From assembly GCF_001645125.1 (NCBI RefSeq), contig NZ_LXKA01000360.1, positions 124,001 through 188,000 on the forward strand: a stretch of DNA of 64,000 nucleotides, in the 5' to 3' direction. This document shows, piece after piece, positions 1 through 64,000 of the stretch. Source of the stretch: Paraburkholderia ginsengiterrae (GTDB lineage Bacteria > Pseudomonadota > Gammaproteobacteria > Burkholderiales > Burkholderiaceae). Position 1 is the first letter of the stretch. Every line of letters starts with the position of its first letter. The position numbers and the translations under genes were made by a program. Under the pieces are notes generated by a model. It was not told the origin of the DNA. It saw only the letters and a list, made by a program, of their open reading frames with translations, and searched no databases.

Positions 1-1576
1 TGCCGGTCGCGTAGACGTCGACGTCGTTCACATGCGAGAAGGTGTCCGTGGGCAGCGGCAGGTCCGCGGTTTGCAGCGGCTTGACCAGATGCGGCGTGAT
101 GATGAACACGAGCTCCGTCAGATCCTGCTGGAACGACGTGCTGCGCGCCAGCGCACCGAGCACCGGCACTTCGCCGATGCCGGGAATCGCCTTCAGCGCG
201 CCGGTCACGTTGCTCTTCATCAGTCCGCCAATCGCGAACGACTCGCCGTCATGCATCTGCACGACAGTGGAGGCCCGGCGCGTCGTGATGAGCGGCAGGA
301 TCGACACGCCGCTCACGTTGGAGGCGCTTAGCGTGACGCCGGTTGGCGACAGTTCGGACACCTCAGGTGCGACCTTCAGGCTGATATGGCCGTTGGCGAG
401 CACGGTCGGCGTGAATTTCAGGCCCACGCCGAATTCCTCTTCCTGCAGCGTGATGCTCGTCACGCCGGTACCGCTGCTTTGCGGCACCGGAATGAAGATC
501 TTGCCGCCGGCGAGGAAGGTGGCTTCCTGGCCGCTGATCGCGACGAGATTCGGCTCGGCGAGAATCTTGACCAGGTCGTCCGTCTTCTGCGCGTCGAAGG
601 CGAGATTGAACGGCCGGTTGTTCGCCTTGCTCACCGCCACGGCGCTCGTGACGCCGGCCAGCAGATTGCTGACCAGCGCGCCGGTCCATGAACCGAAACC
701 GCCCTGAATGTTGAGCGCCGCGCCCATCTGGTTGATGAGCGTCTTCGACACCTCGGCGACCTTCACTTCGAGCATCACCTGCTGCGGGGCGTCAACCGTC
801 ATCATGTTGATGACCTCGGAGGCCTTGCTGGTGGTCGAGCTCTGCTGGGACACGTTGGCCGTGCCGCCGAGCGTGCCGGTGCCGCTTTGCTGCTGCTGGG
901 TGGCCTGCGCTTCCGCGTAGGCCTTCGCGATTTCCAGCGCCTGCTGGGCTGCCGGCGAGCTCGACACATGCCCGCCCAGCACCAGATTGCCCGCCGCGGT
1001 CGAGACGCGAATGCCGCGCTCGGCGGGCAGCAGCTGCGTCAGCGACTGTTGCAGGCCGTTGGGGTCGATGTTGACGATCACGTCGATCATCTGGCATCCG
1101 CCGCTGCGTCCCTGCACGATCATGTTGGTCGTACCGACCGCCATGCCGACGAGGTAGAGCGTGCGCGGCGTCACCAGCGTGGCCTGCACGATGGTCGGAT
1201 TGCCGAGCGTGCGGTTGCGTGCCGGTTCGGCGAGCGGGAACAAGGTCGACTTGCCGACCGGCACGACCACGCTGCTCATTTCGTGAATGTCCCCGGTGCA
1301 ACTCGGTCCGCGCAGCGGGGCGGCCGCAGCGGCCGCCCCGGCTGCTCCGCCCGCCGGGATCGGCGCCATGCTGACCATCATCGGCGTTGCGCCGCGGCCC
1401 GCCGGCATCGGCAGATTCGGCCGAGCCTTGGCGAGAGCAGGAAGCTCCACCGCTTCCTGTGCCACGCCGCTTTGCGCGACCAGCAATCCGGTGCACAGCG
1501 CCGAGGCGAGCATGACGCCGCCCAGCGAGCGGTTGCGCATCGCGCTACCGGATGAAATACCGTGTTTCGTTTTCAT
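1..1576 (-). CDS. cpaC: Flp/tad pilus secretin CpaC (RcpA), 3' end outside window
   Basis: Outer-membrane secretin of the tad pilus, forming the pore through which Flp pili leave the cell. The reading frame opens at ATG 1576 behind a GGGGGCAGG ribosome site and runs off the left edge without a stop, so it is partial. The N-terminus is a signal peptide, followed by a Pro/Ala/Gly-rich stretch and a pilus-and-secretin N-domain (VPVGKSTLFPL, then NRTLGNPTIV and GTTNMIV). A BON-like segment (GNLVLGGHVSS) comes next, then the secretin core with VPVLGALARS and ELVFIITPHLVKP near the window edge. It lies 104 bp downstream of cpaB on the same strand, the usual tad order. Family assignment is firm; the name is by homology. 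Confidence 0.9.
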   Translation of the reverse strand, partial: MKTKHGISSGSAMRNRSLGGVMLASALCTGLLVAQSGVAQEAVELPALAKARPNLPMPAGRGATPMMVSMAPIPAGGAAGAAAAAAPLRGPSCTGDIHEMSSVVVPVGKSTLFPLAEPARNRTLGNPTIVQATLVTPRTLYLVGMAVGTTNMIVQGRSGGCQMIDVIVNIDPNGLQQSLTQLLPAERGIRVSTAAGNLVLGGHVSSSPAAQQALEIAKAYAEAQATQQQQSGTGTLGGTANVSQQSSTTSKASEVINMMTVDAPQQVMLEVKVAEVSKTLINQMGAALNIQGGFGSWTGALVSNLLAGVTSAVAVSKANNRPFNLAFDAQKTDDLVKILAEPNLVAISGQEATFLAGGKIFIPVPQSSGTGVTSITLQEEEFGVGLKFTPTVLANGHISLKVAPEVSELSPTGVTLSASNVSGVSILPLITTRRASTVVQMHDGESFAIGGLMKSNVTGALKAIPGIGEVPVLGALARSTSFQQDLTELVFIITPHLVKPLQTADLPLPTDTFSHVNDVDVYATG

Positions 1577-1680
1577 TTTCCTGCCCCCGTTTGCCGACCT
1601 CGGTGGATCGTGACTTAGGTTATTTGCCTTGATGGTGGCGCTGGCGGCGCCTGGTCCTTATTGACGCCGCCGCCTTCCGC

Positions 1681-2511
1681 CTAGAAACATTCCACACTGC
1701 CCAGCACACCTGACAACACGCCAACGCAGTCCCGCTTTGGCGCAGGGCGGGCCGCGTAGTGCACACGAGCGGGGTGCACCGGCGCCGCCACCGGAGCCGA
1801 AGCCGGAACCGGCGTGCCGAGCAGCGACACCTTGGTGGCGCCGTCGGTCGGCAGCGTTGCCTTGTCGACCTGATTGCGCAGCACCAGCGACAGCGTGCCG
1901 ACACTGCGAGCCAGATCGAGTTTTTCCGCCTGCTCGGGTGAGACTTCGAGCGTGACGGCGTTGACGACCTTCGGCGCCGTATCGTCGCGATTGACCTGCT
2001 GGGCCACCGCGAGCACCAGGATCTTTTCCAGCACGATCTTCGAGATGCTTTGCTGCGAGTCCGCCTTTCCAGGTTCCTGCGTGTTCACGATCACGTCGAC
2101 GTAGTTACCCGGCAGCGCGAAGCCCGCCACGCCGACCACGTCGTTCACGCGTACCGTGATGGCGCGGTTGCCTTCGCCGATGACGGCGGACAGACCGCCT
2201 TTGGTGCCGATCGGCGCGAGCTTCGCTTCGATCACGGGTTCGCCGCGGCCGAGACTCGTGCGCACCACGCGGCCTTCGAGCAACTTCGGATCACTGAATG
2301 CGCCGGGCGGCACGCTGCCCGTCGGCCAGTTGACCGTGCGGATCAGACTGGCGTTGAGCGGTTCGCCGAGACTGACGTCACCCGCGGCGACCGCGATCGG
2401 CGTGACCGCACTCGACGAGGTCTGCATCAGCCATCGCGAAGCAAAGACCACGGCGGCGAGACCGGCCAGGACCGCGACGGCCAGCATCATTAAAGCGCGA
2501 CTGTTTTTCAT
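1681..2511 (-). CDS. cpaB: Flp pilus assembly protein CpaB (RcpC)
   Basis: Periplasmic, inner-membrane-anchored tad assembly factor that supports the secretin. The chosen ATG (2511) sits behind GGAGTCTCACC and gives 276 residues. An N-terminal membrane segment (MMLAVAVLAGLAAVVFASRW) is followed by an SAF domain (VAAGDVSLGEPLN to VVRTSLGRGEPV) and the RcpC/CpaB domain (AITVRVNDVVGVAGF, GNYVDVIV), which is diagnostic. The C-terminus is extended and ends in SVECF. A longer frame reaches 2643, but the extra residues precede the membrane anchor and lack a ribosome site. It is 37 bp downstream of the AAA+ ATPase gene and probably in the same operon. Confidence 0.92.
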   Translation of the reverse strand: MKNSRALMMLAVAVLAGLAAVVFASRWLMQTSSSAVTPIAVAAGDVSLGEPLNASLIRTVNWPTGSVPPGAFSDPKLLEGRVVRTSLGRGEPVIEAKLAPIGTKGGLSAVIGEGNRAITVRVNDVVGVAGFALPGNYVDVIVNTQEPGKADSQQSISKIVLEKILVLAVAQQVNRDDTAPKVVNAVTLEVSPEQAEKLDLARSVGTLSLVLRNQVDKATLPTDGATKVSLLGTPVPASAPVAAPVHPARVHYAARPAPKRDCVGVLSGVLGSVECF

Positions 2512-2548
2512 GGTGAGACTCCTGCGTAGGTCGTTGGACACATGCCGG

Positions 2549-3946
2549 TCAACCGGCGGCCAACTGTCGGGCCGGCCGGTCGGCCGTGGGTGGGTAAGGG
2601 CTTTCGTGTTCCATTGCAGTGGCGAAATAGTTGTGCCATGCATCGCGCAGTCCGTCTTCCGTCACTTCGCGCGCCGCGCCGTGGTAGTGCGCGGACGCGG
2701 AAACCAGATCGAGCAGATCGCCGGGATAGCAGGCGAGAAACGGCCGGCCGCTCGGGAAGTGCAGGTTGTGCAGCAGATAATCGAACACGGCCTGGGAGGC
2801 GTTGAGCTTGAGAGCGGCACAACGGGCGTCGAACAGCGCGTGATACTGGTCGACCGACAACGGCCCGACGTAGATCTTCGAGCCGAGCCGGCGCAGGAAT
2901 GCATCGTCGAACTGAGCCGGCGAGAGGTTGCTGGAGAACACCGGCCAGACGTCGAACGGCATCAGAAAACGCGAGCCGGATTGCAGCGTGAGCTGATCGA
3001 CGCCGCGATCGAGCGGCATCAGCCAGCGATTCAGCAACTCATGCGGCGCCACGCGCTGGCGGCCGAGATCGTCGACGATATACAGGCCCATGTTGGCCTT
3101 CGCATGCGGCGGCGCCTGGTAGAAACCGGCCGTGGCGTCATGGCGCAGGTCCAGTCCTTCGAGCGTCAGCTCGCCCCCCGAGATCACCACAGGGCGGCGG
3201 CACATGCGCCAGCGCCGGTCGCCGGCCGATGCCGTGCCCTGATCCGGCGCGTCGAGGTGCACGAGCGGGTCGTACAACTGCACGATTTCGCCGCCCACGT
3301 AAAGCGCATACGGAATCGGCACGGCGCCGCGCAGCAGCAGTCCAAGCCGTTCCGCCAGAAACGTCTTGCCGCTGCCGGCAAGGCCGGGCAGCAGCAGGGG
3401 CCGGCCGGCGTTGAGCGAGGCGGCGGCCGAATCGAGCAGCGCGGGCTCGATGATCACGTCGCGAAACGCCGCGTGCACATCGGCCTGCGTGATGCGGATC
3501 CAGCGAACCGAGTGTTCGCGCACGCTGTCCACATAGGTTTCGAATGCGACCGGAGCAGGGCCGCAATATCGGCACCGCGTCATTTCATCCTGGGCGAGCA
3601 GGCGGCCGTTTTCCGTGAGACGGCTCTGCACGTCGAGGTCGTTCGAGCCGCGATGCGTGATCTCGATGAGGTGCTCGCGCACGAGAAACGCCAGCGCGTC
3701 CTCGAGTACGCCGACCGACAGGCAGTGCCGCTCGGCGAAATCCGCGAAGCTCGATTTGCCGTGCAGCAGGGCGGACTTGAGGATGAGGCGTGTGACGAAC
3801 TCCTGCGGGAGGCCGGTTTCGGCCAGCGTGCGTGGCGCACGCCGCGACACGGTGGATGCCTCCGCCTGACGCCCGTATGAGGGCGCCGGCTCAGGCAGAT
3901 GCGTCACCTGCGCGCCATTCCCGTTTTCAAGGTTCTGCTGGTTCAT
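2549..3946 (-). CDS. AAA+ ATPase within the tad locus
   Basis: 465-residue cytoplasmic protein. Residues about 40-120 form a winged-helix-like region. A single CRYC pair at 125-128 could be half of a metal site. The AAA+ core begins near 165, with Walker A GLAGSGKT (188-195), Walker B-like LYIVDDLGRQ (about 283) and a sensor-1-like FSSN, then a lid region. The start has a strong GGAGAAAGAG site. The gene lies 33 bp after cpaA and 37 bp before cpaB, so it is part of the pilus operon. It is not a CpaE/MinD-like or CpaF/GspE ATPase, the usual tad nucleotidases. Its role in pilus biogenesis or regulation is not evident from the sequence; the AAA+ call itself is strong. Confidence 0.8.
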   Translation of the reverse strand: MNQQNLENGNGAQVTHLPEPAPSYGRQAEASTVSRRAPRTLAETGLPQEFVTRLILKSALLHGKSSFADFAERHCLSVGVLEDALAFLVREHLIEITHRGSNDLDVQSRLTENGRLLAQDEMTRCRYCGPAPVAFETYVDSVREHSVRWIRITQADVHAAFRDVIIEPALLDSAAASLNAGRPLLLPGLAGSGKTFLAERLGLLLRGAVPIPYALYVGGEIVQLYDPLVHLDAPDQGTASAGDRRWRMCRRPVVISGGELTLEGLDLRHDATAGFYQAPPHAKANMGLYIVDDLGRQRVAPHELLNRWLMPLDRGVDQLTLQSGSRFLMPFDVWPVFSSNLSPAQFDDAFLRRLGSKIYVGPLSVDQYHALFDARCAALKLNASQAVFDYLLHNLHFPSGRPFLACYPGDLLDLVSASAHYHGAAREVTEDGLRDAWHNYFATAMEHESPYPPTADRPARQLAAG

Positions 3947-3979
3947 CGCTCTTTCTCCAACGTCGGCTTGCGGCCGGCA

Positions 3980-4531
3980 TTACAGGTTGTACGGCCAGGC
4001 AGCCGACGCAAACAACACACCTAGGGTTCCTGCGGCAATGGCAACGCCGTAGGGCAGGGACCCAACCGATTCGTTCTGCTGATATCCGAGCTCGCCTGTC
4101 TGCGGTAGTCCGGGGTGCCCCGCATGACTTGCGATGCACCAGAGATTGACGAGCAGCTGCCTCATCCGGCCGTGACGCAAGGTGACCCACAGCGACCAGA
4201 TCCCGCCGATGACAAACGTTGCTAGCGCGATGCGCACCGTCAGCGCCGGTCCAACCCAGGCACCGATGGTCAGCATCAGTTTCACGTCGCCGGCCGCCAT
4301 GCCGCGCAACAGATAGAACGGCAGCAATACCGCGAAGCCGGTCAATGCGCCGGTCAGCCATTCTTCGCCGCCGGCGAGCGGGCCGTGCAGCCAGACTTGC
4401 ACGAGCAGCGCGGCGGCCAGGCCGATCGCGATGACCCGGTTCGGAATCCGCCGGCTGGTGATATCCGTGCTGGCGGTCAGAATCGTCAGCGCGGTCACGC
4501 AAAGCGGAATGGGTTGTGGTGGCAGGAACAT
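3980..4531 (-). CDS. cpaA: prepilin peptidase CpaA (TadV-like, family A24)
   Basis: Inner-membrane aspartyl protease that removes the leader of Flp prepilins. 183 residues with about five or six membrane segments. The two catalytic aspartates of the family are visible: D23 in TASTDITSRRIPN and D82 in the MAAGDVK motif. The long cytoplasmic methylase domain of PilD/GspO is absent, as is normal for the tad-type enzyme. It is followed by the ATPase gene and preceded by three prepilin genes, which are its likely substrates. The ribosome site is weak (GAGCCCAATC), which suggests coupling to the upstream pilin transcript. Confidence 0.92.
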   Translation of the reverse strand: MFLPPQPIPLCVTALTILTASTDITSRRIPNRVIAIGLAAALLVQVWLHGPLAGGEEWLTGALTGFAVLLPFYLLRGMAAGDVKLMLTIGAWVGPALTVRIALATFVIGGIWSLWVTLRHGRMRQLLVNLWCIASHAGHPGLPQTGELGYQQNESVGSLPYGVAIAAGTLGVLFASAAWPYNL

Positions 4532-4562
4532 GATTGGGCTCGACCGGTGTTGTCCTGGTTTA

Positions 4563-4745
4563 TCAGGCCGCCGTGGCGACCTTGGCCGCGACGTTCTCGT
4601 AGAGACCGTTCAAGTTGGCGCCCACCGTAGTGACTGCGGCAACAATCACCACGGCGATGAGCGAGCCGATAAGCGCGTACTCGATCGACGTGACACCGCC
4701 GTCATCCCGCAGCAGTTGCTTCGCAATGTTGCTACACGCACTCAT
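4563..4745 (-). CDS. flp: Flp-family type IVb prepilin (third copy)
   Basis: 60-residue prepilin. A short leader (MSACSNIAKQLLRDDGG) precedes the conserved VTSIEYALIG start of the mature pilin, with Glu at +5 and Tyr at +6 as expected for Flp pilins, followed by one hydrophobic helix. The ATG at 4745 follows AGGAGATTGCC. This copy differs most from the other two: it has YENVAAKVATAA at the C-terminus instead of FTTIGNDL. It could be a minor pilin, which is an inference. Confidence 0.93.
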   Translation of the reverse strand: MSACSNIAKQLLRDDGGVTSIEYALIGSLIAVVIVAAVTTVGANLNGLYENVAAKVATAA

Positions 4746-4857
4746 GGCAATCTCCTGATTCGGTTCGTAACCTGCGTGGTCTGATCGCAGGGCACTGCAT
4801 GATCTGGGGAAATAGACGGGAGAGACGGAAGATCCGTTCACCCGTCAAGTCCCGTCT

Positions 4858-5076
4858 TTAAAGATCGTTGCCGATCGTGGTGAAAATCGCGTTCAGATCC
4901 GTTCCGACTATCGTGACGGCACCGACGATGACGACGGCGATCAGGGCGGCGATCAGTCCGTACTCGATGGCCGTTACGCCGTGCCGATCCGAAATGAAAC
5001 GTCTGGCGCACTCTGCACCGGTGCGGACGTAGCGCCGTATTGGAACGCCTTGCATCGTTATTTTTGTCGCATCCAT
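4858..5076 (-). CDS. flp: Flp-family type IVb prepilin (second copy)
   Basis: 72-residue prepilin with an unusually long leader of about 33 residues (MDATKITMQGVPIRRY...) before the processing site and mature start VTAIEYGLIAALIA. The C-terminus NAIFTTIGNDL is nearly the same as in the first copy, indicating recent duplication. The ATG at 5076 is placed behind GGAGTGACCC. An internal ATG (MQGVP) seven codons later is also possible and would shorten the leader. Confidence 0.92.
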   Translation of the reverse strand: MDATKITMQGVPIRRYVRTGAECARRFISDRHGVTAIEYGLIAALIAVVIVGAVTIVGTDLNAIFTTIGNDL

Positions 5077-5170
5077 GGGTCACTCCACTTTGCGTTCTGC
5101 CAGGAAATCAGTATCGAGATCCGGCGATGACGGACGAATCGGTTGAATGGATTGTCCGTCGGCGCACGGC

Positions 5171-5341
5171 TTAAAGATCGTTGCCGATCGTCGTAAAAAT
5201 CAGGTTCAGCTTTGTGCCAACGGTCGTGACGGCACCGACGATGACGACGGCGATCAGGGCGGCGATCAGGCCGTATTCGATGGCGGTCACACCATCTTCG
5301 TCACGAACGAAACGTTGAGCTTGGTTGATGATCTTTTGCAT
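5171..5341 (-). CDS. flp: Flp-family type IVb prepilin (first copy, probable major pilin)
   Basis: 56-residue prepilin. The translation starts MQKIINQAQRFVRDEDG, then the mature VTAIEYGLIAALIAVVIVG helix, and ends IFTTIGNDL. AAGGAG lies upstream of the ATG at 5341. It is the first gene of the minus-strand pilus cluster, directly after about 1 kb of non-coding DNA, so it is the best candidate for the highly expressed major pilin. It is 94 bp upstream of the second copy. Confidence 0.93.
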   Translation of the reverse strand: MQKIINQAQRFVRDEDGVTAIEYGLIAALIAVVIVGAVTTVGTKLNLIFTTIGNDL

Positions 5342-6372
5342 GATGAAACTCCTTTCGGATAACTAACGATAAACCCTTGGCCGGAATTGGCTAGGGGAGG
5401 ACCTACGGGTACTACAGGGTAAAACGGATAATGCGGATCTACGCCGGACGTGGTGGCATGCACGCGTCAACGTGCACGCCCGTCATGACGGAATTGTCTG
5501 TACGAGGAGACTGACTGGGGACCGCGTAGTGGGTGAGTGGCCTCTCATGCGGTCCATTCAGACCAGCCACGAAGCGATGCTGCATGCCGCGGATGATCGA
5601 ATCAATGGCGACGGCAGACGCATGGTCTGAGCCGCTGTTGCGGTGGTGGGTCCGCCGCTTTGTCGGGTAATTCTTCATGTCGTGGTCCCTCGACTTCCGT
5701 TGCTCGTTATTGGCTTCCGTGTCAAACCGGAGCCCGCTAGTCAGTCAACGACACCATCTGACCTTCACTTGCGCTGTCTTTGCGATCCGCAGCTGTGTAG
5801 TGAAGAAACATCCCCGTGGCTGATGCCGTTGCGATTCGGACTCTCCCTCGTTGCTGCTGTCTGAATCGCATCGGCCGTCACGTCGTCGACTTCCGCGCTC
5901 TTTCCTATGCAAGCACCAGGCCAGCTCCCCCAAATGCCAGGAAACATGCGGGGGACGCTGCGCCGCCCCCGGTTTGGACTCACTCCTGAAACACGGATCG
6001 TCTCGATTCTGCGACAACTCGAAGGGGGGGCGGGCGCCGCGGCCGGTCCCCGCAAAGGCGCGCCGTGCTTGGCGCTGCGGCGATTTCATAGCGATTTACC
6101 CTAAGCAGGCCCGATGCGCGGCATGAAACCGATCCGAGTGGGATGGGGGTCATTTTTGCAGGTGCATCTGCCCTAATCGTTGCAATGCTGAAACATGCCC
6201 CCTCCCAAGGTGGGTAAATCTACCCGAATTGACGCTCTGATACGTCTCGTCGTCAGGTAGGAGGAATGCGCCAGGTTGAAAGTCGCGGCTTTTCCTACAA
6301 CAATGAATCGACCACACGCGTGATGAACCATTTGCACGCTTAGGAATAGAAACAAAAAAACAGATTGACTGG
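5342..6372. other. about 1 kb intergenic region between pilin cluster and glycan operon
   Basis: Divergent upstream region for the minus-strand pilins and the plus-strand GT87 gene. No frame inside has a credible start, composition or domain. Visible signals: GGGTAAA-type words at about 5417 (plus), 6087-6095 (minus) and 6212-6218 (plus). The last is part of the inverted repeat GGGTA-AATC-TACCC at 6212-6225. No promoter could be assigned with confidence. A small RNA cannot be excluded. Confidence 0.5.
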
Positions 6373-7656
6373 ATGAGTCAAAAAAACATCCGGCTCTCAA
6401 GCAAGGCGGGGATCATGTACTTTTCAAATCGAGGAACGCTCAGTTCTGAGCATCGCATTCACGGCTGGCTGACACGGGAGCGCGTGCTGTTCTACAGCTG
6501 CACGACGCTCGTGCTATGTGCGATTCTGCTTGCGGCATGGTATCGGAGCAGCGACGGCTTCATACGTGCCGAAGCCGCGAGACCTGGCGTCGATTTCTCC
6601 GTATTCTGGACCGCATCGCACCTGATGCTGAACGGGTCCCCCGCAGCGGTCTACGACTATCCATCGTTTGCACGCGCCGAATCCGCGTTGTTCGGCGCCT
6701 ACCTGAATCACGGTTTTCTGCCGTGGCTCTATCCCCCCACGTTGCTCCTGCTCGTGACACCGTTTGCGTTGTTTCCGTACGCGGTCAGTTATGGGCTGTT
6801 CGTGTGCGTGGGCTTGTGGCTCTTCGCGACCAGTACCCTCGGTGTGACCGGCTTTGCCGCCCGCTTTGGCCGTCCGCGGCTCGCGGCCCTCGTCGTGCTG
6901 GCGTACCCCGGTGTATTCGTCGCGGCCGTGGTCGGGCAGAACGCGTTGCTGACCGCCGCGTTGATGGCATTCGCGGTTCGCTGGAGCGAGCGGCACCCGG
7001 TGCGGGCTGGTATCTGCATCGGCTTGCTGGCGATCAAGCCGCAACTGGCCGTATTGTTCCCCGTGGTGCTGATCGTAGCGCGAGCGTGGAAGACCATCTG
7101 GGCGGCGGCAATCAGCGCAGGGCTCTTCACGGCAGCGAGCGTGCTCGTGTGCGGCCCGCAGTCGCTTCGCGCATTTCTGGACGGCACTCGCGTGGCGCGC
7201 GAGCTGGTGCTCGAACACCGGATCCCGTACTGGTTCGCGTCGCCGACGCCGTTCGCCGCGCTGCGTCTCGCCGATGCGTCGATCGCCATGTCCTACGCCG
7301 TGCAAGGCGCTGTCGCGTTGATCGCCGCCGCGGCCGCCTGTTACGTGTGGCGACGCACCCGTGATCTGCGCATGCGGTCCGCGGCGCTTGCGGTGGCCAC
7401 ACTACTCGCTAATCCCTACCTCTGGTTCTACGAACTGACCTGGCTCGGCGTCGCGCTCGTCTGTCTGGTCGCATGCGGCCTCGAGAAAGGCTGGCACCGC
7501 GGCGAGCAGGCCATTCTGGTGCTCGCCTGGCTGCTGCCGCTCTACGAATACTTCAATCGCCTGACGCTGTGGCCGCAAATCGGACCGGTTGTCCTGCTGC
7601 TGACGCTGCTTGCGATCGTGCGGCGCACGCGGCTCGAGATGAAGGTGGTGTCATGA
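6373..7656 (+). CDS. GT87-like (DUF2029) integral membrane glycosyltransferase
   Basis: About 427-residue protein with roughly ten membrane helices. After the first helix it carries the family-type block VDFSVFWTASHLMLNGSP followed by VYDYPSF, and later LPWLYPPTLLLL. These are typical of DUF2029/GT87 enzymes, which use polyprenyl-phosphate sugars on the outer face of the membrane. Two starts are possible: 6373 (used here, weak ribosome site) or ATG 6415 behind GGCGGGG, which would drop 14 residues. Its stop overlaps the start of the next, paralogous gene by ATGA, indicating translational coupling. The sugar and acceptor are unknown. Confidence 0.75.
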   Translation: MSQKNIRLSSKAGIMYFSNRGTLSSEHRIHGWLTRERVLFYSCTTLVLCAILLAAWYRSSDGFIRAEAARPGVDFSVFWTASHLMLNGSPAAVYDYPSFARAESALFGAYLNHGFLPWLYPPTLLLLVTPFALFPYAVSYGLFVCVGLWLFATSTLGVTGFAARFGRPRLAALVVLAYPGVFVAAVVGQNALLTAALMAFAVRWSERHPVRAGICIGLLAIKPQLAVLFPVVLIVARAWKTIWAAAISAGLFTAASVLVCGPQSLRAFLDGTRVARELVLEHRIPYWFASPTPFAALRLADASIAMSYAVQGAVALIAAAAACYVWRRTRDLRMRSAALAVATLLANPYLWFYELTWLGVALVCLVACGLEKGWHRGEQAILVLAWLLPLYEYFNRLTLWPQIGPVVLLLTLLAIVRRTRLEMKVVS

Positions 7657-8924
7657 ACCTGCATATATCCCGCTTGGTGACGACGAAGTCCCGGCCACTG
7701 CCGACGCTGCGCATGGCGGGTCCGGCGCGGGGGCCGCATTGGCTCAACGCGGACCGTCTGCGGCTGTATCCGCTGGTGGTGCTGGGGTGCTACGTGCTGT
7801 TCGCCGTGCTCTATCTCGTTCGGTTGACCGGCCGCAGCGACATGAATCCGTTCGTGATGGATTTTCTGCCGAGCTGGAGCGCGGCGACCCTCGCGCTGCA
7901 TGGGCACGCGGCCGATGCCTACAACGTTCACGCACTGTCATTGATCGAGATCGCCGCGCAACCGCGCTTCGCTACGGCGAACGGCATCTTGCCGTGGCTA
8001 TATCCGCCCAATACGTTGCTGCTGGTTCTGCCGCTTGCGCTCTTGCCCTATACAGCCGCGGCCGTGTTATGGCTCGGTGGCGCGTATGTGCTGTTCGTCA
8101 GGATGATCCGCACCATCGTGGCGGAACGCCAGGCCATGCTCCCGGCGCTGTTTTTCCCGGGTGCGATTTTCGTCGTCAGCGTCGGGCAAAACGGATTGCT
8201 GACGGCTGCGCTCGCCGGCTATGGACTCATCGCGCTGCGCCGCCATCCCGTTGTGGCCGGGGTCTGTCTGGGCCTGCTGTGCATGAAGCCACAACTGGCG
8301 CTGCTGTTTCCGCTGGCACTCCTATGCTCGCGTTCGTGGCGTGCGCTGGCCGCCCTCGTGTTGACGGCGGCGTCGACTCTCGCGCTCGCGCTGCTCGTGT
8401 TCGGCACCGGCACGCTGAGCGCATTCCTTCATAACACCGGGATTGCCACCCACAGTATCGAATCCGCCCACGCCACCCTGGCGCGCGTGCCGACCATCTT
8501 CGCGCTGGCGACGCTGCTTCATGCTCCGGCCTGGCTTGCGTATGCAGGGCAGGGCGCCTGTGCGCTGGCCGCGGCGGCCGCGGTTGGTTATGCGTGGGGG
8601 CGCGAGTGTTCGTACTCGCTGCGCGCGGCGACACTGATCTGCGCCAGCCTGCTCGTGAGCCCCTATCTCTACGACTACGATCTCGCCTGGTACGGAGTGC
8701 TGATTGCATGGTACTGCCGTCATGCGCTGAACGAAGGGTGGGGGCGGGGCGAACGCGAATGGCTGGTGGTGCTGTGGGTCGCGCCGCTCTCGGGCATGTT
8801 GATCATCGCTTGCGGACCATTCCAGTTCATGCCGTTGATTTCGCTGGCGACATTGTGGATGTTGCTGCGGCGCATTGCCAGGGAGCGGCGCGCGGCCCCG
8901 GTCCTGCGGCGCTCCGGCGAGTGA
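7653..8924 (+). CDS. second GT87-like (DUF2029) membrane glycosyltransferase
   Basis: 423 residues, multi-pass, paralogous to the preceding protein. Shared blocks include MDFLPSWSAATLALHG with AYNVHALS, LPWLYPPNTLLLVLP, VSVGQNGLLTAAL and CLGLLCMKPQLALLFP. The ATG at 7653 overlaps the upstream TGA and has AAGGTGG upstream, so I prefer it to the longer in-frame opening at 7473. Tandem paralogues may add successive sugars or act as a pair. GT activity is inferred from the family only. Confidence 0.75.
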   Translation: MNLHISRLVTTKSRPLPTLRMAGPARGPHWLNADRLRLYPLVVLGCYVLFAVLYLVRLTGRSDMNPFVMDFLPSWSAATLALHGHAADAYNVHALSLIEIAAQPRFATANGILPWLYPPNTLLLVLPLALLPYTAAAVLWLGGAYVLFVRMIRTIVAERQAMLPALFFPGAIFVVSVGQNGLLTAALAGYGLIALRRHPVVAGVCLGLLCMKPQLALLFPLALLCSRSWRALAALVLTAASTLALALLVFGTGTLSAFLHNTGIATHSIESAHATLARVPTIFALATLLHAPAWLAYAGQGACALAAAAAVGYAWGRECSYSLRAATLICASLLVSPYLYDYDLAWYGVLIAWYCRHALNEGWGRGEREWLVVLWVAPLSGMLIIACGPFQFMPLISLATLWMLLRRIARERRAAPVLRRSGE

Positions 8925-8981
8925 GCAGAGACCACGAAAGTAGTGTCGAAGAGGTGTAAGCAGTTTTACGGGGAGGTTGTC

Positions 8982-10046
8982 ATGTTCGAAAAAAACTATA
9001 TTCCACTGATTTCAATGGTGGTGCCCTTCTACAACGAGGGTGAAGCGGTAGGCCATTTCTTTAGCGAGATCATTCCGGTGCTCGAAGCGATCGAAGCGAC
9101 GCGCTTCGAGATCGTCTGCGTAAACGACGGCAGCAGCGACGGCACGCTCGACAAGCTGATCGCAGCGAGCGTGAAGGACACGCGCATACGGGTCATCGAC
9201 CTGACGCGCAACTTCGGCAAGGAGGCGGCGCTGACAGCCGGAATCGATGAAGCGTTCGGCGACGCGGTGATTCCCATCGACGCGGACCTGCAGGATCCGC
9301 CGAGTCTGATTCCGGTGATGATCGAGCACTGGCGCAACGGTGCCGAAGTGGTCGCCGCCAAACGGTCCAACCGCGCGTGCGACACCTTCGCGAAACGGAC
9401 CGCCGCCGCGATCTACTATCGCGTCCACAATGCGTTATCCGAAGTAAAGCTGCCGGAGAATGTTGGCGACTTCCGGCTGATGGACCGCCAGGTCGTTAAT
9501 GCGCTGCGCAGCCTGCCGGAGCGTCGGCGTTTCATGAAGGGCCTGTTTGCGTGGGTGGGTTACCGGACCGTGATCGTCGAGTACCAGCGCGAGCCGCGCA
9601 GCGCCGGTCATTCGAAATTTTCCGGCTGGCGGCTGTGGAATTTCGCGCTCGAAGGCATTACCAGCTTCAGCACCGTGCCGCTGCGCAGCTGGAGCTATAT
9701 CGGGCTGGCGATCGCCACCGCGGCTTTTGCGTATGGCGGCTTCATCATCGGCCGCACGCTGTTGTTCGGCAACCCGGTGCCGGGTTATGCGTCGCTGCTT
9801 TCGGTCATGCTGTTGATGGGCGGCATCGAACTGATCGGTATCGGCGTGGTAGGCGAATACATCGGGCGCATCTACTACGAGAGCAAGGGCCGCCCGATCT
9901 ACCTCGTGCGGCGCCGTTACCAGGCCAAGAGCAAAGTCAGCACGCTGCCCGCCGGACGCAATGCTTCGCGCCCATCGTCCGCCGTGCGGCTGGAACTTTC
10001 ACGCAAGCGTACCGCGCAGCGTGTGCGGCTCGCTACCAGCCGCTGA
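8982..10046 (+). CDS. GT2 polyprenyl-phosphate glycosyltransferase (GtrB/DPM1-like)
   Basis: 354 residues. An N-terminal GT-A domain is shown by MVVPFYNEGEA, CVNDGSSDGT, LTRNFGKEAALTAGID and the metal/nucleotide motif DADLQDPP. Two C-terminal membrane helices end at VGEYIGRIYYESKGRP, the classic GtrB/ArnC/DPM1 signature. These enzymes charge undecaprenyl phosphate with a sugar from a nucleotide donor on the cytoplasmic face. The start at 8982 has GGGGAGG seven bases upstream; an earlier in-frame ATG (8943) lacks one. It is the likely donor-maker for the two GT87-like proteins upstream. Confidence 0.88.
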   Translation: MFEKNYIPLISMVVPFYNEGEAVGHFFSEIIPVLEAIEATRFEIVCVNDGSSDGTLDKLIAASVKDTRIRVIDLTRNFGKEAALTAGIDEAFGDAVIPIDADLQDPPSLIPVMIEHWRNGAEVVAAKRSNRACDTFAKRTAAAIYYRVHNALSEVKLPENVGDFRLMDRQVVNALRSLPERRRFMKGLFAWVGYRTVIVEYQREPRSAGHSKFSGWRLWNFALEGITSFSTVPLRSWSYIGLAIATAAFAYGGFIIGRTLLFGNPVPGYASLLSVMLLMGGIELIGIGVVGEYIGRIYYESKGRPIYLVRRRYQAKSKVSTLPAGRNASRPSSAVRLELSRKRTAQRVRLATSR

Positions 10047-10064
10047 CGCGAGGAGGGTTGAATC

Positions 10065-10799
10065 ATGTCTCCCGAAGCTTATCTGCAGATGGCCGAAACC
10101 GAAGCGGAACATTGGTGGTTTCGCGGCCGGCGCGACGTGTTGCGCTCGGTGCTGCGTAGCCTCGTGTTGCCGTCCCGGGCGCGTGTGCTCGAAGTGGGCT
10201 CAGGCACAGGCGGCAACCTGGACATGCTGGCCGAGTTCGGCAGCGTGAGCGGCGTGGAAATGGACGAAACGGCGCGCAGGCTCACGGCAGCCAGTACCGG
10301 CGGGCGCTTCGACATACGCGCGGGGCGTTTGCCGGACGATCTGCCATTCGAGCGCGAACGCTTCGACCTGGTCTGCTTTTTCGATTGTCTCGAGCATATC
10401 GACGACGATGTCGGTTCGCTCACGCGCATGCGCGGCATTCTGGCGCCCGGCGGGAAGGTTCTCGTGACCGTGCCGGCCTATCAGTGGCTATGGAGCGCGC
10501 ATGACGTGTTTCTGCAGCACCATCGTCGCTACAATCGGGCGACGCTTGCGGCGTGTGCCGAAGCCGCCGGTTATCGCGTCGAACGCGTCACGTATTTCAA
10601 CTCGCTGCTGCTGCCGCTGGCGGTTGCGGTGCGCGTCATCGACCGTCTGCTCAAGCGTGAGCGGTCGAGCGGCGATGCCACGCCGGCAAGCGCGTTGAAC
10701 GCGTTGCTCTATCGGGTTTTCAGTGCGGAACGTCACTGGGTGTCGCGTGGCAGCTTGCCATGCGGCGTGTCCTTGCTCGCAGTGCTCACACTCAAGTGA
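10065..10799 (+). CDS. class I SAM-dependent methyltransferase
   Basis: 244 residues. SAM-binding motif I LEVGSGTGGNLDML is followed by VSGVEMDE, motif post-I region DLVCFFDCLEHIDDD and VLVTVPAYQWLWSAHD. The N-terminal ETEAEHWWFRGRRDVL is typical of methyltransferases found beside GtrA/GtrB genes. The C-terminal third is hydrophobic and may contact the membrane. It starts 18 bp after the GT2 gene behind AGGAGGG. A lipid-linked sugar or the polyprenyl lipid itself is a plausible substrate by context. Confidence 0.82.
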   Translation: MSPEAYLQMAETEAEHWWFRGRRDVLRSVLRSLVLPSRARVLEVGSGTGGNLDMLAEFGSVSGVEMDETARRLTAASTGGRFDIRAGRLPDDLPFERERFDLVCFFDCLEHIDDDVGSLTRMRGILAPGGKVLVTVPAYQWLWSAHDVFLQHHRRYNRATLAACAEAAGYRVERVTYFNSLLLPLAVAVRVIDRLLKRERSSGDATPASALNALLYRVFSAERHWVSRGSLPCGVSLLAVLTLK

Positions 10800-10806
10800 C
10801 CAAGCC

Positions 10807-11184
10807 GTGGTGAACAATTTCGAAGTAACGCGACTGGTCCGCTTCGGCGTCTGCGGCGTGCTGGCGACAGGTTTGCATATCGGCGTGGCCGTCGCGCTGA
10901 TTTCGCGCGCCGGCGCGTCGCCGGCCCTCGCGAATGCGCTGGCGTTCGTATGCGCGACGTGCTGGTCGTATCTTGCGAACACCCTGTGGAGTTTCTCGTC
11001 CTCGCTCCATTTGCGGAACGTCTCGCGATTCATTGCCGTGTCGCTTGGCGGCGTGGCGTTGACCGGTCTCGTGTCCTACCTCGCCCAGGCAGCGGGAGCC
11101 GGGCCGTGGGCGGGTATTGCGATGGTCGTCTGCATCGTCACGCCGCTCACTTTTGTGACGCACCGCCGCTGGACCTATCGCTAG
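10807..11184 (+). CDS. GtrA-like membrane protein
   Basis: 125 residues with four predicted membrane helices (FGVCGVLATGLHIGVAVALI, ALAFVCATCWSYLANTLWSF, FIAVSLGGVALTGLVSYLA, IAMVVCIVTPLTFVTHRRW), the usual size and pattern of GtrA/PF04138. GtrA proteins are thought to flip polyprenyl-phosphate sugars. No good ATG exists at the right place, so I chose GTG 10807 (GTG 10810 is equally possible). The ATG at 10723 would overlap the methyltransferase by 77 bp and add a non-membrane tail. With the GT2 gene upstream it forms a GtrA/GtrB pair. Confidence 0.78.
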   Translation: MVNNFEVTRLVRFGVCGVLATGLHIGVAVALISRAGASPALANALAFVCATCWSYLANTLWSFSSSLHLRNVSRFIAVSLGGVALTGLVSYLAQAAGAGPWAGIAMVVCIVTPLTFVTHRRWTYR

Positions 11185-11186
11185 AC

Positions 11187-12638
11187 ATGGAGGCGCAATT
11201 GAAGCATGGACTCGTTCTCGCGAAAACCAGCACCACGGATGCGTGGGGCTGGCCGTCCTTTCCGATAGTCGTGGTGGTAATCGGCTTTGCTATTGGCCTT
11301 TTCACGCCGGCGTTGCTTAATGATGGCGATACCTACTGGCACATCGCGACCGGCCAATGGATACTGCGAACCGGTGCGATCCCGCATGCGGATCCTTTCT
11401 CGTACACGGTTGCAGGCGCGCCCTGGGTGGCGCATGAATGGCTGTCCGAGCTCGTCATGGCGCTCGCCTGGAAAGCGGCCGGGTGGAACGGCATCATGAT
11501 GCTGTTCGGCGCGGCAACGGCCATCACGTTCGGTGCGTTCGCGCATTACCTCACACGCTGGCTTCGCCAGCCGGCTGCGCTAGTCGTGTTTATCCTCGGC
11601 GCCGCTTGCATCAGTGGCAGCCTGCTGGCACGTCCGCATCTGCTCGCGTTGCCGGTGCTCGTGCTCTGGTCCGCCGGTTTGCTGCGGGCGAGAGATCAGA
11701 GTACGGCGCCGTCGCTGTGGCTCCTGCCGCTCATGCTGGTCTGGGCCAATCTCCACGGCAGCTTCGTGTTCGGCCTGGCGCTGGTTGTGCCGTTGGCTAT
11801 CGAAGCGTGGCTCGACGCTGGGGAGAGCAGGATCAGTGTCGTGCGTGGGTGGGGCGTGTTCCTCGCGGCGGCAACCGGCGTGTCGCTCGTTACGCCCAAT
11901 GGTTGGCACGGTCTGCTGTTTCCTTTCGAACTCGCGCGCATGACGCAGATCGGCAGCATCAGCGAGTGGAGGCCCACGGACTTCCACGCGCTCGAGCCGA
12001 TGGAAATGGCGCTCATGGCCACGCTGTATATCGCGTTTTCGCGGGGCATACGCTTGCCGATGCCCCGGCTTCTCACGCTGCTCGCTGTGTTGCATCTAGC
12101 GCTTCAGCACAGCCGGCATCAGATGCTCGCGGGTCTCGCAGGCGCGCTGCTTCTAACGGCCCCGCTTGGCCAGGCTTTCGGCGCCGCTACCGGATCCGAT
12201 CGACCCGGCCCGTTCCCGGCGCTGCGCTGGGCCGTGGCCGGAGTGGCTTGCATGCTCGTGTTGACGACGCTGCGCATCGCCCATCCTCTCGTGCGCACGG
12301 ATGACTACGTGTCGCCGGCCACAGCGCTGGATCACGTTCCGCCGGGCCTCCTGAGCGAGCCGGTCATCAACAGTTATGAGTTTGGCGGGTATTTGATATT
12401 CAGGAACGTCAAACCATTCATCGACGGCCGTGCTGACATGTACGGGGACGACTTCATGGCGGGCTACAGCGCCGCCTTCAAGCCGGACCGCGCCGCATTC
12501 GAGCGGACCGTGGACAAATACGGGATTCGATGGGCACTGCTCGGCGCCCACAGTTCCGCGTTGCCGATGATCGACGCGCTTCCGGGATGGCGGCGTGTGT
12601 ATGCAGATAGGGTTGCCGCCGTATATGTGCGAGATTGA
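11187..12638 (+). CDS. polytopic inner-membrane protein, GT-C-like architecture
   Basis: 483 residues with about ten membrane segments. The conserved N-terminal periplasmic block DGDTYWHIATGQWILRTG, then HADPFSYT and PWVAHEWLSE, resembles unassigned membrane proteins of GT-C type, with acidic residues in the first loop. The C-terminus is soluble and periplasmic (VINSYEFGGYLIF, FIDGRADMYGDDF). The ATG at 11187 lies two bases after the GtrA stop, so translation is probably coupled. A larger in-frame opening from 10950 would overlap GtrA and was rejected. It may act in glycan transfer with the upstream genes; no enzyme activity can be assigned. Confidence 0.65.
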   Translation: MEAQLKHGLVLAKTSTTDAWGWPSFPIVVVVIGFAIGLFTPALLNDGDTYWHIATGQWILRTGAIPHADPFSYTVAGAPWVAHEWLSELVMALAWKAAGWNGIMMLFGAATAITFGAFAHYLTRWLRQPAALVVFILGAACISGSLLARPHLLALPVLVLWSAGLLRARDQSTAPSLWLLPLMLVWANLHGSFVFGLALVVPLAIEAWLDAGESRISVVRGWGVFLAAATGVSLVTPNGWHGLLFPFELARMTQIGSISEWRPTDFHALEPMEMALMATLYIAFSRGIRLPMPRLLTLLAVLHLALQHSRHQMLAGLAGALLLTAPLGQAFGAATGSDRPGPFPALRWAVAGVACMLVLTTLRIAHPLVRTDDYVSPATALDHVPPGLLSEPVINSYEFGGYLIFRNVKPFIDGRADMYGDDFMAGYSAAFKPDRAAFERTVDKYGIRWALLGAHSSALPMIDALPGWRRVYADRVAAVYVRD

Positions 12639-12713
12639 TCCCACGCTGTTACGACGGCGGCAGGCAGTCCACCGGGACGCTGCAGAGCCCGGCACAGTGG
12701 ACTTGGCGGCCGC

Positions 12714-12738
12714 GTGAGCCGACTGCCTGCCGGCTCAC
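12714..12738. terminator. inverted repeat between convergent genes
   Basis: Perfect 8-bp stem GTGAGCCG/CGGCTCAC with a 9-nt loop, lying between the plus-strand glycan operon and the minus-strand cupin gene. No T-run follows on either strand, so termination is likely but not certain. Confidence 0.45.
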
Positions 12739-12756
12739 ACGCACACTTCGATACCG

Positions 12757-13188
12757 TCACTTCTTGTCGAACGTGACCAGTTGCTTGTCATTCGTATCCG
12801 CGACAAAAATCGCCAGCAGCTTCGCGGGTTCGGTATCGCTCGCGTTCTCGCTGACCATATGGTGCGCGCCGGGCTTCTCGGTCCAGGATTCGCCCGCGTG
12901 ATAGACGCGCACCTCGCCGTTATTCACCTGGCTGCGGATCGCGCCTGAGAGCACATAGGCCACCACGAACGCCTGCCCATGGCGATGCGGGAGCGACTTG
13001 CCGCCGGGCGCATAGTCGACGACGAGCGCCGTCATTGTCTTGCCCGGCACGTTTGCAATGGTTTCGGCGAAGGCGGGGGTGATCGTTTCCTGCGTGGCGG
13101 CGGTGTCCGCGGCGAAAACCGGTTGGGCCGTTCCCAGAAAGGCCAAACCAGCGAACGTGGCGGCAGCGATCAGTGTGCGCAGTGTCAT
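12757..13188 (-). CDS. exported cupin-domain protein
   Basis: 143 residues with a clean signal peptide ending at VFAADTA. The cupin core is visible: PHRHGQAFVVAYVLSG (motif 1, with two His) and HAGESWTEKPGAHHMVSEN (motif 2), so one metal-binding beta-barrel in the periplasm. The start overlaps the azoreductase stop by four bases (ATGA), indicating coupled expression. It may protect against or act on the same redox-active compounds as the azoreductase, but the substrate is unknown. Confidence 0.82.
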   Translation of the reverse strand: MTLRTLIAAATFAGLAFLGTAQPVFAADTAATQETITPAFAETIANVPGKTMTALVVDYAPGGKSLPHRHGQAFVVAYVLSGAIRSQVNNGEVRVYHAGESWTEKPGAHHMVSENASDTEPAKLLAIFVADTNDKQLVTFDKK

Positions 13189-13865
13189 GCTGTGACTCCC
13201 GAGAATGCAGTCAGATCTTCATCGCTCGAATCCGCGACCGAGGCCCAGCTTGACGCCACCGCGTCCAGCTCGGCGTGTGCGCGTTGCAGCGCCGCGGTGC
13301 GTGCTTCGGGATCCGCGAACTGCAGCGGCTGCGCATCGACGAAGGTCGGCTCGGCCACGCCCAGGAACCCGAACGCCGCCTTCAGGGCGGGCGTGAGCGC
13401 ATCCATTGCCGCGTAAGGCGAACCCGCGCGCAGATCCGCGCCACGGCTCGTGATGAAGAGGGTTTTCTGACGCGAAAACTGACCGACCACGCGGCCATCT
13501 GCGTCGAACTGATAGGTCAAACCGCCGCGCGTGATGCTGTCGATGAACGCCTTGAACGCCGAGGGCATCGACCAGTTGTACATCGGCATGGCGAAGACGA
13601 AGGCGTCGGCCGCGAGGAGCCGCTTGCACAACGCATCCGACTGCGCCAGCGTCGCTTTCATGGCCGGCGTGCGATCGTGCTCGGCCGTGTAGGTTGCAAT
13701 GGCGAACGCTTCGGTAACGTGCGGCGGCGTGTCGATCGTGACATCCAGATAGTCGATTTCCAGATCGACACCCTGTTCGCGCAGGCGCTCCAGAAAATAG
13801 CGGCTCAACGCGCGGGAGTTGGATCGTTCGCGCTTGGCGCTGGCGTCGACGTGCATGATCTTCAT
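13185..13865 (-). CDS. azoR: FMN-dependent NADH:quinone/azo reductase AzoR
   Basis: 226-residue flavodoxin-fold reductase of azo dyes and quinones. Family signatures: IMHVDASAKRERSNSRALS (FMN phosphate site), AMPMYNWSMPSAFKAFIDSI and FITSRGADLRAGSPY. I chose ATG 13865, which has AAGGA eight bases upstream; the ATG three codons earlier would sit on top of that ribosome site. It is first in a two-gene unit with the exported cupin gene. Upstream is a well-formed TATAAT box and a 7-bp inverted repeat. Confidence 0.9.
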   Translation of the reverse strand: MKIMHVDASAKRERSNSRALSRYFLERLREQGVDLEIDYLDVTIDTPPHVTEAFAIATYTAEHDRTPAMKATLAQSDALCKRLLAADAFVFAMPMYNWSMPSAFKAFIDSITRGGLTYQFDADGRVVGQFSRQKTLFITSRGADLRAGSPYAAMDALTPALKAAFGFLGVAEPTFVDAQPLQFADPEARTAALQRAHAELDAVASSWASVADSSDEDLTAFSGVTA

Positions 13866-13940
13866 GATTTCCATCCTTCTTGAGTGACTGTCGTCACTGA
13901 TAGTGAGTGGGCATGGCGGCAGATTAAAGACCCGACTGGC

Positions 13941-13980
13941 ATTATAAAATGACCGATTGTGGTTAATTTGAGGTAACCAC
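13941..13980 (-). promoter_or_regulatory. azoR promoter with inverted-repeat operator
   Basis: On the minus strand a perfect TATAAT -10 box lies at 13946-13941. The -35 region is poor. It is covered by the inverted repeat GTGGTTA-N8-TAACCAC (13959-13980), with the T-N11-A-like geometry of LysR-type sites. A weak -35 box overlapped by a dyad suggests activation by a regulator not present nearby. Confidence 0.5.
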
Positions 13981-14088
13981 TTTTGCGCGCCTCATAGCGA
14001 AGGGCGGTTGAAAGCCGCCGAAAGCAGTTGAAAGCCGCAACGGCGGATTAGTACGCTCGGCTGCAACAGTCCAGTGCGGAATCCGATT

Positions 14089-14117
14089 TTGACAATATCT
14101 GACCTAGCAGATAAAAT
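14089..14117 (+). promoter_or_regulatory. marR sigma-70 promoter with autoregulatory operator
   Basis: TTGACA (14089-14094), a 17-bp spacer, then TAAAAT (14112-14117). The spacer contains the dyad TATCTGACCTAGCAGATA (14096-14113), which reaches into the -10 box. The same 18-bp pattern recurs upstream of the two other units of this efflux locus, so it is the probable MarR binding site, and repressor binding would block RNA polymerase directly. Confidence 0.75.
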
Positions 14118-14141
14118 TCGTCTCATCGTACAGGGGGATGA

Positions 14142-14579
14142 ATGAACCACTACTCGCCGGAAAATTTCAGTCTGACGCAGAGCGTGGGTTTCTCGATCAA
14201 CAAAGCACGCAACTTGTTGGTAGTCGAAATGGACACTGCACTGAAGGATCTCGGCATCACCACTCAGCAAATGGGCATTCTGCTATCTATGCGCCGGGGT
14301 ATCGCCGCCACGCCGTTCGAGTTGTCGCGGCTGCTCGGCATCGACACAGGCCTGATGACGCGCATGCTCGACAAGCTGGAAGCCAAGGGCCTGCTGGAGC
14401 GCTCGCGCAGCGTCGAAGATCGCCGTGTCGTCAACCTGCAGTTGACGAAAGAGGGCGAGGCCGTTGCCGCGCAGCTTCCGAATATCGTGCCGTTGGTGCT
14501 GAACCGGCGGTTGAAGAAGTTTACGAAGGCTGAATTCGAGGAATTGCGCCGTCTGCTGAACAAGTTTCTCGCAGAGTAG
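14142..14579 (+). CDS. MarR-family transcriptional regulator of the efflux locus
   Basis: 145-residue winged-helix dimeric repressor. The MarR DNA-binding block is clear: TPFELSRLLGIDTGLMTRML followed by DKLEAKGLLERSRS and the wing DRRVVNLQLTKEG. Terminal helices for dimerisation are present. The start at 14142 has AGGGGG upstream. It precedes, on the same strand, genes for an outer-membrane factor, a membrane-fusion protein and a DHA2 pump. The shared operator suggests it represses these until a toxic ligand binds, as EmrR does for emrAB. The ligand is unknown. Confidence 0.9.
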   Translation: MNHYSPENFSLTQSVGFSINKARNLLVVEMDTALKDLGITTQQMGILLSMRRGIAATPFELSRLLGIDTGLMTRMLDKLEAKGLLERSRSVEDRRVVNLQLTKEGEAVAAQLPNIVPLVLNRRLKKFTKAEFEELRRLLNKFLAE

Positions 14580-14600
14580 GCACGTAGCCGGGCAAAGAGT

Positions 14601-14626
14601 GCTGCGAATATTCGCAGCGTTTTTTT
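14601..14626 (+). terminator. rho-independent terminator after marR
   Basis: Stem GCTGCGAA/TTCGCAGC with a 2-nt centre (14601-14618) followed by a run of seven T (14620-14626). It separates marR transcription from the efflux genes. Confidence 0.88.
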
Positions 14627-14634
14627 CAGTTAAA

Positions 14635-14652
14635 TATCTGACAGGTCAGACA
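14635..14652 (+). promoter_or_regulatory. MarR-type operator abutting the outer-membrane factor start
   Basis: TATCTGACAGGTCAGACA ends one base before the ATG at 14653. The dyad TCTGAC-AG-GTCAGA matches the marR promoter site. The AGG inside it is also the only plausible ribosome site, so the operator doubles as the translation initiation region. Confidence 0.72.
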
Positions 14653-16191
14653 ATGAGTACTCAGTTAATTTCCCGGAAAATCGTGTCGCGGGCCGCAAAG
14701 ACCGGTTTGACGGTGATCTTCGCGGCCGTGCTGTCGGCCTGCGTGAACTACGCCGGCATTTCGAGCGACAAGCAGATGGCGCAGCCGCAAGCCTATGCGA
14801 CACAGCAAAGCATCGTGCAAGACCACGGCCATTGGCCGGCTGCCGATTGGGCCGACCAGTTCGGCGACGCGCAGCTGAAGGCCTTGATCGCCGAAGCGCT
14901 GAAGGGCAATCCGACGGTCGAGCAGGCCCGCGCCCGCGTGGCGGCGGCCGCCGCCTACAGTGAGACGGCAAAGGCCAGCACTCTGCCGAAGGTCGGTGCA
15001 AGCTACTCGTTGACGCGTCAGCAGTATTCCGGCACGGCGCTCGTGCCGCCGCCGTATGGCGGATCGTGGCAGACGGAGAACCAGGGCCTGCTGTCCGCTT
15101 CTTACGATCTCGACCTGTGGGGCAAGAACCGCGAAGCGCTGAAGTCGTCGCTGTCGCAGTTGCAGGCGAGCGAGGCGGACGGGGAGGTCGTCAAGCTGTC
15201 GCTCACGTCGGCCACGGCACGCGCCTACAACCAGCTCGCGCGGCTCTATGCGCTGCGCGACATCGCGCAGCAGGAAATCACGCAGCGCGAACAGATCGAC
15301 CGCATTACCGCAGGACGCATTGCCGCGGGTCTCGATACCGAGGTGGAGCGCAAGACGGCCCAGGCGAATCTCGCCACCAGCCGCGCCACGCTGGCGTCGA
15401 TCGACGGCAGCATTCTCACCACCCGCTATCAGCTTGCCGCCTTGCTGGGCGCCGGACCGGACCGCGGTCTGGCGATCACGCGGCCAACGCTCAGCGTGGG
15501 CGACGAAGTGCACGTGCCGGACAATCTGCCGGCCGATCTGGTGAGCCGCCGCCCGGACCTGGTCGCGGCCAGGTGGCGCGTGGACGCGCTCACGCACGAT
15601 GTGAAAGAGGCCAAGGCGGAGTTCTATCCCGACATCAATCTGAGCGCCGCGCTCGGCCTCGACGCGTTCGGCTTCGGCCGTTTCCTCACCGCGGCGAGCC
15701 GCACGGAATCGGTCGGCTCGGCCATCCATCTGCCTATTTTCGACGGCGGTCAGCTGCGCGCGCAATTGAAGGGACGTTATGCCGATTTCGACTACGCCGT
15801 CGCCACGTATAACCAGACGCTCATCACCGCGCTGTCCGAAGTCGCCACGCAGCTCTCGCAAATCCGCTCGACGGACGAACAGCTCGCCGATGCACAAGCC
15901 GCCCAGGAGGCCGCGCGCGGCGCTGACCAGTTGGCGCTCACGCAGTACAAGGGCGGCCTTGCGAACCAGCTGACCGTGCTCAACGCCGACACGACCGCGC
16001 TCGCCGCCGACCAGCAGGTCGCCAATCTCAAGATGGACCGGCGCGATCAGCAGATTGCGCTGGCCGCGGCGCTCGGCGGCGGATATACGGACAACGCCGG
16101 CTCCGCCGCGCACAGCGACGCCGCTGCCCCGGCGACGGCGAGCGCGACCGTTTCCGCCAATCCGGCCAATCCCGCCATTGCCGCGCGCTGA
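14653..16191 (+). CDS. NodT-family outer-membrane efflux lipoprotein
   Basis: 512-residue TolC-like channel. A signal peptide ends in a lipobox-like VLSAC (Cys30 lipidated). Two outer-membrane efflux protein repeats follow, with family words DWADQFGDAQL, LLSASYDLDLWGKNREAL, LPADLVSRRPDLVAARWRV and LALTQYKGGLANQLTVLNAD. The C-terminal 40 residues are Ala/Pro-rich and probably disordered. It forms the exit duct for the adaptor and pump encoded next. The start at 14653 is fixed by the adjacent operator/ribosome site; an upstream in-frame opening at 14599 begins within the terminator. Confidence 0.92.
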   Translation: MSTQLISRKIVSRAAKTGLTVIFAAVLSACVNYAGISSDKQMAQPQAYATQQSIVQDHGHWPAADWADQFGDAQLKALIAEALKGNPTVEQARARVAAAAAYSETAKASTLPKVGASYSLTRQQYSGTALVPPPYGGSWQTENQGLLSASYDLDLWGKNREALKSSLSQLQASEADGEVVKLSLTSATARAYNQLARLYALRDIAQQEITQREQIDRITAGRIAAGLDTEVERKTAQANLATSRATLASIDGSILTTRYQLAALLGAGPDRGLAITRPTLSVGDEVHVPDNLPADLVSRRPDLVAARWRVDALTHDVKEAKAEFYPDINLSAALGLDAFGFGRFLTAASRTESVGSAIHLPIFDGGQLRAQLKGRYADFDYAVATYNQTLITALSEVATQLSQIRSTDEQLADAQAAQEAARGADQLALTQYKGGLANQLTVLNADTTALAADQQVANLKMDRRDQQIALAAALGGGYTDNAGSAAHSDAAAPATASATVSANPANPAIAAR

Positions 16192-16233
16192 AGCGCTATC
16201 GCGACACTTTTATCTTCTGCCAGGAGCCACATC

Positions 16234-17475
16234 ATGAGCGACACGATCAACACCGGCCGCGCGAAGTCGGACGCGGACCAGCGCCTGCAAGTGCAGGCCC
16301 CCACGAAACGCAAGCTGCTGCTCTCGCTGCTCGCCGCCGCAATCGTGGTGGCCGGAGCCGGCTACGGCACGTATTACTACACGACCGCTCGCTTCTATGA
16401 GTCCACCGACGACGCCTACGTGAGCGGCAACCTCGTGCAACTCACGCCCCAGGTGAGCGGCACGGTGGTCGCGGTGAACGCGGACGACACCCAGATCGTC
16501 AAGCAGGGCGACCCTGTCGTCACCCTCGACGGCGCCGACGCGAAAGTCGCCTTGGAGAACGCGGAAGCCACGCTCGGCCAGACCGTGCGGCAGGTGAGCG
16601 GCCTCTATGTCAACAACGACTTTTACGCCGCGAATGTCGCCCAACGTCAATCGGATCTCGCTCGCACCAACGACGACCTGAAGCGTCGCCTGGCCGTGGC
16701 GGCAACCGGGGCGGTGTCCGGCGAGGACATCGCCCACGCTCGCGACGCGGTGAGCTCCGCGCAGGCCACGCTCGACGCTGCGCGCCAGCAGGCCGAAGCC
16801 AACCATGCGCTGACCGACCACACGTCGATCGAACAGCATCCGAACGTGCAGGCCGCGGCGTCGAAAGTGCGCGACGCCTACCTGACTTACGCGCGCGATA
16901 CCTTGCCGGCGCCAGTGACCGGCTACGTGGCGAAGCGCTCGGTGCAGGTCGGCCAGCGCGTGGCGCCCGGCACACCGTTGATGGCAATCGTGCCGCTCGA
17001 CGGCGTATGGGTCGATGCGAACTACAAGGAAGGCCAGCTCACGCACATGCGCATCGGCCAGCCTGTCACGCTCACGGCGGACGTGTACGGTTCCGGCGTC
17101 AAGTATCACGGCCGGGTCGTGGGCTTCTCCGCGGGCACGGGTGCGGCCTTCGCCACGCTGCCCGCGCAGAACGCCACCGGCAACTGGATCAAGGTCGTGC
17201 AGCGCCTGCCCGCGCGTATTCAGCTCGATCAGAAGGAACTGGCCGCGCATCCGTTGCGGATCGGCCTGTCGATGCAGGTCGAGGTCGACACACACGAGCA
17301 AACCGGCGAGCAACTTGGCGCGGCGGTCAACACCTCGTATCGCACCGACGTATTCGCCGAGTACGGCGCCGATGCCGACGCCGAGATCGCGCGGATCATC
17401 GCCCAGAACATGCCCGCCGGGCGCGAAATGGCCGCGAGCACGACGCAGAAAAACGCGGCGCGCAAAGCCGGCTGA
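16234..17475 (+). CDS. emrA: EmrA/HlyD-type membrane-fusion protein
   Basis: 413 residues with one N-terminal membrane segment (LLLSLLAAAIVVAGAGYGTY), a biotinyl-lipoyl-like half motif (YVSGNLVQLTPQVSGTVV), a coiled-coil hairpin rich in Ala/Gln (about 110-200) and the second lipoyl half (DTLPAPVTGYVAKRSVQVGQ). A beta-barrel domain follows (GVWVDANYKEGQLTHMRIGQ). This is the adaptor that links a DHA2 pump to the outer-membrane channel. AGGAG precedes the ATG at 16234 by eight bases. The gene is 42 bp after the channel gene and is followed by a terminator. Confidence 0.92.
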   Translation: MSDTINTGRAKSDADQRLQVQAPTKRKLLLSLLAAAIVVAGAGYGTYYYTTARFYESTDDAYVSGNLVQLTPQVSGTVVAVNADDTQIVKQGDPVVTLDGADAKVALENAEATLGQTVRQVSGLYVNNDFYAANVAQRQSDLARTNDDLKRRLAVAATGAVSGEDIAHARDAVSSAQATLDAARQQAEANHALTDHTSIEQHPNVQAAASKVRDAYLTYARDTLPAPVTGYVAKRSVQVGQRVAPGTPLMAIVPLDGVWVDANYKEGQLTHMRIGQPVTLTADVYGSGVKYHGRVVGFSAGTGAAFATLPAQNATGNWIKVVQRLPARIQLDQKELAAHPLRIGLSMQVEVDTHEQTGEQLGAAVNTSYRTDVFAEYGADADAEIARIIAQNMPAGREMAASTTQKNAARKAG

Positions 17476-17480
17476 ACCCG

Positions 17481-17504
17481 CGGCGTTTGAACGCCGGTTT
17501 TTTT
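17481..17504 (+). terminator. rho-independent terminator after the adaptor gene
   Basis: Stem CGGCGTT/AACGCCG (17481-17496) and a T-run at 17498-17504. It lies between adaptor and pump genes that must function together, so either it is leaky or the pump has its own promoter at the adjacent operator. Confidence 0.85.
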
Positions 17505-17512
17505 CGGCCATT

Positions 17513-17530
17513 TAACTGACAAGTCAGAGA
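17513..17530 (+). promoter_or_regulatory. third MarR-type operator, upstream of the pump gene
   Basis: TAACTGACAAGTCAGAGA contains CTGAC-AA-GTCAG, aligned base for base with the sites at 14096 and 14635. It lies 27 bp upstream of the pump ATG and directly after a terminator. Confidence 0.75.
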
Positions 17531-17557
17531 ATCTCATCTTGTTCGACAGGTGATCAC

Positions 17558-19120
17558 ATGAATCAATCGACCATGCCGCCCGCGCTGCCGCCGCTGACCG
17601 GCGGCAAGCTCGTGCTGGCGACAGTGGCCGTGGCGCTTGCCACGTTTATGAACGTGCTGGATTCGTCGATCGCGAACGTGGCGATTCCGACCATCGCCGG
17701 CAATCTGGGCGTCTCGGTGGACGAGGGGACCTGGGTGATTACCCTGTTTGCCGCCGCCAACGCCATCGCCATTCCGCTGACCGGCTGGCTGACGCAACGC
17801 GTCGGGCAGATCAAACTGTTCGTGACGGCGATCCTGTTGTTCGTGCTGTCGTCGTGGCTGTGCGGCATTGCACCGAATCTGCCGGTGCTGCTCGCCGCGC
17901 GGATCGTGCAGGGCGCGGTGGCGGGCCCCTTGATTCCGCTGTCGCAAGCGATTCTGCTCGGGTCGTATCCGAAAGAGAAATCCTCCACCGCGCTCTCGTT
18001 GTGGGCGATGACGGCGACCGTCGGCCCGATCGCGGGCCCCGCGCTCGGCGGCTGGATCACGGACAGCTACAGCTGGTCGTGGATTTTCTACATCAACATT
18101 CCGATCGGCATCTTTGCCGCGGGCGTGACGTGGGCGATCTACCGGACCCGCGAAACCCCCACCAAGCGTTTGCCGATCGACAAGGTTGGATTGATCTCGC
18201 TGATCGCATGGGTCGGCTCGTTGCAGATCATGCTCGACAAGGGCAAGGATCTCGACTGGTTCAACTCGCCGGTGATCATCGCCTTGACCGTGTTCGCCGC
18301 CATTAGCTTTATTTTCTTCGTGATCTGGGAGCTGACCGAAAAGAGTCCCATCGTCGATCTGACATTGTTCGGAAAACGAAATTTTCTGGGCGGCACGATT
18401 GCCATTTCCGTGGCCTATGCGGTGTTCTTCTCCAATCTCGTGCTGTTGCCGCAATGGATGCAGGAGTACCTGAACTACCGCTCGGTGGATGCCGGCCTCG
18501 CGACCGCGCCGCTCGGCATCTTCGCCGTGCTCCTTGCACCGGTGCTGGCGAAGATCATGCCGAAGTCGGACGCGCGGGTTCTCGCCACGCTGGCCTTTGT
18601 CGGTTTTGCCGGCGTGTTCTTCATGCGCTCGAACTACACCACCGGCGTGGACACGTGGACACTGGTCTTGCCGACGCTGTTGCAAGGTATTCCGACGGCG
18701 CTGTTCTTCGTGCCGCTGACCGCCATCATTCTTTCCGGCCTGTCGCACGAGCGGATTCCGGCCGCAGCCGGGCTGTCGAACTTCGCGCGGGTGTTTGCCG
18801 GCGCGGTGGGGACCTCGCTCACGGCGACTGGATGGAACAACCGGACCATCCTGCATCATGCGCAACTGGCCGAGCAAACAAGCGTGAACAATCCGGCTTT
18901 CACGTCCGCGCTGACGGCCGTGCAAAACACGTTGGGAGGAACGCCAGCACAGGCGAGGGCGTTTTTCGAGCAGGCCATGAATGCCCAGGCGGCCATGCTG
19001 GGTCTCAACGATATTTTCTGGCTGTCGGCGGTGATTTTCGTGCTGATCATTCCGTTGATCTGGGTGACCAGGCCGGATCGGTCCAGCTCGGCTGCCGCAG
19101 CGGGGGCGGGCGGACATTGA
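17558..19120 (+). CDS. emrB: DHA2-family MFS drug efflux pump (EmrB/QacA-like)
   Basis: 520-residue, 14-helix proton antiporter. DHA2 signatures include motif D1-like FMNVLDSSIANVAIPTIAG, motif A-like GWLTQRVGQIKLF, and motif C-like AVAGPLIPLSQA followed by MTATVGPIAGPALGGWI. ACAGGTGATCAC precedes the ATG at 17558. It is the energised component of the tripartite system with the two proteins encoded upstream. The hydrophilic C-terminal tail is Ser/Ala-rich. The drug range is not predictable. Confidence 0.93.
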   Translation: MNQSTMPPALPPLTGGKLVLATVAVALATFMNVLDSSIANVAIPTIAGNLGVSVDEGTWVITLFAAANAIAIPLTGWLTQRVGQIKLFVTAILLFVLSSWLCGIAPNLPVLLAARIVQGAVAGPLIPLSQAILLGSYPKEKSSTALSLWAMTATVGPIAGPALGGWITDSYSWSWIFYINIPIGIFAAGVTWAIYRTRETPTKRLPIDKVGLISLIAWVGSLQIMLDKGKDLDWFNSPVIIALTVFAAISFIFFVIWELTEKSPIVDLTLFGKRNFLGGTIAISVAYAVFFSNLVLLPQWMQEYLNYRSVDAGLATAPLGIFAVLLAPVLAKIMPKSDARVLATLAFVGFAGVFFMRSNYTTGVDTWTLVLPTLLQGIPTALFFVPLTAIILSGLSHERIPAAAGLSNFARVFAGAVGTSLTATGWNNRTILHHAQLAEQTSVNNPAFTSALTAVQNTLGGTPAQARAFFEQAMNAQAAMLGLNDIFWLSAVIFVLIIPLIWVTRPDRSSSAAAAGAGGH

Positions 19121-19942
19121 TTGCAGACCGGGTGGTGCGCGCGGCGACAGCAACGCGCTGGCGGTGACAACGCAAACGGCAGAGCAGGAGCGATATTTAT
19201 TTGCGTACGCTTACAAGCTTGCCGATTGGGTTATCGGCAGCATTGCAATTGCGCTGTGCGTGCCGCTAAAGCGGAGTTATGCATAACGAATTTCAATGCA
19301 GCGCTTATATTTTTTGATCAATGTAAATGACGGCCATGGCTCTTTGATTCGCTCCTTGCGAATGGATAAAAGAGCCCGCTTTGCAGGTCTTTAGGTGTGG
19401 CGATGGGCTAACGGTCATATTCAATCAGTATCTTTTTTTTGATTCGCGGTGCTACACTACCTGCGCACGACGGCAGGAAAACGCTTCCAGGCAATTGGCC
19501 ACTGCCTTCTGACATCAGTGCACGGTGTTAGACATCGAATGGACATACAGCTAAAAATATAAGGAGCAGGTATGCATCGGTTGTCGAATAATTCCGAACA
19601 CATTCAAATACGAGCTATAACCCAAGAGGCTTGGCACCGTCCTCCGTCTTTGGAATTGACCGGCTAATTCCGGTTGCTTCGCGGGCATTGTGAAACGCCG
19701 CGAGGGACTGTCGACCGGCAGTACTCACCGTGTTGCTCCGTCTTGCACGAGCGGCAAGCGCAGCTATCCGCGAGCGGACCCTACCTTGCGTAGCATGCAC
19801 GCCGCCTTGCGGCGCTGAACGGTCAGGGTGGTATCGATATCGTTTCTCAGGCTGGCACCAGATCATAAAGTCTCTGACTTAACCCGATTGCGTTTCGACA
19901 CCCGCGCCTGACGGCCGCGGAGAATTGCCAACGGAGTTCAAG
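19121..19942. other. about 0.8 kb intergenic region before the RND operon
   Basis: Lower in GC than its surroundings (AT-rich blocks around 19290-19330 and 19430-19620). It holds a small frame at 19572-19667 with a good AAGGAG site and the inverted repeat ACCGG-CTAATT-CCGGT at 19659-19674. No protein family was recognised. It presumably contains the RND operon promoter, but no -35/-10 pair stands out. Confidence 0.5.
19572..19667 (+). CDS. possible 31-residue small protein
   Basis: ATG 19572 is six bases after AAGGAG (19561-19566). The 31-codon frame encodes MHRLSNNSEHIQIRAITQEA and eleven more residues, ending at TAA inside an inverted repeat. It is hydrophilic and shows no recognisable motif. 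It could be a leader peptide, a degraded gene start or chance. Confidence 0.25.
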   Translation: MHRLSNNSEHIQIRAITQEAWHRPPSLELTG

Positions 19943-21634
19943 ATGACACGACGGTCGCGCGTTCTTGCCGCTTGCCTCGTCCTGACAGCCCTCACGGCGC
20001 TGAGCGGGTGCCATGACAAACAGCCTGCCGAGGCCGCGCGGCCGCCGGTCAATGTCGACGTGATGGACATCGCGTTGCGCGACGTGCCGGTGCTGTTCGA
20101 CTACGTCGGCCAGACCGAAAGTTCGCAGCAGGTGGAGATTCGCGCGCGGGTGAACGGTTTTCTCGACACGCGCGTGTATCAGGAAGGTGCCCTGGTCCAT
20201 CAAGGCGACGTGATGTTCCAGATGGATCGCAAACCGTTCGAGGCGGCGCTCGACGCCGCGCGGGCCGAGTTCGCGCAGCAGAAGGCGCGCCTCGACACCG
20301 CGCAGGCGAACCTCAACCGGGTACGGCCGCTCGTGGCGAAGAATGCGTTGAGCCAGAAAGACCTGGACGATTCCATCGGCCAGCAGCAAGCTGCCGCCGC
20401 CGCGCTCGAACAGGCGCGAGCGAACGTCACCAGCGCGAACCTGAATCTCGGCTACACGACCATCACGGCGCCCGTCACTGGCCTGTCGAGCTACGCGAAG
20501 AAGCAGAACGGTTCCTATATCGATGCGAGCAATAGTCTGCTGACCTATGTCGCCAAGCTCGATCCCATGTGGATCAACTTCGCGCTGTCCGAGAACGAAA
20601 TGCTGCAGTTGCGCACGCAGACCTCGAACGGCACCCTGAAGCTGCCGGCGGTGAACGATATCGAGGCCGTCGTCGTCCTGGCCGACGGCAGCATTTATCC
20701 GCAGCGCGGTCATATCGCGTTCAGAGACGCGTCGCTGAGCTCCGAAACCGGCACCTATCTGATTCGTGCCGCGGTGCCCAATCCCGACGGCGCGCTGCGT
20801 CCAGGCCAGTTCGTGCGCATCAAGCTGGTCGGCGCCGAGCGCGCCTCGGCGGTGGCGGTGCCGCAAGCTGCGGTCATGCAAGGGCCGCGCGGCGAATACG
20901 TGTGGACCGTCGACAAGGACAATAAGGCGCAACAGCGCGCGATCCAGACGGGGGACTGGAACGGCAACGACTGGGTGGTCAATGCCGGTCTGCATCCAGG
21001 CGACCGGGTGGTGGTCGACAACGCGTTGCGGTTAGCGCCCGGCGCACCGGTCAACGCGCGCGTGGTGCCGACGCCGGCCGCGAGCGTGAATATCGGCGCG
21101 GCAGCAGCCGGGCAGGGCAACACCGCCGACGGCGGCGCGGCGGGCGCCTCGGGTAGCGGCGGGGCAACGGGATCGGCCGGCGCGGCAGGCGCAGGGGGCA
21201 ACGCGGGTGCAGCGGGATCGGCCAGCACCGGAGGCGCTGTCGGTGCAGCAGGCCCGGCGGGCACGTCCGCAGCCAACACGGGCGCTACCGGCGCGTCAGG
21301 CACGCCGTCCGGCCACACGGAACTGTTCTTCACGACTGGCAGCGCGAGTCTCGATCCGCAGTCGGCCGAGGCGCTCGCATCCGTCGCGCGCCGCCTGCTC
21401 GCCGCGCCCGACTCGCGTGTCGCGGTGTCCGGCTATACCGACTCAACCGGCTCTTACGACACGAACGTCAAGCTCGCCGCCGCGCGCGCCGCGACTGTGC
21501 GCTCGGCGCTGATCGTCGCAGGCGTCGACGTTGCGCGCATCGAGATGCGCCGTCCCGCGAAGATCGTGTCCACCGACGCGCCTGACAAGTCGCGCCGCGT
21601 CGATCTCACCCTCTCGTCCGCGACCGGAGGCTGA
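19943..21634 (+). CDS. RND efflux adaptor lipoprotein with C-terminal OmpA-like domain
   Basis: 563 residues. The signal peptide ends in a lipobox (LTALSGC, Cys23). Residues about 35-365 are an AcrA/MexA-type adaptor: lipoyl half VEIRARVNGFLDTRVYQEG, coiled coil, second half TTITAPVTGLSSYAKKQNG, beta-barrel and membrane-proximal domain. A Gly/Ala/Ser linker of about 85 residues (365-450) joins an OmpA-type peptidoglycan-binding domain (about 455-563) with SGYTDSTGSYDTNVKLAAAR. Typical adaptors are about 370-400 residues and lack this module. The start at 19943 follows GGAGTTCAAG. It is first in an operon with the pump (3 bp gap) and channel genes. Confidence 0.88.
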   Translation: MTRRSRVLAACLVLTALTALSGCHDKQPAEAARPPVNVDVMDIALRDVPVLFDYVGQTESSQQVEIRARVNGFLDTRVYQEGALVHQGDVMFQMDRKPFEAALDAARAEFAQQKARLDTAQANLNRVRPLVAKNALSQKDLDDSIGQQQAAAAALEQARANVTSANLNLGYTTITAPVTGLSSYAKKQNGSYIDASNSLLTYVAKLDPMWINFALSENEMLQLRTQTSNGTLKLPAVNDIEAVVVLADGSIYPQRGHIAFRDASLSSETGTYLIRAAVPNPDGALRPGQFVRIKLVGAERASAVAVPQAAVMQGPRGEYVWTVDKDNKAQQRAIQTGDWNGNDWVVNAGLHPGDRVVVDNALRLAPGAPVNARVVPTPAASVNIGAAAAGQGNTADGGAAGASGSGGATGSAGAAGAGGNAGAAGSASTGGAVGAAGPAGTSAANTGATGASGTPSGHTELFFTTGSASLDPQSAEALASVARRLLAAPDSRVAVSGYTDSTGSYDTNVKLAAARAATVRSALIVAGVDVARIEMRRPAKIVSTDAPDKSRRVDLTLSSATGG

Positions 21635-21637
21635 GCG

Positions 21638-24600
21638 ATGAAGTTCGCCCATTTTTTCATCGACCGGCCGATCTTCGCCTCGGTGCTGTCGATCATTCTC
21701 GTGGTGGCGGGCACGGTCGCGATGTTCAATCTGCCGATCGCGCAGTTTCCCGACATCGCGCCGCCGACCATCACGGTGAGCGCAACCTATCCCGGCGCGA
21801 GCGCGGAAGTCGTCGCGCAGAACGTCGCCGCGCCGCTCGAACAGCAGGTCAACGGCGCGGACAACATGATGTATATGAACTCGTCCAGTTCGTCGACCGG
21901 CAACATGACGCTGACGACCTACTTCAACATCGGCACGGACCCCGCGCTCGCGCAGGTCGACGTGCAGAACCGCGTGAACCTCGCGCTGCCGACACTGCCC
22001 GACGCGGTCACGGCGCAAGGCGTGTCGGTGCAGAAGCGTTCGTCGGCGTTCATGATGGTGATCGCGATCTATTCGCCGGACAACTCGTATGACCAGTCCT
22101 ACGTGGCGAACTACGCGAACGTGTATGTGCTCGATGCGTTAAAGCGCATTCCGGGCGCGAACCAGGCTTCGATCTTCGGCTCGGCCGACTACGCCATGCG
22201 AATCTGGATCAAGCCTGACCGCATGGCGAAGCTCAAGATCACCGTGAGCGATGTGCAGCAGGCGATCAGCAACCAGAATCAGCAGTTCTCGGCGGGGCGC
22301 CTCGGTCAGTCGCCGACCAGCGGCCCGGTTCTGCAAACCTTCCCGGTCGCGACCAAAGGCCGGATGACCGAGCCCGCCGACTTCGACAACATTATCCTGC
22401 GCGCCGGTTCCGGCGACGCTTCGACCGTGCGTATCAAGGACATCGGCCACGCGGAGCTGGGGGCAAAAGACTACTCGCTGCGCGGGCGCTACAACGGCAA
22501 GACCGCCACGCTGATCGCCGTGTACCAGCAGCCGGGCGCCAACGCGCTGCAGGTCGCCAAGCAGGTGCGCGCCACGCTCGATCAATTGCACAAGAGCTTC
22601 CCGCCGGGACTCAAATATGAAGTCGCGCTGGATACGACGGAGTTCGTTGAGGAGTCGATTGGCGAGGTGGTCCACACGCTGCGCGACGCCGTGATTCTCG
22701 TGATTCTGGTGGTGTACATTTTCCTGCAGAGCTTTCGTGCGACGCTCGTGCCGATTATCGCGGTACCCGTGTCGATTCTTGGCGCGTTCATCGGCATGAT
22801 TGCGTTCGGTTTCTCGATCAACATGCTGACGCTGTTCGGCATGGTGCTCGCGATCGGCATCGTGGTGGACGATGCGATCGTCGTGATCGAGAACGTCGAG
22901 CGCAATATGACGGAATTCGGCCTGCCGCCGAAGGAAGCCGCCAAACACGCGATGGACGAAGTCACCGGTCCGGTGATCGCGATCGTGCTCGTGCTGCTCG
23001 CGGTGTTCATTCCGGTGGCGTTTCTATCGGGCATCACCGGCCAGTTGTACAAGCAGTTCGCGGTGACGCTTGCGGTGTCGGTGGTGTTGTCGGGGGTGGT
23101 CGCGTTGACGCTCTCGCCCGCGCTCGCCGCGATTCTGCTCAAACCCGGCGAGCACAAGAAGAACCGCTTCTTTCGCTGGTTCAACGAGCGGTTCGACCGC
23201 TTGACGCAGGGCTACGGCCGCGCGGTGCAGCTCGCGATCCGGCGCGTTGCGCTGTCGCTCCTGTTGATCGTCGCGATGGTGGCCGCGACCGTCGGGCTCT
23301 TCAAGCACATTCCGTCGTCCTTTGTGCCGGTCGAGGATCAGGGTTATCTGCTCGGCGCAGTGGTCCTGCCCGACGCAGCGAGTCTCGACCGGGCCGGCGA
23401 ACTCTCGCAGCGAGCCGAACAATGGTTCGCGAAGCAGCCCGCGGTCAAGTCGGTTGCCGCGCCAATCGGCTACAGCCTGATCGACTCGCAATACAAGTCG
23501 AACGCGGGCACGCTGTTCATTACGCTCAAAGGGTTCAAGGAGCGCGGCGAGAACGGCACCGCGCAGGATCTGATCCGCGATGCGAACAAGGCGTTCGCGG
23601 GGTTCAAGGACGGCGTGGTGGTCCCGCTGAATCCACCGTCGATACCTGGTCTCGGCACGACCGGCGGCTTTGAGTTCTGGCTGCAGAGCACCGGCGACGG
23701 CAGTTATCAGGACCTCGAGGCAAAGGTCCGCGCAATGATTGCCAAGGCGCGTGAAAACCCGGCGCTGCGCGGCGTGAACTCGACCATCAACACGCACTCG
23801 CGGCAATTGTTGGTCGAGGTCGACCGGGAGCGGGCGGAATCGCTCGGCGTGCCGGTTCAGGACGTTTATGCGGCACTCCAGACCATGTTTGGTTCGTCGT
23901 ATGTGAGCCAGTTTCCCAAGAGCAGCCGGCTCTTCCAGGTGATCGTGCAGGCCGAGCCGCAATACCGGACGCAGCCCGACGACATCCAGCAGCTTTACGT
24001 GCGCAATCGTCAGGGCGACATGGTGCCGATCAAGGCCGTCGCCACGTTCCGCTTCGTGCCGGGCGCGGACATCGTCAACCGTTTTAATAATTTCCCGGCC
24101 GCGAAGATCACCGGCGACGCCGCGCCGGGCCACAGTTCGGGTGAAGCGATCGCGGGCATGGAGCAGATCGCGCAGGAGGTGCTCGGCGAAGGCTACAGCT
24201 ACGCGTGGAGCGGTCAGGCGTATGAGGAAAAGCAAGCCGGCTCGACCGCGGCGCTGGTGTTCGGCTTCGCGTTGCTGATGGTGTTCCTGATTCTCGCCGC
24301 CCAATACGAAAAGTGGTCACTGCCGATCGGCGTCCTGCTGGCCGTGCCGTTCGCGCTGTTCGGCGCATTGGTCGGCATTCTCCTGCGCGGAATGGAAGAC
24401 GACGTGTACTTCCAGATCGGCTTGACGGTGCTGATCGCGCTCGCGGCGAAGAACGCGATTCTGATCTTCGAGTTTGCCGTCGAGATGCGCGAGAAGGAAG
24501 GACTGGGGCCCTACGACGCCGCGATCAAGGCAGCAAAACTGCGTCTGCGCCCAATCATCATGACGTCGCTCGCGTTCATTCTCGGTTGCGTGCCGCTGGC

Positions 24601-24802
24601 GATCGCGAGCGGCGCCTCGGCGGCGAGCCGCCGCTCGCTCGGCACCGGTGTGATCTTCGGCATGCTCGGTGCGACGGCCATTGCACTGTTCTTCATTCCG
24701 ATGTTCTTCTGGGGGCTCGAAACGCTGTCGTCGCGCAAGAAGCAGACTGAGCCCGGGGCGGATGCCGGACCGCCGGCCGTGCCGCGGCCACGGGAGGAAT
24801 AG
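21638..24802 (+). CDS. RND multidrug efflux transporter (HAE1 family, AcrB/MexB-like)
   Basis: 1054-residue inner-membrane proton/drug antiporter. The N-terminus [19 protein letters not shown] and the proton-relay block [17 protein letters not shown] in TM4 are diagnostic. HAE1-type C-terminal features are [13 protein letters not shown]-like text ([20 protein letters not shown]) and a normal 12-helix length. GGAGGCTGAGCG precedes the ATG. The substrate is likely small hydrophobic toxicants, but specificity cannot be read from sequence. It is the centre of the three-gene operon 19943-26223. Confidence 0.95.
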
Positions 24803-24804
24803 GC

Positions 24805-26223
24805 ATGAGACCCTCTGTGTGTCGCCTCACCGTCGCGCTGTGCGCCTGCTGGCTCGCAGGCTGCGCGGTCGGGCCGGACTACCACCGCCCGGCTATCGAT
24901 ACGCCGTCGTCGTTCCGCTACGCGTCGCCCGACGCCGAGGTGGTCGACGCTTCCACGTTTCAATGGTGGAGCCAGTTCAACGATCCGGTGCTCGACGGGT
25001 TGATTCAGCGGGCGCTCGATCAGAACAAGGATCTTGGGATCGCGGCTGCGCGTGTCGACGAGTTTTACGGCCGGCTGATGTCCACGCGCGCCGCGCTGTT
25101 CCCGCAAATCGGCGCGAACTTCGCCGGCGGCCGCAGCCGTGGCGTGCCCGCACCCGGCTTCCCGCCCGCGGTCGGCAACCAGGTGCAGCTCGACGTGATG
25201 GCGTCGTGGGAAATCGATCTGTTCGGCCGTTTGCGGCGTCTGACGGAAGCGGCACGCGCCGATTATCTCGGCACCCAGGCCGCGCAACAGGCCACGCGCA
25301 TTTCGTTGATCGCCAGCGTGGCGACGTCGTATCTGCTGCTGCGCGATCTCGACCAGAGGCTGGAGATTTCGAAGTCGACGCTGGCTAGCCGTGCCGATGC
25401 GGTGACGCTGTTCCGGGTGCGCTACGGCGGCGGCGTCGTTTCGCAACTGCCGGTCAGTCAGGCGAAGTCCGAGTACGAGTCGGCTCAGGCGCAGGTCTAT
25501 TCGTTCCAGCAACAGATCGCCCAGCAGGAGAATGCGTTGTCGCTACTGCTCGGCGACAACCCGGGGCCGATTCCGCGTGGCAAGCCGCTCACGCAACTGA
25601 CCGCGCCCGCGATTCCGGCGGGCTTGCCGTCGTCGTTGCTCGAACGACGGCCGGATATCCTTCAGGCCGAGCAGGCGTTGATTTCCGCGAATGCGTCGAT
25701 AGGCGCGGCACGCGCGCAGTATTTCCCGACCATCTCGCTGACGGGCCTGTTCGGCGCGGCGAGTACGGCGCTCTCGGGGCTCTGGACCGGTCCGGCGCGC
25801 ATCTGGTCGTTCGCGGGTGCGGTCTCGCAGCCGATCTTCACCGGGGGTGCGATTGCGGGCTCCGTGCGCAGCGCCGAGGCGATACAGAAGGAGGCCTTGC
25901 TCAGCTATGAGCAGACGATCCAGTCCGCGTTTGCCGATGTGGAAGACGCGCTGGTGGGTGTCGCGCGCGTGAGGGATCAGTTGCAGGCCACTAACCGGCA
26001 AGTCGACGCGCTCACGCAATACCTGTCGCTCGCGCGTGATCTGTACGAGGGCGGCTACACGAGCTATCTGGAAGTGCTCGACGCGGAGCGGAGCCTGTTT
26101 GCCGCGCAGCTCCAGCAATCGCAGCTGCAGGACCAGGAGCTCGCGGAAGTCGTGTCGCTGTACAAGGCGCTGGGTTATGGATGGACGGTCGGCCCCGCGG
26201 CACAGGCGCAAACTGGCGGGTAA
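24805..26223 (+). CDS. NodT-family outer-membrane lipoprotein of the RND system
   Basis: 472-residue TolC-like channel with lipobox CWLAGC (Cys20) and the usual VGPDYHRP start of the mature protein. Channel repeats: FQWWSQFNDPVLDGLIQRAL, SWEIDLFGRLRRLTEAARAD, LPSSLLERRPDILQAEQAL and YEGGYTSYLEVLDAERSLF. GGGAGGAATAGGC lies upstream and the gap to the pump is 2 bp. It completes the tripartite efflux complex. Confidence 0.94.
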   Translation: MRPSVCRLTVALCACWLAGCAVGPDYHRPAIDTPSSFRYASPDAEVVDASTFQWWSQFNDPVLDGLIQRALDQNKDLGIAAARVDEFYGRLMSTRAALFPQIGANFAGGRSRGVPAPGFPPAVGNQVQLDVMASWEIDLFGRLRRLTEAARADYLGTQAAQQATRISLIASVATSYLLLRDLDQRLEISKSTLASRADAVTLFRVRYGGGVVSQLPVSQAKSEYESAQAQVYSFQQQIAQQENALSLLLGDNPGPIPRGKPLTQLTAPAIPAGLPSSLLERRPDILQAEQALISANASIGAARAQYFPTISLTGLFGAASTALSGLWTGPARIWSFAGAVSQPIFTGGAIAGSVRSAEAIQKEALLSYEQTIQSAFADVEDALVGVARVRDQLQATNRQVDALTQYLSLARDLYEGGYTSYLEVLDAERSLFAAQLQQSQLQDQELAEVVSLYKALGYGWTVGPAAQAQTGG

Positions 26224-26260
26224 CGTGGCAGTTGAGCCCGCAGTTGAGCTCGCAGCAGAG

Positions 26261-26289
26261 CTGGCGGCTAAAGAGCAGGGCGCCGCCAG
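26261..26289. terminator. inverted repeat between convergent RND and spuC genes
   Basis: CTGGCGGC (26261-26268) pairs with GCCGCCAG (26282-26289) across a 13-nt loop. It sits between convergent genes. No long T-run is present, so it is only a probable terminator. Confidence 0.4.
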
Positions 26290-26329
26290 TTCCACGCCCG
26301 GGCGATGAGTTCGATCAGATCGAACGGAG

Positions 26330-27721
26330 TCAACGGGTATTGCCGAGCACCTTCTTCGCAGTCGCATCGACAGCCTGGCGCATCTTGTCGACCAGTTCGT
26401 CGATCTGCGCATGGTCGATCACGAGCGGCGGGGCGACGATCAGCCGGCCGTTCGTGGAGCGGACGATCGCGCCCAGTTCGAAGCCGACGGTCCGGCTGTG
26501 CCAGGTCAACTCGGCCTCGTCACTGAAACGCTCGCGCGTGGCCTTGTTCTTCGCGAACTGGATGGCGGCGACCGCGCCCACACCCTGGATCTCGCCGATC
26601 AGCGGATGATCGCCGAACGCATCGCGCAATGCCTTCTGCAGATACGGCCCGGTATCGTTCTTCGTGCGCTCGACAAGCCCGTCTTTCTGGAGAACATCGA
26701 GATTGGCCAGCGCGACCGCCGCCGCGACCGGGTGCCCCGAGTAGGTCAGTCCGTGCGCGTACACACCGCCTTTTTCCACGAGCGCCTCGCCGACCCGGCG
26801 GCTCATGATCAGGCCGCCCATCGGCACATAGCCTGACGTCAGTCCCTTGGCGATACAGATCAGATCGGGTTCGAAGCCGAAATGCCGGTGCGCGAACCAC
26901 TCGCCGGTGCGCCCGAAACCGCCGATCACTTCGTCCGCGCACAACAGCACGTCGTATTGGCGGCAAATGCGCTGGATTTCCTGCCAGTAGCCGTCCGGCG
27001 GGAAGATCATGCCGCCTGCGCCCTGGAACGGCTCGGCGACAAAAGCGCCGACCCGGTCCGCGCCCAGTTCGAGAATCTTCTTTTCGAGCGACAGTGCCGC
27101 CTGCTTGCCGAATGCTTCGGGGCTCAGATCGCCGCCGTTCGCGTACCAGTAAGGTTCGTCGACGTGCGTGATGTTCGGAATCGGCAGGTCGCCCATCTCA
27201 TGCATGAAGGCCATGCCGCCCAGCGACGCGCTGCCCACCGTCGAGCCGTGATAGCCATTGACTCGCCCGATCAATACTTTCTTGCTGGGCTTGCCCATGA
27301 TGTCCCAGTAACGCCGCACCGTGCGAATGAGCACTTCATTCGACTCCGAGCCGGAGTTGGTGTACACGACATGGCTGAAACGATCGCCCAGCAGCGAGAA
27401 CAGCCGTTCCGACAACTCGATCACCGACGGATGCGTGGTATGAAAGAACATGTTGTAGTAGGACAGTTCTTTCATTTGCCGCGACGCCGCGTCGATCAGT
27501 TCCTGACGGCCATAACCGACGTTGGTGCACCAGAGGCCGGACATGCCGTCGAGGTAGCGGTTGCCGTCGTTGTCCCAGAGATAGACACCTTCGCCCCGCA
27601 CCATGACGCGCGCCCCTTCGTGATTCAGGGCTTTCTGATCGACGAAGGCATGCAGGTGATGGGCTGCATCGCTTTGTTGATAGTCGCGAGTCGCGCGGTG
27701 CGGAAAGTGAGGAGCGTTCAT
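26330..27721 (-). CDS. spuC: putrescine-pyruvate aminotransferase (class III, SpuC-like)
   Basis: 463-residue PLP enzyme that transfers the amino group of putrescine to pyruvate to give 4-aminobutanal. It matches the SpuC type over its length: YLDGMSGLWCTNVGYGRQEL, SYYNMFFHTTHPSVIEL, GYHGSTVGSASLGGM, LCADEVIGGFGRTGEW and the PLP-lysine block CIAKGLTSGYVPMGG. It is 30 bp downstream of an aldehyde dehydrogenase gene that would take its product, and the pair is divergent from a putrescine importer. Other omega-amine substrates are possible. Confidence 0.87.
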   Translation of the reverse strand: MNAPHFPHRATRDYQQSDAAHHLHAFVDQKALNHEGARVMVRGEGVYLWDNDGNRYLDGMSGLWCTNVGYGRQELIDAASRQMKELSYYNMFFHTTHPSVIELSERLFSLLGDRFSHVVYTNSGSESNEVLIRTVRRYWDIMGKPSKKVLIGRVNGYHGSTVGSASLGGMAFMHEMGDLPIPNITHVDEPYWYANGGDLSPEAFGKQAALSLEKKILELGADRVGAFVAEPFQGAGGMIFPPDGYWQEIQRICRQYDVLLCADEVIGGFGRTGEWFAHRHFGFEPDLICIAKGLTSGYVPMGGLIMSRRVGEALVEKGGVYAHGLTYSGHPVAAAVALANLDVLQKDGLVERTKNDTGPYLQKALRDAFGDHPLIGEIQGVGAVAAIQFAKNKATRERFSDEAELTWHSRTVGFELGAIVRSTNGRLIVAPPLVIDHAQIDELVDKMRQAVDATAKKVLGNTR

Positions 27722-27751
27722 GTTTGAGTTTCCAGTTGTGTGACAGACTAA

Positions 27752-29224
27752 TCAGTACGAGATCCACGTCGTTTTCAGGCCCGTGTACTTGTCGAGCGCA
27801 TGCAGCGACAGGTCACGGCCGAATCCCGATTGACGGAAACCGCCGAACGGCGTTTGCGCGCTAAGCGCATCGACCGTATTGACGGATACCGTGCCGGCAC
27901 GCAAACGTGACGCTACGCGATGAGCGCGCGACAGGCGGCCCGTCCAGACCGACGCGGCGAGTCCATAGATCGAGTCGTTGGCGAGCGCGATCGCCTCGTC
28001 CTCCGTGTCGAATTTGAGCACCGACAGCACCGGTCCGAAGATTTCTTCGCGCGCGATCGGATTGCTTGCGTTCACATCGACGAAGATGGTCGGCTCGATA
28101 AAGTACCCCTTGCCGCCGAAACGCCATGTTCCACCGCCGGTTGCCAGCGTCGCGCTCGTGCGCCCCCGATCGATCCATCCGTTGACACGCTCGAATTGCG
28201 CGCGGTCGACAATCGCGCCCATGCCGCTGGCCGGATCGAGCGGGTCGCCTGGCATGAAGTCGCGCGAATGGGCAATCAGGCGCTCGACAAACTCGTCGTG
28301 AATCGAACGCTGCACCAGCAGCCGTGAATTGGCCGAGCACACTTCGCCCTGGTTGAAGAAGATGCCGAAGCACGCCTTGCGGGCCGCAAGATCGAGATCG
28401 TCGGTGTCCTCGAAAACCATATTCGGGCTCTTGCCGCCGCATTCGAGCCAGACCTGCTTCATGTTCGATTGCGCGGCGTATTCGAGAAACTTCTTGCCGA
28501 CGGCCGTCGATCCGGTAAACGCCAGGACGTCCACGTCCGGATGTAATCCGAGCGCGCGTCCGGCGGTCTCGCCCAATCCCGGCACGACGTTCAGCACGCC
28601 TGGCGGCAAGCCGGCCTCGAGCGCGAGTTCCGCAAGACGCAAGGCGGACAGCGGCGATTGCTCGGCAGGCTTCAGTACGACGCTGTTGCCCGCCGCGAGT
28701 GCGGGTGCCACTTTCCAGGCCACCATGTCGAGCGGGAAATTCCACGGCACGACAGCACCCACCACGCCGAGCGGCTCCCGCGTGACGACCGCGAGATTGC
28801 CCGGATCGGTCGAGGCAACCTCGCCGTTCAGTTTGTCGATCGCCTCGCCATACCAGCAGAACAGGCTGCTGGCGGCCGGCACGTCGATCTCGAAGGCGTC
28901 GGCCACGCGTTTGCCCATGTTGAGCGAGTCGAGCAGGGCGAGTTCCGCGCCGTGCGACGCAATCAACTCACCCAGGCGGCACAGCACGCGTTTGCGTTCC
29001 GCCGGCGGACAACGCGACCAGTGCCCGGCATCGAACGAAGCACGGGCTGCGCGAACGGCGTCGTCGATATCGGCCTTGCCGCAAGACGCCACGTTGGCAA
29101 TCACGGCCTCGGTGGCGGGGTTTATCGCCTCGAAAGTCTCGTTTTGATGACCACTGGTGAAACGGCCGTCGATGTGCGCCTGCGTGCGCGGGACGATCTC
29201 CGCCGCCAGTCGCTGCCAGTCCAT
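27752..29224 (-). CDS. puuC: NAD(P)-dependent aldehyde dehydrogenase, PuuC-like
   Basis: 490-residue ALDH. Catalytic elements: PWNFPLDMVAWKVAPALAAG (cofactor loop), FTGSTAVGKK, Glu in WLECGGKSPN, nucleophile Cys in FFNQGEVCSANSRL, and REEIFGPVLSV. Sequence style and context suit oxidation of gamma-glutamyl-aminobutyraldehyde or 4-aminobutanal. ATG 29224 gives the family length; the frame is open up to a TTG at 29311, with an ATG at 29308, but that would add a Ser/His-rich tail. It is likely transcribed with spuC from the region carrying the palindrome at 29369. Confidence 0.85.
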   Translation of the reverse strand: MDWQRLAAEIVPRTQAHIDGRFTSGHQNETFEAINPATEAVIANVASCGKADIDDAVRAARASFDAGHWSRCPPAERKRVLCRLGELIASHGAELALLDSLNMGKRVADAFEIDVPAASSLFCWYGEAIDKLNGEVASTDPGNLAVVTREPLGVVGAVVPWNFPLDMVAWKVAPALAAGNSVVLKPAEQSPLSALRLAELALEAGLPPGVLNVVPGLGETAGRALGLHPDVDVLAFTGSTAVGKKFLEYAAQSNMKQVWLECGGKSPNMVFEDTDDLDLAARKACFGIFFNQGEVCSANSRLLVQRSIHDEFVERLIAHSRDFMPGDPLDPASGMGAIVDRAQFERVNGWIDRGRTSATLATGGGTWRFGGKGYFIEPTIFVDVNASNPIAREEIFGPVLSVLKFDTEDEAIALANDSIYGLAASVWTGRLSRAHRVASRLRAGTVSVNTVDALSAQTPFGGFRQSGFGRDLSLHALDKYTGLKTTWISY

Positions 29225-29368
29225 ATGGCTGTGATTTTCTGCTGAGGAATGACTCAAGGAATGACTCCGTTCTGATGATGGACAGGCCTCGCTGTCCATC
29301 TCCTGCATCAATGATGGAAACAGCTACCGCTCTCAGACCCTACTGTCGATCAACAAAAAGGGTGCGGA

Positions 29369-29386
29369 AAGAACAAATTTGTTCTT
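29369..29386. promoter_or_regulatory. 18-bp perfect palindrome in the puuC/potF divergent region
   Basis: AAGAACAAATTTGTTCTT is self-complementary over all 18 bases. It lies about 145 bp upstream of puuC and 294 bp upstream of potF, so it is a likely operator for control of putrescine use. The regulator is not identified in this window. Confidence 0.55.
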
Positions 29387-29524
29387 CATTGCATCAGGTT
29401 TTCCTATGCATTTTTTGAGTTGCATTCCCCTTCGGTGAATTTCGATGTTTCGGCACTCACACGCCGGGACGAATTTTATCTTTTGCGTTCATAGGCGAGC
29501 GATGGCGCCATGAATCTGCATATG

Positions 29525-29554
29525 GGAAAACTATCTACAGTGTAGGAAAACTAT
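29525..29554. promoter_or_regulatory. tandem GGAAAACTAT repeats upstream of potF
   Basis: GGAAAACTAT occurs at 29525-29534 and 29545-29554, exactly 20 bp apart, i.e. about two helical turns, in an AT-rich stretch before potF. The spacing suggests an activator binding one DNA face. Confidence 0.45.
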
Positions 29555-29679
29555 TTTTATTCAATAAATGCCCGGTGCTAGTCTTCACCCGTCCTTCGCC
29601 GCAGCCTCCTTGCACAAGGGGAATCCGCGAGGCTCGCACCGACTTCCGCAGTTACTTCTTTGCCCACAGGGGAATCACC

Positions 29680-30813
29680 ATGAACGCTTGTTATTCCGGA
29701 CGTCTCATTCGTCATGCGGTCGCGGCGGCCGCACTTCTCGCCGTCGCCAGCCTGGGTGCGCTGCCGGCCACGCCCGCGCGTGCAGCCGATACCGAACTGA
29801 ACGTCTACAACTGGTCGGACTATATCGGCAAGGACACGATTCCGGGCTTCGAGAAGCAGACCGGCATCCACGTGAAATACGACAACTACGATAGCGACGA
29901 CACCTTGCAGGCCAAGCTGCTCGCGGGCAGTTCCGGCTATGACATCGTCGTGCCGACGTCGAACTACATGGCCAAGCAGGTGCAGGCCGGCGTCTATCAG
30001 AAGCTCGACAAGTCGAAGCTGCCGAACCTGGCCAACCTCGATCCGGTGCTGATGAAAATCACGCGCGACGCCGATCCGGGTAATCAGTACGGCGTGCCGT
30101 ACGCCTATTTCACGGACGGCATGGGCTACAACCTGCAGGCTGTGCAGAAGGCGCTCGGCGCCAACGCGCCGGTCGACAGCTGGGCGCTGCTGTTCGATCC
30201 GCAGAATCTCTCGAAGCTCAAGAGCTGTGGTGTGTCGTTTCTCGACGACCCCGTGAACGTCTTTGCCGCGGTGCTGCAATACCTCCATAAGGACCCCAAC
30301 AGCACGGTGCCGGCCGACTATCAGGCCGCGTACGAAGTGCTGAAGAAAGTTCGTCCGTACATCACCCAGTTCAACTCGTCGGGCTATATCAACGACCTTG
30401 CCAATAACGACATCTGCGTCGCGTTCAGCTGGTCGGGCGACGTCGGCATTGCGCACCGTCGCGCGCAGGAAGCGAAGCGTTCGTATGAGATCAAGTTCAA
30501 CAATCCGAAGGAGGGTGGCCTGCTCGGCATCGACATGATGGTCATTCCGAAGGACGCACCGCATCCCGAGGCCGCGCTTGAGTGGATCAACTATATCGAG
30601 GACCCGAAGGTCAACGCCGGCATTACCAACGAGGTGTTTTACCCGACCGCCAACAAAGCCGCGCGCGCGTATGTGATTCCGGCGGTGGCGCAGGATCCGG
30701 GCGTGTTCCCGCCGGAGGACGTGCTGAACAAGATGACCCTGATGAAGCCGTTGCCGACCGACATCCTGCGGCTTGAAAACCGTCTCTGGTCCCAACTGAA
30801 AACCGGTCATTAA
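29680..30813 (+). CDS. potF: periplasmic putrescine-binding protein PotF
   Basis: 377 residues with a signal peptide ending ARAADTE. The mature protein begins LNVYNWSDYIGKDTIPGFEK, the hallmark of PotF/SpuD spermidine-putrescine binding proteins, and contains AYFTDGMGYNL and CVAFSWSGDVGIA. The start at 29680 follows CAGGGGAATCACC. It captures putrescine for the ABC importer encoded directly downstream. Preference for putrescine over spermidine is inferred from the neighbouring degradation genes. Confidence 0.92.
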   Translation: MNACYSGRLIRHAVAAAALLAVASLGALPATPARAADTELNVYNWSDYIGKDTIPGFEKQTGIHVKYDNYDSDDTLQAKLLAGSSGYDIVVPTSNYMAKQVQAGVYQKLDKSKLPNLANLDPVLMKITRDADPGNQYGVPYAYFTDGMGYNLQAVQKALGANAPVDSWALLFDPQNLSKLKSCGVSFLDDPVNVFAAVLQYLHKDPNSTVPADYQAAYEVLKKVRPYITQFNSSGYINDLANNDICVAFSWSGDVGIAHRRAQEAKRSYEIKFNNPKEGGLLGIDMMVIPKDAPHPEAALEWINYIEDPKVNAGITNEVFYPTANKAARAYVIPAVAQDPGVFPPEDVLNKMTLMKPLPTDILRLENRLWSQLKTGH

Positions 30814-30857
30814 GCGGACAACCGAACGGCCCGCGATTCGCAAGGAATGGTTACATC

Positions 30858-32021
30858 ATGAACTCGACGACCTCAAAAAACGCAGCCGGCGCCACACAGA
30901 TGGCCCGCCTCGCAGTGACGACAAAATCGAAACCGGACGAATTCGTTCGCATCGAAAACGTCGTGAAGAAATTCGGCGACAGCACCGCTGTCGATAACGT
31001 CAGCCTGAACATTGCCAAGAACGAACTGTTCGCGCTGCTCGGCAGCTCCGGCTGCGGCAAGTCCACGCTCCTGCGCATGCTCGCGGGGCTGGAGACGGTC
31101 ACCTCCGGGCGGATTTTCGTCGACGGCGAAGACCTTGCCACGATGCCGCCGTACAAGCGGCCGGTCAACATGATGTTCCAGTCGTACGCGCTGTTCCCGC
31201 ACATGAGCGTGGAGGCGAACATCGCCTTCGGCCTGAAGCAGGAAGGCACGCCGAAGAACGAGATCAAGGAGCGCGTGGCCGATGCGCTCAATCTCGTACA
31301 GATGAGCAAATACGCGCAGAGGAAGCCCCATCAGCTCTCCGGCGGTCAGCAGCAGCGTGTGGCGCTGGCCCGTTCGCTCGTCAAGCGCCCCAAGCTGCTG
31401 CTGCTCGACGAGCCGATGTCGGCGCTCGACAAGAAGATCCGCCAGAAAACGCAGCTCGAACTCGTGAACATCATCGAGAAGGTGGACGTGACCTGCGTGA
31501 TGGTCACGCACGACCAGGAAGAAGCGATGACGATGGCTGGCCGCCTCGCCGTGATGAGCGAAGGCCGCATCGTGCAGATCGGTTCGCCGAGCCAGGTGTA
31601 CGAGTTTCCGAATAGCCGCTTCTCGGCGGAATTCATCGGCTCGACCAACCTGTTCGAAGGCACGGTGGTCGAGGACGAACCGGATCACATCTTCGTGGAA
31701 AGCGAGGATCTCGAAACGCGCATGTACGTGAGCCACGGCATCACCGGGCCGCTCGGCATGCCGGTGGGGATCTCAGTGCGCCCTGAGCGCGTGAAGGTGT
31801 CGCTGGAGAAACCGTCGTCGCCGCACAACTGGGCGCGCGGCGTGGTCTCGGACGTGGCGTACATGGGCAGCTATTCGCTGTATCACGTGCGCCTGCCGAG
31901 CGGCAAGACGGTGGTGTCGAATCTGTCCAGCTCGCACCTGATGAGCGAAGGTGCGCCCTCGTACAACGACGACGTGTTCGTCTACTGGTCGCCGGCTAGC
32001 GGCGTGGTGCTGACGCAATGA
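30858..32021 (+). CDS. potG: putrescine ABC transporter ATPase PotG
   Basis: 387-residue ATP-binding subunit. Walker A GSSGCGKST, signature LSGGQQQRVALARSL, Walker B LLLLDEPMSALD and the H-loop THDQEEAMTMAGR are all intact, followed by a TOBE domain (SVRPERVKV). The N-terminal tail of about 30 residues is longer than in many homologues. It overlaps potH by four bases (ATGA). Confidence 0.93.
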   Translation: MNSTTSKNAAGATQMARLAVTTKSKPDEFVRIENVVKKFGDSTAVDNVSLNIAKNELFALLGSSGCGKSTLLRMLAGLETVTSGRIFVDGEDLATMPPYKRPVNMMFQSYALFPHMSVEANIAFGLKQEGTPKNEIKERVADALNLVQMSKYAQRKPHQLSGGQQQRVALARSLVKRPKLLLLDEPMSALDKKIRQKTQLELVNIIEKVDVTCVMVTHDQEEAMTMAGRLAVMSEGRIVQIGSPSQVYEFPNSRFSAEFIGSTNLFEGTVVEDEPDHIFVESEDLETRMYVSHGITGPLGMPVGISVRPERVKVSLEKPSSPHNWARGVVSDVAYMGSYSLYHVRLPSGKTVVSNLSSSHLMSEGAPSYNDDVFVYWSPASGVVLTQ

Positions 32022-32965
32022 GAACCTCCGCCCCTACCTCTACAGTGGCATCCGGCGCACTGACGCGGCGCCTTGCGATGCTAGTGCCGTCGGGCCGCTC
32101 GACCGTGATCGGTGTGCCGTTTCTCTGGCTCACTTTGTTTTTCGCGGTGCCGTTCGTGCTGGTGCTGAAGATCAGTTTCACCGATTCGCGGCTTGGAATT
32201 CCGCCTTATACCGATCTTGTCAGCGCGAAAGATGGTGTGCTGCATATGGTCATGCAGCTGAGCCACTATGCGTTCCTGCTGCAGGACGATCTGTATATCG
32301 CCACCTATATCAGTTCGCTGAAGATGGCCGCGATCTCGACCTTCTGCTGCCTGCTGATCGGATACCCGGTTGCGTACTACATTGCGCGCTCCGCACCGGC
32401 TACCCGCAATCTGCTGATGATGGGCGTGATGCTGCCGTTCTGGACGTCGTTCCTGATCCGCGTGTACGCATGGATCGGCATCCTGAAGGACGACGGTCTG
32501 CTCAATCACACGCTGATGGCGTTCGGCATGATTCACTCGCCATTGCGCCTGTATCACACGGATATCGGCGTGTATATCGGCATGGTCTATTCGTACCTGC
32601 CGTTCATGGTGATGCCGCTGTACGCGCACCTTGTGAAGATGGACCTGACGCTGCTCGAAGCCGCTTACGACCTGGGCTGCAAACCGTGGACCGCATTCAC
32701 GCGCATCACGCTGCCGCTCTCGAAGAACGGGATTATCGCCGGCAGCCTGCTGGTGTTCATTCCGGCAGTGGGCGAGTACGTGATCCCGGAACTGCTCGGC
32801 GGCGCCGATACGCTGATGATCGGCCGCGTGATGTGGAATGAGTTCTTCAACGATATGGACTGGCCGATGGCGTCCGCCGTGACAGTCGCGATGGTTCTGC
32901 TGCTGCTCGTGCCGATGGCCGTGTTCCAGTATTACCAGGTCAAGGAGCTGGAAGGTACGAAATGA
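32018..32965 (+). CDS. potH: putrescine ABC transporter permease PotH
   Basis: 315-residue permease with about six membrane helices. The cytoplasmic EAA loop that docks on the ATPase is LLEAAYDLGCKPWTAFTRIT. PYTDLVSAKDG is a PotH-type extracytoplasmic region. Start and stop overlap potG and potI by ATGA, so the three subunits are translationally coupled. Confidence 0.92.
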   Translation: MRTSAPTSTVASGALTRRLAMLVPSGRSTVIGVPFLWLTLFFAVPFVLVLKISFTDSRLGIPPYTDLVSAKDGVLHMVMQLSHYAFLLQDDLYIATYISSLKMAAISTFCCLLIGYPVAYYIARSAPATRNLLMMGVMLPFWTSFLIRVYAWIGILKDDGLLNHTLMAFGMIHSPLRLYHTDIGVYIGMVYSYLPFMVMPLYAHLVKMDLTLLEAAYDLGCKPWTAFTRITLPLSKNGIIAGSLLVFIPAVGEYVIPELLGGADTLMIGRVMWNEFFNDMDWPMASAVTVAMVLLLLVPMAVFQYYQVKELEGTK

Positions 32966-33876
32966 TCAAACCCAATAAACCCCTTTCGACCGGTGTGCTG
33001 ACGCTTGGCTTCCTGTTCCTGTATATCCCGATCATCAGCCTGGTGGTGTATTCGTTCAACGAGTCCAAGCTCGTCACTGTCTGGTCCGGCTTCTCGTTCA
33101 AGTGGTACGGCGCACTGCTGCACGATGAGGAATTACTCACCGCGGCATGGCTCTCGCTGAAGATCGGTTTGATGACCGCGTTCGCATCGGTGGTGGTCGG
33201 GACGTGGGCGGGTTTCGTGCTGGCGCGCTTCGGGCGCTTTCGCGGCTTCACGCTGTTCGCCGGCATGATCAACGCGCCGCTGGTGATTCCCGAAGTGATT
33301 CAGGGCATCTCGCTGCTGCTGCTGTTCGTTGCGATGGAGCAGATGCTCGGCTGGCCGAAGGGCCGGGGCGTCATCACGATGTGGATCGGCCACGTCATGC
33401 TGTGCGTGTCGTACGTGGCGATCATCGTGCAGTCGCGGGTGAAAGAGCTGAACAGATCGCTCGAAGAAGCCGCACTCGATCTGGGCGCCACGCCGTTCAA
33501 GGTGTTCTTCCTGATCACGCTGCCGCTGATCTCGCAGGCGCTGATGTCGGGCTGGCTTCTCTCGTTCACGCTCTCGTTCGACGACCTGGTGCTCTCCGCG
33601 TTCCTGTCGGGACCGGGCTCGACCACCCTGCCGCTCGTCGTGTTCTCACGGGTGCGCCTCGGTCTGAATCCGGAAATGAATGCGCTTGCCACGATCTTCA
33701 TCACCACGGTGACGGTCGGCGTGATCGCGGTGAACCGCTGGATGCAGTTGCGTGAGCGCAAGCGGATGCGTGATATGCAGACAGCCTTCTCCATCCCCCA
33801 GGAAGCCGGCTCGAACGCCACCGCCGCGCCACAACAAGCCGCCGCTCGCAAGCCGCTCGATGCGGCGCGTGCATAG
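32962..33876 (+). CDS. potI: putrescine ABC transporter permease PotI
   Basis: 304-residue second permease. The EAA loop SLEEAALDLGATPFKVFFLI is present, with FSFDDLVLSAFLSGPGSTTL-type text (SFDDLVLSAFLSGPG) typical of PotI/PotC. The C-terminus has an extra Ala/Gln-rich tail of about 30 residues. It pairs with PotH in the membrane. Confidence 0.92.
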   Translation: MIKPNKPLSTGVLTLGFLFLYIPIISLVVYSFNESKLVTVWSGFSFKWYGALLHDEELLTAAWLSLKIGLMTAFASVVVGTWAGFVLARFGRFRGFTLFAGMINAPLVIPEVIQGISLLLLFVAMEQMLGWPKGRGVITMWIGHVMLCVSYVAIIVQSRVKELNRSLEEAALDLGATPFKVFFLITLPLISQALMSGWLLSFTLSFDDLVLSAFLSGPGSTTLPLVVFSRVRLGLNPEMNALATIFITTVTVGVIAVNRWMQLRERKRMRDMQTAFSIPQEAGSNATAAPQQAAARKPLDAARA

Positions 33877-33913
33877 CACTCGCTTTGCAATACGACCAAT
33901 AAGGAGAATTTGC

Positions 33914-35479
33914 ATGAGAAAGAAGCTCATCTGTCTGTTGGTGGCGGGGAGTCTGCCTGGCATGGCCATGGCAGATGCCACCAGCGACCAGATCAAGGCG
34001 CTGCAAGCCCAGCTCAACGCGCTGCAAAAGGAGGTCAAGCAGTTGCGCGCGGAAGTCGCCACCAAACCGAAGGCAGCCGCCGCTGCAGCCCCTGCTCCGG
34101 CAGTGCTCGCCGCGCCGGTGGACATCTCGTCGCCTGACTACGGCAAGGCACAAGCCACGCTGACCAACGATCAGGTCGATTCGATGAAGCAGCAGATCGC
34201 CAACCAGCAGCTGAAGGTCGACTCGCTGGTGGATGCGGCCAATACCGGTCCGATCGCGGGCCTCTCGGTGACGGGCTATATCGATCCGACCTACATCTAT
34301 AACCGCGCGCAGAGCAGCTCGTCGTTCCTGTTCGCGAACCACGAGAGCGCCTACAACTACTTCAACAGCACGTTCGGCGACCTGTACCTCGACATCAAGA
34401 AGACCTTCGGTGTCGGCCCGATGGCGCCGTCGGCCGAGATCACGCTGATGCCGAACCGCGGCAACGGCATTACGCTGCTGCAGAACGAGCACGGCAATAT
34501 CGGCAACAACATCCTGAATACGGCCGTGGTGAACGTGCCGTTGAACGCGACCACGACGCTCGTGGCCGGTTTGATTCCGAGCTTCGGCGGCTACGAGGTG
34601 CAGCAGTCGAACCAGATGCTCACGCTCACGCACAACCTGCTGTATGACTTCTCGGATCCGGGCAGCTACATCGGGATCGGCGCGAACTACACGAAGGGCG
34701 ACTGGGCGTGGAAGTTCTTCCTCGGCAACGAGCAGTACCGCACGTATGGTGCGACGACGCAGATCGGCACCAATGCACTGGGCGATCCGATCACGACCAG
34801 CAACAAGATTCCGACCTTCACGGCACGTACCGACTACACGTGGTCGAGCGCGCTGGATATCGGCGGGTCGTTCAATATCGGGCGTCAGACGCTGCCTAGC
34901 GCGATCAACCCGACCACGGGCAACGTCTCTTACGGCGTAGGCGGCAACTCGCCGAGCGCGGGCGGTACGTTCTTCTTCACGGAAGCCGACCTGACCTACA
35001 CGCTCGCGGACGTGCAGTACAACGCCGAACTGGACTACGGCCAGCAGCAGAACGGCGCGTTCAACGGCGGCCAGGCGCAATGGTACGGCCTCTCGCTGCT
35101 CGCGCACCGCAAGTTCAATCTGCCGGTGGTGGGCCGCATGGGTGCAACCGTGCGTTATGACCTGCTGGTCGACAGCAAGAACGGCGGCGGTGGCGGTGGC
35201 ATCGCGCTGAACTCGAACGGCATGGACACGGCCGACGGCTTCGGTATCGGCGCGGACTGTCTCGCCAATTCGAAGGCGAACGGTGGTGTCGGCTTCGAGT
35301 GCAAGGGCGCGACCCGTCAGGACGTGGCGCTCGACCTGCTGTTCTTCCCGACCCAGCAGATCACAGTCAAGGTGGAATACCGCCACGACTGGGCCAACAA
35401 ACAGGTGTTCCTGAAGAACGACGGTTCGTATGGCAAGTCCAACGACCTGCTCGCGACCCAGTTCATCTACTCGTTCTAA
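33914..35479 (+). CDS. DUF3138-family outer-membrane porin-like protein
   Basis: 521 residues. A signal peptide (LICLLVAGSLPGMAMADA) is followed by a coiled coil (IKALQAQLNALQKEVKQLRA, plus a second Gln/Lys helix at about 85-105). From about residue 115 comes a long beta-rich region with alternating aromatic residues and a terminal Phe (LLATQFIYSF), as in outer-membrane barrels. It resembles DUF3138 proteins of Burkholderiales. The start at 33914 follows AAGGAGAATTTGC. It is only 37 bp after potI and on the same strand, so it may be co-transcribed and admit polyamines across the outer membrane, which is an inference. Confidence 0.8.
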   Translation: MRKKLICLLVAGSLPGMAMADATSDQIKALQAQLNALQKEVKQLRAEVATKPKAAAAAAPAPAVLAAPVDISSPDYGKAQATLTNDQVDSMKQQIANQQLKVDSLVDAANTGPIAGLSVTGYIDPTYIYNRAQSSSSFLFANHESAYNYFNSTFGDLYLDIKKTFGVGPMAPSAEITLMPNRGNGITLLQNEHGNIGNNILNTAVVNVPLNATTTLVAGLIPSFGGYEVQQSNQMLTLTHNLLYDFSDPGSYIGIGANYTKGDWAWKFFLGNEQYRTYGATTQIGTNALGDPITTSNKIPTFTARTDYTWSSALDIGGSFNIGRQTLPSAINPTTGNVSYGVGGNSPSAGGTFFFTEADLTYTLADVQYNAELDYGQQQNGAFNGGQAQWYGLSLLAHRKFNLPVVGRMGATVRYDLLVDSKNGGGGGGIALNSNGMDTADGFGIGADCLANSKANGGVGFECKGATRQDVALDLLFFPTQQITVKVEYRHDWANKQVFLKNDGSYGKSNDLLATQFIYSF

Positions 35480-35555
35480 CGTGTAAGCAGCGAAACGGGG
35501 CGCCTCGCGACAGTGTCATCGTCGTCAGACGCCCGCGCTTTTGTTATCGCTATGC

Positions 35556-36482
35556 TTAGCGCTTCGCGTGATTCTTCTTGATGTACGTTTCACAGAATGA
35601 CGCGAAGCGGCGCACCACCTGGCGTGGCTTCATATTGCGCGACTGCGCGATACCCAGCGTGGTTGCCGCCACATCGTCCTTGAACCGCTTGACGACGAAA
35701 TCCTCACCGTCCACGGTGTGAGTCGATTTGAGCGGGAAGTTCAGGATGCTGTACCCCAGGCCGTTCGCCACCATCCCGCGGACCACTTCCGGTTGTGCCG
35801 ACCTGAACACCGGCACCGGCCGCTCGCCCACCACGTCGAACAGCGCCGCAAAATACTCCCGGCTGTGCGGCAGGTCCAGCATCACATACGGTTCCCCCAC
35901 GAGATTCGCCAGCGAGATCGAGCGATGCTGCGCCAGATGGTGCGTTTTCGGCAAGATGACGTACGGCGGCAGCGTCAGCAGCGGCAGGAATTCGACGTCG
36001 TCGGTCAGATCGATGTTGTAGGTCAGCGCGAGGTCGAGCGAGCCGTCGTGCAGGCCCGTGAACAGATCGTCCTGGTGCGCCTCCAGCGTCTGGAAGACGA
36101 CGCCGGTATGCTGTGCGACAAAGCGGCTGATGATGCCCGGCAGCAGCGGTGGGGCCAGCGAAACGAGGCAGCCGAGAGCGATGCCGCCCGATATGCCCGT
36201 GTCCATGCCCCGTGCGGCCGCCTGCAGTTCTTCCGCATTCTTCAGCAGGTCGCGCGCCTTGCCGAGCATCTCGCGCCCGGCCTGGGTCAGGGACAGGCCG
36301 GACGCGTGGTGGCGGATGAACAGTTGCACACCGAAAGACTCCTCCAGCTCGGCAATCGCCGTGGAAATGGAGGGCTGCGAGATATGCAGCACTTTTGACG
36401 CGCCGGTAAACGACAGCGCCTCGGCTGTCACGACGAAATAGCGCAGCTGGCGCAGCGAATAGCGAAGCAGCGGGTTTTCCAT
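35556..36482 (-). CDS. LysR-family transcriptional regulator
   Basis: 308 residues. N-terminal LysR helix-turn-helix: LRQLRYFVVTAEALSFTGAS followed by LHISQPSISTAIAELEESFG. A LysR substrate-binding domain follows (GIALGCLVSLAPPLLPGIIS, LDLALTYNIDL). It is divergent from the FMO-RidA-DUF1028-M20 operon with a 188-bp shared upstream region, the standard layout for a regulator of that operon. The inducer is unknown. Confidence 0.9.
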   Translation of the reverse strand: MENPLLRYSLRQLRYFVVTAEALSFTGASKVLHISQPSISTAIAELEESFGVQLFIRHHASGLSLTQAGREMLGKARDLLKNAEELQAAARGMDTGISGGIALGCLVSLAPPLLPGIISRFVAQHTGVVFQTLEAHQDDLFTGLHDGSLDLALTYNIDLTDDVEFLPLLTLPPYVILPKTHHLAQHRSISLANLVGEPYVMLDLPHSREYFAALFDVVGERPVPVFRSAQPEVVRGMVANGLGYSILNFPLKSTHTVDGEDFVVKRFKDDVAATTLGIAQSRNMKPRQVVRRFASFCETYIKKNHAKR

Positions 36483-36670
36483 TGAAGCGTCCCCATGAGC
36501 GGATTCTTATGGACGCGCCGGTACGGCGCGTGTCTCCACGTGGATTATCCCGCGTTTTGCATAGATAAAACAGATAGCTTGCATTTTTTAAATATGTTTT
36601 TCAGATGTGAGGTTTGCGCGTAGATTTCTTTCACAGCAAAGATCAAACCGCCTCTCTGAAGGACATCACC

Positions 36671-37999
36671 ATGACAGTTGAAAAAATGCCGATAGATACG
36701 CTGGTGGTTGGCGCCGGGCAGGCCGGCGTGGCCATGAGCGAACACCTCAGCAAGCTTGGCGTGCCCCATCTCGTCCTCGAGCGCGATCGTATCGCTGAAC
36801 GCTGGCGCACGGGCCGGTGGGATTCGCTGGTTGCGAATGGCCCGGCCTGGCATGACCGGTTTCCGGGTCTCGAGTTCGACGATCTCGATCCCGACGCCTT
36901 CGCCGGAAAAGAGCGGGTGGCCGAATATTTCGAAGCCTATGCCACGAAATTCAACGCACCGATCCGTACGGGCGTGGAAGTGACGAAGGTGGTACGCAAT
37001 ACCGGCCGCCCCGGCTTTACCATCGAAACGTCGGATGGCGTGATCGAAGCGAATCGCGTGGTGGTCGCAACCGGACCCTTCCAACGCCCGGTGATCCCGC
37101 CGATCGCGCCTCAAGACAAAAACGTTACGCAGATCCATTCCGCCGACTATCGCAATCCGCAGCAACTGCCCGAGGGCGCGGTGCTGGTGGTCGGCGCCGG
37201 GTCGTCGGGCGTGCAGATCGCCGATGAGTTGCAGCGTGCGGGCAGGAAGGTTTATCTATCGGTCGGACCGCACGATCGTCCGCCACGCGCCTATCGCAGC
37301 CGCGATTTCTGCTGGTGGCTGGGCGTGCTCGGCGAATGGGATAAAGAGGTCGCCACGCGGGGCAGGGAGCATGTGACCATCGCCGTTAGCGGCGCGCGCG
37401 GCGGCCACACCATCGACTTCCGCGAGCTCGCCAGCCAGGGCATGACGCTCGTCGGCCTGACGAAGTCGTTTGTCGACGGCAAGGTCACCTTCGAAACCGA
37501 TCTTGCCGACAACATTGCTCAAGGCGACGCGAACTATCTGTCGCTGTTGAATGCCGCCGACGCCTACATAGCGCAGAACAATCTCGATCTTCCGGAAGAA
37601 CCTGAAGCCCGCCGCATGCTTGCGGATCCGGACTGCGTGACTCATCCGCTCCTCGAACTCGATCTGGCCGAGGCCGGCATTACCTCGATTGTCTGGGCAA
37701 CGGGTTACTCAGTCGATTACGGCTGGCTGCAGGTCAATGCCTTCAACGCAAACGGCAAGCCGCAGCATCAGCGCGGTGTGTCGTCCGAGCCCGGTGTCTA
37801 TTTCCTCGGGCTTCCGTGGCTCTCGCGCCGCGGCTCCTCGTTCATCTGGGGTGTCTGGCACGACGCCCGGCATATTGCCGACCATATCGCCACGCAGCGC
37901 AAATATCTCGCTTACCGTGATGCGTCGCAACGCCACGAGGGTGAGCGTCGCGAACAGCAATCCGGCGACAGCTACCCCGATTCGCGCCTGTCGGCCTGA
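36671..37999 (+). CDS. flavin-dependent monooxygenase (FMO/CzcO-like)
   Basis: 442 residues. FAD-binding Rossmann motif VVGAGQAGVAMSEHLSKLG near the N-terminus, an RWRTGRWDSLVANGP block, NAD(P)H motif VVGAGSSGVQIADEL near 175 and the family-type ATG motif VWATGYSVDYGWL near 340. Such enzymes oxygenate nitrogen, sulfur or carbonyl groups. ATG 36671 follows AAGGACATCACC. First gene of a four-gene operon with an imine deaminase, a DUF1028 protein and an M20 hydrolase, which points to breakdown of a nitrogen-containing compound. Confidence 0.85.
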   Translation: MTVEKMPIDTLVVGAGQAGVAMSEHLSKLGVPHLVLERDRIAERWRTGRWDSLVANGPAWHDRFPGLEFDDLDPDAFAGKERVAEYFEAYATKFNAPIRTGVEVTKVVRNTGRPGFTIETSDGVIEANRVVVATGPFQRPVIPPIAPQDKNVTQIHSADYRNPQQLPEGAVLVVGAGSSGVQIADELQRAGRKVYLSVGPHDRPPRAYRSRDFCWWLGVLGEWDKEVATRGREHVTIAVSGARGGHTIDFRELASQGMTLVGLTKSFVDGKVTFETDLADNIAQGDANYLSLLNAADAYIAQNNLDLPEEPEARRMLADPDCVTHPLLELDLAEAGITSIVWATGYSVDYGWLQVNAFNANGKPQHQRGVSSEPGVYFLGLPWLSRRGSSFIWGVWHDARHIADHIATQRKYLAYRDASQRHEGERREQQSGDSYPDSRLSA

Positions 38000-38027
38000 A
38001 TTTTCTTTCCCGTATTGAGGTGCATTG

Positions 38028-38465
38028 ATGAGCCAACCCACGCATACCCGCATTCGCATGTTCAACACCAAGGACACCTATCCGAACCAGTCGCTGGATA
38101 ACGATCTTTGCCAGGCCGTGCGCGCCGGCAATACCGTCTATGTGCGCGGCCAGGTCGGTACGGATTTCGACGGCCGCCTGATCGGACTCGGTGACCCGCG
38201 CGCCCAGGCCGAGCAGGCGATGAAAAACGTCAAGCAGTTGCTGGAAGAGGCGGGCAGCGATATGACCCACATCGTCAAGACCACTACCTATCTGATCGAC
38301 CCGCGCTACCGCGAGCCGGTGTATCAGGAAGTCGGCAAGTGGCTCAAAGGCGTGTTCCCCATTTCCACGGGTCTCGTGGTGAGCGCGCTGGGCCAGCCGC
38401 AATGGTTGATGGAGATCGACGTGATCGCGGTGATTCCGGATGGCTGGACGGCGAAGCAGGCCTGA
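38028..38465 (+). CDS. RidA/YjgF-family deaminase
   Basis: 145 residues of RidA fold: AGNTVYVRGQVGTDFDGRLI, DPRAQAEQAMKNVKQLLEEAG, HIVKTTTYLIDPRYREPVYQ. The conserved Arg of RidA enzymes is likely R105 or a near neighbour within this last block. Members hydrolyse reactive imines/enamines. GAGGTG lies upstream of ATG 38028; a TTG precedes it directly. Placement after a flavin monooxygenase suggests it clears an imine formed by the oxidation. Confidence 0.88.
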   Translation: MSQPTHTRIRMFNTKDTYPNQSLDNDLCQAVRAGNTVYVRGQVGTDFDGRLIGLGDPRAQAEQAMKNVKQLLEEAGSDMTHIVKTTTYLIDPRYREPVYQEVGKWLKGVFPISTGLVVSALGQPQWLMEIDVIAVIPDGWTAKQA

Positions 38466-38475
38466 GGAGCGGCAT

Positions 38476-39153
38476 ATGACATTCTCGATCATCGGACGCT
38501 GTGCGCAAACCGGGCAGCTTGGGATCGCCATCAGTTCGTCCAGTATTGCGGTGGGCGCCCGGTGCCCCTGGGTGCGCTCAGGCGTGGGCGCGGTGGCGAC
38601 CCAGAACGTAACGCTGCCAGCCCTTGGTCCACAGATCCTCGATCTCCTCGAAGACCAGCAACTCGCGCCCGCGGCGGCGCTCGACCGCGCGCTCGGCACC
38701 GACAGCTGGCATGAGTACCGGCAGGTGACGGTGATCGACGGCCAGGGCCGCACCGCGTTCTTCAGCGGCAATGAAGCGCTGGGCGTGCACCATGCGGTGG
38801 CCGGTGAGCAGTGCGTTGCAGCGGGCAACTTGCTGGAGGGTGTTCACGTCATCGAGGCCATGGCTCAGGCGTTCGGCAGCGCGTCCGGCATGCTCGCCGA
38901 ACGCCTGCTGGCCGCCATGCATGCGGCGATGGCGGCCGGCGGCGAGGCCGGCCCCGTGCACTCGGCGGCGCTCAAGATCGTGGGCGATGTGAGCTGGCCG
39001 ATCGCCGATCTGCGGGTCGACTGGGCGGATGCCGACCCGATCGGCAAGCTGGACGATCTTTGGCAAGCCTATCGGCCGCAGATGCAGGACTATCTGGTGC
39101 GGGCGTTGAATCCGACCACGGCACCCAGCTATGGAGTGCCAGGTGATGAGTAA
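38476..39153 (+). CDS. DUF1028-family protein (Ntn-hydrolase-like)
   Basis: 225 residues: TFSIIGRCAQTGQLGIAISS, PWVRSGVGAVATQN, GPQILDLLEDQ and EGHHAV-like text VHHAVAGEQCVAAGNLL are DUF1028 signatures. The family has an Ntn-hydrolase-type fold and is often encoded with amino-compound hydrolases; no reaction is established to my knowledge. GAGGAGCGG precedes the ATG. Its stop overlaps the M20 start. Confidence 0.82.
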   Translation: MTFSIIGRCAQTGQLGIAISSSSIAVGARCPWVRSGVGAVATQNVTLPALGPQILDLLEDQQLAPAAALDRALGTDSWHEYRQVTVIDGQGRTAFFSGNEALGVHHAVAGEQCVAAGNLLEGVHVIEAMAQAFGSASGMLAERLLAAMHAAMAAGGEAGPVHSAALKIVGDVSWPIADLRVDWADADPIGKLDDLWQAYRPQMQDYLVRALNPTTAPSYGVPGDE

Positions 39154-40309
39154 GGCGGCGAGCCGTGAGTTGCTTGAACGGTTGATCGGTTTAGCCACCG
39201 TCAGCCGGGATTCCAACCTGGCGCTGATCGATTTCATCCGACAATACCTGGCCGGCCTCGGGGTGGAGAGCGAACTGTTCTACAACCCGGAGCGCACCAA
39301 GGCCAACCTGTTCGCCACCATCGGTCCGCGTGAGCGCGGTGGCATTGTGCTGTCCGGCCATACCGATGTTGTGCCGGTGGATGGCCAGGACTGGACGGTC
39401 GAGCCGTTTAGCCTGACCGAGCGGGAAGGGCGCCTGTACGGCCGCGGCACCGCCGATATGAAAGGCTTCATCGCCTCCGTGCTGGCGGCAGTCCCCATCT
39501 TTCTCGAACGGACGTTGGAGCTGCCGGTGCACCTTGCCTTCTCCTATGACGAGGAAGTGGGATGCCTGGGTGTGCGACCGATGCTGGCGGAACTGGCCAA
39601 GCGTCCGCACAAGCCGCGCCTGTGCCTGATCGGCGAACCGACTGAGATGAAGCCGGTGCTGGGTCACAAGGGCAAGCTCGCGATGCGTTGCCACGTGCAT
39701 GGTGCGGCCTGCCACTCGGCCTACGCACCTTATGGGGTGAACGCCATCCAGTACGCGGCGCGGCTGATTGGCCGGCTGGAAGAGATCGGTGCGCAACTGG
39801 CGCAGCCTGAACATCACGACGAGCGCTTCGATCCGCCATTCTCGACCGTGCAGACCGGCGTCATCAAAGGAGGCCGCGCACTGAACATCGTGCCGGCGGA
39901 ATGCGAATTCGACTTCGAGGTGCGCGCGTTGCCAGGCTTCGATGCCCACGAGGTCGCGGACAAGCTGCGCAACTATGCCGAGTCAGAACTGCTGCTGTCG
40001 ATGCGCGCGGTGCAGCCGGACACGGGCATTCATTTGCAGCCGCTGAGCGCCTACCCGGGCCTGGCCACTCCGCCCGACAGCGAAGCGGCAAGCCTGTTGG
40101 CACTGCTGAGCGGTTCCACCGAGTTCGGCACGGTGGCCTTCGGCACCGAAGGCGGCCTGTTTAACGAGGCGGGCATTCCCACGGTGGTTTGCGGGCCGGG
40201 AAGCATGGATCAGGGGCACAAGCCGGACGAGTTCATTACCCTCGATCAGTTGAACCGCTGCGATGCGATGCTGGGACGCCTGGCCGAGACCCTGTGGAGC
40301 CCTCGCTGA
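39146..40309 (+). CDS. M20-family deacylase, ArgE-like
   Basis: 387 residues. Metal-site motifs: SGHTDVVPVDGQDW with the catalytic Asp two residues after His, RLYGRGTADMKGF, YDEEVGCLG (catalytic Glu pair), LIGEPTEMKPVLGHKG, and a C-terminal MDQGHKPDEF. Length and motifs match acetylornithine deacetylase. Two starts are possible, 39131 and 39146; the second follows CCAGG and is used. Context argues for a catabolic N-acyl hydrolase rather than arginine biosynthesis. Confidence 0.87.
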   Translation: MSKAASRELLERLIGLATVSRDSNLALIDFIRQYLAGLGVESELFYNPERTKANLFATIGPRERGGIVLSGHTDVVPVDGQDWTVEPFSLTEREGRLYGRGTADMKGFIASVLAAVPIFLERTLELPVHLAFSYDEEVGCLGVRPMLAELAKRPHKPRLCLIGEPTEMKPVLGHKGKLAMRCHVHGAACHSAYAPYGVNAIQYAARLIGRLEEIGAQLAQPEHHDERFDPPFSTVQTGVIKGGRALNIVPAECEFDFEVRALPGFDAHEVADKLRNYAESELLLSMRAVQPDTGIHLQPLSAYPGLATPPDSEAASLLALLSGSTEFGTVAFGTEGGLFNEAGIPTVVCGPGSMDQGHKPDEFITLDQLNRCDAMLGRLAETLWSPR

Positions 40310-40561
40310 TGCCCCGCGCCGCGGGGTAGTAATAGCCCCCATGCCGTTCAGCCTTCGGTGCATGGTTATCCGGGTAGCCCCGCCTTGGCGACGCTAAGTC
40401 GTCAAGCAATCCCGGAGTTACCGTTAAACGAAGGCAAATTGAAAGAATAAAAGCCGCCCTGATGAACCGCCCGCGCATCGGGCGACGAACCGCGCCGGTG
40501 CCGCACGCAATCGGCGCCTGCCTTCATTTCCCCGCCGTCCGCCCCCAATCCGAAGACCGCC

Positions 40562-40604
40562 GATGGGTTCCCCCTACCGCAAGTGTAGGGGGGTGCCCCA
40601 TCCC
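40562..40604 (+). promoter_or_regulatory. copy A of the shared oxidase-regulon element
   Basis: Nested dyad: GATGGG (40562-40567), CCCCCTAC (40570-40577), GTAGGGGG (40585-40592) and CCCATC (40597-40602). The words CCTACCGCAAG and TGTAGGG-N2-GTGCCCCAT recur upstream of two other transcription units in this window. It is about 130 bp before the first multicopper-oxidase-like gene. Confidence 0.72.
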
Positions 40605-40687
40605 AGGCTACGGCGCTCTTGTCCAGAATCCAGATACGGGCCGATCTCAGAATGCAATCAGCCCGCATCCGCTGTAGAGCATGACGC

Positions 40688-40706
40688 CCGGCGCCTATCG
40701 CGCCGG
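40688..40706 (+). promoter_or_regulatory. stem-loop in the leader of the oxidase operon
   Basis: CCGGCGC-CTATC-GCGCCGG, a perfect 7-bp GC stem, ending 14 bases before the GGAGGT ribosome site of the first oxidase gene. A nine-codon frame (ATG 40681 to TGA 40710) overlaps it. Possible roles are mRNA stabilisation or translational control. Confidence 0.5.
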
Positions 40707-40729
40707 CTGACCCCTGGGACGGAGGTCAT

Positions 40730-42295
40730 ATGTTCAGTACCCACGCTTATCGCAGCAGTGTTGCCGCGCTGCTGTTCCTGCTATTCGCAGTTCCTTCATT
40801 CGGCCAGTCGTTCGCGGTGCAATGCCCGAGCACCACGCCGGCGCATCCGACGGCGCTGCCGCCAAACGCACCCGAGCCCCTCTACACCGGGCCGTCCTAT
40901 ACCGGACAGACCTCCGCCTCAACGGGCGTCATCAACGGGGCGATCAAGTGTCAGCAGATCGCCGGGGGTGACGGCTACGCGACGATGGCGAACGGCGTGC
41001 AGACCTACCTGTTCGCCTTCGGCCCCTTGTCGGGTCTCGCCGACATCAAGTCGGGCAATCCCGGCACCGAGTTCGCCTCGGTGTTCAACACCGTCGGCGA
41101 CCCCAGGTTGGACCCGACCTACAACGGCGCGGTCGGCCTTACGCCAGATCCGGATTCCGTGCCACCGGGCCAGTTGACCGGCCACGTCGATCCGCGGCCG
41201 ATCATGGACATTGGCGTGATGAATGGCAACGAGCCGGCGCCGATGATGGCGATCGACGAGGACGACGAGTTCTTCCTCACGCTGACCAACGTTGGGATGA
41301 TCATGCGCCCCGACCTGTTCGAGCGGCACACGGTGCACTTCCACGGCTACCCGAACGCCTCGTCGTTCTATGACGGCGTGCCGGACGCGTCGGTGGCGAT
41401 CAACATCGGCGCGAGCTTCACCTACTACTACCTCGCGCCGGATGCCGGGACCTACTTCTGGCACTGCCACATCACGCCGCCGGAGCACCTGCAGATGGGC
41501 ATGGTCGGTCAGATCTTCGTGCGGCCGCGCCAGAACCGCGTGCCCGCCAGCGCGTCGCTGTACGCCTCGCTACAGAAGCAGCAACTGGATCTGCGCACGG
41601 CGTGCGGCAACGACATTCTGTGCACGACGCCGCTGCCGCCGTCGAACGGCGTGCTCCACGCCAACAACAAGAGCGGCTCGCCAACGCTCTACGCGTACAA
41701 CGACGGTGACGGCTCGACTGCCTACGACGTCGAGTATCCGGTGCAGATCCACGGCTTCGATCCGAACTTCCACTTCGTGGGCATGACGTTCAATCCGGAG
41801 CCGTTCACCGACATGAAGGACAAGTTCTTCATGCTGAACGGGCGCAGCTATCCGGACACCGTGAATCCAAATCCGCTCTCGACACCGGTTGCCGACGGCA
41901 CGCAGCATTTTTCCCAGCCGCTGCCGGCGCTGATCAACATTCCGGCCGGTGGCAGGGCGCTCCTGCGGATCTCGGACCTCGACGTCACCGAGTATCAGAC
42001 GCTCGCCTCGCTGGGTATTCCGATGCACGTGGTCGGCATCAACGCACGCCTGCTGCGCGACATGTCCGGCAACGACATGACTTACAACACGAACTCGATC
42101 ACCTTGGGCGGCGGCGAATCGATCGACGTGATCCTCGACGCCAGCGACACGTCGAAATATAGGCCGGGTGCGATCTATTACCTGTACACGCCGAATCTCG
42201 ATCACCTGGCCAACGACCAGGAGAACTTCGGTGGCTTGATGACCGAGGTCCACATCTGCAACAGCGTGGACCCGACCAAGAAGTCCTGCACCTAG
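40730..42295 (+). CDS. multicopper-oxidase-like protein carrying the type 1 copper half-site
   Basis: 521 residues, exported (signal peptide ending at SFGQS). The first cupredoxin domain has HTVHFHG (H200, H203, H205) and WHCHITPPEHLQMGM (H245, C246, H247, H253, M258): a type 1 site (H200, C246, H253, M258) plus four trinuclear-centre histidines. The HCH-to-His gap is five residues rather than the usual three. The second half (about 330-521) is cupredoxin-like but has no copper ligands (MHVVGINARLL replaces HPxHxHG). A complete multicopper oxidase needs eight trinuclear His, so this protein alone looks insufficient. The start has GGAGGT at only 4-bp spacing. It is first in the operon. Confidence 0.82.
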   Translation: MFSTHAYRSSVAALLFLLFAVPSFGQSFAVQCPSTTPAHPTALPPNAPEPLYTGPSYTGQTSASTGVINGAIKCQQIAGGDGYATMANGVQTYLFAFGPLSGLADIKSGNPGTEFASVFNTVGDPRLDPTYNGAVGLTPDPDSVPPGQLTGHVDPRPIMDIGVMNGNEPAPMMAIDEDDEFFLTLTNVGMIMRPDLFERHTVHFHGYPNASSFYDGVPDASVAINIGASFTYYYLAPDAGTYFWHCHITPPEHLQMGMVGQIFVRPRQNRVPASASLYASLQKQQLDLRTACGNDILCTTPLPPSNGVLHANNKSGSPTLYAYNDGDGSTAYDVEYPVQIHGFDPNFHFVGMTFNPEPFTDMKDKFFMLNGRSYPDTVNPNPLSTPVADGTQHFSQPLPALINIPAGGRALLRISDLDVTEYQTLASLGIPMHVVGINARLLRDMSGNDMTYNTNSITLGGGESIDVILDASDTSKYRPGAIYYLYTPNLDHLANDQENFGGLMTEVHICNSVDPTKKSCT

Positions 42296-42305
42296 GAGAA
42301 GAGCC

Positions 42306-43970
42306 GTGGGACACATCACTCACAACACATGGATCGCCATGCTCGCGCGCCGCTTTGGGCGCGTTGGGCGGCTCGCACGGTTCGGCGCGGCGACGCTCGC
42401 CGCGCTCGCCTGCATGAACGCGCACGCCGCCGCGCCTGGCATCACGGGGACGCACTTCGATCTGAGCGCCGAGGCGAACCGCATCACCCAGCCCGACGGC
42501 GGGAGCGTTTACTCGTGGGGTTATGGATGCCGCACGGCGCCGGCCGGTTTTTCGCCGCCAACGATTGCGGGCGCGACCTGTCCGAGCATGCAGATTCCCG
42601 GTCCGACGCTGATCGTCAAGCAGGGCGATGTCGTCACGGTGACGCTCACCAACAATCTGCCGGCCGCGGCGGGCAACACCTCGATTCTCTTTCCCGGATT
42701 CCAGGTCTGCGCCGCCGTCCTGAACCCCGACGGGACCTGTCCCGCGGCGCTCACCGGCTCGCCGGGCCTGCTGACCCGCGAGGCCACCCACGGCACCACG
42801 GTGACGTATAGCTTCGTGGCGGCGACGCCTGGCACACACGCGTACTACAGCGGCACTCAGGGCGATCTGCAGATCGAGATGGGCTTGTATGGCGCGATCA
42901 TCGTTTTGCCGACCTCGTCGCCCGGTAACGTCGCGGTGCCCGCTGGCTGCCGTGCGGTCGCGGCGACGCTGCCGGATGGGCAGCCGGACTTCCGCAATGC
43001 CGGTGCGGCTTACAATCACAGCGCCGCCTGCTACGACCGTGAGTATCTTTTTCAGTTCTCCGAAATGGATCCGCGCATTCATGAACAGGCGGAGCAGCAG
43101 GCGGGCAACACGTGCACGGCACCGAGCGGCTGCATGACCGTCGAGACGGAGCCCTACCACCCGGCCTATTTCATGGTCAACGGCCGCTCCATGCCGGACG
43201 ACATGGATCCGAACTACGCGGTGCAGTATCCGCATCAGCCCTACAACGGCAATCCGCACATGCACCCGGGTGAACTGGTGCTGTTGCGCATCATCGGAAC
43301 CGGCCGCTGGCAGCATCCGTTCCACGAGCACGGCAATCACGTGCGGGTGCTGGCGCGCGACGGCAACATGCTGCTCAGCAAGACCGACTCGACCAAGGTG
43401 GCAGGCCCGCTGCTGTTCACGACCACCACCACACCGGGCCTCGCGATGGACGGCATTTTCTACTGGACGGGCAAGGGTCTGAACTGGGATGTCTACGGAC
43501 ATAAACCCAGCGACGTGTACACCGATACCGCTCCGCAATTCGCGGCTTACCTCGGCAAGCCAGTCGTCTGCACTCCGGACGCGAACGGCTATTACACGGC
43601 CGACCCGCATGCGCCGAATTACTACGAGTGGTGCGCGGATCACGGCAAGGCGCTCGAAGCGCATCCGTTCGGCAACGTCGGCAGCGGCGGACCAGTGACT
43701 TTGCCGGACTCGCACGTGCTGACCAATGGCTTCTGGTATGGCGGCAGTCCCTATCTCGGACCTGATGCAACGATCCGCGCGACGGCGCCCACCGGGACCA
43801 CCCCGCCGAGCGGAACCGTCGTGAATCCGCCGGCAACCGAAGCAGGCTTCGCATTCATGTGGCACTCGCATAACGAGCGCGAGATCACCACGAACAACAT
43901 CTTCCCAGGCGGAATGATGATGATGATGCTCGTCGATCCACAGGCTTTCCTGATTGACGAATCCAATTAG
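42306..43970 (+). CDS. multicopper-oxidase-like protein carrying the complementary trinuclear half-site
   Basis: 554 residues with a signal sequence (ATLAALACMNAHAAAPG). The N-terminal cupredoxin domain lacks ligands: ILFPGFQVC and HAYYSGTQGD stand where HxHG and HSH normally are. The C-terminal part has HPFHEHGNH (H337, H340, H342) and MWHSHNERE (H520, H522), giving four trinuclear His but no type 1 Cys; an M-rich GGMMMMM follows. GTG 42306 is chosen because GGAGAAGAGCC precedes it. It is 10 bp after the previous gene. Together the two proteins supply the full ligand set, so a heteromeric oxidase is proposed. Confidence 0.82.
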   Translation: MGHITHNTWIAMLARRFGRVGRLARFGAATLAALACMNAHAAAPGITGTHFDLSAEANRITQPDGGSVYSWGYGCRTAPAGFSPPTIAGATCPSMQIPGPTLIVKQGDVVTVTLTNNLPAAAGNTSILFPGFQVCAAVLNPDGTCPAALTGSPGLLTREATHGTTVTYSFVAATPGTHAYYSGTQGDLQIEMGLYGAIIVLPTSSPGNVAVPAGCRAVAATLPDGQPDFRNAGAAYNHSAACYDREYLFQFSEMDPRIHEQAEQQAGNTCTAPSGCMTVETEPYHPAYFMVNGRSMPDDMDPNYAVQYPHQPYNGNPHMHPGELVLLRIIGTGRWQHPFHEHGNHVRVLARDGNMLLSKTDSTKVAGPLLFTTTTTPGLAMDGIFYWTGKGLNWDVYGHKPSDVYTDTAPQFAAYLGKPVVCTPDANGYYTADPHAPNYYEWCADHGKALEAHPFGNVGSGGPVTLPDSHVLTNGFWYGGSPYLGPDATIRATAPTGTTPPSGTVVNPPATEAGFAFMWHSHNEREITTNNIFPGGMMMMMLVDPQAFLIDESN

Positions 43971-43987
43971 AGGCGGGGAGAAGCGCG

Positions 43988-46900
43988 ATGAGATCCACCC
44001 AGTTTAAAGCGACCCTCTTCGACCTGTTCAAGGCAGGGGTTGCAGCGTCCATTCTGCTGACTGCCAGCAGCGTCTGTCTTGCTCAGGTCGTCAATCTGAC
44101 GGCGAAGGCGGGCACGGCTACCTTGCCGGACGGACAGGCCGTGCCGATGTGGGGCTACAGCTGCTCGGCGGCCGCGGTTGCGCCGGCGACCTGTGCGTCG
44201 GCGAATCCGGGTGCCGGAGCGAGCTGGTCGCCCGTGGTGATCACCGTGCCGCCAGGACCGCTGACGATCAATCTCACCAATACCTTGCCCGGCGCGGTGC
44301 CGACCTCGCTCGTCGTGGTTGGGCAGCTGGGCGGCGGCCTCGGGACGACGGCGACAACCATGCCGAGCCCGCCGCACCCGACGCAAACCGCGACGACCTG
44401 GCCGATTGCCAGCAGCGCGACCGGCGCGACCTTCACGCCGCCCGCGCAAGGCCCGCGCGTTCAGTCGTTTGCCACCGAGGTGGCGACCGGCAAGACAACC
44501 GCGCTCACGTGGAGCAACCTCAGCCCCGGCACCTATCTGCTCGAGTCGGGCACGCATCCGTCGATCCAGGGGCCGATGGGGCTCTACGGCGTGCTGGTGG
44601 TGAAGGCGCCGGTCGGCGGCACCGTGAGTTGTCCGGTGGCGTCGCAGGTCTATCAGGCCTACACGAATCCGGGCATCTGCTATGACGCCGACGTGCCGCT
44701 CGTGCTGGGCGAAATCGATCCCGCGCAAAACACGGCTGTTGCGGCAGCGGTGACGACGCCGGGCTTCAGCGAGACCATGGCGTGGTCAGGGCAGCCCGGT
44801 GGATGCGGCGATTCGAAGTCGACCGCGTTCGGCACCTGCTATCCGCCGACTGTGAACTACGATCCGCGCTACTACCTGATCAATGGCGTCGCATTCGACC
44901 GGACCAATGCCGGTGGATCTTCATTTGCCGCCACCGCGCCTGCCTTGACGGGCCAGGTGCTGCTGCGTTTCGTCAACGCGGGTTCGCGCATGCACGTACC
45001 CTCGGTGGTCGGTGCGCAAACCGGCAATCCGGCCACCTCCGGCTTCTCGCTGATCGCCGAGGACGGCAATGTGCTGCCTGGCAATCCGCGTGTCCAGTCG
45101 GAAGTGTTTCTGGCGGCCGGCAAGACCTACGACGTGATGATCAATGCACCGGCGACCGGCGCATCGGCGCTTCCGGTGTTCGACCGCGAACTGAGCCTGT
45201 CCACCAACAATCAGCGTGACGGCGGGATGCAGGCTTACGTCGCCGTCAATGGTGGTGCGCTGCCGACGGCCGGGGCCGCGAACCAGAATGCGACCGCCGC
45301 CAACTCCAAGTACTTCTTTGTTCCGGGCACCACGTTGACTGTGTCGGACCCGGCCAAGGGCGTGAAGGCAAACGATGTGAATGTGTATGGCGTCGAGGTC
45401 AAGACGACGACCACGGGCGGAGCGCTGACGCTGAACCCGGACGGCACCTTCGTCTACGTGCCGAACTCCGGCACGACCGCTGACAGCTTCGTATATCAGG
45501 CCAACGGCAACCCCTTGGTATTTGCAACCGTCACGCTGACGGCCTGCAGCGCTGCGAACGGCTGCCTGTCGGGGCCACCGACGGCGAGCAACGGCGCTTA
45601 CGTCAGCAACATCGCGTCGCAATTGCAGATCGGCGCGCCCGGCGTGCTGGCCTATGCCTCGGATCCGAAGGGACTGGCAATGACGGCGGCCATTTCTGGT
45701 GCTGTGACAGGCGGGACCGTCACGCTGAATCCGGATGGATCGTTCACCGCGATTCCGACGACGCCCCCGGTCGGCAACGCGACCGCCACGCTGACGTTCA
45801 AGTACACGGCGAAGAATTCGCAGTCCACGTCGAGCCTGCCCGCGACCGTGACGGTCACGTTCAAGGGCGGCAGCGGACTCATCGTCAAGCCGCTTGACGG
45901 GCCGAGCACGGCGCCGGGCATGACGCCGGTTCAGCTGACCGACTACCGCTGGATCATCGAGGAAGACCGTACGTTCCAGATCGATCCGGCGTGCCAGACA
46001 ACCGCGTCCACGCGTCCCGCTACGTGCCCGCCGTTGCCGGTTCCGAGCCTCGGCGCCAACTTCCACACCAGCTACATGCCGGTGGTGGCCGCAGGCTGTG
46101 TCGGCAAGGTTGCCTGCGAGTCGGGGCAGAAGGTGTATGACCCGGCGACCAACTCGCACCTGCCGGCCGTGTGCGATATCGGCAACGGCGTGTGCCGCAC
46201 GACGGCTGCGCAGCAGGTGCCGGTCGATCCGTCGCGGGTCGCGCTCGATCCGAAGAAGCACTACTACATCTCGATCCTGCCAGGCGACGCCGGCAACAGT
46301 TTCGGCAATGGTGCGGGCACGCCGCAGCCGGTCGATCCGTTGAAGCCGACCGGGCCGCAAAGACCGTTCGATATTTCCAAGGACTGCCCGACGGGTCCTG
46401 GCGGCGCGGATTTTGCGCCGGGCACGGGTAAGTGCGGCCACACCATGGGCGGCGCGCCGATCGCTCCCGGACAGACCACGGTCAACGTGCTGCTGCAGGA
46501 GACGCCGATGGCGACCGCGAAGGTCTCGGTGTTCGTCTTCGAAGACGACGCTCCGCTGAATGGCGAAGTGGATGTCAGCGGCGGCACCGACACGTTCGGC
46601 ACGGCGCGCGAACCGGGACTGGGCGGGTTCGAAATCAAGATGTGGGACGACGCGGGCGGCTCGGGCGACCCAACCGGACAGATGACTTACGACATGTTCA
46701 ACATGCCGCTGTCCAATTCATTGCAGGGGACTATCGATCCGGTCACAGGACTGAATGCGTGCCCGATTTCGACCTCGACCGACGGCCTCGTCGGCATGAT
46801 CCCGACGTGCCCGAAATACGAGTCGGACGGCAAGACTGTTTCGCCGCTCGTCGGCCAGGCCATCATTGCCAACCTGATGCCGGGCCGGTACGGTATCGTC

Positions 46901-49900
46901 GCGACACCGGCGGCCGACCGGATCGGCCGAGGCGAGGAATGGCTGCAGACGAACACGCTGGATGGCCAGAAGGCGCACGACTCGTTCATCAAGGTCGGTG
47001 GGCCGGCGTACTTCCAGGAGTTCGGGCCCGCAGGCTTTCACGTCGCGATCGGCTTCGCCAATCCGAAAATCATCAACGCCCGCCTGCCGCTCCTTTGCGC
47101 AACGCAGACGTGCAATAACGGAATCAAGGGCAGGGTAACGAACCTGCACTACAGCCGTCCACCGAACGAAAATCTGTTCGGCTCCGGCTCGCGCACCTCG
47201 CTGAGTTTCACGCAATGCTATGTCAGCGTCGGCGACCCGGACGGCGAGGATATGGCGTTCACCAAGTGCAACGCCGACGGAACCTTCAGCTTTAGCGGAC
47301 TGCCAACGGGCACATACAGAATCACGATCTTCGACCAATGGAACGATCAGATCGTCGATGGGCTCGCGACGGCCGTGCAACTGGCGAATGGCCAGACCAC
47401 GAATGTCGGGGATATTTCTGTGCTCCAGTGGCACACGAATCTCTACACGCGGACCTTCATGGATCTGAATGGCACGGGCGTCTCGACGGCAAGCGACCCG
47501 GGGCTCGCGCTGGTTCCGACCAATATCCGCTTCCGCGACGGCAGCTATTCGAACTTCAACAACACCGACCTGAACGGTTATGCATCGTTTAACGAAGTGT
47601 TCCCGCTGTTCAACTGGTACGTAGTTGACACCGACGAAACACGCTTCAAGCAGACCGGCGTGCACGTGGTGTACGACGCGGGCGGCCCGCCCGACGGCAC
47701 ACCTGGTGGCGGCAGCTCGACCATCGCCGCCAACTACGCCAACACGCTGGAATCCACGACGGCGCACTTGCCGACGAACCTGCGCGTGCCGGGGGCGGTG
47801 TATTGCAACGACGCGGACTGCAATGACCGCACGGGCACGAATCCGTCGACTGGCCGGGTCGATCCGCCGTGGGTGACCACGATGGGCTGGCAGGGCTTCT
47901 CCGGGCAGAGTTCCTTCCTCGAGTTTGGCAAGGCGCAGTTTGGCGCGACTGAGAACGGCGGCATCAGGGGCGAAGTCATCTATGCCTCGACACGGCCGTT
48001 CGACGATCCGTCGCTGCTGATCCACACGAAATGGACGCCTAACGTGCCGAACGTCACCGTGAACCTGTATCAGGAGGGCACCGCCGCGGACGGCACCACC
48101 AGCCTGACGCTGGTGGACACGACCAAGACTGCAAGCTGGGACGACTGGGCGCAAGGCTTCCGCTCCGACGGCGTGCCGAACATGAACTGCCCGGGACAGG
48201 AGACCACCGACCCGTTCTTCTACACGTTGAAGAACACACCCCAGTGGCTCGACCCGCAGAAGCGTGCGTTGCCGGCGAATTCGCAGTTCAAGTGCTACGA
48301 CGGCATGCACTCGTTCAACCAGCTGCAGCCCGCGCCGTACGACGGCATGTACCGGTTCCCCAGCGTGACGGGCCGCAGCACGACGAGCGGCAAGCCTACT
48401 GCCACGAACTGCACGATCTGCGTGGCCAACCCTTCGGGCGACGGCACGCAGATGCTGCCGGCCGGCAAGTACGTCGTCGAAGTGATCGTGCCGCCTGGCT
48501 ATGAACTGGTGAAGGAGGAAGACAAGAACATCCTGATCGGCGACAACTATATTGCCCCGGTCACGCAGCAGTTCGGCGGCATCGGCAACATCTTTATCCT
48601 GCCCGACCAGGCCGCGATGAACGCCAGCTATAACCGGAACAGTGCGCAGAATCCGACTCAGGATCTCGGCTCCCTGACCTACCCGCGGCATGAAGGCGAC
48701 ACGGGCAGCATCGAGGAGTTCTGGCCTTGTGTCGGTGAGCTGCGCATCGTGCCGGACTTCATCAGCCTGTTCCCGGGCTCGCAGGAAGTCTCGCCGTTCG
48801 CGGGCGCGTCAAGGCACCTGTGCGACCGCAAGGAAGTGACGTTGACGCCGCAAAGGACGGCGCTCGCGAAGTTCTGGCTTTTCAGTTCGACGCACGTCGC
48901 CGCGCACTACACTGGCTTCATGCTGGACGACTTCTCATCCGAGTTCGACCCGTACTCGCCGCAATTCGGTGAAAAGTTCGCGGTGCCGAACGTGCCGATC
49001 TCGATGAAGGATTTCGCCGGCAACGAAGTCGCCCGCACGTACTCGGATCAGTGGGGCATCTTCAACGGGCTGAACTATTCGACGTGGCAGGTCAACCCGC
49101 CGAACCCGACGGGCTACGCGCCGACGATGATGGTCGCCTGCATGAACGATCCCGACATGCCCGATCCGGCGCATCCCGGTCAGACGATACGCGATCCTCT
49201 GTTCAACCCGGCATACAGCCAGTTCTGTTACGAGATTCCGTTCATGCCTGGACAGACCCAGTACATGGATACGCCAGTGGTGCCGGTCTCGGCCTTCGCG
49301 GAAGGCTACAACCAGCCTGACTGCGCGTACCCGGATGCCACGCCGGCGATCTCCAGCGTGACGGGCGATCCGATCACCGGCGGCGGCTCGGGACCGTGGG
49401 TCAGCGGCGCGCTGCACACGCTGACCATCAATGCGCAGGGCAACGCGCAGGTGCCGAACCATGCCTATACGGGTCCGGCGGCGACCACCGCGCCGTTCAA
49501 CCAGAAGTTCCTCACGCGCCACTATGGTTTTGGCACCAAGCCTACGGCATGTCTGCCCGGCCTCCCGTGCCAGAACGTCACGGTCGGCGGCGTGCCTTCA
49601 ATCGTGACGTCATGGAGCGATACACAGATCAAGATCCTGGCTCCGGTCCTGCTGCCCACGCAGTCGAGCTGCACGATCCAGCAGCGCAATGTGCTGACGC
49701 CCACGTCCTGCGGTGAACTCGTTATCACGGCGGCCAACGGCAAGCGTTCGATCGACACGGTCACGGTCACGATCGGCGGCAAGATGCCGACCTACGTGAG
49801 CGGCGAGAACGCCACGAGCAACGCGATCCAGACGGTGATCGACAAGGCGACCCCGGGCGACATGATCGTCGTCGGTCCGGGGGTCTATAACGAAATGCTG

Positions 49901-52258
49901 CTGATGTGGAAGCCGGTCCGGCTGCAAGGTGTCGGTGCGACGTCGGTGACCGTCAACGCCAATACCCACCCGTCGGGCAAGCTGGACCCGTGGCGCAGGC
50001 AGGTTGGGTGTCTGTTCGGCGACGCATTGAACGGCGGCCTGCTGTCGGCCAGCAATCAGTACGATCCGACCGGCACGTATTCCTGCCCGAGCACGATGCA
50101 GCGCAAGGTGGATGCGATACCGTTCGAACCGGCTTCCGGCTGGGATTTCAACCTCAACGGCAACCTGGCTGAACTGCTGATCGAGCCGACGCTGATGGGC
50201 GCGTACGAAGGTGCGGCCATTACTGTGCTGGCCAAGGGCGTGAAGGACGTGACGGTGAACGGCGCGCCGGCACCCGACCCGAACTGCACCGCGAACGGCA
50301 TCTGCACGCCGCTCACCGGGCCGACCCTGCTGCAGCCGAACCCGCCGGATTGCATGAACTACCCGAGCAACTTCCTGTGCAATCCGTCGCGTATCGACGG
50401 CATGACCTTCACCAACAGCTCGCAAGGCGGAGGCGGGATCTACCTGCACGGCTGGAACCATTACACGGAGGTGTCGAACAACCGTGTCTTCGCCAACGCA
50501 GGGACGCTCACGGGTGGTATCACGGTAGGTCAGGTCGAAACGGCCGAGGCGACCATCGCCGCGGACGGCGTCACGCAAGTGCCGTTCCTGCTGAACCAGC
50601 ATGTGAACGTGCACAACAACGCGGTGACGTCGAATGCGTCGTACGGCGATGAAATCAACTCGAACACGCCTTCGTCCGCGGGCGGCGTGACTTTCTGCAC
50701 CGGTTCGGACTACTATCACTTCAACTACAACTGGGTCTGCGGCAACATCAGTGCCGGCGACGGCGGCGGGGTCGCGCACTTCGGCTTCAGTGCCAACGGC
50801 GACATCTCGCACAACTGGGTGCTGTTCAACCAGAGCAACAACCCGACGCTGCCGACGTACGGCGGCGGCATCATCGCCCAGGGCGTACCGCCTGACGGCA
50901 CGTTCTGCGAGAACGCCGCGGTTGACACCGATTGCGCGCCTGAGCTGTCGGACGGCATTGGCCCCAATCTCAAGATCGACGGCAATCTGATTGTCGGCAA
51001 CACGGCGGAAAGCGGCAAAGGCGGCGGCCTGCGGCTGCAGAACGTCAACGGCACGGAGGTGCAGCGCAGCCCCAGCAACTCGAACGCGTGGTATCAGGTT
51101 AGCGTGACTAACAACATCATCGCGAACAACGTGGCCGGGTGGGGGGGAGGTGGTGTCTCGCTGCAGGATGCGGTGGCCGTGAGCTTCATCAACAACACGG
51201 TCGTCTCCAACGACGCGACGGCGTCCGCGGGCGTGCTGTTCAATACGGCCGCGGCCGCGCAGGCCAACGTCGGGCCGCCGAACTGCACGACGGTGGGATC
51301 GGAAACGACGTGCTCGCCGATCACGACGTCGGTTTATCAGCCGGCCGGACTGGAGACTGCGCAGCACACGGCGAACTTCATCGTGGCGTTCACCAATCCC
51401 AGTGTGGCCTGTCCGGCGGGGTTGCCCAACTGCACGACGTTCTCGAACCCGGTGCTGAGCAACGATGTGTTCTGGCAGAACCGCACCTTCTTCATCACAG
51501 TGGGAGGAAAGAATCCGAATATCGCCGGATTGCAGAACGCGGTCTCGCTGAACCCGACGTTGAACCAGACCGGCAAGGCGACGGGCTACTGCGATCCGAA
51601 CGCTGTCTACTGGGATATCGGTGCGTATGGCGATACGTCGGCCAGCAACCGTCAGGCAACTTTGACGATGCATCCGCAGTACTCGATCCTGACCGACGCC
51701 GGCGACTACCCGGGAGCGCACAACAGCAATATGAATCCGGCAGTGGTGCATCAGTACTGCAATGGTTCGCGTGTGCCGCCGGAGGCAGGTGGAATCGGCA
51801 TCGTGGTGCCGCCGGGCATCGCCGATACGGTTCTGCCGAATCCGCTGTTCAGCCTGATGCCGTCGGCGACGCCGGATGAAGGCAACAACTGGATCAACAT
51901 GTCGTACGGTCCGCTGTCGCTGTTCAACGAAGCGCTCACGGCGGGCAAGCCGGGCTACAACGTGGTGCTGGGCAACTACTCGATCAATGCGGGTTCGCCG
52001 GCGATCAATACCGGTACCGCGAGCGGTGCGCCGAATCACGACATCTACGGCACGACCCGGCCGCAGGGACTCGCGTACGACATCGGCGCAGTCGAGTATG
52101 TGGCGCCGCCCCTGTTGGGCGGCGGCACCCCGATCGATCCGCTCGCCTTGGGTGGCTCGACCGGTGGCGGCCTGCTAGGTCTGTTCAAGCTCGTGACGCC
52201 GAACCTGCAGAATCAGCAGGGGCAGCAGGGGCAGCAGCAGTCGCAGAACGCACAGTGA
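43988..52258 (+). CDS. giant exported multidomain protein (cupredoxin-like, Ig/SdrD-like, beta-helix)
   Basis: 2756 residues. A signal peptide ends near VCLAQV. Residues 35-425 are two ligand-free multicopper-oxidase-type cupredoxin domains (PDGQAVPMWGYSC parallels the preceding protein; GTYLLESGTHPSIQGPMG occupies the copper-loop position). About 430-640: Ig/VCBS-like repeats (GALTLNPDGTFVYVPNSGTT and GGTVTLNPDGSFTAIPT). About 640-1800: SdrD-B/carboxypeptidase-regulatory-like modules (GTFSFSGLPTGTYRITIFDQ, LPAGKYVVEVIVPPGYELV) with many Cys pairs. About 1835-1930: IPT/TIG-like. About 1930-2700: right-handed beta-helix (AIQTVIDKATPGDMIVVGPG, then many N-rich coils). The tail is Gln-rich. No LPXTG or autotransporter barrel. 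It is probably cell-surface or extracellular. Confidence 0.8.
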   Translation: MRSTQFKATLFDLFKAGVAASILLTASSVCLAQVVNLTAKAGTATLPDGQAVPMWGYSCSAAAVAPATCASANPGAGASWSPVVITVPPGPLTINLTNTLPGAVPTSLVVVGQLGGGLGTTATTMPSPPHPTQTATTWPIASSATGATFTPPAQGPRVQSFATEVATGKTTALTWSNLSPGTYLLESGTHPSIQGPMGLYGVLVVKAPVGGTVSCPVASQVYQAYTNPGICYDADVPLVLGEIDPAQNTAVAAAVTTPGFSETMAWSGQPGGCGDSKSTAFGTCYPPTVNYDPRYYLINGVAFDRTNAGGSSFAATAPALTGQVLLRFVNAGSRMHVPSVVGAQTGNPATSGFSLIAEDGNVLPGNPRVQSEVFLAAGKTYDVMINAPATGASALPVFDRELSLSTNNQRDGGMQAYVAVNGGALPTAGAANQNATAANSKYFFVPGTTLTVSDPAKGVKANDVNVYGVEVKTTTTGGALTLNPDGTFVYVPNSGTTADSFVYQANGNPLVFATVTLTACSAANGCLSGPPTASNGAYVSNIASQLQIGAPGVLAYASDPKGLAMTAAISGAVTGGTVTLNPDGSFTAIPTTPPVGNATATLTFKYTAKNSQSTSSLPATVTVTFKGGSGLIVKPLDGPSTAPGMTPVQLTDYRWIIEEDRTFQIDPACQTTASTRPATCPPLPVPSLGANFHTSYMPVVAAGCVGKVACESGQKVYDPATNSHLPAVCDIGNGVCRTTAAQQVPVDPSRVALDPKKHYYISILPGDAGNSFGNGAGTPQPVDPLKPTGPQRPFDISKDCPTGPGGADFAPGTGKCGHTMGGAPIAPGQTTVNVLLQETPMATAKVSVFVFEDDAPLNGEVDVSGGTDTFGTAREPGLGGFEIKMWDDAGGSGDPTGQMTYDMFNMPLSNSLQGTIDPVTGLNACPISTSTDGLVGMIPTCPKYESDGKTVSPLVGQAIIANLMPGRYGIVATPAADRIGRGEEWLQTNTLDGQKAHDSFIKVGGPAYFQEFGPAGFHVAIGFANPKIINARLPLLCATQTCNNGIKGRVTNLHYSRPPNENLFGSGSRTSLSFTQCYVSVGDPDGEDMAFTKCNADGTFSFSGLPTGTYRITIFDQWNDQIVDGLATAVQLANGQTTNVGDISVLQWHTNLYTRTFMDLNGTGVSTASDPGLALVPTNIRFRDGSYSNFNNTDLNGYASFNEVFPLFNWYVVDTDETRFKQTGVHVVYDAGGPPDGTPGGGSSTIAANYANTLESTTAHLPTNLRVPGAVYCNDADCNDRTGTNPSTGRVDPPWVTTMGWQGFSGQSSFLEFGKAQFGATENGGIRGEVIYASTRPFDDPSLLIHTKWTPNVPNVTVNLYQEGTAADGTTSLTLVDTTKTASWDDWAQGFRSDGVPNMNCPGQETTDPFFYTLKNTPQWLDPQKRALPANSQFKCYDGMHSFNQLQPAPYDGMYRFPSVTGRSTTSGKPTATNCTICVANPSGDGTQMLPAGKYVVEVIVPPGYELVKEEDKNILIGDNYIAPVTQQFGGIGNIFILPDQAAMNASYNRNSAQNPTQDLGSLTYPRHEGDTGSIEEFWPCVGELRIVPDFISLFPGSQEVSPFAGASRHLCDRKEVTLTPQRTALAKFWLFSSTHVAAHYTGFMLDDFSSEFDPYSPQFGEKFAVPNVPISMKDFAGNEVARTYSDQWGIFNGLNYSTWQVNPPNPTGYAPTMMVACMNDPDMPDPAHPGQTIRDPLFNPAYSQFCYEIPFMPGQTQYMDTPVVPVSAFAEGYNQPDCAYPDATPAISSVTGDPITGGGSGPWVSGALHTLTINAQGNAQVPNHAYTGPAATTAPFNQKFLTRHYGFGTKPTACLPGLPCQNVTVGGVPSIVTSWSDTQIKILAPVLLPTQSSCTIQQRNVLTPTSCGELVITAANGKRSIDTVTVTIGGKMPTYVSGENATSNAIQTVIDKATPGDMIVVGPGVYNEMLLMWKPVRLQGVGATSVTVNANTHPSGKLDPWRRQVGCLFGDALNGGLLSASNQYDPTGTYSCPSTMQRKVDAIPFEPASGWDFNLNGNLAELLIEPTLMGAYEGAAITVLAKGVKDVTVNGAPAPDPNCTANGICTPLTGPTLLQPNPPDCMNYPSNFLCNPSRIDGMTFTNSSQGGGGIYLHGWNHYTEVSNNRVFANAGTLTGGITVGQVETAEATIAADGVTQVPFLLNQHVNVHNNAVTSNASYGDEINSNTPSSAGGVTFCTGSDYYHFNYNWVCGNISAGDGGGVAHFGFSANGDISHNWVLFNQSNNPTLPTYGGGIIAQGVPPDGTFCENAAVDTDCAPELSDGIGPNLKIDGNLIVGNTAESGKGGGLRLQNVNGTEVQRSPSNSNAWYQVSVTNNIIANNVAGWGGGGVSLQDAVAVSFINNTVVSNDATASAGVLFNTAAAAQANVGPPNCTTVGSETTCSPITTSVYQPAGLETAQHTANFIVAFTNPSVACPAGLPNCTTFSNPVLSNDVFWQNRTFFITVGGKNPNIAGLQNAVSLNPTLNQTGKATGYCDPNAVYWDIGAYGDTSASNRQATLTMHPQYSILTDAGDYPGAHNSNMNPAVVHQYCNGSRVPPEAGGIGIVVPPGIADTVLPNPLFSLMPSATPDEGNNWINMSYGPLSLFNEALTAGKPGYNVVLGNYSINAGSPAINTGTASGAPNHDIYGTTRPQGLAYDIGAVEYVAPPLLGGGTPIDPLALGGSTGGGLLGLFKLVTPNLQNQQGQQGQQQSQNAQ

Positions 52259-52271
52259 GAGGGGCGCGGCA

Positions 52272-52766
52272 ATGAAAGCTCGTTCCCTCACGATGTCACT
52301 TGCAACGCGGTTCGCGAGCGGAGTGTGTCTGGCCGCGGCTCTGATTCAAGGGGCCGAGGCCGGGCAGAGTTCACCGGCGGCGCACAAGCACTCGCCGTAC
52401 TTGCCGGTGAGCGTGTCGCAGCATGCCAGGACCTACTACGGGATGATGAAGGGCATCGACAACCTGAGCGTGCGCAGCACCGCATCGGGCAATCTGATCC
52501 GCTTCAGCTACCGCGTAACGGACCCGCAGGCCGCGCATCTGCTCGGCGAGAAAACCGCAACTGCGTATATGTACGGAGAAACGAGCCACGCGTTGCTTGA
52601 AATTCCAGTCATGGACAAGGTCGGCCCGTTGCGCCAGACGGGCCCGCTCGAAACCGGCCGTGAATACTGGATGGTGTTTTCCAATAAGGGCAGTCCGATC
52701 AAGGCAGGCGAGCGCGTCGATGTGTTCATCGGCTCGCTGCATGTCGACGGTCTGATTGTCGAATGA
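52272..52766 (+). CDS. small exported conserved protein of the oxidase operon
   Basis: 164 residues with a signal peptide (VCLAAALIQGAEAGQ). The mature protein has HARTYYGMMKGIDNLSVRST, NLIRFSYRVTDPQAAHLLGE, MDKVGPLRQTG and YWMVFSNKG; I recall similar hypothetical proteins in other proteobacteria but no function. A His/Lys-containing start (AAHKHSPY) could bind metal. It lies 13 bp after the giant gene and before the LolA-like pair. Role unknown; accessory or chaperone function is a guess from context. Confidence 0.68.
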   Translation: MKARSLTMSLATRFASGVCLAAALIQGAEAGQSSPAAHKHSPYLPVSVSQHARTYYGMMKGIDNLSVRSTASGNLIRFSYRVTDPQAAHLLGEKTATAYMYGETSHALLEIPVMDKVGPLRQTGPLETGREYWMVFSNKGSPIKAGERVDVFIGSLHVDGLIVE

Positions 52767-52808
52767 TCGCGGCACAGCGATCAACCACATAAAGACGGGA
52801 GGTGACTC

Positions 52809-53657
52809 ATGATCCGGTTTCCTTTGAAAGCGATCTCGGCGGCCTGCGTGGCCGGTGTTCTGGCATCCGGCCCGGCGGCGTTCGCTGCCTCCGCGGCGGG
52901 AACGGCGCAGGCCGCGGCGGCGAGTCACATGAGCGCGGCGCAGATCGTCGATCGCAACATCGCGGCGCGTGGCGGGCTTCAGGCATGGCACGCGGTCAAT
53001 ACGATCACGATGTCAGGGCAGCTCGAGGCCGGTGGCACGAAGAACACCAAACTGCCGTTCACGATGACGATGAAGCGGCCGAACAAGAGCCGCTTCGAGG
53101 TCCGCTTCAATGAGCAGACGGCGTTTCAGGTTTACGACGGCGCGCAGGGCTGGAAGGTCAGGCCGTTCCTCGGACGCAGCGAAGTCGAGCCGTATACCCC
53201 CACGGAGGCGAAGTCGGCCGCCGCATCGGCGGACCTCGAAGGGCCGCTGATGGACTATGCGAGCAAGGGTTCGCGGGTCGAGGCGCTGGGTATGGAATCG
53301 GTGGAAGGGCATCGCGCGTACGTGCTTAAGCTGACGACCAAAGACAATACGTCGCGCCGTATCTGGATCGACGCGAGCAGTTTTCTCGAACTGAAGATCG
53401 ACGGCGAACCGCGCAAGCTCGACGGCCGGATGCATAACGTCGCCATCTTTTATCGCGATTACAGGAAGGAAAATGGGCTCGTCATTCCCCATACGCTGGA
53501 AACGGTCGTCACCGGGGCCAACCCGTCGCACAAGTTGACCATTGAGCATGTCACGGTGAATCCGTCCATGGACGACGCCCTGTTTGCGAAGCCACAGTTG
53601 GCCGCGGCCAATGCGGCTACGGCTAATGCGGCCACGGCTAAAGTGGCGAGCCACTAG
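52809..53657 (+). CDS. LolA-like periplasmic protein 1
   Basis: 282 residues, signal peptide ending near AAFAAS. The body resembles the LolA/LppX lipoprotein-sorting fold: QIVDRNIAARGGLQAWHAVN, MTMKRPNKSRFEVRFNEQTA, YDGAQGWKVRPFLGRSEVEP, YRDYRKENGLVIPHTLETV. The C-terminus has a repeated Ala/Asn/Thr stretch. GGGAGGTGACTC precedes ATG 52809. Such proteins bind lipids or acyl groups in the periplasm; here one may escort an outer-membrane component of the oxidase. Paralogue of the next gene. Confidence 0.75.
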   Translation: MIRFPLKAISAACVAGVLASGPAAFAASAAGTAQAAAASHMSAAQIVDRNIAARGGLQAWHAVNTITMSGQLEAGGTKNTKLPFTMTMKRPNKSRFEVRFNEQTAFQVYDGAQGWKVRPFLGRSEVEPYTPTEAKSAAASADLEGPLMDYASKGSRVEALGMESVEGHRAYVLKLTTKDNTSRRIWIDASSFLELKIDGEPRKLDGRMHNVAIFYRDYRKENGLVIPHTLETVVTGANPSHKLTIEHVTVNPSMDDALFAKPQLAAANAATANAATAKVASH

Positions 53658-53683
53658 CCATCATGCGTGCGAGGTCCATTGCC

Positions 53684-54520
53684 ATGACGCGAATCGCACT
53701 GTGGATGCTCATCGGCTGCCTGACGGCGGCGGTGTACGCGAGTGAGCAATTACCTGAGGGGCGTGATCTGAACGTGGATCAGATCGTCGCAAAAAATGTC
53801 GACGCCCGGGGTGGCCTCGAAGCGTGGAGGAAGATCGACACGATGGCCTGGGTCGGGCACGTGGATAGCGCGAATGCTCCTTCGGAAGAGCTGCCGTTCT
53901 CGCTCGCGCTGAAACGTCCGAACCTGACGCGCTTCGAAATCACCGTGCTCAACCATCGCGCTGTCCGTGCATTCGACGGCAAGCAAGGCTGGAAAACGAG
54001 CCCGAGCGCCACAGGCAGCGGAGAATTGCGACCGTACACCATCGACGAACTGAGGTCCGCGAAGGACGAGCAGGTGATCGACGGGTTGCTGATCGATCAT
54101 CAGGCCAAGGGCATCGAAGTCACGCTCGAAGGCAGCGACAAGCTCGACGGGCACGACGCTTACCGCCTCGCCGCGAAGTTGCCCTCCGGGGTGACGCGGC
54201 ATGTGTGGGTCGACGCGCAGAGCTTTCTCGACGTGAAGTATGACCGTGAGGCGCGCGGCCCTCGTGGGCCGGTCACGGTGGAAGTGAAGTACAGCGACTA
54301 CAAAAATGTCGACGGCGTGCAGGTGCCGTTCACGATCGAAAGCGGCGTAGTCGCGGCCGGCAGGAGCGACAGGCTGACGATTGAGAAAGTGTCGATCAAT
54401 CCGCCGCTCAACGACGCGATGTTCGCGAGGCCGGGCGCGCCGCTTCATCGCAATTCAGTGTCGGTAAATGCCGAGGCGTCGTTGCCCATGCCGCCCACCT
54501 TGAACCGGCCGAGCCCTTAA
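53684..54520 (+). CDS. LolA-like periplasmic protein 2
   Basis: 278 residues with a signal peptide ending AVYASEQ. It parallels the preceding protein block by block: QIVAKNVDARGGLEAWRKID, LALKRPNLTRFEITVLNHRA, FDGKQGWKTSPSA, RPYTIDELRSAKDEQVIDG, YSDYKNVDGVQVPFTIES. ATG 53684 has CGAGG nine bases upstream; the ATG at 53663 lacks a ribosome site. Tandem duplication followed by strong divergence suggests two different cargoes or a heterodimer. Confidence 0.75.
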   Translation: MTRIALWMLIGCLTAAVYASEQLPEGRDLNVDQIVAKNVDARGGLEAWRKIDTMAWVGHVDSANAPSEELPFSLALKRPNLTRFEITVLNHRAVRAFDGKQGWKTSPSATGSGELRPYTIDELRSAKDEQVIDGLLIDHQAKGIEVTLEGSDKLDGHDAYRLAAKLPSGVTRHVWVDAQSFLDVKYDREARGPRGPVTVEVKYSDYKNVDGVQVPFTIESGVVAAGRSDRLTIEKVSINPPLNDAMFARPGAPLHRNSVSVNAEASLPMPPTLNRPSP

Positions 54521-54522
54521 CC

Positions 54523-56226
54523 ATGAGCCACGCTCGGGGCAACCGGGGAGCCATCGCGCGGGCACGGTCGTTTGCCGCCCTCGCAGTGATTCAATGGGCG
54601 TTGCTCGCGGCGTCGATTACGCCGTCAGGCAAGGCGAACGCGGCCCCGCCGGCACAACCCACGCCGCCGGTCGCGACCGTGAGTACGGGGGAGGCGATCT
54701 TCCAGAAAGGCGTGCTGGGTTCGGGCGAACCGATCGAGGCGATGCACGACGGCGGCGTGAACCTGCGCGGCGCCGCCGCGGCCTGCATGAATTGCCATCG
54801 GCGCAGCGGCCTCGGCTCCAGGGAGGGGAACAACAACATCCCGCCGATCACCGACCGGTATCTGGTCCATCCTCGCGCGGACAGTCCCGACGATCTCGAC
54901 ATTCCCTACGTTCCCGGCATGCGCACCGATCGCGAGCCCTACACCGATGCGACGATCGCACGGGCGGTACGCGAGGGTCTCGACTCGGAAGGCAAGCCGC
55001 TGAGCAGTCTGATGCCGCAGTACGCGCTGAACGACAGCGACATGGGCGCGCTGATCGGTTATCTGAAACGCCTCGACCGGCACGCGCCAACGGGTGTCAC
55101 GGACACCGTGCTGCACTTCGCGACGATCGTCACACCGGACGCGGACCCGGTGAAACGGCAGGGCATGCTCGATGTGCTCAAGCAGTACTTCGCGGACAAG
55201 AACATATTTCCGCTCGGTGCGACGCCGCCGCTGCGCTCGTCGCGCAAGATGATGTTCATGGTCAACCGCCGCTGGGAGTTGCATGTATGGCAGCTGAGCG
55301 GGCCGCCCTCGACGTGGCATGAACAGTTGAAACGCTATCTGGCTGAGCAGCCCGTGTTTGCCGTGCTTTCGGGACTCGGTGGCAAAAACTGGGCGCCGGT
55401 GCATGACTTCTGCGAGCAGGAGGCCGTGCCGTGTCTCTTTCCCAATGTGGAAGTGCCGGTCGAAACCGACCAGGATTTCTATTCCGTGTATTACTCGAAG
55501 GGCGTGCTGCTCGAGGCGGATCTGCTCGCAAGGCGGATTAGCGATGAAGCGGCCAGCAAGACCTCGACAGCGAAGACAAAGGTCTGGCAAGTCTATCGCA
55601 CCGGGGACAATGGCGAGCGGGGCGCTGAGGCGCTGGCCGCCGCGTTGAAAGGCCGTGGTGTCGCGGTCTCGAACCGTGCGCTAGCGCCAGGTGAGAACGT
55701 TGCGGGCGCGCTGCACGGCATTTCGCACTCGGACGTGCTGGTGCTGTGGCTGCGTCCGCCCGACATCGCGGCGCTCGGGCATGTGCCGCCGCCGTCGAAC
55801 GCCGTGTTCATGTCGGGGCTGCTGGGCGGACTCGACAGCACACCGCTGCCGGAGAACTGGCGCGCCGTCACGCGCCTTGCGTATCCATTCGACTTGCCGG
55901 ATGGACGGCGGGTCCGTGTCGACTATGCGTTCGGCTGGTTCTCGATCCGCAAGATCCCGATGGTTGCGCCGCAGGTCCAGGCCGACACCTATCTCGCGTG
56001 TGGTCTGCTGGCGGAAACGCTGAGTCATATGGTCGATGCGTTCGAGCGGGACTACCTGATCGAGCGCATTCAGGACATGCTCGAACGCCGCATCCTGACG
56101 GGTTATTACCCACGTCTGACGCTCGCGCCGGGGCAGCGTTTCGCGTCCAAGGGCGGCTATATCGTGCGCTTTGCCGAGCCGGATCGAGTCAGGCTCGTCG
56201 CCGATGGGGACTGGATGGTGCCGTGA
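54523..56226 (+). CDS. c-type cytochrome fused to a type-1 periplasmic binding domain
   Basis: 567 residues with a signal sequence ending around KANAAPP. Residues about 52-185 are a monohaem cytochrome c domain with CMNCH (C88, C91, H92) and a candidate axial Met in SLMPQYALNDSDM. Residues about 190-567 resemble the ABC-type amino-acid/urea periplasmic binding fold (Peripla_BP_6 type): DPVKRQGMLDVLKQYFADKN, VFAVLSGLGGKNWAPVHDFC, YYSKGVLLEADLLARRI, VWQVYRTGDNGERGAEALAA. It starts two bases after the previous stop. It could couple ligand sensing or binding to electron transfer; no known function is claimed. Confidence 0.78.
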   Translation: MSHARGNRGAIARARSFAALAVIQWALLAASITPSGKANAAPPAQPTPPVATVSTGEAIFQKGVLGSGEPIEAMHDGGVNLRGAAAACMNCHRRSGLGSREGNNNIPPITDRYLVHPRADSPDDLDIPYVPGMRTDREPYTDATIARAVREGLDSEGKPLSSLMPQYALNDSDMGALIGYLKRLDRHAPTGVTDTVLHFATIVTPDADPVKRQGMLDVLKQYFADKNIFPLGATPPLRSSRKMMFMVNRRWELHVWQLSGPPSTWHEQLKRYLAEQPVFAVLSGLGGKNWAPVHDFCEQEAVPCLFPNVEVPVETDQDFYSVYYSKGVLLEADLLARRISDEAASKTSTAKTKVWQVYRTGDNGERGAEALAAALKGRGVAVSNRALAPGENVAGALHGISHSDVLVLWLRPPDIAALGHVPPPSNAVFMSGLLGGLDSTPLPENWRAVTRLAYPFDLPDGRRVRVDYAFGWFSIRKIPMVAPQVQADTYLACGLLAETLSHMVDAFERDYLIERIQDMLERRILTGYYPRLTLAPGQRFASKGGYIVRFAEPDRVRLVADGDWMVP

Positions 56227-56288
56227 CGATGGGGTGGGGCGCGCACTGCCACGCGAGCACCATCGCCACCGCGCCATTGAGCGTCTCC

Positions 56289-56349
56289 CCTACCGCAAGA
56301 ATAGGACATTGACCCATGCCGGTTCCCGCTGTCGGTTTGCACAATATAG
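56289..56349 (+). promoter_or_regulatory. copy B of the shared element with downstream -10-like box
   Basis: CCTACCGCAAG (56289-56299), TAGG and TTGACCCATGCC (to 56320) match copy A in order and spacing. CACAATATAGACG follows at 56340-56352, 24 nt after CCCAT; nearly the same box (CACAATTAAGACG) lies 25 nt after CCCAT in copy D. It is the probable promoter of the cytochrome-porin operon. Confidence 0.7.
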
Positions 56350-56415
56350 ACGTGGCCTGAGTAGACGAGGCCTGAGACAAGGCAGGTTTTAAACACAGTG
56401 CAGGGAGAAATAGCC

Positions 56416-57801
56416 ATGGTTTTGACTATTATCAGCAATCCTGCATTTATCAAATGGCTGCGATGCGTGTGGTTCACGTCTTTCGTGGCAGTTTGCTTGT
56501 TCCAGGCTTCTATCGCTCACGCGCTGCCTATCTTCGCCCGTCAAACGGGTCAAAGCTGTGTGGCGTGCCATGCGGGCGGCCAGTTTCCCGAACTCACGCC
56601 CTATGGGCGCATGTTCAAGCTGAACGGTTATACGCTCGGTGAACGTACGATTCCGCTCGCCGTGATGGGCACGGTCGATGCGACCAAGACCAGGCACAAC
56701 ACCGACGCCAGCGGGAATCAGGTCTCACCCAAGGACGGCAATCTGACTTGGGACGCGGCCAGCATTTTCCTCGCCGGCAAGATTACCGACAAGATCGGCG
56801 CATTCGCTCAATATACCTATACGAACTACGATCACCAGGACGCTGCCGGCAAGTGGGTCGGTAAATGGGCATCGGACAACACCGATTTCCGTTTCGTGGA
56901 GCGGATTGTCAGCGAAGCGAGCGACTTCATACTAGGCGTAACGTTGCACAACAATCCGACTGTACAAGACGTCTTCAACTCCGCTCCGGCGTGGAGCTAC
57001 CCTTATGTTTCTTCGTCAACCAGCGCGGTTGGCTCACCGCCGTTCACCACGCTGATCGAAGGCGCGCTGGCGCAGCAGGTGGTAGGCATTGGCGGCTACC
57101 TCTACTGGAACAAGCTGCTGTACGCGGAACTGACCGCGTACAGCACGGCCGACGGCATCTGGTCGTTCCTGAGCCACGGCAACAAGGCCGGAGACCTCGC
57201 GCACCCGCAGGTCTATCTGAAAGGCTACAACCCCTATTGGCGCGTTGCGCTGACGCACGAATGGGGTCCGCACAACATCATGGTGGGCACGTTCGGCCTC
57301 TTTGCGGACGTCTATCCCAACGACCCGAATGCGTTTCCTATCTTCACGCAGGGCGTGACCCGCTTCCGCGATGTCGGGGTGGACGCGCAGTATCAGTATC
57401 TGCTGGAGCCGCATACGATCACCGCGCAGGCTCGTTATATTCACGAGAACATCAGTGATCCGAATAATTTTATCTACAGCGACAGCCAGTCGGCGAATCT
57501 CAAATCGGTGCTGCTGAAAGCCTCGTATATCTATCAGGCCAAGTACGGCATCAGCCTGTCTTACTTCAGCGTGACGGGCAGCACCGATAGCGCCGCCTAC
57601 GCCAGCAGCGCGAATTTCTCGCCCAACACGCAAGGCTGGACCCCGGAGATTTTCTGGATTCCGGTGCAGAACATCCGGGTCGGCCTGCAGTACACGCATT
57701 TCACCAAATTTCTCGGGTCCCGCTCGAACTACGACGGAAATGGGCGCAACGCGTCGGATAACGACACGCTGTTCGTCTACTTGTGGGCAGCGTACTGGTG
57801 A
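56416..57801 (+). CDS. Cyc2-like outer-membrane cytochrome-porin fusion
   Basis: 461 residues with an N-terminal export signal ending ASIAHALP. Immediately after it is the fused-cytochrome signature PIFARQTGQSCVACHAGGQF (C48, C51, H52), continuing PELTPYGRMFKLNGYTLGE. Residues about 75-461 are a beta-barrel: alternating aromatic strands, even spacing of Tyr/Trp, and a C-terminal aromatic (LWAAYW). This order, one haem then a porin, is that of Cyc2-type proteins, which move electrons across the outer membrane. ATG 56416 follows GGGAGAAATAGCC. Co-transcribed with a dihaem cytochrome. Confidence 0.78.
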   Translation: MVLTIISNPAFIKWLRCVWFTSFVAVCLFQASIAHALPIFARQTGQSCVACHAGGQFPELTPYGRMFKLNGYTLGERTIPLAVMGTVDATKTRHNTDASGNQVSPKDGNLTWDAASIFLAGKITDKIGAFAQYTYTNYDHQDAAGKWVGKWASDNTDFRFVERIVSEASDFILGVTLHNNPTVQDVFNSAPAWSYPYVSSSTSAVGSPPFTTLIEGALAQQVVGIGGYLYWNKLLYAELTAYSTADGIWSFLSHGNKAGDLAHPQVYLKGYNPYWRVALTHEWGPHNIMVGTFGLFADVYPNDPNAFPIFTQGVTRFRDVGVDAQYQYLLEPHTITAQARYIHENISDPNNFIYSDSQSANLKSVLLKASYIYQAKYGISLSYFSVTGSTDSAAYASSANFSPNTQGWTPEIFWIPVQNIRVGLQYTHFTKFLGSRSNYDGNGRNASDNDTLFVYLWAAYW

Positions 57802-57852
57802 CTTTTCTTCTTTTCAGACATCGGAACAGGTAGTGGCAAGGAGGTTCGTGAC

Positions 57853-58527
57853 ATGAAAAAGATAGCGCAATTCATCTCTCTCGGGATGGCGCTGGCAGGA
57901 GCGGGCTGTCACGACATGGACCGCTCACGAGCGGTCGATAACCCTGCCGTCGCGGGCAAGACCATCGCGCTGCAAGTCTGCTCGAACTGTCACGGCGTGA
58001 AGGGCGTCTCCATATCGCCGGCTTTTCCCAAGCTGGCGGGGCAGCGGCGCGAATACCTCGTCGATCAATTGACGGACTTCAAGACTCATGCGCGATCCGA
58101 CCCGAACGCCAAGCGGTTCATGTGGGGCTTTACGCACCTGAGCGAAGCGCAAATCGACGATCTGGCGGCGTATTTTTCCAGTCAGACGCCGGTGATGGGC
58201 GAACCCGCCGAGCAATCGCTCATGGTCGAAGGCAAGGCGATCTTCGCCTCGGGGTTGCCGGACAAGGGTGTCGCGGCATGCGTGTCGTGCCACGGCAAGC
58301 ATGGCGAGGGAATGAATCAGTTTCCGCGCTTAGCCGGACAACATGCGGACTATGTCTACAAGCAGCTGCTGGTTTTTCAGCACGACGTCGAACAAAGGCC
58401 ACGTGGTGAAATCATGAAGTCGATCTGCAGCAACATGTCGGAGCGGGATATGCGCGCCGTTGCGGCCTTCGTCGAGGCGTTTCCGCCGGAAACCGAGGCA
58501 GCGGCGAACCCGCCGGCCGACCAATGA
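57853..58527 (+). CDS. dihaem c4-type cytochrome
   Basis: 224 residues. Two cytochrome c domains: CSNCH (C43, C46, H47) and CVSCH (C143, C146, H147), each followed by LAGQ and a Met region (KRFMWGF; IMKSICSNMSERDM), the c4 arrangement. A Cys at position 19 (ALAGAGC) may be lipidated, though the lipobox is not canonical. AAGGAGGTTCGTGAC precedes the ATG. It can carry electrons between the cytochrome-porin at the outer membrane and inner-membrane oxidases. Confidence 0.87.
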   Translation: MKKIAQFISLGMALAGAGCHDMDRSRAVDNPAVAGKTIALQVCSNCHGVKGVSISPAFPKLAGQRREYLVDQLTDFKTHARSDPNAKRFMWGFTHLSEAQIDDLAAYFSSQTPVMGEPAEQSLMVEGKAIFASGLPDKGVAACVSCHGKHGEGMNQFPRLAGQHADYVYKQLLVFQHDVEQRPRGEIMKSICSNMSERDMRAVAAFVEAFPPETEAAANPPADQ

Positions 58528-58845
58528 GCACGCTGCCTTACCGGGCACCGCGCGCCCAGGTGGGGCGGGGCAGACTGCACCCAGGGCGGCCTACCCGCGC
58601 GGTGAGGGCAGGCCGCTGCACGGCAGCGGTGCCCACCAGGACGCAGGCATCGGTGTTGAGATCATCGCGGTTTGGAGCGCCGGTCGTATTGAGGCGGACG
58701 GGTGGCGCTCCATCCGCCGGCGGGCGCTTTTTTTTCAATCGACAGTGCGCACTCGCAGAGCGATTGGCGAAGCGCGCGCGTAGCGATTTCGGTCCATAGC
58801 ATGCGTCCGGCGTCGCATTGATAGTTCTGCGCAACGGTGAAGGCC
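58528..58845. other. intergenic region with probable terminator
   Basis: 318 bp. GC-rich dyads GGAGCGCC/GGCGCTCC (58674-58681, 58704-58711) and GGCGGA/TCCGCC (58693-58698, 58713-58718) precede an eight-T run at 58728-58735, so the cytochrome operon probably ends here. I looked for remains of a ResB (Ccs1) gene, which often sits between c4 and ccsB, and saw none. Confidence 0.55.
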
Positions 58846-60069
58846 ATGAACCCGACACGAATGTCTCTTGACGCCGGCACGCCGGACCTTGTGCCCGTGC
58901 TTCAACGGGACGGCGTAGAGCTGGATGCACGAGCGTTGGCGTCGCTCGACGAGCGGCCGTTCCTGAAACGGCTCGGCATCGTCGACTGGCTGTTCGCCCT
59001 CGCCATGGTGGCGGGCGCGGGGTTCGCGCTGTCGCGCTACTACCCGTTCATGAATTACTACGACAAGCTGGTGCTGGTTTGCGCCGTGCCGGTGTTCGTG
59101 GTGCTCGGCTGGCGCTGGAAGCCGGTGCGTCCGCTGATGGTGGGGATCGCCGCGCTGTCGCTGCTCGCCATCCAGATCTATCACGGCGATCTCAGCCGCG
59201 CGGACAACGCGTTCTTCCTCAAGTACTTCCTGTCGAGCCAGTCCGCGATTCTGTGGATGAGCGCGCTCTTCGTGTTCGCCACCGTGTTCTACTGGATCGG
59301 TTTGTTGTCGCGCTCGCCGACCGGCGCCGCGATCGGCTCGAAGATGACGTGGGCCGCGGTCGTGATGGGATTTGTCGGCCTGATGGTGCGCTGGTACGAG
59401 TCGTACCTGATCGGCGCGGACGTCGGCCATATTCCCATCTCGAACCTGTACGAAGTGTTCGTGCTGTTCAGCCTGATCACCGCGCTGTTCTACCTGTACT
59501 ACGAGCAGCACTACAACACGCGGGCGCTCGGCGCCTTCGTGCTGCTGGTGATCAGCGCCGCGGTTGGCTTCCTGATGTGGTACTCGGTGGCGCGCGACGC
59601 GCAGCAGATCCAGCCGCTCGTGCCGGCGCTGCAAAGCTGGTGGATGAAGATTCACGTGCCGGCGAACTTCATTGGCTACGGCAGCTTTGCGCTGTCGGCC
59701 ATGGTGGGGGTTGCGTATCTGATGAAAGAGCGCGGCGTGCTGGCCGACCGCCTGCCGGCGCTCGACGTGCTCGACGACGTGATGTACAAGTCGATCGCCG
59801 TCGGCTTCGCGTTCTTCACGATTGCCACGATTCTCGGCGCGCTGTGGGCCGCGGAAGCCTGGGGCGGCTACTGGAGCTGGGACCCGAAGGAGACGTGGGC
59901 GCTGATCGTCTGGCTGAACTACGCGGCCTGGCTGCACATGCGGCTCATGAAGGGGCTGCGCGGCGCGGTGGCGGCCTGGTGGGCGCTGACTGGCCTGCTG
60001 GTGACGACCTTTGCGTTCCTGGGCGTCAACATGTTCCTGTCGGGTCTGCATAGCTACGGCAAGCTGTGA
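58846..60069 (+). CDS. ccsB: cytochrome c biogenesis protein CcsB/CcsA (ResC)
   Basis: 407 residues, about eight membrane helices. The tryptophan-rich haem-handling motif WGGYWSWDPKETWALI is intact, with conserved flanking histidines (HVPANFIGYGSF; LHMRLMKGLRG). System II needs this protein with ResB to export haem and attach it to CXXCH. ATG 58846 is chosen behind GGTGAAGGCC; a GTG three codons earlier is possible. It follows genes for four haem sites in this window, so it may serve them, but no resB is adjacent. Confidence 0.9.
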   Translation: MNPTRMSLDAGTPDLVPVLQRDGVELDARALASLDERPFLKRLGIVDWLFALAMVAGAGFALSRYYPFMNYYDKLVLVCAVPVFVVLGWRWKPVRPLMVGIAALSLLAIQIYHGDLSRADNAFFLKYFLSSQSAILWMSALFVFATVFYWIGLLSRSPTGAAIGSKMTWAAVVMGFVGLMVRWYESYLIGADVGHIPISNLYEVFVLFSLITALFYLYYEQHYNTRALGAFVLLVISAAVGFLMWYSVARDAQQIQPLVPALQSWWMKIHVPANFIGYGSFALSAMVGVAYLMKERGVLADRLPALDVLDDVMYKSIAVGFAFFTIATILGALWAAEAWGGYWSWDPKETWALIVWLNYAAWLHMRLMKGLRGAVAAWWALTGLLVTTFAFLGVNMFLSGLHSYGKL

Positions 60070-60111
60070 ATACGGGCCGCCACGGGCGCGCCGCATGGCG
60101 GGTCTCTCCCA

Positions 60112-60143
60112 CCCCTGGAAGCGGGTAATCCTGCTTCCAGGGG
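60112..60143. terminator. perfect 11-bp inverted repeat after ccsB
   Basis: CCCCTGGAAGC (60112-60122) and GCTTCCAGGGG (60133-60143) form a perfect stem with a 10-nt loop. No T-run follows. Probable transcript end of ccsB. Confidence 0.5.
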
Positions 60144-60211
60144 ACTCCGATCCGCGCGAGAATAGTGTTACGGGTCCAAATGGACCTTGATATACGGTCA
60201 GAGAGGCCGCC

Positions 60212-60721
60212 ATGAGACGCATATACTTTCTGCTCCCCAGCACGCAATGTGCGCGGATGATTGTCGATGAACTCCTGTTGAAACGGATCACCTGGCGGCA
60301 CATCCACGTGCTCGCCAACCACAGCGTAACGCTCGATGACTTACCGGAGGCCTCGCTCGTCCAGAGCAGCGACGTGCTGCACGCGCTCGAGCGAGGGACG
60401 GCGGCGGGTTGTGCGACCGGCATGCTGACCGGCCTGGTCGCCATGGCTTTTCCGCCTGCCGGACTGACCATTGCGGGCGGGGTAGTCGTTGCGCTCACGC
60501 TCGCGGGCGGCGGCTTCGGCGCATGGACCGCGACCATGATCGGTCTCGGCGTGCCGAATACGCGCCTCAAACGCTTCGAACAGGCCATCGAGCACGGCGA
60601 GCTGCTGATGATGGTCGACGTTCCGCAGAACCGTGTCGATGAAATAGAAGACATGGTCAAGCTGCATCACGCAGAGGCTGACATCCAGGGAACGGAGCCA
60701 ACGATTCCCGCATTTCCGTAA
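60212..60721 (+). CDS. DUF1269-family membrane protein
   Basis: 169 residues. Soluble flanks surround a central Gly-rich double membrane segment (AAGCATGMLTGLVAMAFPPA and VVVALTLAGGGFGAWTATMI). RIYFLLPSTQCARMIVDELL at the start and HGELLMMVDVPQNRVDEIED near the end are DUF1269 features. Upstream lies the dyad GGTCCA-AA-TGGACC with GATATA nearby, a possible promoter/operator. Such proteins are often linked to stress; function unknown. Confidence 0.8.
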   Translation: MRRIYFLLPSTQCARMIVDELLLKRITWRHIHVLANHSVTLDDLPEASLVQSSDVLHALERGTAAGCATGMLTGLVAMAFPPAGLTIAGGVVVALTLAGGGFGAWTATMIGLGVPNTRLKRFEQAIEHGELLMMVDVPQNRVDEIEDMVKLHHAEADIQGTEPTIPAFP

Positions 60722-60757
60722 TCCATCTGTTTCCGCAATCGTCGACCGGATGAAAAA

Positions 60758-60777
60758 CCCGGCGCGCCTGCGCCGGG
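60758..60777. terminator. bidirectional terminator between DUF1269 and transglycosylase genes
   Basis: CCCGGCGC-GCCT-GCGCCGGG stem. On the minus strand it is followed by GGTTTTTCA, so it should end the transglycosylase transcript; on the plus strand an A-run precedes it. Confidence 0.7.
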
Positions 60778-60821
60778 AAGGTCATGTCTGCGGTGCCCGC
60801 TATCGGCGGGAACGCGCCACG

Positions 60822-61454
60822 CTAACCCGCGGAGAGCATGCGCCGGTAGCGCTCCAGAACGCGCGGCACGTAAAGGCGTGTTTCCCGCAGCGAGGGCACG
60901 CGATAGCCCGCACGAATCACGGCATTTTCGCCGGCGTTGTAGGCGGCCACGGTGAGTTCGACATCGTCCTTGAAGAGATCGAGCAGGAAGCGCAGATAGC
61001 GTGCTCCCGTCAGCACGTTATCGCGTGGATTGAGCATGTCTCCTCCCGCGAAGCGCCGTGCTGTTTCGGGCATCACTTGCATCAGTCCTAGCGCGCCTTT
61101 TTCTGAAACCGCTTTCGGGTTATAGCGGGATTCGACGTCGATCACCGCGCGCAGGAGTTCGGGCTGAACGCGAAAGGTGCGGCTCGCTTCGGCGATCACA
61201 TCGGCGAACTGCGACGCGTCTCCGTTGCCGGGCGTCGAGGTATCCGCGCGCTTCGCGCCGCGTTCGGCGGGCGGATCGCCGGCAACGATGACAGCCAGTC
61301 CTGCTTTGCCGGGCTCGTTGGTCAGGACGATGGCTCCATTGCTCTGAACCGCACCAAAAATCTCCGCGCATGCAGCTACCGGTGAAGCCATGCCAAGCAC
61401 CGCGCATGCGACGAGTATCGTGTTTACCGGTCTGGATGAAGAGCTGCAGCGCAT
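60822..61454 (-). CDS. lytic transglycosylase (SLT domain)
   Basis: 210 residues with a signal peptide (VACAVLGMASPVAACAE). A DUF4124-like short start (IFGAVQSNGAIVLTNEPG) precedes the SLT goose-lysozyme-like domain: catalytic Glu108 in VIDVESRYNPKAVSEKGALG, then LMQVMPETARRF and TVAAYNAGENAVIRAG. It cleaves peptidoglycan in the periplasm. ATG 61454 is eight bases after GGGGGA. Copy D of the shared element lies in its promoter, which links it to the oxidase operon rather than to general cell-wall turnover. Confidence 0.9.
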   Translation of the reverse strand: MRCSSSSRPVNTILVACAVLGMASPVAACAEIFGAVQSNGAIVLTNEPGKAGLAVIVAGDPPAERGAKRADTSTPGNGDASQFADVIAEASRTFRVQPELLRAVIDVESRYNPKAVSEKGALGLMQVMPETARRFAGGDMLNPRDNVLTGARYLRFLLDLFKDDVELTVAAYNAGENAVIRAGYRVPSLRETRLYVPRVLERYRRMLSAG

Positions 61455-61470
61455 GGTCATGTTCCCCCGC

Positions 61471-61532
61471 GTCTTAATTGTGGTGTGGGGAAAAGCCGAG
61501 CGGCAATGGGGCACCTCCCTACACTTTTGCGG
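61471..61532 (-). promoter_or_regulatory. copy D of the shared element with -10-like box
   Basis: Read on the minus strand: CCGCAAAAGTGTAGGGAGG then TGCCCCATTGCC (61532 to 61502). GTGTAGGG-N-GGTGCCCCAT is almost identical to copy A. CACAATTAAGACG (to 61470) follows 25 nt after CCCAT, as in copy B. It precedes the transglycosylase gene. Confidence 0.7.
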
Positions 61533-62012
61533 CGGCGGACAAACGTTTCGAGGGGCTGTACAAAAGCGTTACGTTCGTAACGCGCGGTAAACGTCCGCAA
61601 TCGAACCCGTCTCGCGGCTGGGTTTCTCGGGAGGGGAAATATTTCTGATTTTGTTAAACGCGCGGTAAGTCTTGCCTCACGGGAAGATTTTGTGCGTAAT
61701 GCCTACCGCATCAGTATTGGCACTAATCTCCGCGCCGGCTCGGATCAGTTCAAATATGAAACATTCGCGTAGCTGTTTTCAGCCATGGCAAACGTCTTAC
61801 GAATATGACGTACTGGACAACATTGGGTTACGGGGACATGGCGCGAACCTTGCGAAGGGGAGGCGGACTGCTACCCATGCGCGTGCAAAATTAAGGGAAC
61901 AGTTAGGAATTCGAAGGTAGAAGGTGCAAGAAAAAGACGAGACCTGCGGCGAACTGCACTGAGAGGCTTCAACGCATGGTCGCGACCAGTTCATGGTTGC
62001 AGGGGTAAACAA
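61533..62012. other. upstream region of the response regulator gene
   Basis: 480 bp with no credible gene. A degenerate copy (C) of the shared element starts at 61702 (CCTACCGCA, then TATTGG) and has AAATATG about 42 nt further on, a layout like copies A and B. This would allow autoregulation. The rest is AT-richer than its surroundings. No distinct ribosome site precedes ATG 62013 beyond a weak GGGGTAAACAA. Confidence 0.5.
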
Positions 62013-62810
62013 ATGAATGCCAACTGCCGTGTCGTGATTGCCGAAGATCACGATCTGCTGAGAAACGGTCTGCGCTCGATGCTCTCCGCGCAAGGCGACT
62101 ACCACGTCGTCGGCGAAGCGAGAGACGGCAAGGAAGCCTGCCAACTGGCGATGACGCTGCACCCCGATCTGATCCTGATGGATCTGTCGATGCGTGGCAT
62201 GAATGGCATCGATGCCAGCGCGGCAATCAAACGCCGCTCGCCGAACGTGCGCATCGTCGTGCTCACGGTTCACCAGAGCGAAGAGTACGTGCGCGAGGCG
62301 CTGCGCGCCGGCGTCGACGGCTACGTGCTGAAAGACGTCTCGTTCGACGAACTGCTGATCGCGATGCGCACCGTCATGCACGGGAAGAAACATCTGAGCG
62401 CCGACGTGTACGGCTTTATGGTCGACTCGTTCGTGACGGGTCACGATGCGCCCGCACCGAAGAAGGCCTGGGACATTCTGACGGCGCGCGAGCGCAGTGT
62501 GCTGAAACTGATCGCCGAAGGACGCACGAACCGGCAGGTCGGGCAGTACCTGAACCTCAGCCCGAAGACGATCGAGAAGTATCGGGCCAGCATGATGCAC
62601 AAGCTCAACATTGCCAACCTGACCGAACTGGTTCTGGTCGCGATCAGCATGGGTCTGCTGACTTCGCTAGCGGAGAAATGCTCCGAGCCGCATGCCGACG
62701 AGACGCCATTGCGATCGCCGGCCAACCTCGACATGGAATTGGATCCGCCGCCGGAGCCCCCCGCGGACACGGATTTTCCGAACTACAGTTTGGGCGGCGG
62801 CGCAATCTGA
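62013..62810 (+). CDS. NarL/FixJ-type response regulator
   Basis: 265 residues. Receiver domain with acidic pair E11/D12 (IAEDHDLL), phosphoacceptor D57 (LILMDLSM), Thr in VVLTVHQ and Lys in GYVLKDVS. LuxR-type helix-turn-helix at about 153-198: [20 protein letters not shown], then [19 protein letters not shown]. An acidic Pro-rich tail of about 50 residues ([11 protein letters not shown]) is extra for the family. It is convergent with a histidine kinase gene and lies next to the regulon that shares the promoter element, so it is the best candidate to bind it. Confidence 0.92.
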
Positions 62811-62850
62811 GCGCATTCCGGGCGCAGTCCGTGTGCAACCCGCAACCTCA

Positions 62851-63984
62851 CTAGGCAGCCCATGCCGCCGACACCAGTGTGCCGCTCTTACCGAGCGACT
62901 GGATCGAAAACGTGCCACCGTGCGACTCGACCCGGTGTTGCATGCCGATGAGACCGAGTCCGCTTGCACAGTCGTCCCCCGTAGAAAGCGGACGGTTTTC
63001 GTAGCCGATGCCGTTGTCCAGAATCGTCATCAGCACGCCGCCTGTCGTGAGCCTGACGCCAAGCGTCACCTCTGTGGCTGCAGCGTGCTTGACGGTGTTG
63101 TTCAACGCCTCCTGAGCGAGCCTGAACATGTCGGCTTTCAGATGTTCCGGCACGTCCTCGTCGCTCACGTCGCAGTCGAACACCACCGAGATGCCTTCGG
63201 CGCTGCGCTCGATGCGCCGGCACAACGAACCCAATGCGGCGGGCAGTCCGAGCTGATCGAGCATCTGCGGGCGCAGTTCGCCGCATATCTGCCGCACGTC
63301 GCCGATCGTCTCGCGGATTCTGAGCACGGTGGCATCCAGCAGCTGGGCCGCGTCGTCGACCTGCCCGCGGCGTATGCGCATCAGCGCGTCTTCAGCCATC
63401 AGCTTGACGAGCGTCAGTGCCTGCCCGAGACCGTCATGCAATTCCGCCGAAAGGCGCTGGCGTTCTTTCTGTTGGCCCATCGTCAGGTACATGAGGCGTT
63501 CCCGCGCGGCAGCATCGGCCGAACGCGTGACAGAGGCCGGTTCGGGCAGGGGGAGCAGGGATTCCTCGAAAAGCGTCAGCAGCGCAGTGCGACCGCTCTG
63601 GCCGGCCGGCACCGACTGCTGGTGCAACATGAGGCGCATTGGCTGGCCGGTGCGGCCGGCGAGCACCGCACGAAAAGAATGAAAGTCGCGCCGTGCGCTC
63701 GCGGACAATTCGTTCGCCAGCGGCTCTTCAAAGTCGGCCGCCGCCATCTCGAGGAGTTGCCTGCCGACCAGGTCGGCGCTCGTGTAGCCGAGCAGGGCCG
63801 CAACCGTGCGATTCGCGGACAGGAAGATGCCATCCGGCGAAAGAATCGCCAGCGGCGCGCCACGCGCATCGGGCATGCTGCCCGTGCCCGGCTCGTAGTG
63901 CCGGGCGGCTCTGCACAGCTTGCGCATGCCGTCGATCAGGTCGGCCAGCTTCACCTGCCATTGCGTGGGCTCGTTGGTATTCAT
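62851..63984 (-). CDS. cytoplasmic sensor histidine kinase (PAS, HisKA_3)
   Basis: 377 residues with no membrane segment. A PAS domain at about 42-145 (LAILSPDGIFLSANRTVAAL, GYTSADLVGRQLLEM) is followed by the HisKA_3 dimerisation block with phospho-acceptor H183 (ERQRLSAELHDGLGQAL). The ATPase domain has an N box (EALNNTVKHA), G1 (DNGIGYE) and G2 (GLGLIGMQHR). HisKA_3 kinases pair with NarL/LuxR-type regulators, here the convergent gene 40 bp away. The soluble form suggests sensing of an internal cue such as redox state. Confidence 0.92.
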   Translation of the reverse strand: MNTNEPTQWQVKLADLIDGMRKLCRAARHYEPGTGSMPDARGAPLAILSPDGIFLSANRTVAALLGYTSADLVGRQLLEMAAADFEEPLANELSASARRDFHSFRAVLAGRTGQPMRLMLHQQSVPAGQSGRTALLTLFEESLLPLPEPASVTRSADAAARERLMYLTMGQQKERQRLSAELHDGLGQALTLVKLMAEDALMRIRRGQVDDAAQLLDATVLRIRETIGDVRQICGELRPQMLDQLGLPAALGSLCRRIERSAEGISVVFDCDVSDEDVPEHLKADMFRLAQEALNNTVKHAAATEVTLGVRLTTGGVLMTILDNGIGYENRPLSTGDDCASGLGLIGMQHRVESHGGTFSIQSLGKSGTLVSAAWAA

Positions 63985-64000
63985 GTGAGCATCCCGATGC

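Follow-up and report, generated by a model that had tools for sequence, protein, structure and literature searches.

Among the described systems closest to the locus analysed here is the cupredoxin and multicopper oxidase (MCO) cluster Slit_1812-1818 of Sideroxydans lithotrophicus ES-1, reported as an uncharacterised cluster whose abundance on magnetite exceeded that on Fe(II)-citrate, with Paraburkholderia named among the bearers of similar clusters (PMC12016527, PMC5566968). By description alone it resembles the cluster in our window, the whole 64,000-nt stretch of DNA analysed here, from a soil bacterium with a genome of 8.5 Mb: three cupredoxin proteins adjoin one another, the third being far larger and carrying adhesin-like and polysaccharide-lyase-like domains, and small proteins, SCO1 and a mofC-like cytochrome accompany them. 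The accessible part of the ES-1 account places typical MCO motifs in two of the proteins and mentions neither a split site nor a dyad nor a co-switched Cyc2-type gene. The earlier note on this DNA had put the system forward as a candidate undescribed one, a word that has to be dropped since a cluster matching by description is in print.

The large exported MCOs of the OmpB/MofA/MnxG type lie, in the accessible descriptions and as in the window, beside a cytochrome c/binding-domain protein, which the OmpB/MofA operons have in common, some of them with SCO1. By domain content the window's counterpart is the gene at 54523-56226, and SCO1 follows past the window end. However, these enzymes carry all H-x-H motifs on one chain, whereas in the window no single giant chain has four copper motifs and the motifs are divided between two chains. 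Two-domain MCOs are trimers in which domain 1 of each subunit meets domain 2 of its neighbour to form the trinuclear centre; those with a type-1 copper in domain 1 (3g5w, 2zwn) have the same domain pair and domain-1 ligand spacing as MCO1 of the window, but the ordinary two-domain MCOs aligned in this analysis hold both ligand sets in one protein and the window holds them in two. Finally, the window's Cyc2-type gene shares with Cyc2 and Cyc1 (c4) of iron oxidisers the signature, the size and an adjoining dihaem c4, and differs in its linkage to an MCO operon and in its hosts: carriers such as Paraburkholderia, Burkholderia and Collimonas are heterotrophs that are not known to oxidise iron.

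By reading, MCO1, MCO2, the giant, a protein termed P164, two LolA-like proteins and a cytochrome c fusion form one tight operon (40730-56226), followed by a Cyc2-type cytochrome-porin, a dihaem cytochrome, CcsB, an SLT transglycosylase and a two-component pair. The genes that the earlier note had named in 40562..63984 were recovered in place. The features are:

40560..40605, plus strand: dyad ATGGGT-CCCTAC-N7-GTAGGG-CCCAT before MCO1 (site 40573), presumed activator site, matrix score 53.0
40730..42295, plus strand: MCO1, two-cupredoxin protein, Cu-oxidase_3 E 3.8e-14
42306..43970, plus strand: MCO2, MCO1 paralogue, Cu-oxidase_3 E 4.4e-11
43988..52258, plus strand: giant exported protein, 2756 aa, N-terminal signal-like stretch by eye
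52272..52766, plus strand: P164, conserved exported protein, fold unassigned, no Pfam family above cut-off
52809..53657, plus strand: LolA-like protein 1, PF17131 30.9 bits (cut-off 30)
53663..54520, plus strand: LolA-like protein 2, PF17131 27.8 bits, under the cut-off of 30
54523..56226, plus strand: monohaem cytochrome c with presumed periplasmic-binding domain, MofC-like architecture, PF00034 at threshold
56285..56320, plus strand: second dyad copy before the cytochrome-porin (site 56289), matrix score 35.8
56398..57801, plus strand: Cyc2-type monohaem cytochrome-porin fusion, 467 aa, Cyc2 signature, no Pfam match
57853..58527, plus strand: dihaem c4-type cytochrome, two CxxCH
58837..60069, plus strand: CcsB, c-type cytochrome assembly, TIGR03144 250.5 bits (cut-off 187.6)
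60212..60721, plus strand: DUF1269-like small protein, Pfam match below cut-off
60822..61514, minus strand: SLT lytic transglycosylase, PF01464 5.3e-28
61538: weak third dyad copy just upstream of the SLT transglycosylase, score 15.0
62013..62810, plus strand: NarL/LuxR-type response regulator, presumed dyad binder
62851..63984, minus strand: PAS-HisKA_3 sensor kinase, domain match

Within the family, MCO1, MCO2 and the giant occupy the identical 9 of 120 genomes (own included) rather than occurring singly, which upholds the earlier view of one system. Among loci with sufficient flank, P164 follows the giant in all 42 beta-proteobacterial (beta) loci and in 15 of 17 acidobacterial ones; the counts below for the dyad before MCO1 and the porin and for the cytochromes rest on such loci too. 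The core set of MCO1, MCO2, giant and P164 is common to Burkholderiales and Acidobacteriota. The two LolA-like proteins are paralogues by their cross-hits, one barely over the Pfam cut-off and the other under it. The dihaem cytochrome, CcsB above its cut-off, the transglycosylase and the pair of NarL-type regulator and HisKA_3 kinase were likewise borne out. The transglycosylase gene is present in 30 of 78 loci; the DUF1269-like gene belongs to the linked block of some relatives, adjoining the system in 12 loci, with an upstream copy (40%) in L048. SCO1 and a second regulator lie directly beyond the window end, as seen in locus L185, and SCO1 is close by in 26 of 78 loci. Upstream of the cluster we noted a flavoprotein-monooxygenase-like gene (36614-37999).

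MCO1 contains the type-1 copper ligands H200, C246, H253 and M258 together with H203, H205, H245 and H247, which make up one half of the trinuclear set; all are kept in 72 of 72 aligned rows. MCO2 lacks the type-1 cysteine, has lost the domain-1 ligands and carries the other trinuclear half, H340 and H342 (HPFHEHG) and H520 and H522 (WHSH), found in 99-100% of 74 aligned rows, one of which (L039) is really a giant; short proteins were left out of both alignments. Counted outside rows L003-L005 and within the length limits, 68 of 68 MCO1s have the domain-1 motif set only and 70 of 70 MCO2s the domain-2 set only; in L147 and L154 the search pattern missed the domain-2 motif, which the listed positions show to be there. 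These reciprocal sets confirm the complementary oxidase halves proposed before. Profile alignment to seven ordinary two-domain MCOs, with both ligand sets within a single protein, yielded E 6.8e-20 for MCO1, spanning both domains with the two domain-1 motifs retained and the two domain-2 places gone, and E 5.1e-17 for MCO2, with the two domain-1 motifs gone and HPFHEHG retained; WHSH paired with the last H-x-H of ordinary MCOs in a separate, weak alignment. As in two-domain MCOs, the type-1 Cys-His-His-Met set of MCO1 lies in domain 1 (alignment to 3g5w and the seven ordinary MCOs), and the trinuclear histidines that such enzymes have on one polypeptide are complete only in the MCO1-MCO2 pair. 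The second domains gave no significant alignment with solved structures. A domain-1 set alone is likewise seen in 5 of 13 ordinary MCO-like ORFs and is therefore nothing unusual in MCO1; the case for a split site rests on the reciprocal set of MCO2 and the co-occurrence of both proteins. We consider it highly probable that the active site is divided between MCO1 and MCO2. The literature matches listed included no split or heteromeric MCO, and literature searches by domain names yielded no papers.

The completeness of the type-1 site in MCO1 alone, the similar domain-1-only ORFs and the downstream cytochrome fusion, present in 40 of 40 beta loci and in none of 15 acidobacterial ones, would also suit a mononuclear type-1 (blue copper) carrier, with MCO2 and the third module described below as structural parts of a conduit and not of an O2-reducing oxidase. 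A pure carrier, however, needs no trinuclear ligands, and these are invariant or nearly so in MCO1 and MCO2 across phyla, making such a carrier quite improbable. Three loci (L180, L182, L183) contain MCOs of ~2000 aa beside cytochrome c/binding-domain-type genes; their N-terminal third also holds the type-1 motif, and by size and neighbours they are presumably of the MofA/MnxG type. Of four giant-MCO ORFs, the MCO1 profile matched none, and the MCO2 profile gave a marginal match to L183 only (E 5e-4); on this comparison we rejected the idea that MofA-type giant MCOs are plain MCO1-MCO2 fusions.

The giant had been described as an exported beta-helix protein of 2756 residues. The protein is present, and the beta-helix reading is based on two matches in its C-terminal third, one to choice-of-anchor Q that passes the cut-off and a weak NosD-like one that falls far short of it; overlooked was the N-terminus, where about residues 35-460 form a degenerate MCO module (MCO3), which rules out a mere beta-helix adhesin. 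Ig/cadherin-like and SdrD_B domains are also present. The first 640 residues contain no copper motif in 66 of 71 giants and one loose HxH in the other 5, and in four distant loci the counterpart of MCO3 is a separate gene. Judged by its sequence, MCO3 is a third MCO copy, now dead. Searching the PDB with the giant gave no match, and no export machine for it was seen among the annotated neighbouring genes.

For the cytochrome c-binding-protein fusion, Pfam matches the cytochrome half only and a fold search for the binding domain likewise matched only the cytochrome part; the first half of the earlier assignment thus stands at threshold, and the binding half is taken from the accessible published description of MofC-like proteins. 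The cytochrome-porin, despite its lack of a Pfam match, carries the signature ALPIFARQT-GQS-CVACH-AGGQF-PEL, to be compared with AXPXFAR[QK][TY] ahead of CXXCH and PXL behind in the accessible account of Cyc2 (PMC8406198), and its 467 aa are compatible with Cyc2 size and with the 16-stranded porin domain of Cyc2, supporting what had been claimed for it. A flexible-spacing pattern picked out the signature in every locus orthologue of the porin (23 of 23) and in every genome match examined (12 of 12). Dihaem c4 is present in 22 of the 23 loci having the porin, and CcsB was found only in loci that also hold the porin. A close porin orthologue (at least 68% identity) was found in 8 of 9 core genomes versus 1 of 111 others (Fisher 1e-10), tying it to the system; one genome (G065) lacks the core but carries a close Cyc2-type gene, and in another (G037) the core is present and nothing matched the porin. 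The cytochromes are no universal part of the system: in the 15 acidobacterial loci that extend 6 kb downstream, tblastn (E<=1e-4) detected no relative of the cytochrome fusion, porin or c4 of the window.

Many carriers are soil- or plant-associated, also as judged from record titles, and two-domain laccases are among the nearest solved relatives. Both points favour a laccase-like oxidation of extracellular phenols, humics or lignin fragments without energy gain, which we regard as distinctly unlikely, as the Cyc2 and c4 partners and the accessible ES-1 data point instead to metals.

Within 300 bp 5' of MCO1, 39 of 42 beta loci but 0 of 27 others have a dyad site scoring at least 14; these scores are partly circular because the matrix was made from MCO1 sites; porin and transglycosylase sites were not included in it. 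In the 8.5-Mb genome, the MCO1 (0-mismatch) and porin sites are the only two with at most one mismatch, and the 12 two-mismatch sites were dismissed, the total of 14 comparing with 107 for a reversed control. Leaving aside L032 and L046, the porin-side element is present in the window and in 11 of 21 relatives, the porins of the remaining 10 being without it. The transglycosylase site scores 15.0 versus 6.6 for the best of 20 base-composition shuffles and recurs in 11 of 30 relatives having that gene. A candidate copy before the regulator (61702) has 3 mismatches and was rejected (4 matches versus a chance mean of 2.6). Of the three or four shared sites put forward earlier, two are thus strong and a third is weaker, but the fourth is at chance level. 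The regulator would bind this dyad.

The position of a Cyc2-type gene under the same element also speaks against copper or metal homeostasis, by which the system would be a surface cuprous oxidase or detoxifying MCO resembling CopA/CueO, its scaffold serving as a metal sink. CusBA-type RND pump genes close to 7 of 26 acidobacterial loci, and weakly to an eighth, suggest metal or copper handling, and the neighbouring SCO1 genes and the presence of the cluster in Cupriavidus metallidurans CH34 agree with this. Yet among the loci searched, beta clusters had no CusBA nearby except 25% CusA matches in four, and CopA/CueO models scored MCO1 and MCO2 far below their cut-offs, ruling out that assignment. 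The rise of the ES-1 cluster on magnetite, in an account whose accessible part reports no copper test, also argues against homeostasis, which we hold to be unlikely.

Gene linkage, complementary ligand sets, the shared element and the Cyc2 signature, all established at the sequence level, are best explained by a heteromeric, dyad-switched surface MCO system that takes electrons from Fe(II)/Mn(II)-type donors and passes them inward, to which we assign a probability of about one half. Against it stand the acidobacterial loci without cytochrome relatives, the CusBA-type pumps near some of them, the heterotrophic character of carriers not known to oxidise iron, the porins of relatives without the element and the exceptions G065 and G037. 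For assembly, location, substrate and direction of electron flow we infer the following. An exported copper-dependent oxidase would be located on the cell's outer surface or within the outer periplasm. Its paralogous two-cupredoxin subunits would be MCO1, MCO2 and, as part of the giant, MCO3, which rather likely form an MCO1-MCO2-MCO3 heterotrimer. Given the complementary ligand loss, such a ring would hold one type-1 copper, in MCO1, and one trinuclear centre, formed by domain 1 of MCO1 and domain 2 of MCO2; the catalytically dead MCO3 would tether the enzyme to the scaffold and SCO1 would load copper. The type-1 site would accept electrons from an extracellular donor, for which Fe(II), mineral-bound Fe(II) and Mn(II) are the likeliest candidates, a substrate class we propose only tentatively, and the trinuclear site would hand electrons to O2. 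In beta-proteobacteria the cytochrome fusion, and in some of them also the Cyc2-type porin and c4, would carry electrons inward (cf. cyc2-cyc1 of Acidithiobacillus), the kinase and regulator switching the MCO and Cyc2-type units via the dyad. We lean somewhat towards this asymmetric heterotrimer, with a site shared by two proteins, a dead paralogue as scaffold anchor and co-switching with a Cyc2-type oxidase by a dedicated two-component system; the split oxidase and its switch, common to an iron-oxidase-like gene, look new.

Bacterial electron uptake from extracellular Fe(II) and Mn(II), solid or dissolved, is as yet little understood, and what the ES-1 cluster offers so far is a proteomic lead only. 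If the split-oxidase reading is true, it would provide a clear testable enzyme with a specific induction switch in culturable hosts and a minimal gene set of MCO1, MCO2, giant and P164 across Burkholderiales and Acidobacteriota. Moreover, it would exemplify in nature how gene duplication turns a symmetric enzyme ring into an asymmetric one, in parallel to the giant single-chain MCOs.

The window has a G+C content of 62.9% and belongs to a genome of 8.5 Mb. Among the matches listed, its nearest named relatives by locus were mostly Paraburkholderia (P. madseniana, P. sediminicola, P. aspalathi), together with Burkholderia sp. OK233, with best segments at 90–91% identity. Gene annotation, which covers the window from 36.6 kb onwards, revealed seven genes arranged head to tail with intergenic gaps of 2 to 42 bases, followed after a further 171 bases by a cytochrome-porin:

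40730–56226: the seven genes, in the order MCO1 and MCO2 (two-cupredoxin multicopper oxidase (MCO) proteins), giant, P164 (a conserved exported protein of 164 residues), two LolA-like proteins, cytochrome c fusion
43988–52258: giant, an exported protein of 2756 residues
54523–56226: cytochrome fusion (cytochrome c plus presumed binding domain)
56398–57801: cytochrome-porin, a Cyc2-type monohaem fusion
56398–58527: the porin together with the dihaem cytochrome (c4) that follows it; G+C 58.1% versus 63.8% in the preceding operon, a difference consistent with separate acquisition of this pair
next: CcsB, DUF1269-like protein, transglycosylase (minus strand), NarL-type regulator and kinase
directly beyond the window end: on locus L185 the kinase gene is followed by SCO1 and by another NarL-type regulator, which shares 55% identity with the one inside the window
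20540–24598: distant CusB/CusA-type efflux match (22–29% identity), taken to be an unrelated RND system

In one draw of 120 family genomes, independent of the giant and including the window's own genome, MCO1, MCO2 and a giant segment each occurred in 9, and these nine were identical. This check for singly occurring homologues bears out the proposal of the earlier note that the genes form one system, and the MCO1–MCO2–giant locus is thus not a chance neighbourhood. The system is rare: in a draw from the phylum the MCO2 profile matched 2 of 299 genomes (E ≤ 1e-15, own genome included), and in a draw from the order the MCO1 profile matched 27 of 349, where 7 were assigned to the system by match length and the remaining matches were confined to the ~100-residue type-1 domain or less. 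Using the giant for selection, we obtained 75 named loci (best 80 of 119 stretches; by title 43 beta-proteobacterial, 26 acidobacterial and 6 other). MCO1 and MCO2 lay directly 5' of the giant in 42/42 beta-proteobacterial, 22/23 acidobacterial and 3/3 other loci with sufficient upstream sequence; the corresponding values were 42/42, 15/17 and 3/3 for P164 on its 3' side and 40/40, 10/15 and 3/3 for a LolA-like gene. In the MCO1 tree (67 rows) the acidobacterial and beta-proteobacterial groups were mostly apart. Exceptions were Granulicella, which fell next to the beta clade, and two MAGs, one gamma and one delta, which fell within the acidobacterial rows. Genome G037 (contigs C17, C53, C69, C123) carries a divergent system copy (MCO1/MCO2 about 51–61% identity), its MCO1 match containing one in-frame TGA, and a closer copy is partially matched on separate contigs. 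On the acidobacterial contig L076 the giant gene is seemingly interrupted or frame-shifted.

The cytochrome fusion and the cytochrome-porin were counted by tblastn with the window proteins (E ≤ 1e-4) in loci with 6 kb downstream. The cytochrome fusion was present in 40/40 beta-proteobacterial, 0/15 acidobacterial and 2/3 other loci and the cytochrome-porin in 23/40, 0/15 and 0/3, with two of the 23 porins (L032, L046) on the opposite strand elsewhere in the locus; SCO1 lay near 26 and the transglycosylase near 30 of 78 loci. Because cytochrome, porin, SCO1 and transglycosylase genes are patchy, the minimal set observed comprises MCO1, MCO2, giant and P164. CusBA-type RND pump genes were found near seven acidobacterial loci (L042, at 22628–27351 by Pfam; L044, L053, L059, L068, L070, L076) and weakly near an eighth (L080); copper handling is a live alternative for the function of the oxidase.

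MCO1 keeps the type-1 copper ligands H200, C246, H253 and M258, and likewise H203, H205, H245 and H247, in 72 of 72 aligned rows, and MCO2 keeps H340, H342, H520 and H522 in 99–100% of 74 rows. The motif scan yielded only the domain-1 set in 68/68 MCO1 and only the domain-2 set in 70/70 MCO2, reciprocal sets that support the complementary oxidase halves noticed earlier. Compared with 7 ordinary two-domain MCOs, the MCO1 profile aligned across both domains (E 6.8e-20), with both domain-1 motifs coinciding and both domain-2 motif places lost. The MCO2 profile (E 5.1e-17) had lost the domain-1 motifs and placed HPFHEHG on the domain-2 motif, the match of its WHSH segment to the last H-x-H coming from a separate, weak alignment. 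Domain 1 of both proteins aligned well with the solved 3g5w and 2zwn; second-domain alignments alone were not significant. Of 13 ordinary MCO-like ORFs scanned as a control, 7 (L144–L149, L154) carried both sets in a single chain, 5 the domain-1 set only, and one (L156) was of another type. A missing second set is therefore not unusual in itself. The argument for a predicted active site divided between MCO1 and MCO2 is that the adjacent gene supplies the reciprocal set, that both sets are invariant and that the two co-occur.

The N-terminus of the giant matches MCO2 (33% identity, E 2.4e-4), and the first 640 residues of giants contained no copper motif in 66 of 71 cases and one loose H-x-H in 5. 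In four distant loci (L126, L157, L158, L159), with MCO1 about 35–38% identical to that of the window, this degenerate module (MCO3) is a stand-alone gene in the order scaffold, MCO1, MCO2, MCO3, P164, SCO1, cytochrome fusion, and is clearly paralogous to MCO2 (e.g. E 2.7e-24). Since MCO3 is separate there, the giant of the window joins a dead oxidase copy to a scaffold; two further divergent loci (L127, L160) also have MCO3 fused to the scaffold. The trinuclear centre of two-domain MCOs sits between subunits. As such enzymes are trimers, according to the abstract of PMC13151041, and the ligand sets are split, MCO1, MCO2 and the MCO3 module may form a putative heterotrimer.

A dyad element (ATGGGT-CCCTAC-N7-GTAGGG-CCCAT) precedes MCO1, mostly by 150–160 bases, in 39 of 42 beta-proteobacterial loci and in 0 of the 27 acidobacterial or other loci scanned. 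A further copy stands upstream of the porin gene, both in the window and in 11 of 21 relatives (10 of 21 lack it). Another, weaker one lies directly upstream of the transglycosylase gene in the window, and 11 of 30 relatives with that gene share it. With a matrix built from MCO1 sites, excluding the other two, the scores were 53.0 (MCO1), 35.8 (porin) and 15.0 (transglycosylase) versus a maximum of 6.6 in twenty window shuffles, confirming the shared upstream element of the earlier note. The whole-genome scan returned two sites with at most one mismatch, both at the locus; at two mismatches the pattern frequency was at or below chance. We presume that the neighbouring NarL-type regulator binds the dyad.

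The window porin carries the signature described as unique to Cyc2 in the excerpt of Keffer et al. (PMC8406198), a pattern that fits 23/23 locus orthologues and 12/12 fetched genome matches. A close orthologue (at least 68% identity) occurred in 8 of 9 core genomes versus 1 of 111 others (Fisher 1e-10), in G112 on a separate contig from the core; another 11 genomes, all lacking the core, had weaker homologues (about 46–50%). The porin–c4 pairing resembles Acidithiobacillus, where cyc2 and the dihaem c4 gene cyc1 share one operon (PMC2754497, excerpt).

The cluster cannot be called undescribed, as the earlier note had proposed, because one that matches it by description is published in PMC5566968 and PMC12016527 (excerpts). 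He et al. 2017, treating Sideroxydans lithotrophicus ES-1, describe MofC-like proteins (cytochrome c plus periplasmic binding domain), also in OmpB/MofA-type clusters (PMC5566968). In the 2025 magnetite paper, the Slit_1812-1818 cluster, of unknown roles per its authors, showed higher abundance with magnetite than with Fe(II)-citrate, and Paraburkholderia, Ralstonia, Anaeromyxobacter and Steroidobacteraceae are named as carriers of similar clusters (PMC12016527); a literature search by three of its locus tags returned this paper only. In the literature searched, seen as excerpts, we found no report of the divided active site, of the inactive third copy or of the shared switch. L180, L182 and L183, resembling MofA/MnxG-type operons, hold MCO ORFs of about 2000 residues whose N-terminal third contains a type-1 motif (HCHFYPHFAQGM); these ORFs share a stretch with SCO1 and a cytochrome c/binding-domain gene, as does an ordinary-looking 655-residue MCO ORF in L178. 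Genome G564 (L184, L179) has three cytochrome c/binding-domain genes, two in tandem in the oxidase locus.

The locus is a genuine, conserved and uncharacterised exported oxidase system. Phenol oxidation is a live alternative for its function; a heteromeric MCO acting on donors of the Fe(II) or Mn(II) type is the most likely reading.
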